Shown: one piece after another, positions 1 through 64,000 of the stretch
Position numbering within the stretch: position 1 is the stretch's first letter
Layout: each line of letters opens with the position of its first letter
Assembly: GCA_025094145.1 (NCBI GenBank)
Contig: JALLLS010000079.1
Location: 99,637 to 163,636, forward strand
Length of the DNA stretch: 64,000 nucleotides
Source of the DNA: Spinellus fusiger
Taxonomy: Eukaryota; Mucoromycota; Mucoromycetes; Mucorales; Phycomycetaceae
Reading direction: 5' to 3'
Translations under genes and position numbers: made by a program
The notes under the pieces: model-generated
What the model saw: the letters and a program-made list of their open reading frames with translations, nothing else
Told to the model about the DNA's origin: nothing
The model's database searches: none

Positions 1-363
1 GCCTTTGATTTGGGAGCTATTAGAGTCAAGTGTTATCCATCCATCCTCTTGTTCATTCAGTGATCCATCCATTCGTCCATTTGTCCATTTGTCCATTTGT
101 CCATTCATTTATCCATTCATCCATCCATAGGCAACTGTACCTGTAATGGCCATGCTTAAATCAGGACGTGCGGATATCGACCACAGTGAAGAGGAGGAGG
201 CTTGTCAAGAAGTCCATTCTTGCAATTAAACCCGCTCGCCTGGGATTGGGGAGAAGAAGGAGAGAGAGAGGAAGGAGGGTGGGGAATGATGACGTAGAAG
301 CAGCGGACCCTATCAATAGATTCGTTATCTGTTGAATAAACAAAATCCCCTTTGCACCTGAAT
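1..363. other. Upstream region with tetranucleotide repeats
   Basis: No gene is seen before the COX7-like start codon. Roughly 40-130 is a degenerate run of TCCA/CATT-type tetranucleotides. An antisense open frame across 161-520 has no family character and overlaps the COX7-like gene, so it was not annotated. The last 60-100 bases should hold the promoter of the downstream gene, but no clear TATA element stands out. Confidence 0.5.
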
Positions 364-629
364 ATGTCTCTCGTTCACCGTCCCAACAACATCCTTGCTC
401 AACAGCGCTTTTACCAGGTAAACCAAAGCAATCGTCACGCAGGAAATAGGCTGACACTGTTGAGGAATGAAAATAGGCTCCTTCCAACCAGCTTTTGTTC
501 TTGCGTGGTCCCAGAGACAAGCTGTTTGTCTACACTACCTTTTTGGTGATTGGTACTGGTCTCCTTGGAACTGTCTGGGGAACCATCAAAATGGCTCGTG
601 TAAGTAGAGTGCATGGACACCTGTATTAG
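364..629 (+). CDS. COX7: Cytochrome c oxidase subunit 7-like protein (COX7/COX7A family)
   Basis: Two exons, 364-417 and 492-629, separated by a 74-nt GT-AG intron in phase 0, give a 63-residue protein, close to the usual 60 or so residues of yeast Cox7. The diagnostic stretch is in exon 2: LRGPRDKLFVY, then the hydrophobic segment TTFLVIGTGLLGTVWGTI. This is the short basic LRGPRS motif plus a single transmembrane helix expected of this small nuclear-encoded subunit in the inner mitochondrial membrane. The ATG at 364 is the first in frame. The 3-prime end is slightly uncertain: reading through from 600 stops at 627-629, whereas a GTAAG at 600 could be a donor, but the next AG would make an intron of only 30 nt. 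The assignment rests on length and the motif/helix pattern. Confidence 0.72.
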
Positions 630-983
630 AAAGGACATGAGGATATAGGGATATAAAAACATGAGGATATAAGAATATAAGAATGTCTGTGCTGATAAGT
701 CTTTCTGTCTCTGTTACTGTTTTATTAGGGCCAGAAATAGACTTCTTCGCTTATGATGATCATGGTTAGAGTAAAGAAACCGCTGGGAATAGAAGACGGT
801 CCGCTGTTTTGTTTGTTTTGTTTGTTTTGTTTTGTTCTGGAATGAATAAACCACCAAGAGACGTGTGTTGTTTTGTTCTTGTTCTTGTTCTTGTTTGTAT
901 TGCTGTAACAAGGACTATTGACTTGTCTAGGAAAGGGGTCCAGTGCCAGGTACATCTGTCATTTTAATGTGGTGAATCTTATA
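630..983. other. Intergenic, low complexity
   Basis: AT-rich spacer between the COX7-like gene and the first Fanzor element. Around 805-895 there are TTTTG/TTGTTC repeats. The open frames here are low-complexity translations of these repeats. Confidence 0.5.
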
Positions 984-1185
984 CACACCAGGAGATCTTT
1001 AGGATATAAAAGGAAATAGTCAATACAATTGTTTAAAAATGACTGATTTGAAAAGGAGCAAAAATAAATTATGTATTCATGTTAGATTTTAAAGATTATT
1101 ATGTAGATTTACCTGTAAATATCTGAATCCCATAGGAAACCACTTTCGATGTGGCGATATATAATATGAATACAAATATCTATTC

Positions 1186-1657
1186 TTATGTGACTGTATA
1201 GATATCCTTTGATGCATTCACATCTCTGTTCCAAACAATTCCACAACCTTGGCAAGCGTGGATACTGTTGAAATTTACTAATACCTCGGTGAGGTTATTT
1301 GTGTTATGTGGCAGATCTTGAGAATAAAAATAAGAATAACTGTTAAAAGAGCTTTTCATATTAGGTGAGAGATCAATCATGTCTACTCTCGATGTAAAGA
1401 ACTCATCGACATCAACCAGAAGAAGATCTCCATCTTTTTGTCTCTTTTTTCAATGATTGATATAACACTCTCGTCAAACCAACACGATGACCTTTAAACT
1501 TGGTAGCATCTTTTACCTTTACTCCTGTGCCATAAGCAACAACTGGCAGTTTGGTAGGATCATACTCCAATCTTTCTAGGTGCCAATATCCCTTTTCAAT
1601 AATAAAATAATAGTAAAAATAATTAGTTCGAGATGTATTAATGTACTCTATGTACAT
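1186..1657 (-). pseudogene. Fanzor (eukaryotic TnpB-like RNA-guided nuclease) C-terminal remnant, copy A
   Basis: Minus-strand pieces encode the typical C-terminal part of a Fanzor protein: VVAYGTGVKVKDATKFKGHR, then a VDVDEFFTS block (the RuvC Glu region), and finally ACQGCGIVWNRDVNASKD, which is half of the zinc ribbon plus the last RuvC aspartate in WNRD. The frame is broken: an extra A in an A-run near 1450 shifts the frame compared with copy B, where the same place reads in frame into DEFLTSK. The stretch between DEF and the zinc ribbon holds an intron in copy B and is also out of frame here. The active enzyme would be an OMEGA-type nuclease guided by an RNA from the element end. This copy cannot make it. 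The N-terminal half was not recognised. Confidence 0.8.
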
Positions 1658-2794
1658 GTCATATTACCCTTGCATTGGCACCTTCTTGTCTTTGTAACGG
1701 ATTCACTGGGTTTATTAAAATAAAAGAATATACAATAGAAACTGACTAACATGTAAGACACAATAAACATACACAAACACTCACCAGATCACAACTGTTA
1801 GTTTATATGCCAGACAAAGACAAACAAAATAGAGTAGAAGATATGAAGAACAACAGACAGTGTAATTAGCAAGTATTAATATTCGAACAGAAAAGAACAA
1901 AACGAAACTTCACAAGTCATTTACTTAATCAGAACCACCAAAGTAATGCAGACTACAACAACATTCTAGAAAGAAAAGAATTCCTTAAAGAACAGTTGCC
2001 TAGTTACCCGTTGTGCTCAAATTGTGTGTTGTGTTCCTGTTCATGTACCCTCTTTGATTTCCTTAGACCAGCCTTTGTACTAATACTCTATTTCTTTGTC
2101 CCTTCTAGAGACCCAAATATCTATACATTTATCTCTCTAGTAGTCTTGTTGATAACTACAGTGCCCTTTACTACAGAATAAAGGATATATTTTTACAAGG
2201 TTACATAGTATAGATCTTGAGGCTACTTTTATATCTCTCTCTTTAAGCTATAAGGATAAAAGCTATACGATAATAACATCTCAGTAAATTCAGAGATGGA
2301 TTCCTTCCTCTTGTCCTATGTATGTTTCAAGGGAAGAGAGAAACCCTTTTTACAATAAAATCACTTTATTGAATTGTATGGCCTTGAAATACAGAACCGA
2401 GATTATACACACTGTAGGATAGGAGAGTTATCCTTCCCAGTCTACCTGAATGTTCTATGAAGACCATATCTATTGCTTGAGAGCAGCAAAATATTCAAAT
2501 TCATAGTCAAAGAAGAGATGCCAAACTAATATAAAAAGTGTAATTGTCTACATCTTTAATAAAATAGACTTTAATCCAAACAGCTTTCTAGAGTATAAAC
2601 AAGATAGGCTCTAAGGAATTGAGTAGCTGACTGTTTCTTGTTCTCGACTTGTTTTCTTTCTGTATTCCCACATTGGTGCCATTATTATTACAACTACCAG
2701 TTTTCCTTCTGTCACTTATCCTTCTCTTTTCTGTCAATCTCCGTATGAGTGACCAGCCTTACGAGGTCCTGTGTGTCTCTTGTCTCATAGCAAC

Positions 2795-2885
2795 AGAATA
2801 CTTTTGGGATATAAAAAGAAATACATGAACAATGAAATTATGTTATTTGTTTTGTTGGCTAATGTGTTTGAAAAGAACCTTTTCA
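2795..2885 (-). repeat. Internal copy of a Fanzor-element 3-prime end
   Basis: Read on the minus strand, this stretch (CACATTAGCCAACAAAAC, then a CTTTTTATATCCCAAAAGT-like tail) matches the last about 90 bases of element C at 30800-30886, including the TTTATATCCCAAA block just before the terminus. The terminal GGTGTG itself has decayed. It suggests that element A is built from two elements end to end. Confidence 0.55.
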
Positions 2886-3780
2886 TTGTATGTCTGTCTT
2901 GGCATTGACTATGGACTGTGTAATTAAACACTATAGAGTTAGATAAAAGGAAGAAGCAAACCTGACATTGCAACTCCATCACTGCATTTATTGTTTAACA
3001 TGTGCTATCCATAAGCCCACAGTATAACAATCAAGTACTCGTCAAGATGAGCATAACTAAGCAAGATAGTGTGATATTATTAACAAAGAGAAACAATAGG
3101 AGGTGATAGACACTACCAAAGGCTGTTCTTGAGGTAAAAAGGTAAGCAGTGTCTTTATCTGGGCTTGAGCTCATTGTAATCCACAAGACACTCATTGTAT
3201 TGTTAATAAATAAAGACTCCTTTCAAGTCAGTACCAAGTGGTCTTCTATACTGTCTAGGGTCTCTAGGGTATACTCCTGAGCATAGTTATTTATCTCCCA
3301 AGGATAAATCACAAGGCTTTTAGGGTGTGGATTCTATTGCTACGAGGGAATGCACTTTGGCAGTAGCTATAGTCATACTATAGTATTATCTATACTATTA
3401 CAATAAACAATTTTATTTATCAACAATATATTCTATTGATAATACAATGTGATATTGAGGTATCCACAAAAAGAAACAAATATTTAGATACTTGCAACCC
3501 TTTTGATTTTAAACACAGAGCCATAAAAGGGAAAAATTTGGGACCCTCGTAAAAGGAAAGAGGTATCACCGCTTAAAAGCCAGAAAAATCTCCTGGTGTG
3601 TAGCCATGTCCGTGCTACCATGGACAAATGAATTGGACTGCATGAATGACTGCTTTTCATTGACAATCAGCCACACCTACCCATTTGGTGTGGACAGACA
3701 CTCGAGTTGCTTAATTTTGTTTATATCTATTTCTGTTTCTTAAATTCCCTCTTCTTCTTCTCAATACAGTCCAATACACC

Positions 3781-4904
3781 ATGGACAAGTGGAAAGGGTC
3801 TTTTGCACAAACACAACTGGAGAAGTTTGGTTGGTCAAAGTAGGTGTGTAGAACCATCCCTTCATTGTATAACTCACTATAGTGTATTCTACGGTATGAC
3901 GATTACAGTGGTGATGGTCTCGGAAAAAACAAAGATGGAAAAGTCAAACACATTGCTGTTTCTGTTAAGAATGATAAAAAGGGTGTGGGTGTTGCTGAAA
4001 ACCAATGGGAGTTTGCTTGGTGGGATCATCTTTACAACAAGAGTACCAATGCTCTATCCGTAGAAAAGGACAAAACAGAAGGACAGGTAACCACCACCAC
4101 TCTGCCTCACGACTATCAACACATACATACACATAGACAGTGGGTATTGATTATAAACTTATTCTAGGTGGTGATTGCCTCCAAGGCAAAATCAGAAGTG
4201 CGACGCTCCAAAACAGGCATTATCAGTACACAGCGTCCTACGGGAAAACGCATTTCAAAGAAAGAAACTGTAGCCGTTGTGGAGGAAACAGAAGTGACAG
4301 TGACAGCTGGATCCATGTCTTCCATGGCAGAACAAAGAAACATGATGGATACAGTAAAAGATCTACAAATGGGACTCACTAAGAAGGCCACGGGGGGTCT
4401 TCTTTACAGTGCTTTTGTGAAGAGTTCTACGGGTTCCTTGCCTAGGTAACTGGGTTAGAAGACAGTGCCACTTGAGAAGACAGTGAATGCTCACTTATGG
4501 TCTCTATTAGCTCAGACCCCTCGACACCCACACCTCTGAGTCCTCAGACAAAACCTCTTTCTTTGGAAGAGGAGGAATTGAAAGACTTTTCGATAAAAAT
4601 CAGTGATGCTGAATTATTTGCTGCATGTGAAGGGAGAACGGCAAGAAAGGGTGGACGTGGTTTAGTGGATCAGAAAGGCAAATACTCCCGAGTGATGCAA
4701 GATTACCTACGACCTGATGATAGTGATGATGAGACACCATTAAAGAAGAGAAAGAGGAAAGACAATGGCCAAAATGATAGAGAAAAAAAAGAGAAAAAGA
4801 CCAAGAAAGAAAAGAAAGAAAAGAAAGAAAAGAAAGAGAAAAAGGCCAAGAAAGAGAAGAAAGAAAAGAAAGAGAAAAAGACCAAGAAAGAGAAAACACA
4901 ATAG
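3781..4904 (+). CDS. G-patch domain protein, GPATCH4-like, with Lys/Glu-rich tail
   Basis: Four exons (3781-3839, 3909-4086, 4168-4445, 4511-4904) with introns of 69, 81 and 65 nt keep one frame for 302 residues. Residues about 9-45 form a G-patch: QLEKFGW, then GDGLGKNKDGK, followed by the WWDHLYNK stretch seen in GPATCH4-type proteins. A conserved downstream block, ISDAELFAACEGRTARKG near residue 210, also matches that group. The last 45 residues are almost entirely Lys and Glu in KEKK repeats, as in nucleolar proteins. G-patch proteins usually activate DEAH RNA helicases, so a role in ribosome biogenesis or RNA processing is likely but inferred. The ATG at 3781 gives a G-patch near the N terminus; an upstream exon cannot be excluded because TTCTCAATACAG at 3760-3769 resembles an acceptor. 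Confidence 0.82.
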
Positions 4905-6617
4905 TGCATACAATTAGAACACTTGCAAGGTTATAAAAAGACATTCAATCTATTCAATCTATTCTATTTATTATAAAAGATCCAATGGACAGGTAACTTG
5001 ATCATTTATACAACAAACCCATACTCCATAACTTGTAAACATTCAAACTAAGTATTCATCATCCACCTAATAAATCATCGGTATACTTAAAAACATAGAG
5101 TCTATAGACTTGGTACATTCAATCAATAGATAAATAAAATAATGTTTTATAACAAAATAAATTGTTTTATTATCAAAGCAACTGCTATTCATTATGGATC
5201 ACTATAAACATATATCCTATACTAGCATAAGGCACATACTATAATAAGAAGCAAGATCAACAATAGATCCAAGTTTATTCCATAAAATACTAATACAATA
5301 TTTAAATATAAATATTCCTTTTGGTATTCTAGTTAAATCAGTGTGTAAATACTGCTTATTAATGTGCTATTATTTCCCATAATACTCACTTCATCGGATA
5401 CTAGGGATACTCAATAAGACTCCTGAAACAGTAAACAAATGGACTATGAATCGATACAATGTTATCATTGTGCATTTATATATTATAGAAAAGGCTCAAT
5501 ACTAACATGAACCCGCTACTATAGAACTCTCCCTAGAGAGCAGAAGAGAGAAAGAAGAGGAAGGAAGTCTTGGAGTGAATAAAAGAGATACAGCACAATC
5601 TCCCTCTTAAGAAGACCTGTGCTTATTAATATCATAGAACAGAAATATCAGACTACAATGTTCTTAGTGAGTGTTACTTCATTCCAACAAATCCTATAGG
5701 AAGCACTGAATTTATAATGCATTTCCATCTATAATTCTTTGGATTAACATTCAAGGCAGTATGCACTATAGAATCAATGGTTGTATTTCAATCATCACTA
5801 TTTTGATTCTTTTTTATCAGATGATAAGGTAGTTTTGTAATTGCTTTTAGAAAATAGTTTAATAGAGGCAACATGGAGACCATTTTTATTGTGTGTTTAA
5901 TCCCACAATAGCCTATTCTACTGGTGTGATAGATTAAAGAATAAAATAAACAACTCTATTAGCATTAAAAATAAAATAATAAAAAAGCATGGTAGCCTAA
6001 CTAATTCCTCTGTACCAAAGGCCTGTGTTGGGTTGATTTGTATATCCAAGATATAAACAAAGGTTAGTTAATAGAATAGCATAATAGGTGTCCTTAACTT
6101 TCAGACCGTGCTATGGAACAGTGGGCTATTGACTTATTGCTCAATCGTGGTTTATTAGTTTGCTGGTTCTACTTTAGTGACATTGCCCAAACTACTGACT
6201 GCTGCTAATAAACAGACATCTTCTGGGACATCCTGTGAATAATACTGAACTTGAGGAATACACTTTACTACTGGAATTGGCCTGTGATCTTAAGATTGTC
6301 TTGATCAAACGTCTATTTAATAAACACCTTTAGTTAATTCTACACTAAGAGAGGGGTCATTTATTTTCATTATCTATTGCATTTGCCGTAAATATAAGAC
6401 AAGTTTTATTTTAATGATGGGACAAGTTTTTTTTAAAGGAAAGTGTGATAAACAATTGTGAAAATAGTGTATAAATGCATACTATCTGGCTGTAAAAATA
6501 TTAAGGCATTTGGTAGAGTGTCAAAAATAGTACAAGAATTAAAGGCTGAAGATTACAGTATGCCATGAACATACAAGCCATATAGGGTAGGGTATAACAA
6601 TATAATAAAGACATCCT
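4905..6617. other. AT-rich intergenic region
   Basis: About 1.7 kb with no credible coding frame in either direction, separating the convergent G-patch and permease genes. It contains one copy of a 487-bp dispersed repeat (5987-6473), described separately. Confidence 0.5.
5987..6473 (+). repeat. 487-bp dispersed repeat, copy 1 (Tc1-family end fragment)
   Basis: Nearly identical to 33066-33554 in the same orientation. The last about 180 bases also match, in reverse, 29053-29215, the 3-prime flank of the Tc1-like element at 29-32 kb. The terminus GTGAAAATAGTGTATA matches the terminal inverted repeat of that element. No reading frame is present. It is best seen as a terminal fragment or MITE derived from that Tc1 family. 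Confidence 0.65.
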
Positions 6618-8734
6618 TCATATATCATCTGAAGAGGCACGTGGGCCAGTGTAGTGGTAGCGACCCCAACCTAGCCAGAATGCTACAGTAGATCCCACCA
6701 CAATTAAAAGGCCAACACTGGAAAAGTTGGCACTGTCCACTATAGCATTGATCCATGGAGTTAAACGGCTTTTGTTCGTCATAATTTATTCTTACCACGC
6801 ATGGGCCATGAGGTAGGCATCATGAATGCAAACACAGCAAATACAGTCCATATCAAACTGATGCATGTAACAGGCAAAGACCAAGTGCCAAGGGAAAATC
6901 GACCCTTGATAGGTCTAGGTGCTATTAATCGACAGGCAAACACAATGGCTAACATGGCATAAGAGATGGAGTAAGACACCCGATGATAATAGAATAGAGC
7001 AGACATACCATAGGCCAGATGAATTGTAATGGTCGTTGCACTGATGATGGTTTCAAATAGGTTTTCGGAAAGAGGGAAGGGTAACACGACAATGCTAGCC
7101 AATATGACTGTACACAGGATAGCATTGGATGGTAGTTTTTGGTAATCTAAAGCACATAGATAGCTGCTCATAGGGATGGCTCCATCACGAGCCAAGGCGT
7201 AGATTTGACGAGAGGCCACAGTGATGGTAGTGGCCCCTGTACAGAACTGACACACAACGATGAGTAGTAGAAACCCGAGAGTACCCCAGAATCCAACAGC
7301 ATCCTAAGCCCTCCATGTCAGTGCCTATTATTAAAAGACGATTGAACCTACCCATAGAAGTTGGGCTACTGGCATATCAAACGATGAATGGAGGATGGTA
7401 TTGATGTCTTGGATAGAGAATAGAAGAACAATAAGGAAAATAAGGCCTACAAACCATGACACAGCAATTGACATGGTCATGGCACTGTATTTAGTTTAGT
7501 ATTGCTTGCTCAATACTATTCTACTACTCACAGAGGAGAGGCAATATCGGCATCAACTGTCTCTTCATTTACACAAGCTGCACTATCACATCCTTTATAA
7601 ATACATGACATTTTGTTATTTACAGATCATACAAGATGGCATCTTACCAAAGAGCGAGTAAGCAGCACCAATCATGGCCAGAAGAAACACATAGGCTGGA
7701 TGATCAAACCCGGTTTCATTTTCATAATGAGTAAATACCCAAGTAGCTGATTGATGAGGGGCCCAAACAGATAGCATCACCACAATAACAAAAAGACCAG
7801 CGCATGACCAAAAGACATTCAACTTATTCATAAAGGTTAATGCATTCATGCCACGCGAGTTGATAAATCCTTGGACAATGGTAACCGACAGTGTAATCAT
7901 CATGAGTGCATATTTGTCAAGGACTCTATCCCAGAGTATTCTTAGGATTGTACCAATGGACAGTGCTATTCTACCATGTTACTCCCTGCTGCTTCTTTGT
8001 TGACATGTGCCTATTTAGAACTACTTGCCTACAGTCACATTGGTAGCACTAATGGAGATAACATTTGCCATGGCATAGATCCATCCAACAGTGAAGGCTC
8101 TACAAAGATCAATACACTAGGAAATCCTCCACCGTACTTACAATACAGGTGCATATTGCTTTCCACGAGGATGTGCGTGTAGTAGCTCATAGGTCCAATA
8201 GTAGAGACCACCACTGAGAGGATAAAATGAACATATTTCAGAGAGCGAGAAGGCAACACAGAGCATGAAGCCAGCCACTATGTTCCAGCTCAATAGCATG
8301 GTAACGGGTCCACCTCTTTGTAATACTTATATATTTATATAAATATATAAATATAAGGATGGGTTGATTTAATCCTAGCCAGCTCATTTTTGTTTTCTTA
8401 CCAGTTTGAAAAGTAGCAGAAGAGTTGGAGAGAATGCCAATGTTGGTAAAGGCAAGTCCTGACATAGACAGTCGTTAGTGTATTGAATACAATAATTGAG
8501 TCTATTTTTGTTACCAAATGTTGCAAAAGAAGACAGTCTACGCTGCAATTCCTAAGGTCTTTGTTACGACAACTGATGATGAGTTTTATTTACTTGTTTA
8601 TATCCTAATTGAGCAACATGTTGTTCTCTGGCTAGTCTCTTTGGAGGAATGGAAAGACTGCCGTAGCAGCCTGGTGGATTATTTGTGTTGGTTGTATCTT
8701 TCTGTTTGTTAGACCATTCGATTGACTGATTCAT
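6618..8734 (-). CDS. Amino acid/GABA/choline-type permease (APC superfamily)
   Basis: Ten exons on the minus strand: 8734-8594, 8551-8515, 8458-8402, 8313-8142, 8099 to about 8033-8050, 7965-7648, 7592-7532, 7484-7352, 7303-6796, 6739-6618. The protein is about 540 residues and very hydrophobic. Family motifs appear in order: LGYKQELQRRLSSFATFGL at the N terminus, TGGPVTMLLSWN at helix 1, PLSGGLYYWTYEL, SLFGCDSAACVNEE (the G-D-A-A-H-M-S-E-E block of this transporter family), and LARDGAIP with SWPM and a TGP tail. It should be a plasma-membrane or organellar uptake carrier; substrate cannot be told from sequence. One joint is not clean: exons five and six (8033-8050 to 7965) need a phase-1 donor and the only one, GTGCTA, is poor. 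All other splice joints are canonical and in frame. This could mean a weak intron or a frameshift. Confidence 0.85.
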
Positions 8735-10347
8735 TACAGATCTAACAAGCTCCAATAGACAGAAGAAAGGGCTATCTCTAGTCAGTATTGGAAAAAGAGA
8801 GAGAGAGAGCGCAAATCTCGGACTGTATATTTCTTCAAAAAATATACATTTTATATCCCTCTTTTATCGAATATCATAGGAGTTTCAAGGCCATCTAACT
8901 GATTGGCTTTTTCTACTGCATAGATTTTCCTTTTTCCATTCTTGAGAAAGCTAAAGACACAACAAAAAAGGGAGTGACTGTGAAGTGGCCCTCTTTTGAC
9001 GTCTTGTGCTCTAACGACTACTTTTTTAAAGTTTCTATTTATCTTTCATAAGCTACAGTCATGCAGCACAAGTGTACCCAGTAAAAATCTTCTTGAGATC
9101 CATCTCACTGGAGTTGGAGTTTGATTCTCCATGAAATTCCACTGGTATAACTGAAAAGTGCATTTACTAATAGAATAGAATAATAATAATAAAAAAGGCT
9201 CTTTTGTGTGTGTGTTTTTTTACTTTTTTTTTTTACTTTTTTACTTTTTTACTTTTTTACTTTTTTCTACTTTCTTTTGTTGGTGACTCTTGTGTTTGTT
9301 GAATAGAAAATCAGTTTCCACCAACACCCTAGCACAACATGGATGGCCCTTTTGTATAAATATACCAGAAACATTGCTTGTGCTTATGTATTGCCTGGTT
9401 ACTCACTGTATCTTCAAGAACACAGAGCACAGTAGATACAATAGATACAATAGCTACAATAGCTACAATAGCTACAATAGCTACATGTCTTTACCAGACT
9501 GAACATTTCCTGTTACTGTCTCTCTGTTAAAGAAAATCCACCTCATAAGAATCCTTGGTGTGATAATGCCAAGTCAATATTCAGTACTCTATGTTTCATG
9601 TTTATATTTACTCTTTGAAAATACTATTTTGTATGTCCAGTCTATCACCTTACCACTATTTTTATTTTAAAAAAGCACTTTTTTAAATGACATGTATGTA
9701 ATATCCCTTTATTTATTTTTATATTTGTCTATTTCTCACCGCAGTATAATTTTAGTCATTCGTTTTTATTTTTATTTATACTTGTATATTCGTATAAAGG
9801 TTCACCAGTATTAACTTCTTGGCTCCGTACTTGATGAACAAAATCCCTAACAAACAACCACAGCTTCCGTCTCTATTCTTATATACAAATACAAACCTCG
9901 CTATGTTTCTATTGTATATGCTCTTCAATATGTCTTTGGGGAGGGCTATAGTTGGAACAAAGAGAGTAATACAATAGTCAAATGGATAGAAAAGACAGTC
10001 TACTGAGAAATTTACTTTTTATAGGAGGTGTCTGAGCATTCTCACTAAATTCCGTTTATTTCCTATCGCTTATTTGCACTGCCTATCTCTAGTGAAACAT
10101 GAATGAATTATTATTACTATTAATAATAGTAATAATAGTTAACACTGCTACTCTTGAATTCAGTCAACCATGAAGAATGAGTGATAAATTGCCTACTCAA
10201 TTAAAAACAGACTGTAGAAAGTAACCAACACATGAAATTACACTCATCTATCCACTCCAAATGTCTTTTTATTATTATTATGTCTGTGCTGGTCTGATAA
10301 CCATGGCCATGAACGGTCAGCTATTTTTTTTTTCATTGTGAGATACG
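8735..10347. other. Intergenic with low-complexity repeats
   Basis: No gene recognised. Contains TACTTTTTT-type tandem repeats at about 9220-9267 and a 9-base tandem repeat of the type ATAGCTACA around 9428-9485. A 70-codon frame at 9290-9502 is mostly the translation of this repeat and was left out. The 3-prime part is plain AT-rich DNA. Confidence 0.5.
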
Positions 10348-10692
10348 CTAGAATTGGCTTGTGCAAGCATTCAAGGCCCACACTCTCTTGTATCTGTTCT
10401 GTAATCTACACTCGAACGTATACCTTTCTTTTCCCCCCAAGGTAGGACTGACCAAGCTAGCTGACACTATTCTATTCCTTATCCGCAGCCATGTTAATTC
10501 TTTAATTTTGACTGGACACTTTAACACATGTAGACCATTCTCATGCACTTGGAGATATGTTCTACTCGAGTATGATCCATTTACAGATGCCTTTTGATTC
10601 ACTGACCATACCAGTTTCACTTTTATAAAGTAGATCCTTAGGATAGTTGGTCTAGAGTACTCTTCTCTCATAACATTAACATTAACATTCAT
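10348..10692 (-). CDS. Unidentified 114-codon open frame
   Basis: An uninterrupted minus-strand frame of 114 codons with mixed, non-repetitive composition (for example GLHVLKCPVKIKELTWLR), unlike the low-complexity frames around it. No family was recognised, no signal peptide or membrane helix is evident, and no neighbouring exon could be joined convincingly. It may be a small real gene, an exon, or a relic of a mobile element. Kept only because it is the longest frame in an otherwise empty 2.3-kb gap. Confidence 0.2.
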   Translation of the reverse strand: MNVNVNVMREEYSRPTILRIYFIKVKLVWSVNQKASVNGSYSSRTYLQVHENGLHVLKCPVKIKELTWLRIRNRIVSASLVSPTLGGKERYTFECRLQNRYKRVWALNACTSQF

Positions 10693-11051
10693 ATTGGAAA
10701 AAAAATTAAAAAAAAAAAAGTTAAACCATGGCTTGTTCTACAGTAAATAATATGTTCATTCATAAAGATATGTAATTCTTGTTACTTTGTTTATATACAA
10801 AACAATACACATAAGGTGCATTTTAAAATCGCTGATCTTTTTTTTCTTTTTTTTTTCTTTCTTTTAGTTTTCTACTGCATTTTCTGTGGTGTCCAATTTC
10901 CCTCATAAGAATAGAGCAATGAATAAGAAATGGTCAAATCCTAATCCTATGTATTGCTCACACAATAAAGAACGCGACAGAATGACACATGAATAGTAAA
11001 GATGAGATACAGAGAAAAGAGTCGAGTTGTATAACCCAACCGTTATATTTA

Positions 11052-12634
11052 TTATTTTATTTTGTGGTACTTTTTGGAAGATTTAGGGAAAAGGGCATTT
11101 GCGCCAAGAATCAGTATCATGGCAAAATGACCAATAAAATAGACACTCTTATAGGCTTCCCAGGCCTTACTGAGATTCAACAAATCAAATCCAATGACAG
11201 AGTAGTATACAATACTGGTAGTTGTGATCCATGCTAAAACCTTCCAGGCTGCATGAATAATTTCGTTGCGGCTTGAGTAAGGCTTTACAAGTGGCAGTAG
11301 ACGAGCTCTCAATACTGACTCGGATAGAACACTTAGATACTCCATGGCAAAAGTAATAAAGTAATTAAGATGGAAGCCGTGCCAGATAGCAAGGAATGCA
11401 AGAGTAATGAATTGGGAGGCATTCTTATTGCCAAGGAATCTCATGCGTTTGAAGACATAGTACTTGGACCACAGATTGGTGTTGATATTGAAGGAGCTGA
11501 TAATATGGTCGATACTGGTGACTCTCTCATATACAGAAGGTGCTGCATTGGCCAGACCATCAAAACGGTAGAATCCTTCTTTGTCCATGCCATTGTATGA
11601 AATACCAAAAGAAGCGGTGGCACCTTTTATAGATAGATATAAATATTATTCGTTTAAGAAGACCAAAGTGAAAAAGAATACAATAATAAGAGTCAGCTCA
11701 ACAATTGGGATGAGTTGAATCCCAGATGAGATGTTTTCTTACCTTCAGTTAATATCCAAACACCAATGTACTTGTTCAATGCAAATTTACCGGCCATCCA
11801 CATAAAGAACACTCTTTTATAAAAGGGTAGGTTTGCGTTGTATTCTGATAAAATCTTGGAGGTAGTGTAATAGGATCCTATGAACTGTTGGGCCCCGAGA
11901 TAAACAATGGCCAACCCCACACAATGAATAATATGCAGCTTTTGTGCCTTTTGGATTTCCTCCCAATGCTGGATAGATGCCCCTCCATAGGGTGCTTTGA
12001 GCCACCGTTGATAGAGAGAAAAAGAGAACTGAGGCCCAACCAAGAAAGCTGAAGGAAAGAGAGAAAAGGCGAGTACTTTGGTAAATTCAGGGAGTTCCTC
12101 CAGGGAAGTATCAGTAAAGGAGAGAGGAAGTGGATTGCCAGTGACTATAGCAGCTTCTCCTGAACTCTTTTTGATCTCTGCTCCGTCTTGAAAGTCAAAA
12201 CTAAAGCCCATAAGACGTAGACACAGAATACATTGTGTCATGGTCCAAGAAATGTCGTATTCGTCTGTTTTTGTAAAGAGGTACCCCAGCAACAAATAGG
12301 CAGAGTTGAATATCCACACGCCTATTGTTGCTAGACGACGGTTTTGTAGATGATCCCCTACGTAGCATAAGGCATAGGAGACAGCTGTAGTAACAAGAGT
12401 GTGGTATATATTTGTTCCGTTGTAATAAAAGGCCAAAGCAAGACCAGCCACAAGAACAAATCTATTTCTATCCTCTACTGTGGATGTATTGGCCTTGCTA
12501 TTGAGAAGTGGTCGGACATACAAGTGGTTATAGACAGACCCAACTGGATAAGCAAGGATTAACGTTGTCAGCAATCTAACTGATGGCTCTGGTACTTTTG
12601 TAGCCCATGATAGAGCCACAGTAATTGGATTCAT
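11052..12634 (-). CDS. MBOAT lysophospholipid acyltransferase (LPCAT3/ALE1-like)
   Basis: Two exons, 12634-11743 and 11623-11052, joined across a 119-nt intron in phase 1, encode 487 residues with many hydrophobic segments. The N terminus (LSWATKVPEPSVRLLTTLIL) and the LVGPQFSFSLY motif match LPCAT3-type membrane-bound O-acyltransferases. After the splice come GISYNG, NINTNLWSKYYVFKRMRFLG and the signature LAIWHGFHLNY, whose histidine near residue 379 is the conserved MBOAT catalytic residue. The enzyme should transfer acyl chains from acyl-CoA to lysophospholipids in the ER membrane (Lands cycle remodelling). The C-terminal SSKKYHKIK is lysine-rich, compatible with ER retention. The start at 12634 gives the expected first helix. 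The reading frame is intact throughout. Confidence 0.9.
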
Positions 12635-14106
12635 GCCAGAGAAGAAATGCTTTGAAAGAAGAAAGATTGGTAGAGTATGTTTATTTGTTTTTTAATTGTT
12701 TTTATTCTTTTACGTAATGGTGTTCTCAGCCAGCGTGATGATTGGATAGATCCGTGTCTCCGTTGTTGAACTCAGTCACTTTTTCCCCCAATCCATCTGA
12801 ACACTGTTGGACCTCGTCGTTTGGATATGCAGTAAATAACCCAAAGGAAGCAGTAACAATAGGTCTTGAAATGGAAATGAGGAAACAATAACAGAATACA
12901 CTATAATACGCCACAATGTTACATAACATAAAGGTAAATAAAAGGCAACACATGTGTCTATCAACAATTCATAGGTGCCTCAACAGATGATACTCGTAGA
13001 ATGAACAGATAATGTCTAGTCATGTAGAATTTTGAATTGACATGCTTGATAGATGAAGTAGTAAAACCTTCTATTTGATTAACATTATAGAAAATTACGA
13101 GTATAAATGTAGGAGAAGGCATAAACCCCTCTTTTCTGTAAGGAAGCTTATTATACAGTGTATTGTGTGTATTCGAGGGATTCTATCCGAGTTGTGGGAA
13201 AAGTAAAACAATTAGTAGTATTTTAATTTAAGCTAATCTTTTTATGTTATTTTGTGGATTCATTTTTAAATACATAATAAAAAAATAATACCAGTAGCTA
13301 TTCTCAACTATACACCAGAAAAGAGTGTAATATAAAAGGAGACTGACTTTTTCTAATTCTTATCAAAGTGATAAGCTTTAGCATTGATGAAATACCAAGG
13401 AGAATATAGAGGCAACTGTAATAAATGAATAAATAAATAGATAAGTAAATAGATAAATAAGAAACAAACACCAATATTGTCCACCTTAATACATTTGAGA
13501 CCGATTTTACTTATAGTACATTTTAGTACAAGTGTGCTAATTATTGTTCCAATAGTACTTAACTTGGCGTGTGTCTTATTATGAATTATTTTTATGTTTT
13601 ATGTGCATGTTGCATGTTTTTTCTGTTCACAGGTTGTTGAAATGAAACACATTTTCTTAGAAAGATAGAAGTGTTGGTTAATCATCTTATCAGTTGTATC
13701 TCTTTTTTAATCTATGAGAGTACTCTTTCTTTTAATAAAAAAAATACTGTTTACTATTATATAATGTTTATTCACTATTGATCCTTATACTATGCAGATT
13801 AGTTTTGAAGGCTTCTATATTGTCTATGAACTATAGTTGGTATATGTCTCTTCAGTCAATAAGTGTATAATAAAGAAATATCTATTTACAAGTCGACTAC
13901 ATCTCATATTCATACAGAAGTTAGTTTATAACTATTTATTTTGTGACGTTTACTCTGATCCAGACAATATATAAACTATTATTGAATTATATGACTAACT
14001 CATCACTTGTCACTTGTCACTTATAATTTATCATTATAAATATATGAGTAATATGAGTAATAAATGTATGGTTATCATTTTGATACAAAATAACTCAAAT
14101 GATGTA
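12635..14106. other. AT-rich intergenic region
   Basis: Mostly structureless AT-rich DNA. Minus-strand frames at 12726-12967 end in a non-repetitive tail (YPNDEVQQCSDGLGEKVTEF) preceded by a possible acceptor at about 12867. This could be a lone 3-prime exon, but no upstream exon was found and no family recognised, so no gene is called. Confidence 0.4.
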
Positions 14107-14961
14107 CAGTCCCATGTAATAAATGACTAGACAAAAGATAAACTTTTATTTTTTATTCTTCAAAAATAAAATAGAGGTCTTTTTCTTTTCTTTTATAACT
14201 TATTCAAAAAATGACTTTAGTCAATGAAAATCAGCCAACTCTTAGACAAGAACATAAAGATAGTCCTATCAAAAGAAGAGAGCATGCTATGTTTATTAGA
14301 GGTCAAATCATAGGACAATGGAAAAGACATGTTACTTATCAAGAGATTTCTGACGATCTTGACATCCCAAAGAGCACAGTGGGCAGGATCGTTCTATTGT
14401 ATAAAAACAAAGGCATAACTCGGCCACAAAATGCATACAGGAAGACCTGAAAATGTTTCATCTACTTCAAAACTGGCTATTGTTTTTTTCTATTCACAGA
14501 AACCCTATGCAAACAATCGCATATCATTTGAAAAATATGAATGATGCAGGCGTGGATATTTGCCGTAGCACATTTTTAAAATACATGAATGAGCTCGAGT
14601 TTTCTTCATGTTCACCATCAAGAAAACCTTGCATGACATATATTCACAAGCATAACCAATACAAAACAGCTTGAATGATATTTGCATAGTGAATGGGAGA
14701 AGATCCCAAATGAATTTCTGGGAAATTTAGTGGATAGTATGCCAAGGAGGTGCTCTGCTGTGATGAAGAATAAAGGCTTTTCTACAAAGCAATGAACAAT
14801 ATATTTATAATAAAAATGTAGACAATCATCTAAAGAACAACCATTCCAAATCTTGTGCTATTCCATAAACCTTTTATTATGAACATCTTAGACTGATAGA
14901 TATGCCTTTAATTTTCAAAAAAAAATTGATTTTTTGTTTAGTCACTTATTACTTGGGACTG
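14107..14961 (+). mobile_element. Tc1/mariner deletion derivative, copy 1
   Basis: Terminal inverted repeats start CAGTCCCATGTAATAAATGA on the left and end TCACTTATTACTTGGGACTG on the right, flanked by TA on both sides (14105-14106, 14962-14963), the standard Tc1/mariner target duplication. The 855-bp interior keeps the N-terminal DNA-binding part and a C-terminal tail of a Tc1 transposase but lacks the catalytic core. A nearly identical copy lies at 37331-38153. Confidence 0.85.
14211..14795 (+). pseudogene. Tc1 transposase remnant lacking the DDE core, copy 1
   Basis: The first frame (14211-14450) encodes a helix-turn-helix of Tc1 type: RGQIIGQWKRHVTYQEISDD, then LDIPKSTVGRIV. A second frame from 14453 continues the N-terminal domain. 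The sequence then jumps to a typical C-terminal tail, SEWEKIPNEFLGNLVDSMPR and RRCSAVMKNKGFSTKQ, ending at 14793-14795. All three acidic catalytic residues are missing, so the copy can only move with transposase supplied from elsewhere. Confidence 0.8.
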
Positions 14962-15554
14962 TACATGAGTAAATTGAGTCTACTAAACACCCCATCTCAA
15001 ATACAACTATTAAACATTAGCCATCAGTGTATTTGCCTATCACTATTCTTATTAAAAGAAAAGATAGAAACCATAGGTTGTATTTGGGTTATCAATTATA
15101 CAAAGTAGAGCATTTGAGTAATACATTCAATACACTAGTGCATAGGGGAGAGAAGGAGTTCAGTACATATATTTGTTTTTATTTTCTATAAGTAGCAACA
15201 ACATGAGACTCTATTGTGACCTGCAGTAGATTAAAGGGCTATTCCTTATTATTTATGATACGTCAAGTGTGTTATTTTTTTAATGAGTTTCATAAATGTG
15301 AATGTAAGAATGTATCTTTTTCTTTTCTTTCACTGTCTTGTATTTTCTATTTTAAGAACTGTACGAATTATTATATAAACAAAAGTAAGATCCTGTCATA
15401 GATCTTATCATTTATTTGGCTTTCTCCCAATGTGTTATGTGTTATGTGTTATCTATAGAAGGACAGAGCTAATACTACAGGGCTTGTATACCTGTAGAAA
15501 GTAACCCTATTTATTTATTTCACTGGGTAATTCCTATTCTCCTTTTCAAACTAA
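14962..15554. other. Intergenic
   Basis: Spacer between the Tc1 derivative and the 3-prime end of the alkyltransferase gene. AT-rich; the short frames at 14902-15108 and 15216-15401 look random. Nothing recognised. Confidence 0.45.
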
Positions 15555-16290
15555 CTATTTATTCTCACTGCTTTTTATCCCACACACAGGTTTGAATATC
15601 TCCCTTTTCCCATCACTGTTGGTTACCAATCGCCCCAAGGTATCAAAGACACACCCCTCCTTGGCTAGTTTTGCTTTCTTATTGGCTACTTTGACAGAAT
15701 CACCCCATTGACCAGAGAATCCGCCCAATGTTAAATCACTTGCAATGACACGGTGACAAGGAATAGGAAGAGGATCAAATGGATTGTTTCTAAGTGCATT
15801 GCCAACTGCTCGTGGATGGGACTTGAGGGCATCACTGATTGCCTTATAGGTTGTGACTTGGCCTTTGGGAACCTATACCCCCACCCCCACACAAGAAGGC
15901 AGAGTAGGTACTTGTCTTATAGTTTTAACCTCACTATTCTTTACCTGAGCTACCAAATCATAAACAGAATAATGAAAGGCAGTAATAATACGATGCTTAG
16001 TAGGATGTTTGAAAGTTGTTCTTTCTTTTTTTGTAGCTGGGAAAAAACGAGTAGCTTTTTTAAAAATAAATAAATAAATAAATGTAAATGTATAAATGTA
16101 AATGTATAAATGTATAAATGTAAAAGTCAATAGCAGTACAAAGAAACAATTTACTTTCAATGTCGCTATCATCAGCAAGAGAAGTCCAAGCAGTCTTCTT
16201 TTGGGATGCCTTGGCTGCTTTCTCTTTATCCAGACGTTTGGCCTCTTCTTTTTCTGGGACTTCTTTTAATCGAGAGCGCAGAGAAGGCAT
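15555..16290 (-). CDS. MGMT: O6-alkylguanine-DNA alkyltransferase (methylated-DNA-protein cysteine methyltransferase)
   Basis: Three exons, 16290-16155, 16054-15945 and 15872-15555, with introns of 100 and 72 nt, give 187 residues. Exon 3 holds the whole active domain: VPKGQVTTYKAISDAL, then RAVGNALRNNP, and the catalytic motif PIPCHRV with the acceptor cysteine near residue 121, followed by LGGFSGQWG. The cysteine is present, so this is a repair-competent MGMT/Ogt-type protein and not an alkyltransferase-like (ATL) protein, which has Trp at this site. It removes alkyl groups from O6-guanine in one suicide step. The first 45 residues form a charged, lysine-rich extension before the domain. 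The gene is transcribed divergently from the GT69 gene. The A-rich intron 1 contains AAAT/TAAATG repeats. Confidence 0.88.
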
Positions 16291-16781
16291 AGGAAAGATG
16301 GCAGAAATAATACTAGAGAAGAAAGAGAAGCTGTGAATTGCTGTGAATAGGATACAACATCGCAGGTTGAACTTTCAGAAGAATAAGACTGGTACAGAGA
16401 CACTACTTAATAACCACCACCCAATGGTAGATGCTGAGTCATCCGAGACTAGCCAATGATCAGACACAAGGTATCCGAGATGATAGTGCTTCTTGTTCTC
16501 TTATTTCATACTTTGTCTCTGGCTCATGCAGGTGTCTATGTAGGTGTCTATAGGCTACTATTCATAGGCTACAATCCATAAAATACTCTTCAGATGGTGA
16601 TGTGTCTCTTAAGCAATGACACCCACAGCTCATGGAATGGTGTAGGGACTGAATATTACTCTCTAGAAAATCATGTTCCAGGCGCAGACTTTATCCTGTT
16701 TTTATTAGTCTATGCTTTATGTCCCTATGTTTCTATTACTATGTCTCTAGTTTTAGTCTGTGAGTACATTTCTTCATTAAG
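16291..16781. other. Divergent promoter region and possible 5-prime exon of the GT69 gene
   Basis: The GT69 coding frame is clear from 16782 but contains no ATG, so at least one 5-prime exon should lie here. A short frame near 16481 starts MIVLLVLLFHTLSLAHAG and is followed by a GT, resembling a signal sequence, but it could not be joined with certainty. No other gene is visible. Confidence 0.4.
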
Positions 16782-17965
16782 GGTGTACTGGGGTACTATC
16801 CACTGAAGCTATTCATTCTACTGCTTGCTTATCATTGCCTTAATAGAAAGTTCACTGAAGAACCTACACACTCTCCAAAACCCACTCTCTTTATTGCTGC
16901 CAATCTATACAATAACGAAGAAATACTGGATCACTGGACAGATCAAGTGAGCCAATTAATAGCATGGGTTGGAGCCTCTAAAGTCTATGTTTCGATCTAT
17001 GAAAATGGTAGTCCCCGTCTCTTTACACTCAACTAACAAACACTTCACACAGGAAGTACGGACCGAACAAAAGAAATGCTCGGATTATATGACCAATACC
17101 TCAATGAAAGCAACATCCCACATCGAATTATTATGGATATTACCAAGAAAGATGAGACCTATCGTCGAGTCCCTATGCTCGCTAAACTCCGCAACCATGC
17201 TTTGGAGCCTCTGCTGGAACAACATCCCCCACCAGAGAAGATCCTCTTTCTCAATGATATTTTCTTTTATGCTTCCAAGGCTATCCAACTGATCAATACA
17301 AAAGAAGGAGACTATGATGCTGTGTGTGGAATGGACTTTTTTGGTGAATTCTATGATACATTTGCAACACGAGAAGCAGACGAAAGATGGGTTGGATCTG
17401 GCAAATACCCTTATTTTGCACTTGAAGAGAGTAGACGTCTTTTGTACAAGGAAGAACCGATTCCTGTCTACAGTTGCTGGAATGGCATCATTGCACTCAA
17501 TGCTGAGCCCTTTTTGGAGGTAGTAACAGTGCAAATGTGAAGTGCGTTACTAGACTACTAAATGAATATGTTCAATAGCAACGTATTGAGTTTAGAGCTA
17601 TCATTCCTGATGAGTATGAGCCAGTAACAGAAGCCTCTGAATGCTGTCTAATTCATACTGATCTGCGCTCCCTTGGCTATAAACGTATTTACATTAACCC
17701 CACAGTTAAAGTAAGCAAAAAGACATGATGAACAAAGAGACAAAAGGTAGTAGACTAAAAGTCATGTATATAGGTATCGTATGACAGATTCCACTATTGG
17801 TACTCTAACTATCTTCTCCCTGTCCTCAATGTTTATTACAGATTATTTAACACACCCAACAACACAAAGTCAGTTACTGGAATGCAAAAATGGAATGCAA
17901 CAGTAACAGAAGCCTATCTATCAGGAGTAAACAAAACAGACTATGCTTGCTTATGGCCAGCATAA
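16782..17965 (+). CDS. GT69 family alpha-1,3-mannosyltransferase (CAP59/CMT1-like), 5-prime end unresolved
   Basis: Exons 16782-17007, 17053-17519, 17579-17710 and 17774-17965 join in frame. The first begins with a probable membrane anchor (YYPLKLFILLLAYHCLNRKF), as expected for a type II Golgi enzyme. The family core follows: TLFIAANLYNNEEILDHW, VSIYENGSTDRTKEML, ILFLNDIFFYASKA (the acidic metal-site region), DAVCGMDFFGEFYDTFATR, and a SCWNGI motif. The C-terminal exon ends DYACLWPA. Fungal relatives add alpha-1,3-mannose to capsule or wall glycans. The start codon is missing from the first exon listed, so an upstream exon must exist; acceptor TTCATTAAG at 16773-16781 was chosen by phase. 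Confidence 0.85.
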
Positions 17966-18510
17966 AAGCATTGATAGTAGTGGTATTTGTAGTAGAGATC
18001 CACCTAAAGAGCACCTATTTATCATTGAAAAGAAAATATCTTTATTAATGCCTACACTATATATTTTAATCCATTCTCACTTCTCTATTGCTTTAATAAA
18101 TCAAACACATACTCGTTTACCATACAATATATGGATATAAAGGCTTCATTGAATTGATCCTTAAAATACACTACATTGACAGCATGGGACTGTAGGATGA
18201 GTATAGAGACATAAGAGAATAATAAAACAATATTAATACCATCAACTTGTGAATAAATGATTAAGCTTGGAGTATGAAAAACACCAATAGTGCTATTGGA
18301 GTGAACAGAAAGTATCGATGGTTGTAATCCATCTATGGTATATACTTTCTTTTTTTTATTCGATCAAAAGAACATTTCTTTATCTGTTTATAATATAGGG
18401 TTTATTGACATGGTAAATGAAACTGAGTATATTAAAGGCTACATTTTGACAAAGCAGTATCCTCAGTGTCCCTGTATGAACTCTATAGATATGGATATAG
18501 AGAATCAACA

Positions 18511-18548
<38 letters not shown>

Positions 18549-19545
18549 AAGAACATAAAAATGAGTCATTGATTGATAGAGGAATGAACCAATAGGATCA
18601 TAAAATATGTATCCTTTGATACTAAAGAGATGGAACTACAAGGGAGGCTATTTTCAAGCCATTCATATTCAATATCAAAGTGACAGAGGTGTAGATGAGT
18701 CATAATAAATCCTAAATCAATCTCGACCCATCCTAATCTATTCCATTCTCCATAATAGATATAGAACTGTAGATCTTCATGAATGAAAAACAATGCTGTC
18801 ATTCATAGAAGCTTCTTAATAAAGTGGGAATGAACAGATAACTCATTGCATTCACAAGACGCATTATAGAGGAGTTAATAACAAAACAACAGCTGAGTAG
18901 CCTTCCCGTCTGTTTTGGAATGGTAGAAGGACATACAATCCTAGATCAGTTGTAAAGACGCGTTTTTTCTTCTTCCATTTTTCTGGTTTTCAGATGATGA
19001 TGATAATTTAGTAAAGATCGATAAAGGAGACAAAAAGGAAATAGAATAGAACAAACGGATAGCAAGAGATCATTATTATGTTCTAAAAGACAACAAATCA
19101 CAATGGCTACGGTTGTAAATCCAACACTAAATCCATGGCGCCATAAGAGAAGTAACTTGACATGGGATGTTCATTTCTTCATTATATACTGTGTAAAGAA
19201 GTCCTTGAGCTCAATGATTCAACTCAAGCAAAGCACAATCACCACGAATGGCACCATCTTTTCATGATGGTACGATTCTATCACTTTACTCTTTGAAATG
19301 TAATAATAAAAATAAAAGGATAGAGATCCAACGTGGCAAATAGAATTTCATTAGTACATCTTTGATGTCACCTTTCTTCATTCTTTGCTAAGCCTGTCTT
19401 TGAATGTTCCAATGTAGACTAGATTGAACTGCATGGTATTGTTCAAAATAGAATGGCAAAATGGAATCATTTCAAGTAGAGAGAGGAGAAGGAATACTAT
19501 AGGCATACAAACCAACTGTCTATGAAATCAATAAAGAAGAAAACA
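17966..19545. other. AT-rich intergenic region
   Basis: About 1.6 kb without a convincing gene. A dinucleotide tract, CA repeats running into GA repeats, sits at about 18509-18549. Weak open frames at 18335-18595 and 18566-18802 are not conserved-looking. Confidence 0.5.
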
Positions 19546-19553
19546 TATAAAAG
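19546..19553 (+). promoter_or_regulatory. TATA box of the CsbD gene
   Basis: TATAAAAG lies 68-75 bases upstream of the CsbD start codon, followed by a pyrimidine-rich stretch (CTTTCTTTTTTTTC) and an A/C-rich leader, a layout typical of strongly expressed fungal genes. Confidence 0.55.
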
Positions 19554-19620
19554 GGCATTCAGATTTGCTTTCTTTTTTTTCATTATCAAACAGTTTAATT
19601 AACACTACTACTACTTCAAA

Positions 19621-19914
19621 ATGAACCCCTCTAACACAAACGCCAAGTGGAACAAAGGTGTCGGAAGCGTCAAGGAGACTGCCGGTGACATGCTTGGTAA
19701 CGAACGCTTGCAAGGTGAAGGCAAGACCCAGAACTCCTCTGGAAACATGGAAGAGATGGGCGCCAAGGCTCAAGGCTACGTCTCTGGATTGATGGAGCAA
19801 GCCAAGGGTGCTGTCTCTGGTGCCATGGACAGTCTTACTGGAAATGACTCTGGCCGTGTTGAATCCAAGGCTCAGGAACTCTCTGGTGATGCCAAGAAGA
19901 AGTGGAACGCCTAA
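19621..19914 (+). CDS. CsbD-like stress-response protein
   Basis: A single exon of 97 codons. The sequence is a small, hydrophilic, Gly/Ala/Lys-rich helical protein with CsbD features: KWNKGVGSVKETAGDMLGNE, then MEQAKGAVSGAMDSLTGN near the middle, and a KKKWNA end. CsbD proteins were defined in Bacillus as general-stress proteins of unknown mechanism and are common and often abundant in fungi. Codon use is strongly biased (many C-ending codons such as AAC, GTC, AAG), unlike most neighbours, and with the clear TATA box suggests high expression. No intron, signal peptide or membrane segment. It converges on ATP11, 197 bp away. Confidence 0.9.
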   Translation: MNPSNTNAKWNKGVGSVKETAGDMLGNERLQGEGKTQNSSGNMEEMGAKAQGYVSGLMEQAKGAVSGAMDSLTGNDSGRVESKAQELSGDAKKKWNA

Positions 19915-20111
19915 TCCTCTTGTCCAAGACGACTTTTTTTTTCTTGTTGCTACTGATGCTTGTCTGTCCTTTTCCCTCCTTAAAATCTTCTTTTCTCTTT
20001 TGAATTGTTTTTGATTTTGTTTTTAATTGTAAAGAAAAGAAAAAAAAAGTTGGTGTCTTTTTACACAAGAATAAAATGTATCTTAAAAAATAATACACTG
20101 TGTCTACAAAT

Positions 20112-21329
20112 CTACACTAGGCTTTCTATCTCTTTTACTAGTGCTTGGTAGTCAAACTCCTGAGGTGCTTTGTGGAATTTCTCTAACAAGTTCATTTTAC
20201 GCTCACCCCCAGTAGCATAGAATTGTTGAAGAGCAAAAGCCAGGAAATGGGCATTGGATGTATCAATCATGCGTGGGTTGTCTGATATCTCGCCCTTCAT
20301 CAGAACAATGCCCTTGGAGTCTGAGAGTTCAGGGAAGTGATTGATGGTCAGAAAGGGGCGTGCTTCACTGCCTTTTGTCTTGTACTCCAGCAGTGAAGTG
20401 AAGTTGCATTGATGGAAGTTGAATTGTAATAAGAAGAACTCAATACCAGATTCCCTGGGCAAAGGCAGAATAAACTAGAAATTATTAAGTGTACATGTCC
20501 TTTTGTGCTTACCATTGGGTACATTTGGCTTCGTTTGTACAGTGTATCATACACTTTGGAGGGAATGACTGCACTAATACAGTCCTTGATAGAGTGGTGT
20601 TCATTCCAAATCTTGGTAATTGTCTCTACATTCTCGTTTTTTAACAATTCCATCTTTACTATATTATCTAGATTCTATGCATCATTAGAAGAAAAGAAAC
20701 AGTTAATTCCTATGAATTGCTATAGGTGTGTGTGTTCTCTGTGAGCTATCTTACAGGAGCAGAAGAATCATAAGGCATCTGTGCCCTTTGGATCACTTTT
20801 TCAGCTGCGTCTTTAGTTTGGGTCTTTGAAGGTGCAGATGCAACGCGGGTGACAGGGGATAGCTTGGCTTTTTTCTCGTTTACTAGTTTTTCCTTTGTTC
20901 TCTTTTTAAGCTCTTCTACTGAAATGCCTTTTCTATTGACTTTATTCAGACAAAAAGGCACACTGTGGCCTGCAGAGGCTTAAAAGTAAATACTTACTTC
21001 TCTGCTATTTTCTGTAATTTCTCTGCATATCTCATTTCATAGGTAAGCTCTACTTGAGAGATATAGCCTCTTTTGCTAGCTGGAAAAACAATAGCATAAC
21101 AGGAAACAACATTAAACCTATAAGCTTATCCTTTTTTTCATCCTTCTTCACTTTATATTCTATGTAGATATAAGTTACCATGAAAACGGCCCCATAAAGA
21201 CCCAGACACTTGCTCTGTAGGTCTAACATTCTCCATGGACCTAGCCATACCTTTGCCCATAGTGACTGTTCTGGCATAGTGACTAGCCAGTGTAGTAGCA
21301 AGACGTCTTGAGGCCACTGGGAAAAGCAT
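20112..21329 (-). CDS. ATP11: Mitochondrial F1-ATPase assembly chaperone ATP11 (ATPAF1)
   Basis: Five exons, 21329-21251, 21079-20998, 20932-20755, 20674-20513 and 20474-20112, splice in frame to 287 residues. The first exon (FPVASRRLATTLASHYARTV) is an Arg/Ser-rich amphipathic presequence. The ATP11 domain follows: LDNIVKMELLKNENVETI, AVIPSKVYDTLYKRS, ILPLPRESGIEFFLLQFNFH, FTSLLEYKTKGSEA, and KGIVLMKGEI. ATP11 binds free F1 beta subunit in the matrix during assembly of the hexamer. Introns are 171, 65, 80 and 38 nt; the last is among the shortest here. The start codon is 110 bp from Fanzor element B, which therefore sits in or against the promoter. The frame is intact. Confidence 0.9.
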
Positions 21330-22428
21330 ACTATAGACTCGATGCTAATGAACTTTGGCTGTGCATTCTTCTCGCGTGTCTTCTGTGTCTGCAAGTGTGA
21401 CTTGTTTATAGCATGGCTTAGAGGAGACTATCCGCCCTACACACCAGGAGATTTTTCTGGCCTTTAATCAGTGACACACGCATCCATTTGCGTCCAAAGA
21501 TTTCTTGCCTTTTATGGAACTGTATTTAAAATCAAAAGGTCTGAGGATATCCAAATAATTGTTTCCTTTTGTGGATACCTCAATATCAAATTGTATTATC
21601 AGTAAAATATATTAAAGCCATAGAGTTCCAGAAAGTGATTTTATTGTAAAAAGGGTTTCTCTCTTCCCTTGAAACATACATAGGACAAGAGGAAGGAATC
21701 CATCTCTGAATTTACTGAGATGTTATTATCGTATAGCTTTTATCCTTATAGCTTAAAGAGAGATATATAAAAGTAGCCTCAAGATCTATACTATGTAACC
21801 TTGTAAAAATATATCCTTTATTCTGTAGTAAAGGGCACTGTAGTTATCAACAAGACTACTAGAGAGATAAATGTATAGATATTTGGGTCTCTAGAAGGGA
21901 CAAAGAAATAGAGTATTAGTACAAAGGCTGGTCTAAGGAAATCAAAGAGGGTACATGAACAGGAACACAACACACAATTTGAGCACAACGGGTAACTAGG
22001 CAACTGTTCTTTAAGGAATTCTTTTCTTTCTAGAATGTTGTTGTAGTCTGCATTACTTTGGTAGTTCTGATTAAGTAAATGACTTGTGAAGTTTCGTTTT
22101 GTTCTTTTCTGTTCGAATATTAATACTTGCTAATTACACTGTCTGTTGTTCTTCATATCTTCTACTCTATTTTGTTTGTCTTTGTCTGGCATATAAACCA
22201 ACAGTTGTGATCTGGTGAGTGTTTGTGTATGTTTATTGTGTCTTACATGTTAGTCAGTTTCTATTGTATATTCTTTTATTTTAATAAACCCAGTGAATCC
22301 GTTACAAAGGCAAGAAGGTGCCAATGCAAGGGTAATATGACATACACATAGAGTACATTAATACATCTCGAACTAATTATTTTTACTATTATTTTATTAT
22401 TGAAAAGGGATATTGGCACCTAAAAAGA

Positions 22429-22830
22429 TTGGAGTATGATCCTACCAAACTGCTAGTCGTTGCCTATGGCACAGGAATAAAGGTAAAAGATGCAGCCAAG
22501 TTTAAAGGTCATCGTGTTGGTTTGACAAGAATATTATATCAATCACTGAAGAAGAGACAAAAGAGTGGAGATCTTCTTGTGGTTGATGTTGATGAGTTCC
22601 TTACATCAAAGGTAAATGTGATTGACCTCTCACTCAATATAAAATGCTCTTTTAACAGTTACTCTGTTTTGTTTTCTTTTTTTGTTCTCAAGATCTGCCA
22701 CACTTATAACACAAATAACCTCACTGAGGTATTAGTGAATTTCAACAATATCCGCGCTTGCCAAAGTTGTGGAATTGTTTAGAACAGAGATGTGAATACA
22801 TCAAAGAATATCTATACAATTGCAGAATAG
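22429..22830 (+). pseudogene. Fanzor nuclease C-terminal remnant, copy B
   Basis: The frame gives VVAYGTGIKVKDAAKFKGHR, then LLVVDVDEFLTSK with the RuvC glutamate. A GT-AG intron (22613 to about 22693) follows, after which reading resumes with ICHTYNTNNLTEVLVNF, RACQSCGIV, a stop codon (TAG in place of the Trp codon), and NRDVNTSKNIYTIAE to the stop at 22828. Copy A keeps that Trp. The first half of the zinc ribbon has lost one cysteine (CHTY instead of CxxC). The N-terminal half of the protein is absent. The gene is dead by nonsense mutation but the RuvC motif order and the intron remain readable. Confidence 0.8.
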
Positions 22831-23074
22831 TGTTTAAAGGGTCGCCACGGACCAGTTCCATTCTGTCGAGAAGAATGGATATTTGTATTCATATTATATA
22901 TCGCCACATCGAAGGTGGTTTCCTATGGGATTCAGATATTTACAGGTAAATCTACATAATAATCTTTAAAATCTAACATAAATACATAATTTATTTTTGC
23001 TCCTTTTCAAATCAGTCATTTTTAAACAATTGTATTGACTATTTCCTTTTATATCCCAAAGATCTCCTGGTGTG
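22831..23074 (+). ncRNA. Candidate guide-RNA (omega RNA) scaffold region of element B
   Basis: The 244 bases between the Fanzor stop and the element end hold no frame, yet match element A (984-1185) and both arms of the palindromic element at 61298-61798. In TnpB and Fanzor systems the RNA scaffold lies at this place and its guide comes from DNA just outside the end. Conserved blocks include CAGATATTTACAGGTAAATC and TTTTATATCCCAAAGATCTC next to the terminus. Transcription or function is not shown by the sequence. Confidence 0.3.
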
Positions 23075-25159
23075 TAGATCAGTCAGTTCAGTTCCTATTC
23101 ATTGTGCTGAACACTTTCCAGATAGGACGATATTTTAATAGGAGATATCACTGAATTCAATCGATGGTCTACAAATATGGGGTATGTATTCATCAGTGGG
23201 TTTTATAGAGAATATTTGACTTTATGAATAACCATCACAGCCTGTTTTTGAAGGACATGTGATGCAGTGGCATTGACATTGTTTTATGAATATGGCAAAA
23301 AAAAAAAGAAAAAAGGTTGTATTTCTAACTCTGCTCTAGTGTCTATAGAGTGAAGGTGTCTATACTGTAGTATATTATTGTATTATGGAAATAAATAATA
23401 ATGTTTAATTTGCATTGTACATGATGTTTTATTATAATATAATCCACGGACAGCCTATCAGAAAGGAGTTCAAGGATAGAACCATCAGTAGAATGATCAT
23501 TCTTTTTTCTTTTCTTTTTTATATATTGGATAGGATAAACAGGGAGGTTATATTGATATAGGGGATCTACAAAACAGGTATTGGTTTATTATATAGAATA
23601 AAAGAGTATTCATATTTTACTCAACAACAAATCACCACCAAACAATACAGTAACAATACTAATACTAATACTAATAATAGTGTCTTCCAGTGACTCTATT
23701 TTAATAAGGTTGTACTATAACACACCATTTCATAAAGGTAAAGACACCTATTGACTTTCTAAGAACAGATACCATAAAGCAATGTCTCGTTTTCTTTTCT
23801 TCTTCTGCCATTTTAGTATGTAGTATACCATACTAGTTCAATTATACTACCTTTGGCCAATGTTCATTCGTTAAAGTTCTATTATTTATTCTTTAAAAAG
23901 AAAAAAAGAAGAAAAAAAAGAAGCAAATTACGATGGCCCTTGATAATGTATTTTATTTATATAGGAACGATGAGCTTAGATTCTATAATCAAGGTACGCC
24001 TTAGTTTTACCTTGTTCATGGTGTCAGTAGTTCATCTCTATAATGTACCTAATACTTTCACCAATAGAAATACTTCTCATAGTCTATTGATTGTATAAAT
24101 ACTTTAGTACCCTTTAATTATTAAATGATAAAGTACACCTAATAACAAGAGTCAGAAAAGAAAGAATAGGTTCGACCTGAAATAACCCAATGCAATAAAG
24201 ACATTTCAACCCATCAAATATAGTGTTTTATGAAGAGTATTGAAAATGCTTTTAAAAGGCACACTATTTCCAAGTACAGACCCAGCTCTTCATAGAAGCC
24301 GAGGGTTATGACTTTATGGATACACATAAGGTCTTTACTATCCTTCTACTCTCCTTTTTGTTCATCCAATAACTAAGGGAAAGATGATCAAATCGATTGT
24401 AATTTATTTATTGTTTAATAAAGTGCCTGCCCTAACAGAGAATATATAAGAGAGAAAATGATAGTTTTGCCTGTTCTTAATTTCAATATTTTCCTTTTAT
24501 GCATATAAGCACAGATGTTTGTTATCTACCAATCGTCTTCTTTGTTGTTTACATTCTTAGCACTCATGTCCCATTGATTGAACTCTGTTTTTTATTATTG
24601 TTGTTGTTGCTATCGTTATTATTGTTAAGTTGTCTATCCTCCCCTGAATTCATTCTATTAAATAAGTATCATCTATGCTGGTGTATCATTGGTACGGCTG
24701 AGCAAATGAGTAATCGCAGAATGGAATGGAATAGACTATTGTTAGGATAGAGAGCATACTATAAAATCCAAATCCAAATACCAATCTATTTCTATTTCTC
24801 TTTCTATTTCTCTTTTTTTATTTTTATTTTTAAAATTTATCAGTTATCTTTGAATCAACCTTGTTTCTATGAATAAATTTCTCTCACCGAGAAACATTAA
24901 ACAGAAAGTTATCAAGACATCAAGACACAAGACAAACTCAGTTATTGATCGATAAGCCAAACAAAACATTACAATAAAACATGAAACTTTCAAACAAGGC
25001 GTGTGATGTAGTAAATATGGTTTATGCATTGATAGAAGACGGAGGAGGAATAAATTTTATACACTATAGAATGAAAAGGATTGTAAGAGAACCGGTCTCC
25101 TCAACTGATACAAAGAGATAAAGCTTGGCTAAGCGAATGGGCCGCTGATGTTGCCTGGT
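23075..25159. other. AT-rich intergenic region
   Basis: About 2.1 kb without a recognised gene. A TTGTTATTATTG-type low-complexity stretch is found near 24590-24630, and short AT-rich open frames look random. Confidence 0.5.
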
Positions 25160-25588
25160 TTAAGCCTCCCACCAAGTGATCTTGCCAACACCCTTGTTCA
25201 TGTCACCAATCACCTGCTTGAAGAGGACAGGAGTAAGGTCAAGAGAACCAAAGCGACACTCGGGACAGGCATCGTTGATGGTGGCAGACACGATCTTTCC
25301 GGTAGGACCTTGAATGTTGATCTTCTTGCCACACCACTTGCTCTTAGAACCCAAGTTGCCGTACTGGGGACGGTTCAGGGCAACAATGGCAGAGTTAGAG
25401 TTCTCCTTGGGTCCACAAGCACCCCACACACCGCCCTCAGTCTCAGGAATGAACCAGGTGCCAGTGCCTGTATATTTGCTGCTTCTCTTGCTCAGGGCCT
25501 CAGTGGAGTCAGTCACGGGGGCAGCAACGACAAGAGTAGAAGCAAATGCAAGGAAGAGACCAGCAGCAGAAAAAATAGTGCGAACCAT
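25160..25588 (-). CDS. Secreted double-psi beta-barrel (RlpA/expansin-like) protein
   Basis: A single-exon gene of 142 codons. Residues 1-22 are a signal peptide (AAGLFLAFASTLVVAAP), followed by a short propeptide ending in KR at about residue 35, a Kex2-type site. The mature domain is a small DPBB fold: KYTGTGTWFIPETEGGVWGA with CG, an SAIVALNRPQYG block, SKWCGKKINI, and the diagnostic SATINDACPECRFGSLDLTP. Four cysteines can form two disulfides. Proteins of this kind are abundant small secreted fungal proteins related to expansin domain 1 and RlpA. No catalytic activity can be claimed. GC-rich codon use and a TATA element suggest high expression. Confidence 0.88.
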   Translation of the reverse strand: MVRTIFSAAGLFLAFASTLVVAAPVTDSTEALSKRSSKYTGTGTWFIPETEGGVWGACGPKENSNSAIVALNRPQYGNLGSKSKWCGKKINIQGPTGKIVSATINDACPECRFGSLDLTPVLFKQVIGDMNKGVGKITWWEA

Positions 25589-25704
25589 GATGTTAAGAGA
25601 AAAAAGGAACGTCCTGCGCTAAGAGAGGAGAAGAGTGGAGAAAGAAAAAGAGAGAAGGAGAAAGTCGAGCTCTGGTGTTGTTTGGAAATACGAAAGATTC
25701 TCCT

Positions 25705-25713
25705 CTTTATATA
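25705..25713 (-). promoter_or_regulatory. TATA box of the secreted DPBB gene
   Basis: On the minus strand TATATAAAG lies about 117 bases upstream of the start codon at 25588, with a purine/pyrimidine-biased leader between. Confidence 0.45.
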
Positions 25714-28700
25714 CGCAGCCGGACATAATTAAGAATAATTACTTAATTTTCCAAAAGGTGAGGCGAGAGCGAGAAGGGAGCGGCGTCAAAGAAGGAAAAT
25801 CGACCCTCTATTGAGCTTGAGGGCTGTGTAAACCGTACATTCAAACACCGCGACATCGATTGCCTAGTAAAATCAAGTGGTGTTATCTAACCCTAAATGA
25901 GTCAGGACATCTGGCCTGGGTAGGATGCATTGACCAGTCCAGCCTCTTTGTTTCGTTGCTTTCTGGCATTGTCCTTTTTGTCATTATTTTTTTATGATTA
26001 TTTTTCCGCTCATTTGAGAAACTGGCAGCGTACTAGTATTGTGTTTATCAACTCCGTACTGACACACCATTCTTTGTGCAGACTAACACAGCCCGTTGTT
26101 TAGTATATTTCTATGCCTTTTTATTTATTTATTTTTATACAGGACCAAGAACACAAAGAATGGGCCAGGAGACAATAGAATATCGGAACGCTTCCTTAAC
26201 GAGTAAGTTTTATGTTCTGATCTGTTGCTATGCTCTGGGGAGTGACTTATTTTTTATTTTATTTTATTTTATTTTACAAAAAGTGACAGGTCAAAAACAG
26301 CTTTATTTGTCGAGGAATATCTTTCTTTGATCCACCAAGATTGAATGGTGGCGTGTGAGGTGCCAAACAACCCTATGCGTTTCATATTAGAGTAGGAACC
26401 GATGCCTTGGCTGTCCCACGTATGACTTGTAAGGATGAGAAAACACTATTTACCACTAGGGAGAGAAGAAGAAGCGACAGAAACGGTGTGGGTCGTAGAA
26501 ACATGAACACAAATGAGAGTACGAACAGCCATGAAAAAAGTAAAAAAAAAAGTGGATATGAAAATGGTATGAAAATGGTATGAAAATAATATGAAATGAT
26601 ATGAAAGCTTCAAATGGAGAATCCCAATCCAACACATGGGTCAATACTACCTAAAGACATGCGTGGGGTTGAATAGTGACAATCTATGTGATCTGTACAA
26701 GTAGAAACGTGCTGGTCTTTGTTCCAATCCGTCACTTCTGTACTGTTGTTAATTCATGCCTCCGTCTTCCGATAGGAAGTATCATTGGTGCTATTGGCAG
26801 TAAGTGATGAATTCAAATAAATGCGTAAGCATATTAATGGATCACATTGAAGGAGAAGAGTCCTTTTTACTCCTTTGATTGCTGCTGGTAGCGCTGTTAC
26901 TACTCATCGTGCTGTTACTGCTGCTCCAGTCACCTACACTATAATATATATATTCTGCATAAACCACCATTGAACTCCTACATATTACTCTACAGAAGCA
27001 AACATTAATGCCTGTGCTCCTTTAACAGTGTAGCCTGATATCGACTAAAGAACCTTTATTTTGAAGAAGAAAATGAAAATAAAAAAATAAAAAAATAAAA
27101 AAATAAGAAAAGTGTACTACAAAGAGTGGAGTGAATAAATTTGACTACATTTAGACAGGAGTACAGAGGCACCCGAAAGTTCATCTGCGAAAATATCTAA
27201 CGAATGAATTGAGCAGAATCGTAGGCTCAGCCAGTAAGCACCAAAGCTATTTTATTTTATTCCGGCTGTGCATCAATGTACCAGTAACAAAGATGGACTA
27301 GGCTCCAAATATGTTCAGTACGAAAAAAGAAAACGAAAACCTTTTTTTAGATGCCACATGGAAAGTTTCCTAGTCATTTTGTAGCACACTATAATTATTA
27401 AGGAGCTCCAAACATCTTGTGGTACTCTATTGCATATGGCTTTACTGAAATCAATCACTGTCCTTGCTCTCCTTCTACAGTAAGAAGAAAAGCAAGATGA
27501 CCAAAATATAAAAGGCTCAACACACCAAGGTGGAGTAATAAAAGTGATAAAAACCACAGACGTTATAAAGCATACCATACCACACCATACTATACCATAC
27601 TATACCATACCATGCCATACTATAGTCCATATAGCCCAGTATGGCATCGTGTAGAACAGTATGGCAGTGGATGGCACAGTATAGCACCTTGACTATAGAA
27701 TTAGGCAAGGAGCACTATTTTAGATGTTCTTCGCAGGCAACACCCTCTGTATTCTAGAAAGCGAAATAAGAGGGAGACGATTGACGTGCCTACAGATAAT
27801 AATAACGGCGGAATACAAACTCCATTTTGGCTTCGATTTATGGATGTTTAGAGTACAACAAACCAAGTGTGTGTTGCTTAGTATTATTTTGCCTGTAAAA
27901 TAGCACCAGTGGTTGTCCTTGGGATGCCCATTTTTTCCTTCTTTTTTTTTTCTCTATTCGCCCCATCCTTGGACTATTTTCACCTTATTAAAACCTTCCT
28001 TTAACGAGCATCTGTATTTAGAAGGTACAAAATAAGAGATAGTTAACACTGAGACATAGTATAAGATTGTGTATTTTCTGTCATTCGTCACTTGCAGTAG
28101 AGAATACAAATAAATAGGCAGAAAAATAAAAGCAGAAAAAAGGGGAAAATGTCCCTTTCTCTTCATTTATTTAGTGTCATCCCCTCTTCATTTATTTATT
28201 CTACGCTTATATAGACAATAGCTTCAGTAGGGTGAAGTAGAGAAATCATCTTGGTAATAATAAAGTGCATAAATAATGCTAAACATGGGGGCGGGCAATT
28301 TGTACACTTTGTTTGGAGTGGTCTATTCAAATAAAAGAAAAATACTGAACTTCTATTGAATCAATTTCGCTGCTATTGAACAGCGTGAAAATAAGGCAGT
28401 GGCGATATTAATAACAATAGTAGACTTTTCATTGTCTCTTACAATGATAGGCTGCTTATATTACTGGATTGGAAAGATAGGTTCGACATCACAGCTTGTT
28501 TATAAAAAGCCATTCGTCATTTGACTGGAATTATGGCACAGCTAAATGACAAATCTGTCTCAAAGGGTTTCCTTTTATTTCTCATCTTTTTACTGCCACA
28601 AGCCTAAAGTAGCTTATAACTCTGTGCTTGAAAGCATAGACTATTCCTTGATGAGAAGATAACTACTTTTTATAATAAAACATGTAGCTGTCTTTTATAG

Positions 28701-29052
28701 AGAGTAGAGTTAATATAGCAATTCAATAAGAGTGGAGAGTTGAGTTAGGTGGCCAAGAAGGAGACACAAATGAAGGGGGATGTGTACGATAGTAATGACC
28801 ATCTTTGGGAAGCCACGTCAGCTTCATGGGCAAGCAAACACACGTAAAAGAATGTTAGGTACCAAATTTATTCTTCTTCCCTTTTGGCAAGCACCATGCA
28901 GACTACACCCTATTCATTAGCTTAAACTGAGGTACATTCATTGTTCTTTTGATAATGAGGAATTCCAAAATGCAGATATTTGTTCCTGAAAGACACACTC
29001 TTTTCATAAAAATCTGTTTGTGTTTTAAAGAGCCTTTGTCCAATAAGATCTA
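25714..29052. other. Long intergenic region
   Basis: About 3.3 kb with no supported gene. Contains ATTTT repeats at about 26250-26275, an AAAATAA run near 27080-27105, and imperfect ACCATACTAT tandem repeats at about 27565-27640. Open frames here are short and low in complexity. Confidence 0.45.
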
Positions 29053-29502
29053 TAAAACTTGTCCCATCATTAAAATGAAATTTAGAACATATTTACGACA
29101 AATACAATAAATAATGAAAATAATGACCTCTTTTTTAGTGTAGAATTAACTAAAGGTGTTTATTAAATAGGCTTTCGATCAAGACAATAACTAAACTTGG
29201 CCTCTGAGTATCTACAGAATCCCTAAAGGTCAGACAAGAGGATACTCTTACATACACCTCTTATTCTCTTAATCAGATTCTCTTCTTCCATAAGTCTTTC
29301 TCACTTCAGTTTACTCTTACAAACTGACCAAAACTACTCTATTGGATTAAGCTCAGGAGAGCATGCCGGTGAATAAACACAGCCATATTCACAGCTCTCA
29401 GTCAACTTCTGGATATTACCAAGTGAATAGATCGGAGCATTATCCATCATCAAATAGTGCTCTTTGAACTGCTTGTGTTGGTTCATCACATCTAAAATAC
29501 CA

Positions 29503-30886
29503 CACACCCAAAGATTTTTCTGGCCTTTAAGAGGTGATATTTCCTTCCTTCTACGTAAAAGAAAAACCTTACCTTTTATGAAAAAATGATTAAAATCAAA
29601 GGTTTGCAAGTATCCAAATAATCGTTTCTTTTTGTGGATACCTCAATATCAAATTGTATTATCAATAGAATATAGTGTTGATGAATAGAATTGTTGATGA
29701 ATAGAATTGTTTATTATAATAATATAGCTAATAATATACTATTACTATAGCTACTACTGTTCTAAGTGTATTCCTTCATAGCAATAGAATATACACCCTA
29801 AAAGCCTTATGCTTTATTATAGGGAGATAGATAACTATGCTCAGGAGTAGACCCTAGACAGCATTGACCTTCTAGAAGACCATCTGAAACTAACTTGAAA
29901 GTCTTTACTTGTCTAATAACAATACAGTGCGTATCTTGTGGAATACAATGAACTTAAACCCAGATGAAGACACTAATTACCTTTTTATCACTAGAATAGT
30001 CCTTGGTAGTGTCTATCACCTATTGTTTCGCTTTGTTAATAATATCACATTACCTTGCTTATTTATGCTCATATTGACAAGTACTTGGGCGTTAAGTTCC
30101 ATGAACCAGTGAGAGGTATTGGAATAAGAAGAATGTTGAAGAAATAAGAGTTCAGGGTGTTCCTTATTGATGAGTTCAAAACATCCAGCTTTTGTCCTGC
30201 CTGTGAGAATGGTGATTTTGAGAAATTCAAGAAAGTGCAAAACTCAAGACCCTTCAGAAGAGAGAAGAACCCCACAGTGACATGTCATAGTCTTTAAAGG
30301 TAAAAAGCTTATAAATATATATGAAAGTCAAAGAAAAGACCAATAAGTCTATTATTATTTTATTTAGGTGCAAAACCCAACAATGTTTGAAGACCATGAC
30401 CAAATCTGCTGGATCTTCTGATGAGATTATTTCTTAATGCCTTTGTTCATCGAGACATGGCAGCAACATTGAACTTTTGTCATGTTCATTTTTTGGACTA
30501 CGAGAAGAAGGCAAACAACCCAAACGCTTTTGTCGATCCAAGACAGTACAGTCTGTTGGTACCAAAAGAAAGGAGTCCCTATTAGCTAGTAGTAGCCGAC
30601 CTACCAAAACATCAGAAAAAAAAATACGGTGTAGTTATCACTGAATTAAAACAAGATACACGTAAGTCTCTTTTGAACCATACTACATTTCTATACTATA
30701 TTTCCCCAAAGATATACCAATACTTTATGAAGATAGTGTAGCTATTGCTAGGATAGGCAGACAGAGTTTGAAGTAGTTCATTTAGACAGCGAAAATACCT
30801 TTTTTAAACACATTAGCCAATCATAAGAATATTGCGATTTTATTGTCCGTGTATTTACTTTTATATCCCAAAAATCTTTAGGTGTG
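29503..30886 (+). mobile_element. Fanzor-bearing element C, inserted in a Tc1 transposase
   Basis: Ends CACACCCAAAGATTTTTCTG and CCCAAAAATCTTTAGGTGTG are inverted repeats like those of elements A and B. Length 1384 bp. The flanks are CA and TG where A, B and the palindromic copy have TA, consistent with a TA duplication that has since mutated. Removing the element and one dinucleotide restores the transposase frame between NFAS and ILDVMN, which fixes the boundaries closely. Confidence 0.85.
30056..30585 (+). pseudogene. Fanzor nuclease remnant, copy C
   Basis: Reads IDKYLGVKFHEPVRGIGIRR, a stop, then EFRVFLIDEFKTSSFCPACE with the RuvC glutamate and the first CxxC of the zinc ribbon. An intron (about 30300-30369) is followed by RCKTQQC (second zinc pair), a frameshift, and HRDMAATLNFCHVHFLDYEK, in which HRD replaces NRD but the last RuvC aspartate is kept, ending at 30583. 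It belongs to a different Fanzor subfamily from copies A and B (AATLNF instead of VNASKD). The N-terminal region is absent. Inactive through nonsense and frameshift changes. Confidence 0.82.
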
Positions 30887-31923
30887 TGCTAGCAAAGTTG
30901 AAGCAGTGTTCTGTAACGGTTCCAGTGCTTTTTGTTTTGTTTTCATTGGGTACTTTTCGTTTTTTTGTGTGGAGACAAAATTCGTGAAAGTCCTACAGTT
31001 ATATTTATAACTCCATATGAAGAGATAGCTCCCAATATAGTAGTTGTTTTTGCCTTTGTTTTACGTTGCTATGCGACTGTTCAGGTTCCTTTCTTTGACC
31101 AATCAAAGTCTCTTTTCAAATTGATATGACATGCTGATTCTTTAATAAACACGTAATTGTTAGAATAATACATATCAGTCTCCATCCAGTATTTAGCCCA
31201 CCTGAAGTAATTGTTTATTTTGTCTGGACCATTTCTTTCAACAGAATAAAAATGGACCTTCAAGCTTATACTGCATTCTCTGTCACAAAGTTATAAAATG
31301 CAGTTTTACCAATGTTTGTTTACCTGAATTGGTTTGTAGGCTGGTTCATCCTATTATACAAGGTTAAAAAGCCAGTGTTTATATCTATCAAGTCAACAAT
31401 GAAGCTTCTATAGTCTTTGTTTAGTGCAGGTGGATGCCCTACAGCTCTGCTGCTTTCACTCTTCCTTTCAAAATAGTCTTTGGGATCATCCTCATATTTT
31501 TTGACCCAGTGGAGATCCATTCGAGAATTTATATTCAACTTCAAGACAGCTACACAAACACTTAGACCATCGATATAAACTAGTTGAAAAATAGAAACCT
31601 TTTCAGCATATCTATAGTGCTTATAAATCACACGTTCTGATATATTCTGATCGAGTGCTTCAGCGTCTTTCTGTTGGCTCACTGGTACAGGTGTCTCGTT
31701 TTTGGACAATTCTAGTGGCTTCCTATCCAAGTACATATTGAAGTCTATAACTGTTTTTACTGAATATCTCTCTTCATCTACCTCCATGAAAAATTCATGG
31801 TGCTTTTCTCCTTCTTTATTTAATATATTTCCTTGGCCATTTTTGTGAATAAGTATACTCATTGTCAATATTTAATCTTAAGACAAAAAAAAAAGTGCGA
31901 CAAAAATTTGTGAAAATAGTGTA

Positions 31924-33065
31924 TAGCCAACTTTAATATCAATTACAGTCCGGTATCTCCGCTAAACTGGCATGAGGACATTGACAAGTTCTTTGAGTAC
32001 TCCTCCCCATTATGGCAGCAGAAAAACCTTCAAATCTGGTTTATTAGTGCAGATCACCAACATTCCAGATGTCCAAGTTTAGATATACTCACAGATACTC
32101 AATTGAATATAAATCCGGGCGTTAAGATGATCAGCTGGGTAGGGCTATACCATCTTGCTGCCTTTTACTGCCCTGACATCTGTTGGGAATGGCATATGAC
32201 ATGTTTTTTGTTTGTTTGTAAATAATAGATGATTCCAGGATTTAAGTTTAAGCGTCTGTTCAACTCAGAACAATACATTTTAATGGCATTAATGTACTTT
32301 TTTGGAGTTTATATATTTTTTCTTAGTGATGATCAGGGAAACTGATAGAAGATCTATCTATCCATCCATCTATCTATCTCGAGAATAGTTGATGATAGAA
32401 ACTAGTCTAGGCTTATTATCTTATTCATCAAAATATTTGCTTTCTTCGCTCTTTGGTGAAACTCTCATTGCTTCAGTCTTATGATAAAACCTCAGTAATG
32501 TATTGCTTACAGTAGAGCTTAACTAATTCAACACATGACATATGTCTGCATAGAGTATGTCGTTTACAATGAACTTATGCACAGTGACTGAGCAAGCCAC
32601 ACTGTTTTGGGTCTTATGCACTATAGCATATGTCTTGAATACGCTGGTTATATGAAATAAGGAAAAATATGAAATACAACCATAATGAACAGCGATGACA
32701 ATTATACATGCATACGTATACATCTCTTATCTGAGAAAGTAACCATTATCTGATAAAACAGTCTGGAATCTAAAAGGGTATATTGCTTTGCACGGTTTTC
32801 TTTACTCTACCAGATTGTAAAGAGAAGCCGGAGCTCTTTTGCATAAAAGATATTTCCAGGAATAGTAAAAATAATAATAATACCTCAAACTATTACAAAT
32901 AATACTCACTCACTTACATCAACACCCATTCACTACCAGAAAAACTTCAACCTTCAAACATTGACATATGATATCATTATAAAGAAAATATAAAATTTCA
33001 ACAATCTTGAATATATATTAAAAATTAAATAAATTAAATAAATTAAATAAATTAAATAAATTAAA
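31924..33065. other. AT-rich intergenic region
   Basis: No gene recognised. A CTAT/CCAT tetranucleotide run lies at about 32355-32380 and a TTAAATAAA tandem repeat at about 33020-33063 just before the second 487-bp repeat. Confidence 0.45.
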
Positions 33066-33554
33066 AGCATAGTAGCCTAACTAATTCTTCCGTACCAAAG
33101 GCCTGTGTTGGGTTGATTTGTATATCCAAGATATAAACAAAGGTTAGTTAATAGAATAGCATAATAGGTGTCCTTAACTTTCAGACCGTGCTATGGAACA
33201 GTGGGCTATTGACTTATTGCTCAATCGTGATCTATTAGTTTGCTGGTTCTACTTTAGTGACATTGCCCAAACTACTGACTGCTGCTAATAAACAGACATC
33301 TTCTGGGACATCCTGTGAATAATACTGAACTTGAGGAATACACTTTACTACTGGAATTGGCCTGTGATCTTAAGATTGTCTTGATCAAACGTCTATTTAA
33401 TAAACACCTTTAGTTAATTATACACTAAGAGAGAGGTCATTTATTTTCATTATCTATTGCATTTGCCGTAAATATAAGACAAGTTTTATTTTAATGATGG
33501 GACAAGTTTTTTTTTAAAAGGAAAGTGTGATAAACAATTGTGGAAATAGTGTAT
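33066..33554 (+). repeat. 487-bp dispersed repeat, copy 2
   Basis: Same orientation as and nearly identical to 5987-6473, ending in AATAGTGTATA. It is directly followed by a different Tc1 relic. See copy 1 for the relation to the Tc1 family at 29-32 kb. Confidence 0.65.
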
Positions 33555-34450
33555 AACCTAAAGTGACCCGACAAAAGTAACAGAATTTTTTCAGATACAG
33601 ATTTCCTTTCTTAGATTCATACTTTATCTTAAGTGTCATAACTTCATGAATTCATTGGATAAAGACGTGAAACTTTCAACACATAAAGATAAAAGTGTTT
33701 AAAATAAATAATAATGGTTTTATTGAAATGTTAATTAATAACCAATGTGACCACCCTTGGCATCTCTGATCCATACTGGCAATGAGATGGTCTGTCACCA
33801 CCTTCAATATTTTACCCCATTCCAGCATCAGGGCCGCCTTCAATTTCTCCTTGCTGGTATACACTCTTCTGTCCTTCCTAATGGTCTTTTTGAGGTGGGC
33901 TCACAGCTGCTCAGTTGGATTGAGATCGGGAATTTTTGAGGGGCAGTAAGGAAGAGTTTTCATCCTCTTTACTGCCTTCCATTCACGAGTTGTCTAACGT
34001 GTCTAGGGTCTAACATCGTCCTCATGTAGGCGGCAACTGACTCCAGGCTTTAGGAGAGAGAGATGCTAGAGTTCAGGGCAGTAGACATCTCCCAAGACAT
34101 TAATGTGCTTGTTGGAGTTTATCCTACCCTTCACTACGATCCATCTCTCAACACCCTCCCCAATGAAGCAGCTTATACCATCACACTACCACCTCTAAAC
34201 TACCTTGTTTCCAGGACATTCTTAGGCTCAAAGGCCGTGGTTGTGTTCTGACTTTAATCTAAAGATTCTCCATGAATTGGTCAACAATGAGTAGTGTGCT
34301 GTGACATTCAGAATACTCTATAAAAGCCTGAGTGTACACAAGTACCATAGTGCATCTCTGTATCATCTCACTAATTGGTTGTAACTACAGATCACCTTCT
34401 TAGTCTAGTGTACCATTAGACACTTAACAAGAGCTGCCATCATCAATAAA
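33555..34450 (-). pseudogene. Tc1-like transposase relic
   Basis: Minus-strand pieces give a degenerate FGGGSVMV block near 34200, then PSKIPDLNPTEQL with a stop where the Trp codon of NPTEQLW should be, followed by AHLKKTIRKDRRVYTSKEKL, LMLEWGKI and IASMDQRCQ to a stop at about 33730. These are the usual third catalytic motif and C-terminal tail. Several frameshifts and stops lie between, so it is dead. Outer ends were not clearly found. A more decayed relative occurs at about 46640-47050. Confidence 0.7.
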
Positions 34451-34681
34451 TCCTTAGTAGACAATAATGACCTATCAAAGGTGATTAAAGTAAAGACACA
34501 TAACTGAAGGTTTTATAATGTTGTACATATCCAATGAACCAACCCTAGGGTAGAAGCCACTGAAGGATAAGCACCCACAAAAGTATAAATCAGGAACCTT
34601 TCTTCACTCAATAAAAATCTTGTCTTTGTTCAGTCTCATTATTTTACCTGTACTCTATATTGAATGCTATTCATCACATAC

Positions 34682-37289
34682 CTCTTCAAAATAACGGATT
34701 GCTTTTCTGTATTGGCCTTGAAGACGACAAATCTCATCTTTTGATGTGCAAATATCATTAACGTGCTCGTCATGCGTCTCCATCAACTCAAAGCAACTGA
34801 GGGTACGGTCATACTCCCTACACAACAGCCATAAAAATGAGCAACCTACAAGAATAAATAAATAAATAAAAATATACCTACGCTAGATGACAATAGCACT
34901 CTCCAAAACTGTACCACAGAGACTGCCAGAAATTATGTAAGTTCTTATGCCTCTCGTCTGTAGCCACAATTGCCATGCTCAACCCATCCAAGGCAGCTTG
35001 GTAACTAATGTCATAATGAATCAACTGTATATTTTCAATATATTCAGTCCCACTTATTTTGATTGCTTTAAGTAATATATTCTCATCTCAAGGAACACAT
35101 GAGGATCTTTTTTTTTATATAAATTTTGTTGCTCTTGGATAAATTCTTAATAGCCTCATTCATGAAAGCACATGCATCACTCAAACCCATCAAGGCATAC
35201 TCTATAAATGGATTGTCATTTAAGACATCCCTAGTATCAAAAAATACATTCAGTTAAAATGAAAGAAAGAAATATATAAAAAGGTATTGAGTTGTTCACT
35301 TACAGGAAGTAGCTCTTTGTTGAGGAATAGTCTTAGTTCATCAAATAATAAAGGGCCACTGCATACCCTGTTTGGAACTTATCAGATAATAGATCCGTAA
35401 GATCAGTAATAAGTTGATGGAGTTCAACCTCCATCTTCAGTTCATAATGGCACAAGGCCAGGATTAGAATAATCCGAACATAGTATGGGTCCTTCTGACG
35501 TACTCTATAGAATAGAATCCTAGGTTTGAGTTGTCTATTCTCCAACGACATTGGGTGGTGAATGTCCTTACCTCAGACATACCTTCAGAGCCTCTTGGTA
35601 GTGACTATTGCTAAAGTAAACCGCTGCTTTACTCAACAACAAGTCTGTTCAGTCTTTTAATCCCAGGTGGGTTCTTACCACATTCTCGGCTGCATCAACA
35701 TCTCTTAGATGAGCATACTGTAGAGTTCTATGAGTCCACGGAATGCGCAACAAGATCACTTACCTGTCTGATCTTCATCAAATACAAAGATCGGATCACT
35801 TCATCATTGAATCCACAGTGTTTTTCATAGTCAGGACCTGTCACAAAGGCTCATTATAATAGCCGAGTTATTATCCTTTCCTTTTCTCATTCCAAAAAAC
35901 AAACACATTGAAGTGTCATGACTCTTATCTATATCCTCTGACAGTAGCTTATTATCTACCAAGAGATCCAGTGCTTAGACATCTCTTCATTATTCCATAG
36001 TCCTTGATATAAAAGAAAAGTACTTTACCTCACAGCACCGTGTATCTATTGTCGGTGCATCCACAAATTGATCCGATGCTAGATCTGGTTGATCCAACTT
36101 CATATAGGCTCTTCCTATTTCCAAACTGATCAAAGACTTCACCTAATGATGGATCAATACGGATGTATTAGTACAAGAACATAGGAGGTGATCAGAGGAT
36201 TATTATCTATAGTGTGTTTTCTAATGTACCTTGATGGTGTCTGAGGGAGTAAACTTTATTCCCCCATACAAATAAACAAATGAACATAGTTAGTTACTTT
36301 AGTGGTTGGTTGGTTAGTAATAAGAAAAGGTACTTGCTTGTTTTATCAAATGGAATACGGGTGCCAATGTAATTCAATGTCTCCTGGTAACGTCCCAATA
36401 TGTTCTATAAGAAATACACATGCATGTATCTATACAGTGTTCTATGTAGTTGCTTACCACACACACAGCCGCAAAGTATTGGCCACGGACTTCACCCTTT
36501 ACAAGGTCGTCTCTGTTCAGCAAATATAAGGCTCTTTCATGTTGACCTGTTTGCATGTAGAGTCCAATCAAGTCGAGATAGTCGCTGTTGGTTCGATCTA
36601 CAGTGCACATATATATGAAAAGAGAATGTTTCTTATTTAATATATATATATTCTCACTCTCACCCCTTGTATTGAGTAGAGTATCTTCCTTACCTGACAT
36701 GTCAACAATCTTCTCAGCACAGTAGATAGCATTGTAGGGTGAATGGTTATCCATCGCCCCCAGAAAAAGTTCTTTTAACTGGCTCTTTATGTCCTTTTGG
36801 AAGACATTGGCCAGAGGTCGTTTAGTTTTGTCCTGAGGTGTAGCATCGTATTGGATCGCCTCATTATCAGACTTTTTCTTGGGAGCAATTGAGCTCAAGA
36901 GCAGGCTGGCTTCATCCTTGTTAAAGAGAGAGATTTCTTGGGGTGTACTCTGCTGAGGACTCATTATGACACAGTTTACTGCCACTTTCATTAGAGCGTT
37001 TGGGTGAAGAGTCAAAAGAGTGTTGGGAAATATGGTCTTCCTGTATAGGTAACTGGCTCTGGATATTGACCTGGGTAGAGAGGTAGTCGCGTAAAGGAGA
37101 CTCGGATGGATCTTGTCTCAGGGTGGATAGGAGGCTGTGGGACATTTAAGGACGTGAACTTGACTTTCCTGTGGGAGACTGTGAGCCAGATTGCAAAGAA
37201 AAGTGTCTTGTAAGAGACAGCAAAGAAGAGTGCTTTTTAGGAGTCTGTGGGAAAGATCTTGAGGATTGGCGAAGAGGTGTCAATGTCAT
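34682..37289 (-). pseudogene. CDC16: CDC16/APC6-like TPR gene, decayed
   Basis: From the start at 37289 (MTLTPLRQSSRSFPQTPKKH) an in-frame TAA appears just before 37146. The next part shifts frame near 36990. Exon-like pieces then show TPR units in the order of the anaphase-promoting complex subunit Cdc16: SPYNAIYCAEKIVDMS, YLDLIGLYMQTGQHERALYL, LISLEIGRAYMKLDQPDLAS, NSHYQEALK, DPYYVRIILILALCHYELKM, DKFQTGYAVALYYL, then LWYSFGECYCHLA, REYDRTLSCFELME and RLQGQYRKAIRYFEE. Several joins need frame changes (for example near 35350). Conserved small and aromatic positions are often replaced. Cdc16 is normally essential, so an intact copy should exist elsewhere. A Tc1 derivative begins 42 bp upstream of the start, where the promoter would be. 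Confidence 0.6.
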
Positions 37290-37330
37290 GGTGCTTTAGA
37301 CTATCAACGTGCAGATGGCAAACCAAGTTT

Positions 37331-38153
37331 TATTTTTTATTCTTCAAAAATAAAATAGAGGTCTTTTTCTTTTCTTTTATAACTTATTCAAAAAATGACT
37401 TTAGTCAATGAAAATCAGCCAACTCTTAGACAAGAACATAAAGATAGTCCTATCAAAAGAAGAGAGCATGCTATGTTTATTAGAGGTCAAATCATAGGAC
37501 AATGGAAAAGACATGTTACTTATCAAGAGATTTCTGACGATCTTGACATCCCAAAGAGCACAGTGGGCAGGATCGTTCTATTGTATAAAAACAAAGGCAT
37601 AACTCGGCCACAAAATGCATACAGGAAGACCTGAAAATGTTTCATCTACTTCAAAACTGGCTATTGTTTTTTTCTATTCACAGAAACCCTATGCAAACAA
37701 TTGCATATCATTTGAAAAATATGAATGATGCAGGCGTGAATATTTGCCGTAGCACATTTTTTAAATACATGAATGAGCTCGAGTTTTCTTCATGTTCACC
37801 ATCAAGAAAACCTTGCATGACATATATTCACAAGCATAACCAATACAAAACAGCTTGAATGATATTTGCGTAGTGAATGGGAGAAGATCCCAAATGAATT
37901 TCTGGGAAATTTAGTGGATAGTATGCCAAGGAAGTGCTCTGCTGTGATGAAGAATAAAGGCTTTGCTACAAAGCAATGAACAATATATTTATAATAAAAA
38001 TGTAGACAATCATCTAAAGAACAACCATTCCAAATCTTGTGCTATTCCATAAACCTTTTATTATGAACATCTTAGACTGATAGATATGCCTTTAATTTTC
38101 AAAAAAAATCAAAATAATCGATTTTTTGTTTATTCACTTATTACTTGGGACTG
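37331..38153 (+). mobile_element. Tc1/mariner deletion derivative, copy 2 (left end lost)
   Basis: Nearly identical to 14146-14961, including the internal deletion. The right end TTATTACTTGGGACTG is intact and followed by TA; the left terminal repeat (about 40 bases) is missing. Confidence 0.82.
37395..37979 (+). pseudogene. Tc1 transposase remnant lacking the DDE core, copy 2
   Basis: Same two N-terminal frames as copy 1, with identical helix-turn-helix residues in the first and two substitutions in the second (VNICRSTFF against VDICRSTFL), followed by the same C-terminal tail to 37979. No catalytic core. Confidence 0.78.
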
Positions 38154-38502
38154 TATACTTAAAAAACAGGAAACTAACACTTAGCAATTTGTAAATAAAA
38201 TAAAATAAAAATAAAAATAAACAGTTACAAAATCAATGGTCTGGGATAAAGTATCTTTGATAAGCTGTAGTGTATTTGAATGCAGTGGATAAACCTTTTA
38301 GAGATAGTATAAGAGTACAACAGCCTGCATTAGTATGTGTTATATTTGGTGGTTATTTCCTTGAAGTTATTCTATTTGTAATAATCATTAGAATATAATA
38401 AAAGAATAATATACAAGTTGAACGAAAATACTCCAAGTTAAATGTCATTTCTTCTTGATTATATATCAAAAAAGAAACTCATCCTTCTCTCTCTTCAAAT
38501 AG

Positions 38503-38752
38503 GTGTTCAAACCAAAAACGTATGAAAGACAAGACATTGAGGCTTTGGAATCGTGATCTAGCTGCTACATTGAACTTTGGACATATTCTAATGTCTCAAA
38601 GGGAAAATGGTACCCGCCCAGAGCACTTTTGTAAATATAACAAAAGAAAGCATGACTCCAAGGATACAACTAGAACCAATAAAAGGTCCAAGCCTTCTGG
38701 TTCATCTCTATTTTTCTCCTCCCCAGTTATCGCTGGAGCCGCGATTGACTAA
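38503..38752 (+). pseudogene. Fanzor C-terminal exon fragment, copy D
   Basis: After an acceptor (CTTCAAATAG) the frame reads CSNQKRMKDKTLRLWNRDLA, then ATLNFGHILMSQREN with GTRPEHFCKYNKRK and a basic tail to the stop at 38750. LWNRDLAATLNF is the last RuvC motif of the same Fanzor subfamily as copy C. No upstream coding region was recognised, and the preceding DNA belongs to the Tc1 derivative. No CACACC termini were seen, so this is an orphan exon. Confidence 0.7.
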
Positions 38753-39944
38753 CTGACGGAAACCCCATGATACAGGTAAACTATCTAAAAAGTGATAATG
38801 AAGTGTATCTTATTGAATTTTGTCATATAAACAAAGACATAATGATGTCTAGTAAGGATATTACCAAGAGATCAATGTGCATGCAAAAAAAAAAGCTGAT
38901 ATCTGCTCAGAGAGCCCACCACTCTATAACTAACAAGCCCGTAGAATTATAGGGATGAAAGCCCATAAGATCGTAGGCTTAAGAATTAGAGTAAGATACA
39001 AACTAACTCAGGAGTTGATTCAAATGATCCTTCATCTCTTCTCTAAATTTGGCAATGAAGCAAAATTCAAAGTAGGCTTTGTGCAGGGCCAGTTAAATGC
39101 AACTCAAGAGGAAGCGTAATGTAACTTGAGATTTGTTCTTTGGAAAAAGTAGTTGATTCTCTTTGAAGAAGTGAATGCGAAAAGGAGATTTGCTATTTGC
39201 ACATTAGTGGCTGCTAAAGTGGCGTGAGTCAACCAATTTGTACTGCACTGCTTCCACACTGTGCTACCTCTGCTATGGTGCACGTCATAACGTGTCGGCC
39301 TAGTAAATAAAAAATACAAAAAAAAATTGCTACCCCTGCTACCAACAATATTCTTCTGCTGCCCAGCAAATTGTATTTGAAGGATACATGCATGTAGATA
39401 CCTCCTACCAAAAAGAGTTCTATATGGACCCTCATGCTAATAATGAGAAAGAGAAACAGGAAAAAGCTAAAATGTTTATTGAATCGCACTTAAGCACTGT
39501 TAGAGTGCGGCCCAGGCATACTTTAAGAATAGAGCGTATTCGTTTAAGCTCTGTGACCATCATCACAAGCTTAATACCGAGTCAAAGGTCTAGATTTGTA
39601 TTGAACATTATGTTTAGTGCGCTCATTCTGTAAAGTATGCCACCTCTGCGCTTGTATCAAAGTCGGTAGATGTAAAAGATGGTGGTCTTTTCGCAAAACA
39701 CCGCTAGATACGCTGTCTACTAGTGTGTAGTAGGCTGGCTTTGATACAGCGCGTTTAACTTAATCAACTTAAACCGCAGAAACAGTGTATTTTTTTTATT
39801 GCCCTGCCATCCTCAATACCACAGCGGTTTTTTTCTTATAGATGACATTTGAATATGGCTTTTTATTATTATTATATTCAAGCTAATATTGAAGATAAAT
39901 AATAAAAATCATTACTACAGTGACTTGCGAAAATCTTAGGTATA
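38753..39944. other. Intergenic, possible relics
   Basis: No intact gene. A frame at 39388-39633 contains EKEKQEKAKMFIESHLSTVR, which resembles sequence inside intron 2 of the gene at 41976 (KEQEKSKVFIES), hinting at a second broken copy of that family or a shared element. Confidence 0.3.
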
Positions 39945-41070
39945 TTTTTTACACTCCGATATGATTGTTGTATGGAGAAATAGTTATTGCTTTTAATAAA
40001 AACACACAGTAGAAACTTAAAAATTGGATGAGCTATATAGAAGGTCAACTGGATAATAAATACAAATCTATTGGGTGGAAACTCTTAACATTTAGTGTTT
40101 CCACCCTTGGTCTCTGTCACAGCCCAACATCTCCGATGTATGCTGGCAATGATGTTGTTAGTAATCTCCTTGGGGATTTTCTTCCATTCTTGGACCAAGA
40201 GAGCCTTCAGATTCTGGAGAGTGCTTGCTGAGGTCACTCTCTTTCGAACTGACTTGTCCAGTTTCTCCCAAAGATGCTCCATTGGGTTCAGATTAGGGCT
40301 TTGAGAGGGCCACCCCTCCACCGTAACAATTCTATCAACACCTTCACCAGAAAAGAGAACCCCACACTATCACCCCACCACCATCACCCAACCTCATCTT
40401 TAGTTTGGCATTCTTTAGGAATATTCCCTCCTTCCTGTGTACCACTCTGTTGCGGTGGTTGTTGCCTATCAACTGGTACTTTGACTCATCAGACCAGATG
40501 GCCACCCTCCAGTCTTCTTCTGTCCTTCTTCTGTCCAGTGGAGGTGGACCTTGACCCAAGCAAGCCTCAACTTCTTGTGCTTGTCGGTGAGATCAGGCTT
40601 TCTGATCATCCTCTAAGACAGGAGGCCAGGTTTCTTTATCATTTTCTGAAATATCATCATGGACACTTGGGTGTCCATTCCCATGTGAAACTTCTTTCAT
40701 GTCTCTTTCATTCAGAATAGACTTGCTCCCAGATATCTTCCCTGCTTTGAAACAGACAGTTTCCCTATATCTCTTCATGATAAGGCATACAGTGGGATTA
40801 CTGACACCAAACATGACTGCAATATTCACTTGTGTTGCATCCAAAGTCAATACAGAGACATGTCTAATATAAGTAGCACCAGTCAATTGCATTAACACTG
40901 ATAAGTAATTAGGATCATATGTGTAGACTCAACTACAGGAAGCATGTACCTGTAACCATGGCAATTCACTAGTATATAAAGAGTTGTATATTCCACCAAA
41001 TAAAAGCAATCTATTCTTGGATAAAGTCGTGTCATCCTCAGTTCCTTTATTCTTCAGTTTGAATAAAACA
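39945..41070 (-). repeat. Inverted duplication, arm 1 (dead Tc1 element)
   Basis: These 1126 bases match 44097-45222 in reverse with almost no differences; both arms have the same length and encode the same broken transposase pieces, with one substitution in one frame. A possible Tc1 end (CAGTGACTTGCGAAAATC) lies just outside this arm at 39918 and is absent from the other arm. Confidence 0.9.
40085..40898 (-). pseudogene. Tc1-like transposase relic in arm 1
   Basis: Pieces in order on the minus strand: a helix-turn-helix region (IAVMFGVSNPTVCLIMKRY), a stop after VLEDDQKA, RVAIWSDESKYQL (first catalytic Asp), GGVIVWGSLFW, then a jump straight to QSPNLNPMEHLWEKLDKSVR (final acidic residue) and the C-terminal tail RRCWAVTETKGGNTKC. 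The segment with the second Asp is deleted, so the enzyme is dead. Confidence 0.85.
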
Positions 41071-41400
41071 ACTTGTCTGGTGCCATATTGGGTGGCCTTG
41101 TGGACAATAAGTTTATGAGTAATGTCGTCAATATTTTCTTTATGTTTCCAATAGGCTTGGTAACTTTTTTTGTTATGTTAGAAATGATAGATTTTATAAT
41201 GAAAAAAGAAATAATGAATGAGTAAAAAAAATTTTCTTTTTTTGAGCAAAATAAAGGTCTGAAAGTGATATAAGTTATATATTTTTTGCTGAAAACTGTA
41301 TCTACTCTTATCGTGCATGGCTCAGTCAATTATATATATAAAGATGAATCTGCATTTGACACCAACATAAAATATCTCTTATGATAGATCGACTCATAAT

Positions 41401-41830
41401 ATGCCTGCCAAAGCAAAGACTTCTTCTACCATAGACGAATCCCATACTATTTTAGGCGCAATTTTATCAGTAGGAGTTGTCAAAATAGGTGTCAGAGCTA
41501 CCCAAATAAGAGAAAAGACTAAGGTTATTAGGGCCCATGAAAAAAAAATTGAAAATACCCAGACAAACTCTAAAAGAAGAGTCATTATATTGAGTTTTTG
41601 ATAGAAATCTTAAATCAGTTGGATAAATTTCCAAAGATGAAAGGTTTTTACCTCGTCTTGGCAATAAATACCCTCATACAATAATCTCTGAGACATGTAA
41701 CATCTTACCTATAAAAAAACGCACCGAGAAACTGTATCCAGTATTATATCAACGTTTTCCCCAAGTGTTTAAACAAAGAATCAATAAATAAATAATACGC
41801 AAATTGACTAAAAAACTGCTATTTGATTTT
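41401..41830 (+). pseudogene. Fragment of another Tc1-like transposase
   Basis: The frame from 41401 holds HTILGAILSVGVVKIGVR, close to the TTTILGAIS block of the transposase at 31 kb. It is followed after 41600 by ILNQLDKFPKMKGFYLVL, matching the region before the second catalytic Asp, which is lost. Short, shifted and without recognisable ends. Confidence 0.55.
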
Positions 41831-41975
41831 TGCAAAAACCGCCAACTGAAATTTTTAAGTACGCTGATTGGTGTTTTGTGATCTGCCATTTAGAATTTTT
41901 TGATAAAAACATCACTTTTTTTTCTTATTTACAAAGCTTTTCTTTTCATATATCTTCTACTTCTAATATATTACC

Positions 41976-43913
41976 ATGTCAAAAGAGGCAAAAGAGTTCA
42001 TTGCCAAGCAAAAGAAGCTCTTTATAAAAATTAACAATGTAGCACTCAATGACATTGAAGAAGTGAGTATTAATTGTTATTTAGCTTTGTCTATTATTAT
42101 TGACTAGATTGTTCTTTTGTAGGAGCTAGAAAAGAGCGACAAAAAGAACAAGAGAAAAGTAAAGTGTTTATTGAATCGTGATTAATTACTATTTTGCGCG
42201 TTACTAACGACATTGTTTACAATAGAAGCCAATTGTTGATAGAAACGCGGGAAAAAGAAGAAAGGTTTGACACTGAATTTATTCATAACATACCTATCAT
42301 AATTTTATTTATTTATTTTTGTTAGATTATTGCCACGAGCAATCCTGTCACATCATTCCTCAATGAATTTAAAAATACAAACAAGGGCAAGAAGGCCAGA
42401 TACTTCGACATGTGTGTATATGTTTATCTACATTTTTATTGCAATATCTATACTTACCTACTCCTTTTTTATATTGTTATAAGCATTACAAAAAACTACA
42501 TAATTGATATGACAGATCGAAGCGAAGGCTCACAGGCCATTCTGTTCTCAGATGATTTAAAAGACTATCTTAAAAACATCTGTATCAGAAATCTTCCCAA
42601 GCCTGATTTCTCCAACATTAACATCATCAAGAGATTTGAGTCAAAGGTAAACCTAATTTATTATATGTGATCAAGACCATTTTTGAATTGCTTCACTTTG
42701 AAAATAATAATCGTATTGGGCTTTCTTTGCTACCTCTACCACTATTGATGTTTTTCGACCTACAAATTATAATAGAAAGTGAAAAAATAGGCTTCATCAC
42801 CTCTATTATACATTTATTTCCATCATAAAAATAACTAAATATTTGCATAATAGAACAATTCATTATCTGTTGCTCATATGAAAAAGTTTCTAAAGTCCTT
42901 AAACTCTTTTGAATCAAAAACTAGCCAAGAAAGACGATATATAAATATCTATAAGTATATGTAAGCATTTGTAGAAGGATGATTTAATCTTCCTTTTTCT
43001 AACACACTACATAGCCTTGAAATGCATCTGCATAAGGAGTATATTTTTATGCCTCAAAATGTTAGATTATATTCTGAACAAGACTTTATTGTTAAGTTTT
43101 GGTCCTACGTGTTTGAAGAGGCCTTTAGTAATAGTGGGTTATGCCTATACTGGTAAGTCAAAATTGAATATGATTAAATCACGCGTGGCCATTAAATTAT
43201 AGAGTTTACTTCGTTTAGGGGCGATACTATGCCCACAAAAGCAAAGAAGGAATAGAAAATTGACATGAAAATTGACCTTCGCGTTTTGTATTGTTCAAAT
43301 ACAAAAAGATCTGATACCAGTGTTGGCGAGTTTGCCAAGAAGGCAACCAAAAGCAAACTTTACAGTGATAAGCTTAAGCAAGCTATCATATCAAAGTATC
43401 ATCTAAACACCTTTCTTCTCTCTGGCCTCTCCTCTTCAGCAGCAATAGTCCCACTAGTCCAGATAATGGGTTTTGATTGCCACTTGTGCGTCCTAAGACA
43501 AGTTGAGGACTTTTATATCTTGGAAGCCGTTGACTCAATCGCTTTTCCCACAACACACAAATCAATAAAAGATAGTGGCATTGAGAGGTTGATGGAATGC
43601 CTGGAAAAGGCCAAGGTAAAGCATTTAGCTTCTAGACTACAATTGAATGTTTATTCACATTAGTTTACTTTCATAGAGCCTGTGCCTATCGCTCAAAAAG
43701 GCCATAAAAGAAAATAGCCTTAGCAAGTCAGTTCGAAAGATGGAGAACATCCTCACACAGAAAGAAGAGAAAGAAAGATGCGCTGTTCGTGCCATGATTT
43801 GGCCTTCCCAAGAAGAAGATGAGAAAAAGAATGAGGATGAGGATGAAGATGAGGATGAAGATGCCTGTGAAGAAGATGGTGATGAAATAGATAAAGAAAA
43901 GGATGATGACTGA
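41976..43913 (+). pseudogene. Multi-exon gene of unrecognised family with acidic tail; one premature stop
   Basis: Likely exons: 41976-42062, 42123-42158, about 42225-42263, about 42326-42410, about 42490-42645, about 43014-43148, 43219-43615, 43677-43913. Pieces include FIAKQKKLFIKINNVALNDI, SNPVTSFLNEFKNTNKGKKA, DMTDRSEGSQAILFSDDL, FIVKFWSYVFEEAFSNSGL, WGDTMPTKAKKE, then KIDLRVLYCSNTKRSDTSVG with EFAKKATKSKLY, and LVQIMGFDCHLCVLRQVED. The last exon ends in a Glu/Asp-rich tail. I do not recognise the function; it resembles in style an uncharacterised family expanded in Mucoromycota. A TAG at 43253-43255 interrupts the frame between KKE and KIDMK; everything else is open and spliceable, so it is a recent pseudogene or has an unusual joint there. 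It lies in the loop of the inverted duplication. Confidence 0.5.
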
Positions 43914-44096
43914 AGATCTAGCTCATGTTAGATACTAGTAAAACCCTTTAGAGAGACAATTATTATTGTTAAAATTATTAAGTAATCTACTGATAATAAT
44001 GATTTTTTTTTCTTATTTTTTCAATCAGTATTAACTTTAATATTGAGGAACTATCAATATCTATAGAAAGTTTCATATGTTTACGTCTAAACCCTA

Positions 44097-45222
44097 TGTT
44101 TTATTCAAACTGAAGAATAAAGGAACTGAGGATGACACGACTTATCCAAGAATAGATTGCTTTTATTTGGTGGAATATACAACTCTTTATATACTAGTGA
44201 ATTGCCATGGTTACAGGTACATGCTTCCTGTAGTTGAGTCTACACATATGATCCTAATTACTTATCAGTGTTAATGCAATTGACTGGTGCTACTTATATT
44301 AGACATGTCTCTGTATTGACTTTGGATGCAACACAAGTGAATATTGCAGTCATGTTTGGTGTCAGTAATCCCACTGTATGCCTTATCATGAAGAGATATA
44401 GGGAAACTGTCTGTTTCAAAGCAGGGAAGATATCTGGGAGCAAGTCTATTCTGAATGAAAGAGACATGAAAGAAGTTTCACATGGGAATGGACACCCAAG
44501 TGTCCATGATGATATTTCAGAAAATGATAAAGAAACCTGGCCTCCTGTCTTAGAGGATGATCAGAAAGCCTGATCTCACCGACAAGCACAAGAAGTTGAG
44601 GCTTGCTTGGGTCAAGGTCCACCTCCACTGGACAGAAGAAGGACAGAAGAAGACTGGAGGGTGGCCATCTGGTCTGATGAGTCAAAGTACCAGTTGATAG
44701 GCAACAACCACCGCAACAGAGTGGTACACAGGAAGGAGGGAATATTCCTAAAGAATGCCAAACTAAAGATGAGGTTGGGTGATGGTGGTGGGGTGATAGT
44801 GTGGGGTTCTCTTTTCTGGTGAAGGTGTTGATAGAATTGTTACGGTGGAGGGGTGGCCCTCTCAAAGCCCTAATCTGAACCCAATGGAGCATCTTTGGGA
44901 GAAACTGGACAAGTCAGTTCGAAAGAGAGTGACCTCAGCAAGCACTCTCCAGAATCTGAAGGCTCTCTTGGTCCAAGAATGGAAGAAAATCCCCAAGGAG
45001 ATTACTAACAACATCATTGCCAGCATACATCGGAGATGTTGGGCTGTGACAGAGACCAAGGGTGGAAACACTAAATGTTAAGAGTTTCCACCCAATAGAT
45101 TTGTATTTATTATCCAGTTGACCTTCTATATAGTTCATCCAATTTTTAAGTTTCTACTGTGTGTTTTTATTAAAAGCAATAACTATTTCTCCATACAACA
45201 ATCATATCGGAGTGTAAAAAAA
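44097..45222 (+). repeat. Inverted duplication, arm 2 (dead Tc1 element)
   Basis: Reverse copy of 39945-41070. The inner border (TGTTTTATTCAAACTGAAG) matches the inner border of arm 1 exactly; outside the arms the sequences are unrelated. The two arms are 3026 bp apart. Confidence 0.9.
44268..45081 (+). pseudogene. Tc1-like transposase relic in arm 2
   Basis: Identical broken frames to arm 1: same stop after VLEDDQKA, same first catalytic Asp (WSDES), same deletion of the second Asp region, same SPNLNPMEHLW end. Confidence 0.85.
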
Positions 45223-45489
45223 GGGTTATATGATTTCCACTGGACACTGTACAATCTAGACTTTTGTAAAGTGATCCGGAGAAAGTGGTTCACCTTTTAA
45301 AAAACTCAGATATAACTTTATATAAAGTGAGAATCTAGAATTCTAAGTAGATTTTTAAAGTTCCATTATACTTATTGTATCAAGAAATAATTATTGTTTG
45401 TCATAAAAAAAATATACACTAAACATATCATGGACACATGAAAAATTGATTCTATATAAAGAGGATCAATAGAATAATAGATAAAGGCT

Positions 45490-46560
45490 TATTGGGTGAA
45501 AGCCTTCACTATTGTATGCTTCTAATCTTTACATATATCACAGCCTTATATCTCTAATGCATGCTCGAAATGAAGTTATATGTAGTATCTTTGGGAATTA
45601 TCTCTAATTCTTTCAATAGAATAGTCTCTAAATCTTGAAGGGTACTCCTTGGTGTCATTTTCTTACATGTTTATTTGTCAAATTTATCTCATAAATTCTC
45701 TGTAGGGCTCAAATCATGAATTTGTAAGGGTCACTCTTCTATAGCAACAATGCCTTTTTCTGAATTTCATTTATTGGACTCTTTGTTCTTACAATAGCTG
45801 AAATTTCTCCTCAACGGAACATAACCAATCTCCGGATTTAATACACTGAGGTGATTCAGTGGAGGTGGACCTTGACCCAAGCAAGCCTCAACTTCTTGTG
45901 CTTGTCGGTGAGATCATGCTTTCTGATCACCCTCTAAGACAGGAGGCCAGGTTTCTTTATCATTTTCTGAAATGTCATCACGGACACTTGGGTGGCCATT
46001 CCCCTGTGTGATAACTACATCTATCACTAGATTTAATCACACATCACCTCTCTATCAGTTAATTCTCTGTTCTTCCCGTCATTAATCACACATTCATTTA
46101 TTTATTTTATCATTAATATTTAGCACTTAGTGATTAGATAGTACCATAGAAATATCATTATAAATACTCATCCAATTGACTTAATAAAATCGGTATTCTG
46201 ATATCAGCTATCAGCTCATACTATCTACCATATCTCGTCTATTACGCACAACACCTAGTACTATCTGCCTACCTGTTTCCAGTGGTCCCTTACAACCTGT
46301 GAGGCTGCCCCATTGTCTAAGATGATTTCTTTGTCACCTTGCATGAAATATTTCTCTTGTCTCTTTCATTAAGAAAAGCTTGAGCCTCATGACTCTTTTG
46401 ACCTTGAAGCAAACAGTTTCTTTGTATCTTTCTACAATATGTGAAGCAGACTATGTACTAACCCCAAACCTAGCAAAAATGGTAGCCTAGCTAGTGCCAT
46501 TTATAGTAGCCTTTTGAACAATGAGACAATAGGTAGAGTATTAAAAAAAACTTGTTTCCA
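45490..46560 (-). repeat. Old copy of the same Tc1 family with a young patch
   Basis: Similar in order to arm 1 (40110 to 40880) but heavily diverged and AT-enriched, with an insertion of about 280 bases near 46010-46290. Within it, 45857-46003 is about 96 percent identical to 40535-40681, far more than its surroundings. Confidence 0.65.
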
Positions 46561-46639
46561 AGAGTTCTTTTGGTTTGTTCAACATTTTTAGATAAATTAA
46601 ATATCAGGGTGGGAAAGAAATAAAGGGAGTATCATTAAC

Positions 46640-47050
46640 AAAAAACATTTAAGGGTAAAACTAGTCTGGATTTAAAATATCCCTAAGAATCTGTATTTTC
46701 ACTGTATATACATTATCTTAAGAGTGTTATAAATTTATGAATTCATTAGATATAAGCATCAACTCTTCCATAATCACATAATAATGTTAGTTTTCTTGTA
46801 GGTTAATTAGTAACAGCTCCCAGTCTTTGGCATATATCACTGCCTGGCGTCTCTGCCTCATCCTAGTAATGAGGTTGTCTGTCACTTCTTTCGATACTTT
46901 ACCCTATTCCAGTATTGAGATTATCTCTAACTTTTGTTTAGTAGAATAGATCTTTCTGACCTTCTTAATGACCTTTTTAAAATAAGTCTATAGAGGCTTA
47001 ATTGGATCGAGATCGGGACATTGTAAAGACTAGCAAAGAGTCATCACTAT
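46640..47050 (-). repeat. Old Tc1 relic related to the one at 33.6 kb
   Basis: Strings such as GAATTCATTAGATATAAGC, TGAGGTTGTCTGTCAC and GGATCGAGATCGGGA line up in order with 33640-33940. Too decayed to translate. Confidence 0.5.
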
Positions 47051-48784
47051 ACCACATATCAATTTTCCATTTTATAAGCTAAGCTGGTTGAATAAGACAT
47101 ACCCTGATTCGTGGGATCAAGCACTGATTAACAGGTTTTAGCGCAGATATTCTTTCTTCTTGCATTAACTCTCTCTATATGTGAATCTATTCAGGCTTAT
47201 ATTTGTTTATTTTTACTATGTTCTCATTAGTATAGACCCTTATAGTTTTTTGTATTGATTGTCTCAACAACATCTTCCATTTTATTCCCTTACTCCCAAG
47301 AACCGGCATTGTGTCAATGTTAATTAATGTGTTAATTTCATTGTATTGAAAGGCTAAATCTTTAATACCTATTATGTCATCGGTATTTGTATAATCTTCA
47401 AGACAATATTTAAATACGGGCCTACAATTAATGCAGTTCATTGTGTGTGGTTGAAGTTATATAAAAAAAATGATAAGTCCAAAATAGTTTTTTTTACCGC
47501 TTGTCGTAAAGACATTTTCTATAATTGACATCATAACCTTTTTGGGAATGATGACTCCTACTAAACTGAGAAGGGGATGCCATCAAATACTAAGGAATGG
47601 TGATAGTTGGTAGCATTCAACAGCATACCCCTGAAGCAAAATACTACTAGTAGAGAATTATAAAAGACCTGTCAATAAGAATTAATAAACGGCAGAGTTT
47701 AACTGCCTGTTAACTGGCTGGATTCTTTCTGGACTAAAAGAGCCATTGACGATGCGCTCACAAAAAAAATATTATATCCAAATATAAAGATATTTCATAT
47801 GCTTTGGATGTGTACACGTTCAGAAAAAGAAAAAGAAAGGTCCAGTTTTTGATTGTCCAGATAAGAATTCTAATATTCTAATTTTATGTGAATATTGTGT
47901 ATTATCAACGTATAGAAAATAAGAGTTTCATTCAAAACAGTTGATTGCATGGTATGGTATGAGGAGGTATTTTATGCTCTTACTGGGAATATAATATCTA
48001 AATCATTTTATTAATGACCAATAAAAAAAAAGATAAAGTAATGAAGACCAGAAATAGTTCACCTTTATCTTCTTGTTTATGATTACCAGTAACAGACTCA
48101 TATTTTTTCTGTCTTTTTCTTCTTTCAACGACAGGTGGTCTCTTATGAATCTTACTGTGACATACATTCTCATTATAAATTCATAGATAGAGAACAGACT
48201 TAGTATCGGTTCTATACTCCACCTCAAATATGAAATCATCTCATACATTAATGAAGTCATCTCATACACTACTAAATTGAGATTTATATAGAATTCCTTG
48301 TGAAATGAAATTTTCAGACATTGACTCTGTACTTTGGGGTGCCGTTCTTTATATCTATTAAAATACAGTGCTTGCTATAGCATTTATTATTACTCTTGTT
48401 ATTTTAATAATAACAAGAGTAATAATAATAATAATAATAGCAATAACAATAACAATTTGTATTACTACTATTCGTCGTAAAAGAAGAGACTGTTTTCCCC
48501 AGTGAATCAACCTACATTATATTTTACGATAGCTTATCCAACGACACAAGGTATTTTTGTCCTATTGCAACAGACAAGTAAGCCACAAGAAGAGTAAATT
48601 CGGAATAAAAACAGAGCACTCTAAACATGACTTTCTTATTTGAATAGTTGCATACTACTTTAAAACGATGTAGTTTTTCTGTCTATAGATAATAGTAAAC
48701 TGCATACCAAGCCACCCAACTTCATTCTCTGCTACACACAACGTCTCTCTCTCTCTCTTTTTCTTTTTCTTTTTTTCTACTAGC
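47051..48784. other. AT-rich intergenic region
   Basis: No gene supported. Minus-strand frames at 47187-47441 (84 codons) and 48003-48269 have no recognised family. A perfect hairpin lies at 48384-48428. A CT-rich stretch at 48743-48778 precedes the next start codon and may be part of its promoter. Confidence 0.4.
48384..48428. repeat. Perfect 20-bp inverted repeat with 5-nt loop
   Basis: Left arm 48384-48403, loop TTAAT, right arm 48409-48428, with no mismatch. The core CTCTTGTTATT/AATAACAAGAG is not just an AT repeat, though the right side merges into an AAT tract. Confidence 0.7.
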
Positions 48785-49658
48785 ATGACCCGCTACTCAT
48801 TACGGTCTCCTATCACCAGTAGTATGCAGATATTTCCAGTGCATATACTCAGTGCATCCAACAACCACTGCACAGAGAACAATAAAAAACAAGATTCAGA
48901 ACCCTGGCTACATGGTAACTGTTGCTATTCTACCGTTGTTATCTCTTCTTTAGTATTAATTATGTTGGTACTGATATTTCTCCTTGACGACCATAGATAA
49001 ACACTCCAGCAATAACAACAGCAACAAAAATAACGATAGTGACAGTGACAGTGACAGTGACGAACATGCATGGTTGATAGACGACTGCTCTTCTCTCAGT
49101 AGTTTTGATAGCACAGACTCACAAGAAACAATCCCGCCTTCTCACTCCTATAGTCTTCGTAAAAAGAAAATCTCCTCGGGTCAGTCTATTCTACCGACTC
49201 TCTCTCGGACCTATAAACGGCGACGTCGTTTATCACTTAAACCTACACCTACACCCATAGCCACACCCATAGCCACACCCACAACAGCATCCTTTCCAGT
49301 GAAAATTGGTATAGCAAAACCCAAATGTAGACAGAGAAACCCGTCAGTCAAAGTAAAGGCTCGACACCGATTTGATCGTCGTCGCCATGTTGTGCTTGAT
49401 CTGACTGCTTTTGAAGTTCTCACACCACAAGCCTATCTTGCTGTAGCCTCTCTTGGCAAGTGCTTAAAGAGATCCATAGAATTCCAATCTTTTGTTAGTA
49501 CTGAGATGTCATCAAAAGACGTGTCTAGAGTCAGACGGCGATCAACAAGAGTGACCTCTGTCAGACTCTGTAACAATCCACAGTGTATAGATGAACCACC
49601 TGTGAAGGCGCGTACAATAAGACGGCGCTCCATAAAAGCAGACTTCATGCGTCTCTAA
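48785..49658 (+). CDS. Unrecognised basic protein with Ser/Asp repeat
   Basis: Two exons, 48785-48914 and 48997-49658, with an 82-nt intron in phase 1, encode 263 residues. The N-terminal third is Ser/Asn-rich and includes a perfect SDSDSDSD run; the middle carries KKKISSGQSILPTLSRTYKR followed by RRRRLSLKPTPTP with TPIATP repeats; the C-terminal part has VVLDLTAFEVLTPQAYLAVA and a strongly basic end (RRRSTR, RRRSIK). No signal peptide, membrane helix or catalytic motif. Composition fits a nuclear or RNA/DNA-associated protein, but this is only inference. A pyrimidine-rich stretch (TCTCTCTCTCTTTTTCTTTT) ends 8 bases before the ATG. Confidence 0.6.
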
Positions 49659-50681
49659 CAAATATCATACATCCCCTTAGTACCCATCTTACCTTTTGAA
49701 GAAAACATCTCTACTTTTACTACACCACCACCACCACCACCTGACATGGGCCAACAACCTGTGGAAGTGCTCCATGTATATGTCTCTCATCAGAAAGAAA
49801 AGGAAGAGAAATAGGCCAATAAGCCCATATTTTTCTGCCTTTCTTCTCCTATTCTCTACCCATGTACAGCTTCCCAATGCGCAGTTCATTGCTTTATAAA
49901 AATATTGACTGTCTTTCTCCTATTTCTACATCCTTCAATATGCCTATATATAAAAGAGACTAAAAACAGCAACTTCTTGACTTTGTTAATGTCTCTACTT
50001 CCCATATTACTTGCATGAGAATTGTCTTTGTACAATCATAAAGTATAGGCCTATTCATCTGACAGTGAGATACAATAGGCCCTGCATCAACATCAACATA
50101 TGTGCTTTGTTATTGTCTGGTATTGATGGTTGTGTCTATAGCAATATTTCTCTCTTTCTCTCTTTCTCTCTCTCCAGTGCCTTATTTTGGTGTCATTGCC
50201 CTTGAGTTTCTTCTTCCTATTTATCTTCTTCATCAGTGGGATGATCTTATCAACAGGCACAATACTTTAGAACGCTACTTAATAATGATAAATTCATTAA
50301 AACATAGACACAGGGTTGGTATTTCCATAGATAAGACTGACCAAGACTGCATTTATCTCCGTTCATCACTGAATAAAAATGCATTATCAGCCTATAACGA
50401 CTCTCTGTGAAAACAACAGAGAATGAGATTCCTTAATGAATCCTTTTTTAATGCACCTTACTCATTGTGGAGTCTCTATCTCTATGGAGTTCATTCTAGT
50501 GTAGGCCTGTGGCTATTCCTCTGCCATTCTTTTACTCCACTGCATGCTCACATCACTCCTATTTGACTCTTAAAAATTGTTTTCTTTTGCCTCTCTTGCC
50601 CAATCAAATTTAAAGTACAGAAAGGGTATATTTGGGCTTCCATTCAGAGTGAACAGACTGGACTGTGTGCATTCTCCCGTC
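49659..50681. other. Intergenic with unassigned frame
   Basis: The frame at 50102-50410 (102 codons) begins with a hydrophobic segment and continues with mixed sequence (LLPIYLLHQWDDLINRHNTL), but no family or splice partners were found. A CAC-rich run lies at about 49724-49742. No gene called. Confidence 0.35.
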
Positions 50682-51708
50682 ATGACAGTAAGCTTCATTG
50701 TGGGTAGGAGACTCTTCTCTTAATGTCTGTCTCTAGTTGTTCTATTGTGTAGTGGTGTTTTTTGCCTTTATTTCTCTTGTGAAGGCCACTGAGAAGGTAT
50801 TTCTAGTCATAAGAGAATCCTGGTGGTGGCAGTAGCAGTAGCAGTAGCAGTAATAATAATAATAATAGAGAAAGAAAGAAAAGGGAGTCTTTATGGCCCT
50901 TGAACTAAAAAGTGACTTAGCTGTCCATTTACCACATCCAAGGCAGTGACTATGTTAAACGTGGAGAGATTGTTGGTCTTCCACTAAACCCTGTGTATGT
51001 GCCTACCCACCATAAAAACGTACAAGTAGCAGGACTTGGGCCTCTTTATAGACTCAAGATAAAGGATGACACCAGTGGTCGAGTGATTCTTTCTAATGTT
51101 AAATTCGTAAGTGAATAGATGGACATATAAATAGATAGGATCCGATATGCTCATTTATACTGTGCTATACTGTGCTATACTGTGCTATACTGGGATGTAC
51201 AGTGTCAACTTGTAGCCAACGACTGGAAGGATACTTTTAGAGTTCATCTTGATCAAGGCCAGGTGTACCATGTCGACTACTTTACAGCTGAAAATAGCTG
51301 TAATGGTGCTGATGTACCTCCTACAGTAGATGCATTCTACTCTACAGTAGAAATGGCCACATCCCAACAGGGCCCACAGTAAGAACACTCTTTCTTTCTT
51401 TCTTTCTTTCTTAGAACAGTGTGGACACTCATATTATTATTTGCATTCATAGACCTATCCTCGCTCAAAGTACTCTTAAAAAGACACACGTTAAAGAACA
51501 GAGTGCGAATGAAAATACCAAAGAAGGCACTGTCATTGAGGTGGAAGAACAATCCTTTTTTCGCAAATACTGGCAAGTTATTCTTTCTCCTAATATTCCC
51601 TTTATTGGTATGAATATTGATACTGCATCCATTCTTCATAGGTTTGTTATTATAGGCGGTGCTATTATGGCCTTGTCAGTGCTGACACCTAATGAACCAC
51701 AGAAATAA
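50682..51708 (+). CDS. EMC10: ER membrane protein complex subunit 10 (EMC10)
   Basis: Secure exons are 50947-51106, 51203-51378 and 51453-51708. They give DYVKRGEIVGLPLNPVYVP, GPLYRLKIKDD, SGRVILSNVKFCQLVANDWK with DTFRVHLDQ, and EEQSFFRKYWQVILSP, then a hydrophobic segment (FVIIGGAIMALSVL). This order matches EMC10: luminal beta-sandwich, conserved Cys, FxxKYW motif before the membrane end. EMC inserts tail-anchored and multispanning proteins in the ER. For the 5-prime end, ATG ACA at 50682-50687 followed by a good donor, then 50737-50796 (LFYCVVVFFAFISLVKATEK) would give a signal peptide. The link from 50796 to 50947 could not be completed: the frame LAVHLPHPRQ just upstream looks right but is off by one base, so either a small exon was missed or there is a frameshift. 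Confidence 0.75.
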
Positions 51709-52096
51709 ACTAAGGAACAAGAGTTGAATCCTATTTCTAGTACCCGTGGAGGGGTTGCTACTTGATAAAGTGTGGACCTTTTATAAGAGCTTCTTTGTAG
51801 CATTCTCTTGTGTAGATGAAGGAGAGAATGAGGAGGAACATTTTGTAGGGATAAGAGATTGAAGGAGGATCTTGGCTAAAATCACAGTCAAACACCCTAC
51901 TTTTGCTCCACTCATACTGTAGGCCATAGTGTTGATCTGAACAGACAGATCCAACCAAATAATAAGCATATTAGTGGTGGTGGTGGTGGTGGTGGTGGTG
52001 GTGGTGGTGGTGGCGCATACCCACAAGGACATTCTAAATCAATACTAGACTAGAGAGAGCATGATTCTATTCTGTTTTGTTTTTTGTTTTTTGTTT
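51709..52096. other. Convergent intergenic region
   Basis: Lies between the 3-prime ends of EMC10 and the phosphatase gene. Contains a 40-bp uninterrupted GGT/ACC trinucleotide repeat (51974-52013). A minus-strand frame at 51758-51958 has no recognised family. Confidence 0.4.
51974..52013. repeat. GGT trinucleotide microsatellite
   Basis: Thirteen perfect GTG/GGT units in the spacer downstream of the phosphatase gene. Confidence 0.9.
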
Positions 52097-54385
52097 TTAT
52101 GAAAAAGGCATAACAAAACCACCAATACGCCCCACATTGTCAGGATCATATCTGCCAGTAATACGTGAGGCAACAGAAGATACATTCTGGTAGAGTGTAT
52201 GGGGCAATGCGAGTAGATGCTGTTTATCCAGACTATGAAGATGGAAGCCAGTCTCTCCAAACATGAGTTTAGGAACATCCACCAAGTAGCCCATGGTGCC
52301 TTTCTTCCCTACTTCCTTCTCAGCTTGGATCCAGAAATTCATTTTACCCGTTTCCTCATCGTAATAACCAGCACAATAATTACGCATTCCCATGAGCTTC
52401 TTGTTTTGTCTCTACTCTATCAGTAACAGGATATTTTCTCTTTCTTTACTTACTGTGTTGCCATTGGGTGAGCGTTTGAACAGATTGTACATCTTCTCCT
52501 CTACATTGGGATTAAAGGACTCATAAGAAGAGTTCTGATTTAGAATGGTCAACAGTGCCTGTGGAGGGGGTCTATACTGTCAGATCGCCCTGTTCATAAG
52601 AGAGTTCACTTACATATTAACAATAGCACTGGAGACGATTTGCACCATCAAGTAAGGATCTCCTTCCTCCTTCTTCTTCATGTCTTTGGAATACAAGCGA
52701 CCCGCACCACAGCAATGAACCTATTCTTTCATGTTATTCTCCTGAACTCTATGAACAAAGCAAGAAGATAGCCTACATCACCCCCCAAGAAAGAGACACG
52801 GACTGAGAAGTCCTTTGCATATTGTTGGAATCTTTCAATGAACTTTCTACGTTCCACCTCATGGTTGGCAGCCGTCCAATCTATCTCCATGCCACTCTCC
52901 AATGAATTTCCCTTTTGTGTGTTTACCTGTAGATAGGACAAGTGTACTTACGATCGTTCATATCATCCAATAACTCGGGATCTCCATTCCACTTGTTCAG
53001 CTGTCCTACAATCATATCTCCCAATGCGCCTGTCTTGACAGCTAAGCTTGCCAGATCGAATCCTGCTGCACCATCCATGGCCTTTTCAAAGAATGTCAGT
53101 CGAGGGTAGATAAGAGGCACGCCTGTCAGCACCATCAAATGCTTGATTGTCTTTGGCATGTTCTTGTACAGAGCATGGAAGATGGCATCATAGGATTTCT
53201 GTGTGCATACATCAAACTTTGTACGTTCTCCTCTAGCATCCAAAGAGATAAAGGCAATGCCTGCTCCCAATGTAGTGACAATATGATTACAAGTAGGCAA
53301 ATCGCCTCGAATCATGCCATGCTGAGGAGCAAGATCCGTGGTGGTGTGTTGTTGGAATAGATAATAGAACCGAGAAGCATTGGCAAACAGTACTAGTTTA
53401 TGAATGAATAAAAGAAGTCACCATGGACTGTACCTTGAAAACAGTCTGCTGTCTGCATTTCCACTGGATAAGACCCATAACCATCGATAATATCCTATAC
53501 ACCCATTGGTATTGTTATGATGATAACGAATTCAAGAGAGGAGGTGACGTCTATTTATACTACTCTTCTTACATGATCATCCCACATATTCACAGAAGGA
53601 ATGGATGCAAATGCCTTGGCAATCACTGGATTCCCTTCAAATCCAAAGTTCTTTACATAATTCCAAAAGTAAAAGAACTCAAATCCCTCTCGCATGGCAG
53701 GAGGAAGGGTCATGGCCAGTCTCTTCTTGGGATCCTTTTCCTCCACCCACGGCTTCATAAAGTCATCGTGGATCAGACGGTCCTGGTACAGTTGATCTCC
53801 TCCTCCCAACAGCACATGGAAAGGCATGACCTGATGACGATCCAGCACATCTTGCCATAAGGGTGCCTCCTTCTCACCAAACCTATCTTTGACTTCCTGG
53901 GGAATATCAGAGAACCCATTGCAAGAATAAAACATAAACCGCATAGACTCATCATATGCAGGGAGATGGAACTCATATTGCTGGGAGACTCCTGATAGCC
54001 CATAGGTAGCCAATTGGCCTTGTTCGTGCAGAGGCAGGTACATGGCAAACCGCCAGAAGTGATACTTGCCTCTGAACACATCCAGCAGCTCACCACGCGC
54101 CTGGATGGGGTGCTGGAGGGGAGACACCTTGGAGGTGAGGGTGAGATGGAGGGTAGGACTGATAGTGGCAGTGGAGACAACAAGACAGGAGCCGTGCCAG
54201 AGTCTGTGGCGGTAGTCAATGTGGCTGTAGCGCAGTAAGGGACCCACTATGACTTGGTGGGGTTCATTGGATTCTTCTTGGTGTTGGTAAGGAGGCATGG
54301 AGGGTGGTTGGAGAGTCATCTTGTCCCATGCTGCCATAAGTGTGTGCTGTCCATAGCTGTGGTGTTGGTCATGAGCGTCCGACAT
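52097..54385 (-). CDS. PhoD-like phosphatase family protein
   Basis: Seven exons, 54385-53573, 53494-53434, 53392-52952, 52880-52777, 52720-52615, 52572-52454 and 52411-52097, all joined in phase with introns of 41-78 nt, give 652 residues. Metallophosphatase motifs are in order: HVLLGGGDQLYQDRL (near residue 195), SVNMWDDHDIIDGYGSYP (about 268-285, split by intron 1), ISLDARGERT, DMNDHWTAANHEVERR, and VSFLGGDVHCCGAG (near 472), i.e. the GDQ, DDHD and GDVH metal ligands of the fungal PhoD-like group. The N-terminal 100 or so residues form a beta-rich region typical of this subfamily. No signal peptide is seen, so it is probably cytosolic. Substrate is unknown. The start at 54385 gives MSDAHDQHHS; a Met 12 codons upstream (non-ATG in DNA) was rejected. 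Confidence 0.88.
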
Positions 54386-54591
54386 TATAAAAGAAAGAGA
54401 AAGAAAGGGGATTCCTTCCAAGCCAAGCCCGCAAAATGACCGCCTGATTCCTGTTACTCACACTCCTCCTATAAGGAATCTGATGTGTATGTACCCCACC
54501 ACCATACTCTATACACTACAGCAGCTTTTATTTTATGCAGACACAACACAAGTATTTATTTTGGTGGAGAAAGAGGGAAATGGGTTTTGGT

Positions 54592-55589
54592 TTACTCTTG
54601 AGCACGCTTCTTCTCGAAAGCATCCTTCTTGGACTGGACCTTGGCATCGCGCTGCTTCTTGCTGAGACGCTGGGGAAGAGCATGGACCTTGTTGCGCTTC
54701 TTTTCGGTGGGCTTGTAGACGGGGTCAGCACGGATAGCTTCGTGGGCCTCAGTGTACATGTCCTCAACCTTGTCGGAAGTGATACCAGCCTTCAAGAAGG
54801 TGGAGAACTGCTTCTTGTAACGCTCCTCATCTTCCTCCTCAAGGTACTCCATGTACTCAGCAACGTGTACACCGTAGATGTAGTTGCGCAACAACTCATC
54901 ATCGTTGGACTTGGATTCGATATCGAAACCAGGGAAACGGTTGCCGCTGTGGGGGACAAAGATACCACCGTCAGAGGCACCCTTCATGGCACCAAAGACA
55001 CGAGCACCAGTGGAGGTACGGGCAAGACCGACATCCAAAAAGGCCTTGAAGGGACGGGGTCCATCTTCAATAGGCTCCACCATGGAGACAGTACCGTCAG
55101 ACTCAGTGACACCCTCGTACTTGTCAGCCAAACCGAGCTTGGCCAAGACACGACGGGCCAACAACAAACCAGTGGCGTAGGCAGCAGCCCAGTTGGTAAG
55201 ACCACCCTTGATGCCGTAACGGGGCAATTCGTGGGAGTAGGCGGCAGCGAGAACAAAGTCACCTTGCAACTTGGCGTAGACAATCTGGCAGACGATGTCC
55301 TTGTTGGTGAAGCGAACGACTAATCTGTACTTGGGAGAGTTGTACTTGTTCTTAGCCTGGACTACGAGTCTCTTGCGAGCATAGTAATCGGTCTTTCCCT
55401 CTCTTCTTCTGCGGTACTTGACCTGGAAGCGCTTGAAGTAGGCCTTGTTCTTCTGCTGCTTAATGAAAGGCTAATGTCCAAATACAGTCAGTCAGTCAGT
55501 CAGTCATCCATCCATCCATCCATCCACGCATTTATCCACGCATTTATCCATTCATTCATTCCTCCCTGCATAGACAATGGGCTTACCAT
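54592..55589 (-). CDS. RPL5: 60S ribosomal protein L5 (uL18)
   Basis: Exon 2 (55470-54592) encodes nearly the whole protein: [87 protein letters not shown] and the lysine-rich tail. Exon 1 (55589-55587) is only the ATG, followed at once by GTAAGC; the 116-nt intron ends TTAG before CCTTTC. Spliced length is 293 residues against about 297 in other eukaryotes. RPL5 binds 5S rRNA with RPL11 and joins the large subunit. Codon use is strongly biased to C-ending codons, as in other ribosomal genes. The intron contains CAGT, CATC and CATT tetranucleotide repeats. The gene is divergent from the coiled-coil gene, with 110 bp between the two start codons. Confidence 0.95.
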
Positions 55590-55699
55590 AGCTACTTGTA
55601 TGAAAAGGAGGGTTGTAGGGCTCGCCAGGCACACACAAGAAAATATCCCTGGTGCGGGCCACCCAGTCCTATAAAGCAGTCACTGCTCTTCTTTCTCTT

Positions 55700-56354
55700 A
55701 TGGATACACAATTACCACGCCACCAGTTCAGAAGAAAAGCCAAACTCAAACGAAGACAGCAGGAGAGGGTTCGAGCAGCACAGGAAAGAGCAGAAGAAGA
55801 ACCACAGCCCACTCCTGAAGAGCACGCCCAGTATTTACAGCAGCAGAGACAATGGGAGGAGCGTGAAAAGAGAGAGACTATGATTCAACTAGCACGTCTC
55901 AAGGCAAAAACAGTGGAGGAGAAGGCAAGGGCTATTGCAGAGGTATGTGTGTGGACTGTGGCTATGGAGATGTCACTCACTGCAGACAGTAGAAGACATG
56001 GAGAGAGGCCTTGTTACGCATGCCTATGCTACCACCTACATTTGAGCTCAGTCCAGCCAAGAAAGAGGTAAGGATAGGAGTATTCTGAGCATGCATTTTG
56101 ATTCTTCTAAGCAGAGGTGTCATATGCCACTGTTTGTTTCGAGTAAAGATCCTTTGCCAAAGAGACGTCGATACAAAGAACGACATTTGGAGCAGAAACA
56201 AGCACAACTCCCAATGGAAACAGCAGAGACAGCAAATGGAGTAGACAGAACAGAGGCACCCACCATGAAAGATGGGGTATATAGACACACCACACACGCC
56301 ACACACACCACACACACCACACACACCACAGAGAATAGCAGTGAATTACTATAA
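55700..56354 (+). CDS. Charged coiled-coil protein, function unknown
   Basis: Three exons, 55700-55942, 55993-56067 and 56115-56354, in phase 0 throughout, give 185 residues. The first 80 are an Arg/Gln/Glu-rich helix (RRKAKLKRRQQERVRAAQER, then QWEEREKRETMIQLARLKAK), followed by TWREALLRMPMLPPTFELSP and a basic stretch LPKRRRYKERHLEQKQ. The end is translated from a CACACCA tandem repeat (HTTHATHTTHTTHT) before the stop at 56352. I do not recognise the family; the arginine-rich helix recalls N termini of U2AF-related splicing proteins, but no RRM or zinc finger follows. The short RPL5-facing promoter may be shared. The 50-nt intron 1 and 47-nt intron 2 have standard borders. Confidence 0.65.
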
Positions 56355-56780
56355 GACATACATCATTGGCCTTAGAGTGTGGATATACACACCTATATAT
56401 ATATATATACACCACCTAACAAAAATATCCTTTTGCTATCTTATCTATACTGTCCTCAATAAGCCCTTTTCTTTCTTTCCAAGAGAGTGTAAATAATAGC
56501 GTAGATGTACTATCACAAACTAATCGACTACATTCAGGTGAGGTACTCTTCTCTTCCTACCCCCTTCTCTTAGAGTGAATAAAAGACACAAGGGTACACT
56601 CTTACCCAGAAAAGAATCCTTCTGCAATAAACATACTTCTTTCTCGTTCTTTATGCAAGTCACACTATGCAAGCCATAAGTGATCAAATAGAAAAAAAGA
56701 CATTTCAAACTAAGCATCTCTCTCTTTCTTAGTTCAGTCATAGAGCAAAAAGAAGAAAAGAAGAAAAAGGAAAAGAGAAT
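56355..56780. other. Intergenic
   Basis: About 430 bp between two genes on the same strand. TA repeats at about 56394-56408; nothing else recognised. Confidence 0.5.
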
Positions 56781-59589
56781 ATGGAGTCACCTCATACAAG
56801 CTATTTGTTCAGAGGCATAGTGTATAAATTAGAGACACTGCTTGATAAAACAACCAATAAAAAGGTAAAATAAAAATAAAAAGACCAAGAAGAGTGTGAT
56901 TTGTATAGACTCACTCGCAAGTGCAGTTGAAAGCACAGTTGGTGCAGCATGGAGCAGTAGAAGTAGGCACTTACGAACCCACTCATATCATCACCAACAA
57001 CCCCCTGTGCAACTCTTCTAATAGTGAAACTGTCTCTGTTACAGTAAGGACAAGAGAGAAACAGTGTCTAGTGATGTATGCGTCAATACTAACCATCACT
57101 AGCCTCTGTGGGTAGAAGCCTCCATCAAGGATGAATTTCTCCAAGAGTAAGCTCCCTTCTATGAGTAAGACAGTGGCTCAATGAATTTTTTCTTTTTTTT
57201 CTTTTTGTACAGGGAAAAGTTCTTTTCTGTTGATTCTAGTAAAATAGTCTCGGGAAAAGTGATTTGTATTTCCCAAGTAAGGCCAAAGAAGAGTCCATAG
57301 ACATCTCAATGGATCAATGGATCAATAGAAGACTGACTATGGTGTGTCTGTGGGGTGGGTAGATATCTGGCTATGAGAGGATGGAGATCATTGATGGTAT
57401 TCTCGGACTAGGTGGACAGTACAGAGATCGATGGACATTGGATACTACACATTTATTATGTGATGAACCCAAAGGAGTAAGGATGGGGTGTACTATAGGA
57501 ACATCTACACACAATAACCTCTTCTTTTTCTTCTTTGTACTTTATTCACCAGTCAGACTATGAGGCAGCCATGGAAAAAGGAATCAAGGTAGTACTCAGA
57601 AGATGGATAACAGACTGTATTCGATTAAAGCGCTATATACAAGAAGTAGGTTTCTTATGGACAAAACACACATTTCACTCACTCATTGGGGGAGAAAAGG
57701 CTTACTACCAATTCCCAGATCCTCCTTTACTAAAAGAACAGCTTGCAGCATTAAGTAAAGAAGGAGGAGAACAGGTAGAAAACAATATTCACTCTGGTAT
57801 TCTTGCCTACCGGAAAACACTTCCTAGTTCTGTCTCTTTTTCATGGCCATTTTTAGAAGGCTATACTATTCATTTGGATAGCGAACTTGCTTTGTCCAGC
57901 AATGAACGTGAAGATCTGATTCAACACCTTGTGGATGCAGGTGCCAATTACAGCGACAAATACACCAAGTCTGTGGATATTATTATTCTGCAGTGGCGCA
58001 ATACTATACTGTATCGAAGAGCAGTGAATGATAATGTAGTAGTGGGCAGTCTCTGGTGGATGATGAATACTCTGGAACGCCAAAGACTAGATCATCCCTC
58101 CAATGTGCTACTGTATTATCCTATACCAAAAAATGGCATTCCTGCATTTGAGGGCACAATCATTACTATCTCTGGATATTATGGAGTAGCCCGTAATTAT
58201 TTGCAGCGTTTGTTGACAATTTTAGGAGCAGAATTCACACCTCACATGGAGAAAAGTAAGACAACTCATCTGGTCACTGCTACGTAAGTGGACTATAAAG
58301 AGAGAGAAATAAAACTAACACAACGACAGCAATGACAGCAAAAAGTACATTCATGGCAAAGAGTGGGATATCCATGTTGTGAACCATCTTTGGGTGGAAG
58401 AATGCTTCAGAGAATGGAAGTTGAAGTCGGTGGCGAATGAACAGTTTTTATACTTTCCTGGAGAACGTATTCTGAATTCATTAGTAGGCCAAACCTCTTT
58501 ATGCAAGGACACCATCGAACTCTGGAGAAGATTGCCTACGCCTGAAGGGTCTATGCCAAACCAAACTTCTAGAAAGTCAAAACAACCCAAATTGCTGCAT
58601 AAAGATTCATTGGACAATATCTCTTTACAGGGGTATTCCCATAAGAGTGGAAGCCAATCCACCAGTGTAAATTCTAACAGCAATAAAACAGCAACAACGC
58701 CTATGGAGGTGGATTATGAATCAGCAGTAAATGGGGATCTTAATGAACCTGCTTCTCAACTGTCTACATCTGAAAAGAAGCCTAGGCAAAAGCAGAAAAA
58801 AGACAAACAGAAGATTATCTCTGATCCTTCCTCTCAGACGCTTCCAAGTACAAGATCATTTGATACTTATGATATAAACAATGCTCCAAATAGCCAAGGT
58901 CAAGGAAGTAAAACAAAACGGCCAAAATATAAGAATGGCTTCCGAATTGCTATCACAGGGGGCCCCATTGACAATGAAGATGCAGCGGTAAGTGAGGCTT
59001 GGAAGAAAGAACACCTGTACGATAAGGAGGCTGGATGTCTCACACAACTCTTTTCACTTTAAAAGAAACTACGTGCTATGGGATCCTCTACGACAGAGAA
59101 TATTCTACAGGCAACCCATCTAATTGTTGCAAAGGAGATGGTGAAAACTACAAAGCTTCTTTGTGCTATTAATCTGGGTCTTTTCGTTGTCTCTTTAAGC
59201 TGGCTTACTGACTCTCTCAAGGTAGAGAGCTGGAAGCCAGAGACTGACTATCCAGTCATAGACTCAGAAGCAGAATCCAAATTCAAATTTAATCTTTATA
59301 AAAGCATTGAATTGGCAAGACAGCGTAAAGCATCCAACGAAAGGCCGTGGCTGTATGGCTATACATTTTATATACCAGGCTCTCGAAAGGAAACTCTCAA
59401 GCCAGTAGTAGAGACAGCAGGAGGAAAACTAGCATCAAGAAAACCACTTCCCCAAGATAATATTCTGGTACTTTCAGAAAATCAAGATCCAACTCTTATT
59501 ACCCAAGGGCTGGATATCTATTTGCCTGATGTTGTAACTACTGGTGCACTTCGTCAACAGTTAGATTTATCCGAGTTTTCTTGGCAGTA

Positions 59590-59590
<1 letters not shown>
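56781..59590 (+). CDS. Six-BRCT DNA-damage response protein (Rtt107/Brc1-like)
   Basis: Eight exons, 56781-56864, 56909-57043, 57103-57146, 57213-57276, 57363-57476, 57553-58283, 58330-58987 and 59066-59590, splice in frame to 784 residues. BRCT-like units are seen at about 5-90 (TYEPTHIITNN, LPLWVEASIK), 97-180 (GLGGQYRDRWTLDTTHLLCD, VLRRWITDCI), 240-330 (HLVDAGANYSDKYTKSVDII, GSLWWMMNTL), 345-430 (LLTILGAEFTPHMEKSKTTH, NHLWVEECF), 597-670 (ATHLIVAKEM, VVSLSWLTDSL) and 704-784 (TAGGKLASRKPLPQDNILVL). Four N-terminal and two C-terminal BRCTs around a charged Ser/Lys-rich linker is the layout of yeast Rtt107 and fission-yeast Brc1, which act at stalled forks by binding phosphorylated histone H2A. 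Function is inferred from this architecture. The stop codon abuts an AAT microsatellite. Confidence 0.85.
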
Positions 59591-59630
<40 letters not shown>

Positions 59631-59631
59631 G
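59589..59631. repeat. AAT microsatellite at the BRCT gene stop codon
   Basis: Thirteen or so AAT units begin at the last base of the BRCT gene stop codon and run through the start of its 3-prime UTR. Confidence 0.85.
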
Positions 59632-61297
59632 AATAAATGGCTTGCAATAGAATACAGAATGTGTACAAGTTGGATCTTGTGGTTTTTTGTAGATATACTC
59701 ATGCCAAACTATCTACTGTGTGGCCGACATAGATTGTTTTAAAAGGATTATTTTCTTTCTTTCTCAGCCTTGTAAAGAGACCCATTCTTTTTCATCCTGA
59801 ATCTCTAGAAAGCAGTATTGGAAAATGCTTATAAGATACTATTATAGAACAAAGATGTTATTATTAACAAAGTGATATAGTATTGTACTAATGTTATTTG
59901 TATCTCTTTGATTTCAATATAGTCTATCAAATAATTCATCTACAGTTAAAGAGATAAACTAATATATTTACTTTTATATTCAACGTTTTAGGCTGAAATG
60001 AGGCAGTCGCAATAAATAAGATAATAAAGATTATTATTATTATTTGGAGAACACTGCAACTGAGCTGCTGGTAGTGTGTACATAGTGTATTCTTGGATTT
60101 GTAGTTATTGTTCATTCTGTTATAGTGTATCTTGTAGCAGATATAGTATCTTACATTACCATTTATCAATAACAACAACACTAATAATAAACAAGTCTAT
60201 ATTATCTCTAACTCGGGTACAGAGACTCTCTCCACTGACTAAAGAAAAGAAAAGAAATTATTCCCTGTCCACTACCCATCGTACACTACCAACAACAATA
60301 ACATACTCTCTTGTAGTAATGGCTACACTCATCCAAAATACAGAACAAGTCTTTGAATACTCTTGTGTTTATGTCTCATTTATTCTTGTGATCGTCTCAT
60401 TTTAGGCTAAAATACTTTACATCAAGTATACTGTCTATTCTGCAGTTTATGAATAAATTGCAAAAGAGGGGGGAGGTTTACTGTTAGCTATAGTAAATAT
60501 GTTATTTTCTATTTAATTCTTATTTAACTATCTGATAACATGATGGTGTGATAGCGTGATGGTATGATAAAAATATATCCATATTAAATATATGATGGAT
60601 CATACAAGCAATGTATTTCCTTGTCATCATTCCTTCATAAAGATTATACTTTTGTCTATTTTTCTCTCTAGAAACCCGTTTTATTTTGAAATAGTATTAC
60701 TACAATAATATACTAGTAGTAACCTAAAACTGCACCTAATAAACTTAAAGTACTTGGCAGAATATCCTTAATAAACATAAAGGCTAAATAAGATGGATAC
60801 ACTCCAATACTTTATACGTAATCCAGTAGAATCTACTAGCCAACAAGTTCTCTTTTTGTATTATTATTATTTTTTGGCTATTCTCTTAATAAGGAACCAC
60901 TGAATCCAAATTCGGAATACTTATCCTATTATTCTTCATGCTGTATACGAACTTTATAAGCAAGACAGGCGATTCGTTCTGTAGACAAGTAGAAAACTCA
61001 TGCTACAAAGGCAACACTTTCTTTATATGTAAATATTAAAACGTGGTAGTACTTTATGCTGAACAACCATGTAGTTTATTTTGTACATTTGTGAACACTA
61101 GACCAGCTGTTAACAAATCAATCGATCCATTAAGAAATAAGGATAGAACATCGACAGAAATTCATTATAAACTAATGTAAATGAATCCTACCATGAATCA
61201 ATTGTCTTTTTCTATATTTATAAAATATATTTTTTGTCATTGATAATTTAAGTGTAGACTCTCCTATGACTTGTAGGAGAACTATTCAAAGAATATA
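59632..61297. other. AT-rich intergenic region
   Basis: No gene recognised. Frames at 59936-60181 and 60076-60405 overlap on opposite strands and look random. Confidence 0.5.
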
Positions 61298-61798
61298 CAC
61301 ACCAGAAGATCTTTAGGACATAAAAGGAAATAGTCGAAACACAATTGTTTAAGAAATGACATCGATTTGAAAAGGAACAAAAATAAATTGAGATGTATTC
61401 ATGTTAGTTTTTTAAACAGATAAAGATTATTATGTAGATTTACCTGTAAATATCTGAATCCCAAAGGAAACCACTTTCGATGGGGCGATATATAATATAA
61501 TATGAATACAAATATCTATTCTTCTATACAGAATGGAGCTGGTCGGTGGTGACCATTTAATCCCTCTTCTGCAATTGTATAGATATTTGTATTCATATTA
61601 TATTATATATCGCCCCATCGAAAGTGGTTTCCTTTGGGATTCAGATATTTACAGGTAAATCTACATAATAATCTTTATCTGTAAAAAACTAACATGAATA
61701 CATCTCAATTTATTTTTGTTCCTTTTCAAATCGATGTCATTTCTTAAACAATTGTGTTTCGACTATTTCCTTTTATGTCCTAAAGATCTTCTGGTGTG
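61298..61798. mobile_element. Palindromic MITE made of two facing Fanzor-element 3-prime ends
   Basis: Flanked by TA (61296-61297 and 61799-61800) with CACACC/GGTGTG termini. Bases 61298 to about 61535 are repeated in reverse from about 61566 to 61798 with only a few differences. Each arm matches the 3-prime noncoding end of Fanzor elements A and B (CAGATATTTACAGGTAAATC, TTTCGATGGGGCGATATATA, the TCCTAAAGATCT block). About 30 unique bases form the centre. No coding sequence. Confidence 0.88.
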
Positions 61799-64000
61799 TA
61801 GTTGTTGATAGACAAAGACAGGTAGAGCTAAGTTCTAGGAATATTGAGCATATGAGCAAACATAGAATCCAGTGTAAGGATATTCTATCTTTTTTTTTCA
61901 AATAAATTCTTTCAAAAATAGAATCAATGCTATGAGACTAAAAAGAAATAGTGAACGTTAGGTGATTGGACCCACCTGCAGATCCTTAGTGTGAATTTTC
62001 ATTGTTAATCACACGAATTTCTCGGTTTTTATTTCTAGCTATGCTGATGTTGAAAGAAACTACTGTTTTCAGTTCAGAATGAGTTCAATAGAAAGTAGAT
62101 CCAACACAAACGAAATGAATTACATGCATGTATACCATTCAGTCGATTAGGTTTATGTATGAAAAAAAAAGACAACAGCCCAAAATACCTGAGAATACTT
62201 TTGACATTTAAATAACATCTTTTGCTTGGCGTCAACAATCCTTAAATCTCCTCTTATAGAGTAGCCTTGAAAATTAGATAAAATATCTCTGAAACTGTAT
62301 ACTCTATTGATAAAATCATTTATTAAAGAATGATTGGCTAATAATCCAGTACTATGCTACTGTTACTTAGAGAATATGATAATCGGTAGCCTCTGGTCTT
62401 ATTGAAGCAAGATAAACAAAAGAGTACAAGAGATACTCGTGCTTTAACTTTGGTCTTTTTGATTCTCTTTCAATAGAATGAATAAGATAAGCTGCTATTG
62501 ATTATATTTAGTTGCTATGGCATGATCTGTAGACTATCTATCAGAAAGAAAATAGTAAATATAAACACTATCACAATGCTTGATCTTATTTGCATAATAT
62601 CTAATGGAGTATCTTTTATTTATTTGTAAAAATAATTAGGGAACTGCACTCTAATATAATACATTAGTATTCCTTAACCAAATTGTTGGTGATGTATGCC
62701 AATAATGGTCTTTATAATATGATAACTACATCTTCTATCCGTCTTAGCTTTGAGTTTTATTTGTTATGTGCATTGGAATAATTCAAATAGAGTCTATACT
62801 GGATGCCTAGTTTATTATTATTTTCAATTATATACTTATTTATTTATTTATCAATAAGTCTTGTGTTGGGCATCCTCATTAATAGTTGTCGCATATATGA
62901 GAAGATATAGTATTTCTAATGCACTTGTATCAATTATTTTGTGAGAATTAATTACTTTGGATTTATTTGCACAAACAATATATAGTAACTTTTTACGCGT
63001 TTAACCTATCAAAAAGCAATAAAACAAAAAAAGAATAGATTCATGATATATTGTGTTAAATATTAAAGTCAGTATCTTATTTATGATACCAAACATTCCC
63101 TATAGTTTCTCTTCTGTCTTTTATACATGCTATAGTATATTTTCAGTTTTGAAACTTGATACATTAATAGAATAATTCAAACACTTGACTCTGGTCCAAT
63201 GAAGCCATAAAGATATCAATCTGCTTTGTTTAACTTTGAAAAGTAGCTCTAGCCAACCAAGGCATTCGATAGTAGCAAAGAGCAGACATCTACCTTTTAT
63301 ATTATTTATTTTTCCTAATGGGAAATATTATCTCTCTTATTTAGTATCGGAGAATAAAGTAGAACGCTATGTTCTTAGGTCGAGAAATTCATTTTTACTA
63401 GGCCCTTGGAAAAAAAAGAGAAGGGGGAAACCCACCATGAAATCACTATTACCCATTAAATAAGCTACTAATAAGCTGATGCAGTAGGCTTCTGCACTTA
63501 TATGCTTGTATTTACTTCATGTCTATTCATTAAAATATTGACATTAGTGATGTGCATTTATTGTAAAAGTATTATTTCTCTCTCCTCAACTCTATTCTAC
63601 GACACCTTAGGTATTTTGACTTTTTCTTTTCTTTCTGCAGGACCAACACACATTGATCAATACACTCTACACTAAAAGTAGACAAGGTACTTTCATATGT
63701 AAGTCTAACAATAAAGGTAAATAATTAAGCGGTAAAAACATTTTCTATCTTTGTGATAAAAGAGCGTGCTTTATTGATTCATCGGAATTAAAAGAAATAT
63801 AGCTTTCATCGTGCTGAACTGCCTGTCACTCATTTGAACAAGTTAATGCCTATAACAATGAACTGCACCTTTGAATCTATTTATTTAATAGTGAATAAAG
63901 AATACTATTTATTTGAATAAATCCAGTGAGTGCAAGCATCAGGCTCTATACACTACACACAGTTACTTGTAAATCGGCTACTTGTAATCCTACTTGTAAA
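61799..64000. other. AT-rich intergenic region to the window end
   Basis: No gene supported over 2.2 kb. The 75-codon frame at 63236-63463 (ending KKKRRGKPTMKSLLPIK) has no recognised family or splice partners. A candidate exon border (TTTCTTTCTGCAG) at about 63627-63639 may belong to a gene running out of the window, but no frame could be followed. Confidence 0.4.

Follow-up and report, generated by a model that had tools for sequence, protein, structure and literature searches.

We lean towards reading the elements analysed here as a Spu-1-like Fanzor family that was amplified in Spinellus fusiger (Mucorales; 38-Mb genome), is largely truncated or protein-less, and would have moved in trans, with guide RNAs from its right ends and homing by Fanzor. 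The copies share common TIRs next to TA, one full-length member retains an open Fanzor1 exon from RuvC to the zinc finger, and two Fanzor lineages occur on the same ends. The combination of TIRs and TA target duplication that characterizes a Spu-1-like Fanzor transposon was found in the window, except at loci C and D, and across the genome.

Fanzor remains and element termini in the window

The window, the 64,000-nt stretch of DNA that was analysed, holds four Fanzor/TnpB coding remnants (A, B, C, and D), none of the four at full length, and one palindrome:

984..3600, minus strand: element A, terminus to terminus (right end at 984, left end at 3600), TA on both sides
984..1187, minus strand: right end of A, putative guide-RNA scaffold; the guide would be read from the bases below 984
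1204..1594, minus strand: VNASK-type Fanzor C-terminal remnant of A, with VDVDEFFTS, CQGCG, and WNRDVNASK, without RuvC-I
21440..23074, plus strand: element B, a shorter copy (left end at 21440, right end at 23074), TA on both sides
22405..22809, plus strand: C-terminal Fanzor remnant of B, VNASK type, in which a stop precedes NRDVNTSK
29503..30886, plus strand: element C, a Fanzor1 (PpFz1-like) deletion derivative with diverged ends, without TA
30079..30519, plus strand: Fanzor1 C-terminal remnant of C, with IDEFKTSSFCPAC and three TAA in 30079-30321
38429..38752 (start approximate), plus strand: locus D, a Fanzor1 last-exon fragment (WNRDLAATLNF) without termini, Tc1 remnant adjoining
61298..61798, no strand: palindrome made of two head-to-head right ends around a loop of ~60 nt, flanked by TA at either end and lacking a Fanzor gene

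The initial annotation had proposed a Fanzor family at five loci, and coding remains are indeed present at A, B, C, and D; none is a complete gene, D amounts to a fragment next to a Tc1 remnant, and the palindrome carries no Fanzor gene. Fanzor/TnpB motifs and matches do occur where that annotation had placed them. In a tblastn search of the window (E 1e-3), AATLNF-type coding was located at 30079-30519 (C) and 38429-38656 (D) and VNASK-type coding at 1594-1204 (A) and 22405-22809 (B). All four matches cover C-terminal query parts only, and the RuvC-I parts of the Fanzor queries matched nowhere in the window. The C/D-type peptide, in which C and D were joined by hand, matched Parasitella parasitica Fanzor1 (3e-32) and Spizellomyces SpuFz1 (1e-16), and the A/B-type peptide, a composite query, matched Pfam PF07282 (1.9e-12) and the PDB chain of TnpB-like protein L79 (6e-5). 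The genome-wide PF07282 count is a lower bound (150 of 457 candidates scored).

The proposed CACACC...GGTGTG termini flanked by TA held for A, B, and the palindrome, whose termini are CACACCAGGAGATYTTT with TA alongside. The pattern CACACCAGGAGATCTTT, allowing up to three mismatches, matched six times in the window (984, 3600, 21440, 23074, 61298, and 61798) against a chance expectation of 0.16; six matches were reached in 0 of 100 shuffles, and TA adjoins all six. The description did not extend to locus C, where the termini have diverged (CACACCCAAAGATTTTT at 29503 and AAATCTTTAGGTGTG at 30886) and the flanks are ca and tg with no TA, or to locus D, where no such terminus was found among the 601 bases around it.

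The suggestion that two subfamilies have similar ends was borne out by comparison of the copies. The left part of element A resembles the Fanzor1 (C-type) element and its right part is of the VNASK type: A shares 79% identity with C over 595 nt counted from the left end, and 85% with the full-length Fanzor1 element over 579 nt. The right end of A is 96% identical to that of B (215 nt) and 87% identical to the palindrome arms (220-226 nt). In element C, the left 0.6 kb corresponds to the first 588 nt of the full element and the right 0.8 kb to its last 0.8 kb.

Genome-wide distribution, flanks, and conservation of the ends

Element A used as a query returned at least 107 matching pieces in the genome (40 of 1787 candidates scored). 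With up to three mismatches allowed, at least 695 right ends (350+345) and at least 669 left ends (333+336) were found, the reversed-pattern control giving 0; copies across the genome thus carry the same ends as the window copies, not ends lying elsewhere. TA precedes 65 of 66 right ends and 31 of 34 left ends in loci L009-L081 and the window, where ends were found without requiring TA. The flanks of the listed copies share only TA, and the 9-bp target duplication that marks MuDR-type Fanzor elements of Mucorales was not seen among them.

The base before TA differs between the two ends. Among the first 100 exact matches listed for each end, C occupies this position at 72 left ends versus 48 right ends (Fisher p 8e-4), and in the fetched loci at 29 of 31 left ends versus 26 of 65 right ends (p 2e-7); C stands at 19% of NTA sites in the window as background. 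This bias at the left ends may be TAM-like, although the asymmetry could also stem from the transposase.

Across 62 right ends, the 20-nt blocks that make up 200 nt have conservation values of 0.83-0.95, which then drop to 0.76 and ~0.6, so that the ~200-nt right end is better kept than the neighbouring gene tail. Left ends are conserved less evenly (0.72-0.95 over 160 nt).

Coding capacity of the two Fanzor lineages

The full-length copy on contig C110 spans 3.9 kb with both ends and TA and contains an open 479-aa Fanzor1 exon, which matches PpFz1 (6.4e-128), SpuFz1 (1.3e-44), and GtFz1 (2.6e-7). The exon has IDPGRRD, IDEFKTS, CPSC, and WNRD in the pattern D...[TS][TS]...C4 zinc finger...RD, and homology over the RuvC region places its predicted product in the Fanzor1 family. 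A nearly intact gene in this copy was ruled out, as its N-terminal half contains a stop and a change of frame, and none of the fetched copies of the CACACC family showed an intact Fanzor. The reading frames suggest that the Fanzor gene is spread over at least two exons. The only first exon found to be open over its full length lies in locus L075 and belongs to a second Fanzor1 subfamily; no CACACC end occurs within the fetched stretch of that locus.

A second, divergent lineage of predicted Fanzors (WNRDVNASK) uses the same ends as the Fanzor1 lineage, and in one locus (L081) it appears with RuvC-I ahead of the same kind of right end. A search with its RuvC-I part gave 48 matches (54 of 54 candidates scored), 18 of which span the RuvC-I aspartate, and its C-terminal part gave at least 269 from the 150 of 975 candidates that were scored, where a single gene can contribute two. 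A partial gene model (P0192) contains GVDLGRKH, VDVDEF, CQSCG, and WNRD, that is, the RuvC-I D, the RuvC-II E, the TNB zinc finger, and the RuvC-III RD. Only 42 aa align between this lineage and the Fanzor1 exon.

Palindromic copies

The window palindrome is an inverted duplication of two right ends and not a Fanzor gene locus; its arms comprise 119 nt at 100% and 110 nt at 98% complementarity, with 59 nt between them. Palindromes as the main class of copies were ruled out by the pairing of ends, since only 1 of 28 adjacent outward-facing pairs joins two right ends, compared with 25 left-right and 2 left-left pairs (100 exact right ends and 86 of 100 exact left ends listed, contigs up to C111).

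We tentatively consider that palindromes arose in several separate events, each a fold-back at a short inverted repeat close to the gene tail. The loop region is common to five copies, arms are closer within a copy (100, 100, 100, 93, and 92% identity) than between copies (84-95%), and one C156 arm shares more with the right end of A (96.8%) than with the other arm of its copy (93.2%). A single founder followed by gene conversion of the arms would, however, look alike.

Proposed mobility and alternative explanations

In the Fanzor-homing reading, element copies would be moved in trans by a TA-targeting DDE transposase, and transcription of the right end would yield a guide RNA that takes its 3' guide from flanking host DNA. 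Residual Fanzor protein would use such right-end guides at a CTA-type motif and cut the matching empty site, whose repair would copy the element back; the palindrome would be a fold-back derivative of the right end. An RNA-guided function of this family is suggested by analogy with its relatives, which the portions of PMC10432273 and PMC11423790 cited here describe as proven RNA-guided nucleases.

A plain MITE-like amplification is also quite conceivable, if not our preference. A transposase acting in trans would then move any CACACC-ended DNA with no guide RNA, and the Fanzor remains and conserved right end would be passengers or transposase-binding sequence. Such a process would suit the broken Fanzor genes in all window copies and in C110, the existence of left-right elements of only 262-289 bp (both TA included), and the conservation of the left end as well, if less even. 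It would equally suit the right-end RNA analyses, in which structure was unsupported by folding of the B right end (z-scores +1.0 and -0.3) and of two C-type right ends (+0.6 and +1.8) or by alifold (covariation term -0.11). Neither these analyses nor Rfam, which had no match in the window, lend support to a guide RNA from the right end. Against MITE-like amplification stand the carriage of Fanzor genes with RNA-guided relatives and an asymmetry between left and right flanks that a symmetric TA-targeting transposase does not predict.

As an unlikely extension of Fanzor homing, hundreds of protein-less or decapitated copies may form a distributed guide repertoire, supplying own-flank guides to a few surviving Fanzors in trans (from the two lineages or the second Fanzor1 subfamily), with palindromes as double-guide units whose two guides would direct cuts at either side of the empty site.

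No native transposase of the CACACC family was found among the fetched copies. A Tc1 gene in C110 (element positions 663-1328), whose pieces gave a weak Pfam match (HTH_23, 0.0086) and none for the DDE piece, was rejected for this role because its own TACAGTCCC repeats bound the segment; a related Tc1 (L080) bears TACAGTCCC-type repeats, with no Fanzor seen in its 2.4 kb. Of the four DDE_3 loci examined by CACACC ends, three (L067, L069, and L070) carry inverted repeats that differ in sequence and the fourth (L068) has the same Tc1-like element within a copy, and we read them as nested insertions; the DDE_3 count is a lower bound (150 of 1544 candidates scored). When 150 typed transposase matches were compared with 136 Fanzor places (149 typed matches before merging), a same-strand Fanzor lay 0.3-4 kb downstream of this Tc1-like transposase type in 14 pairs, versus 2, 2, and 1 pairs for the other arrangements and an expectation of 1.0. 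The simplest reading, judged from the inner repeats of C110 (one of the 14 pairs), is that a single nested insertion occurred and the composite element then spread. A Tc1/mariner family that carries both its own transposase and a Fanzor, a layout known from Mariner-Fanzor elements in Phaeocystis virus and Pythium, would account for the TA at the ends, the transposase remnant inside the full-length C110 element, and the excess of same-strand pairs, but is very improbable given the separate repeats of the C110 and L080 elements and the lack of a visible Fanzor in the 2.4 kb of the latter.

With many guide-end insertions, long open Fanzor1 frames, and a second lineage on the same ends, S. fusiger offers a population in which many copies keep the putative guide end and have lost much of the protein, suited to asking what role guide-only copies play. 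Left-right ghosts and right-right palindromes provide natural control copies, and the CTA bias at left ends gives a concrete TAM prediction that can be tested. Should right-end RNAs be expressed, sequencing could read the whole population and show whether homing at empty sites is guide-driven.

Comparison with known systems

The closest known system is Spu-1/SpuFz1 with its ghost loci in Spizellomyces punctatus. In the portions of Bao and Jurka 2013 (PMC3627910) and Saito et al. 2023 (PMC10432273) drawn on here, it shares TIRs of ~30-35 nt, TA duplication, Fanzor1 as the element gene, a right end retained by many copies that lack the protein, a conserved motif just outside the left end on its upstream side, and no native transposase found. 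On the same accounts, S. fusiger differs in its ends (CACACCAGGAGATYTTT), its left-end motif (CTA versus CATA), its ~1,360 ends versus 42 + 134 reported loci, a Fanzor gene whose frames suggest at least two exons, two Fanzor lineages on one terminus family, and rare right-right palindromes. The Mariner-Fanzor1 elements PGv-1, PUl-1, and PUl-4, as presented in the cited parts of PMC3627910, share TA duplications and a Fanzor between TIRs; they have a native mariner transposase or mariner TIRs, whereas in S. fusiger only a nested Tc1 was seen.

Among proteins, the closest sequences to the open exon are Fanzor-like proteins of Rhizopus (P0001 among them; 66% identity across the entire exon), and the closest solved relative is Parasitella parasitica Fanzor 1 (PDB 9cf0), with RuvC-I, RuvC-II, and zinc motifs in the same order. 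An insertion of ~100 residues in PpFz1 (chain 989-1089), probably the FRI insertion by its position, is absent from the S. fusiger exon; the PpFz1 TAM is given as ATN in the cited part of PMC11423790. No report of palindromic Fanzor elements or of Fanzor in Spinellus was found among the papers listed (for Fanzor, 40 of 82), and none on the S. fusiger genome came up. New here, relative to these systems, are the scale of the family, the presence of two Fanzor lineages on one terminus family, and the rare palindromes with two right ends.

Fanzor relics and their shared termini in the window

C-terminal coding of both the VNASK and the AATLNF (Fanzor1) type was recovered in the window, bearing out the Fanzor identity proposed by the initial annotation. 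The termini it had claimed were likewise found: the 17-mer CACACCAGGAGATCTTT matches the window six times at three or fewer mismatches (0.16 expected; none of 100 shuffles reached six), and the matches are both ends of elements A and B and of the palindrome, with TA adjoining every one.

984-3600: element A, both termini with TA
21440-23074: element B, both termini with TA
61298-61798: palindrome, both termini with TA
1594-1204: VNASK-type coding remnant, C-terminal fragment
22405-22809: VNASK-type coding remnant, C-terminal fragment
30079-30519: AATLNF-type coding remnant, C-terminal fragment
38429-38656: AATLNF-type coding remnant, C-terminal fragment

Elements A and B share 92% identity across 1,468 nt. 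A and the AATLNF-type locus C share 79% across 595 nt counted from the left end, which upholds the suggestion that one kind of transposon carried both subfamilies. All copies in the window are relics: no match to the Fanzor queries' RuvC-I part occurs anywhere in it at E 1e-3, the coding remnant of C holds three TAA stops within 30079-30321, and the palindrome contains the right end twice and a loop of about 60 nt, nothing more. Elsewhere in the window, two direct copies of a sequence of 300 nt or more (5969-6268 and 33049-33348, 97% identity) and host frames with BRCT domains (57535-59590) were observed. One protein encoded in the window has 99% identity to an MBOAT protein of Spinellus fusiger, the host.

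Copy number and the two Fanzor lineages

Across the 38.08-Mb genome, of which the window is part of one contig (C175), TACACACCAGGAGATCTTT gave 761+749 matches at three or fewer mismatches versus 3+2 for the reversed control. Longer end-specific patterns counted 350+345 right and 333+336 left ends, against 0 for their controls; the right-end pattern is of VNASK type, so that most C-type (Fanzor1) right ends lie outside this count.

The VNASK-lineage RuvC-I (GVDLGRKHIF) is present in protein P0192 and in locus L081, which terminates in a CACACC right end. A length-limited protein search (15 candidates) found two VNASK homologs, both from S. fusiger. In the genome, the RuvC-I part has 48 matches (54 of 54 candidates scored), with 18 rows spanning the aspartate at query position 66 by our own count, and the C-terminal part has at least 269, up to two per gene, from the best 150 of 975 candidates.

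For Fanzor1, at least 150 matches were obtained from the best 150 of 216 candidates scored; 62 of the 150 listed extend across the aspartate of RuvC-I at query position 66 (own count), the other 88 covering mostly just the last ~40 residues of the query. These 62 form two sets, one at 60% identity or more and one at 35-49% with several long open frames, among them a frame whose alignment runs without interruption from the N-terminal portion as far as the zinc region; no CACACC end was seen in the stretch fetched there (C2:334800-338800).

L075 1911-3833 (C2:334800-338800): second Fanzor1 subfamily, 641-aa open frame

A full-length, 3.9-kb copy at C110:204203-208104 (3,904 bases if the left TA is counted in) has both ends and TA outside each. 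Inside it are an open Fanzor1 frame of 479 aa and, for the last exon, a frame bearing WNRDMAATLNF. An intact gene is ruled out by a frame change in the N-terminal half (around element position 1710-1730, relative to Parasitella protein P0044) and a stop upstream of the 479-aa frame.

Conservation of the ends and a putative right-end guide RNA

Conservation of 62 right ends is 0.83-0.95 per 20-nt block across the first 200 nt, followed by 0.76 and then about 0.6, close to the end of the gene tail; 36 left ends range from 0.72 to 0.95 across their first 160 nt. TA adjoins 65 of 66 right and 31 of 34 left ends, these having been found without requiring TA and with loci L001-L008 omitted as duplicates. 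When the first 100 exact matches on each list are taken, a C precedes the TA at 72 left versus 48 right ends (p 8e-4); at the fetched loci it does so at 29 of 31 left versus 26 of 65 right ends (p 2e-7), the two samples partly overlapping. By analogy with the CATA of SpuFz1 from Spizellomyces punctatus (PMC10432273), the left-end excess is read as a putative TAM-like CTA; it may instead reflect a transposase preference.

Single-sequence folding gave z of +1.0 and -0.3 for two stretches of the B right end, and of +0.6 and +1.8 for two right ends of C type. The consensus fold of 43 of 48 non-redundant right ends (2 of the 43 with C-type bodies) had a covariation term of -0.11, and Rfam gave no match within the window. 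We therefore infer a right-end guide RNA solely from position, conservation and homology.

Palindromic copies

With the window palindrome as query, at least five full palindromic copies, the window's among them, were found in the best 40 of 560 candidates scored, all with TA on both sides and with differing flanks. In three copies the two arms are 100% identical, in the other two 93.2% and 92.4% (gaps not counted); arms of different copies agree at 84-95%. A fold-back origin is favoured because ordinary copies, too, have a short inverted repeat on either side of the loop region (ATATCTAT / ATAGATAT, identified by eye; some copies show a mismatch). Paired right ends are rare, at 1 in 28 adjacent outward-facing exact pairs. 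Locus L076 is a bigger, more complex inverted duplication (arms of 1,112 nt at 99.9%). Separately, L077 (C90:297650-298800) holds two identical 285-bp ghosts with left and right ends, in opposite orientation, 526 nt apart and with differing flanks.

Transposases

Between element positions 663 and 1328 the C110 copy carries a Tc1-like transposase remnant, with TACAGTCCC and GGGACTGTA at its borders. It was rejected as the native transposase and is a nested insertion, since its ends are common to L080, whose homologous frame matches DDE_3 at 7e-12.

L080 508-1599 (C154): Tc1 transposase, 364 aa, intact-looking, ends like TACAGTCCCACGTAATAAGTGACTG

Transposase and Fanzor occur as same-strand pairs 14 times versus 1.0 expected, with spacings recurring near 2.3 kb (5), 1.43 kb (3) and 1.04 kb (3). 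Tc1/Fanzor composites thus seem to have multiplied, C110 being the sole pair read in sequence.

Within the window, a perfect 1,080-nt inverted repeat (39945-41024 and 44142-45221, 3,117 nt between arms) contains Tc1-like transposase similarity, and two Tc1 remnants (14141-14963 and 37325-38155) share 98% identity in 831 aligned columns; Fanzor fragment D lies beside the second of them. At locus L067, the long open frames at 79-1404 and 3578-4801 both carry CCHC zinc knuckles and are, by eye, probably gag-like proteins of a retroelement.

Comparison with known Fanzor systems

The 479-aa C110 frame matches Parasitella parasitica Fanzor1 at 6.4e-128 and SpuFz1 at 1.3e-44, and lacks an insertion of about 100 residues present in the former; among the proteins found, those of Rhizopus come nearest, at 66% identity. 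For Spu-1, the element of SpuFz1, PMC10432273 reports no mover, and none was found for the CACACC family among the copies fetched here. The kind of system itself is not new; what is new is the genome-wide picture.
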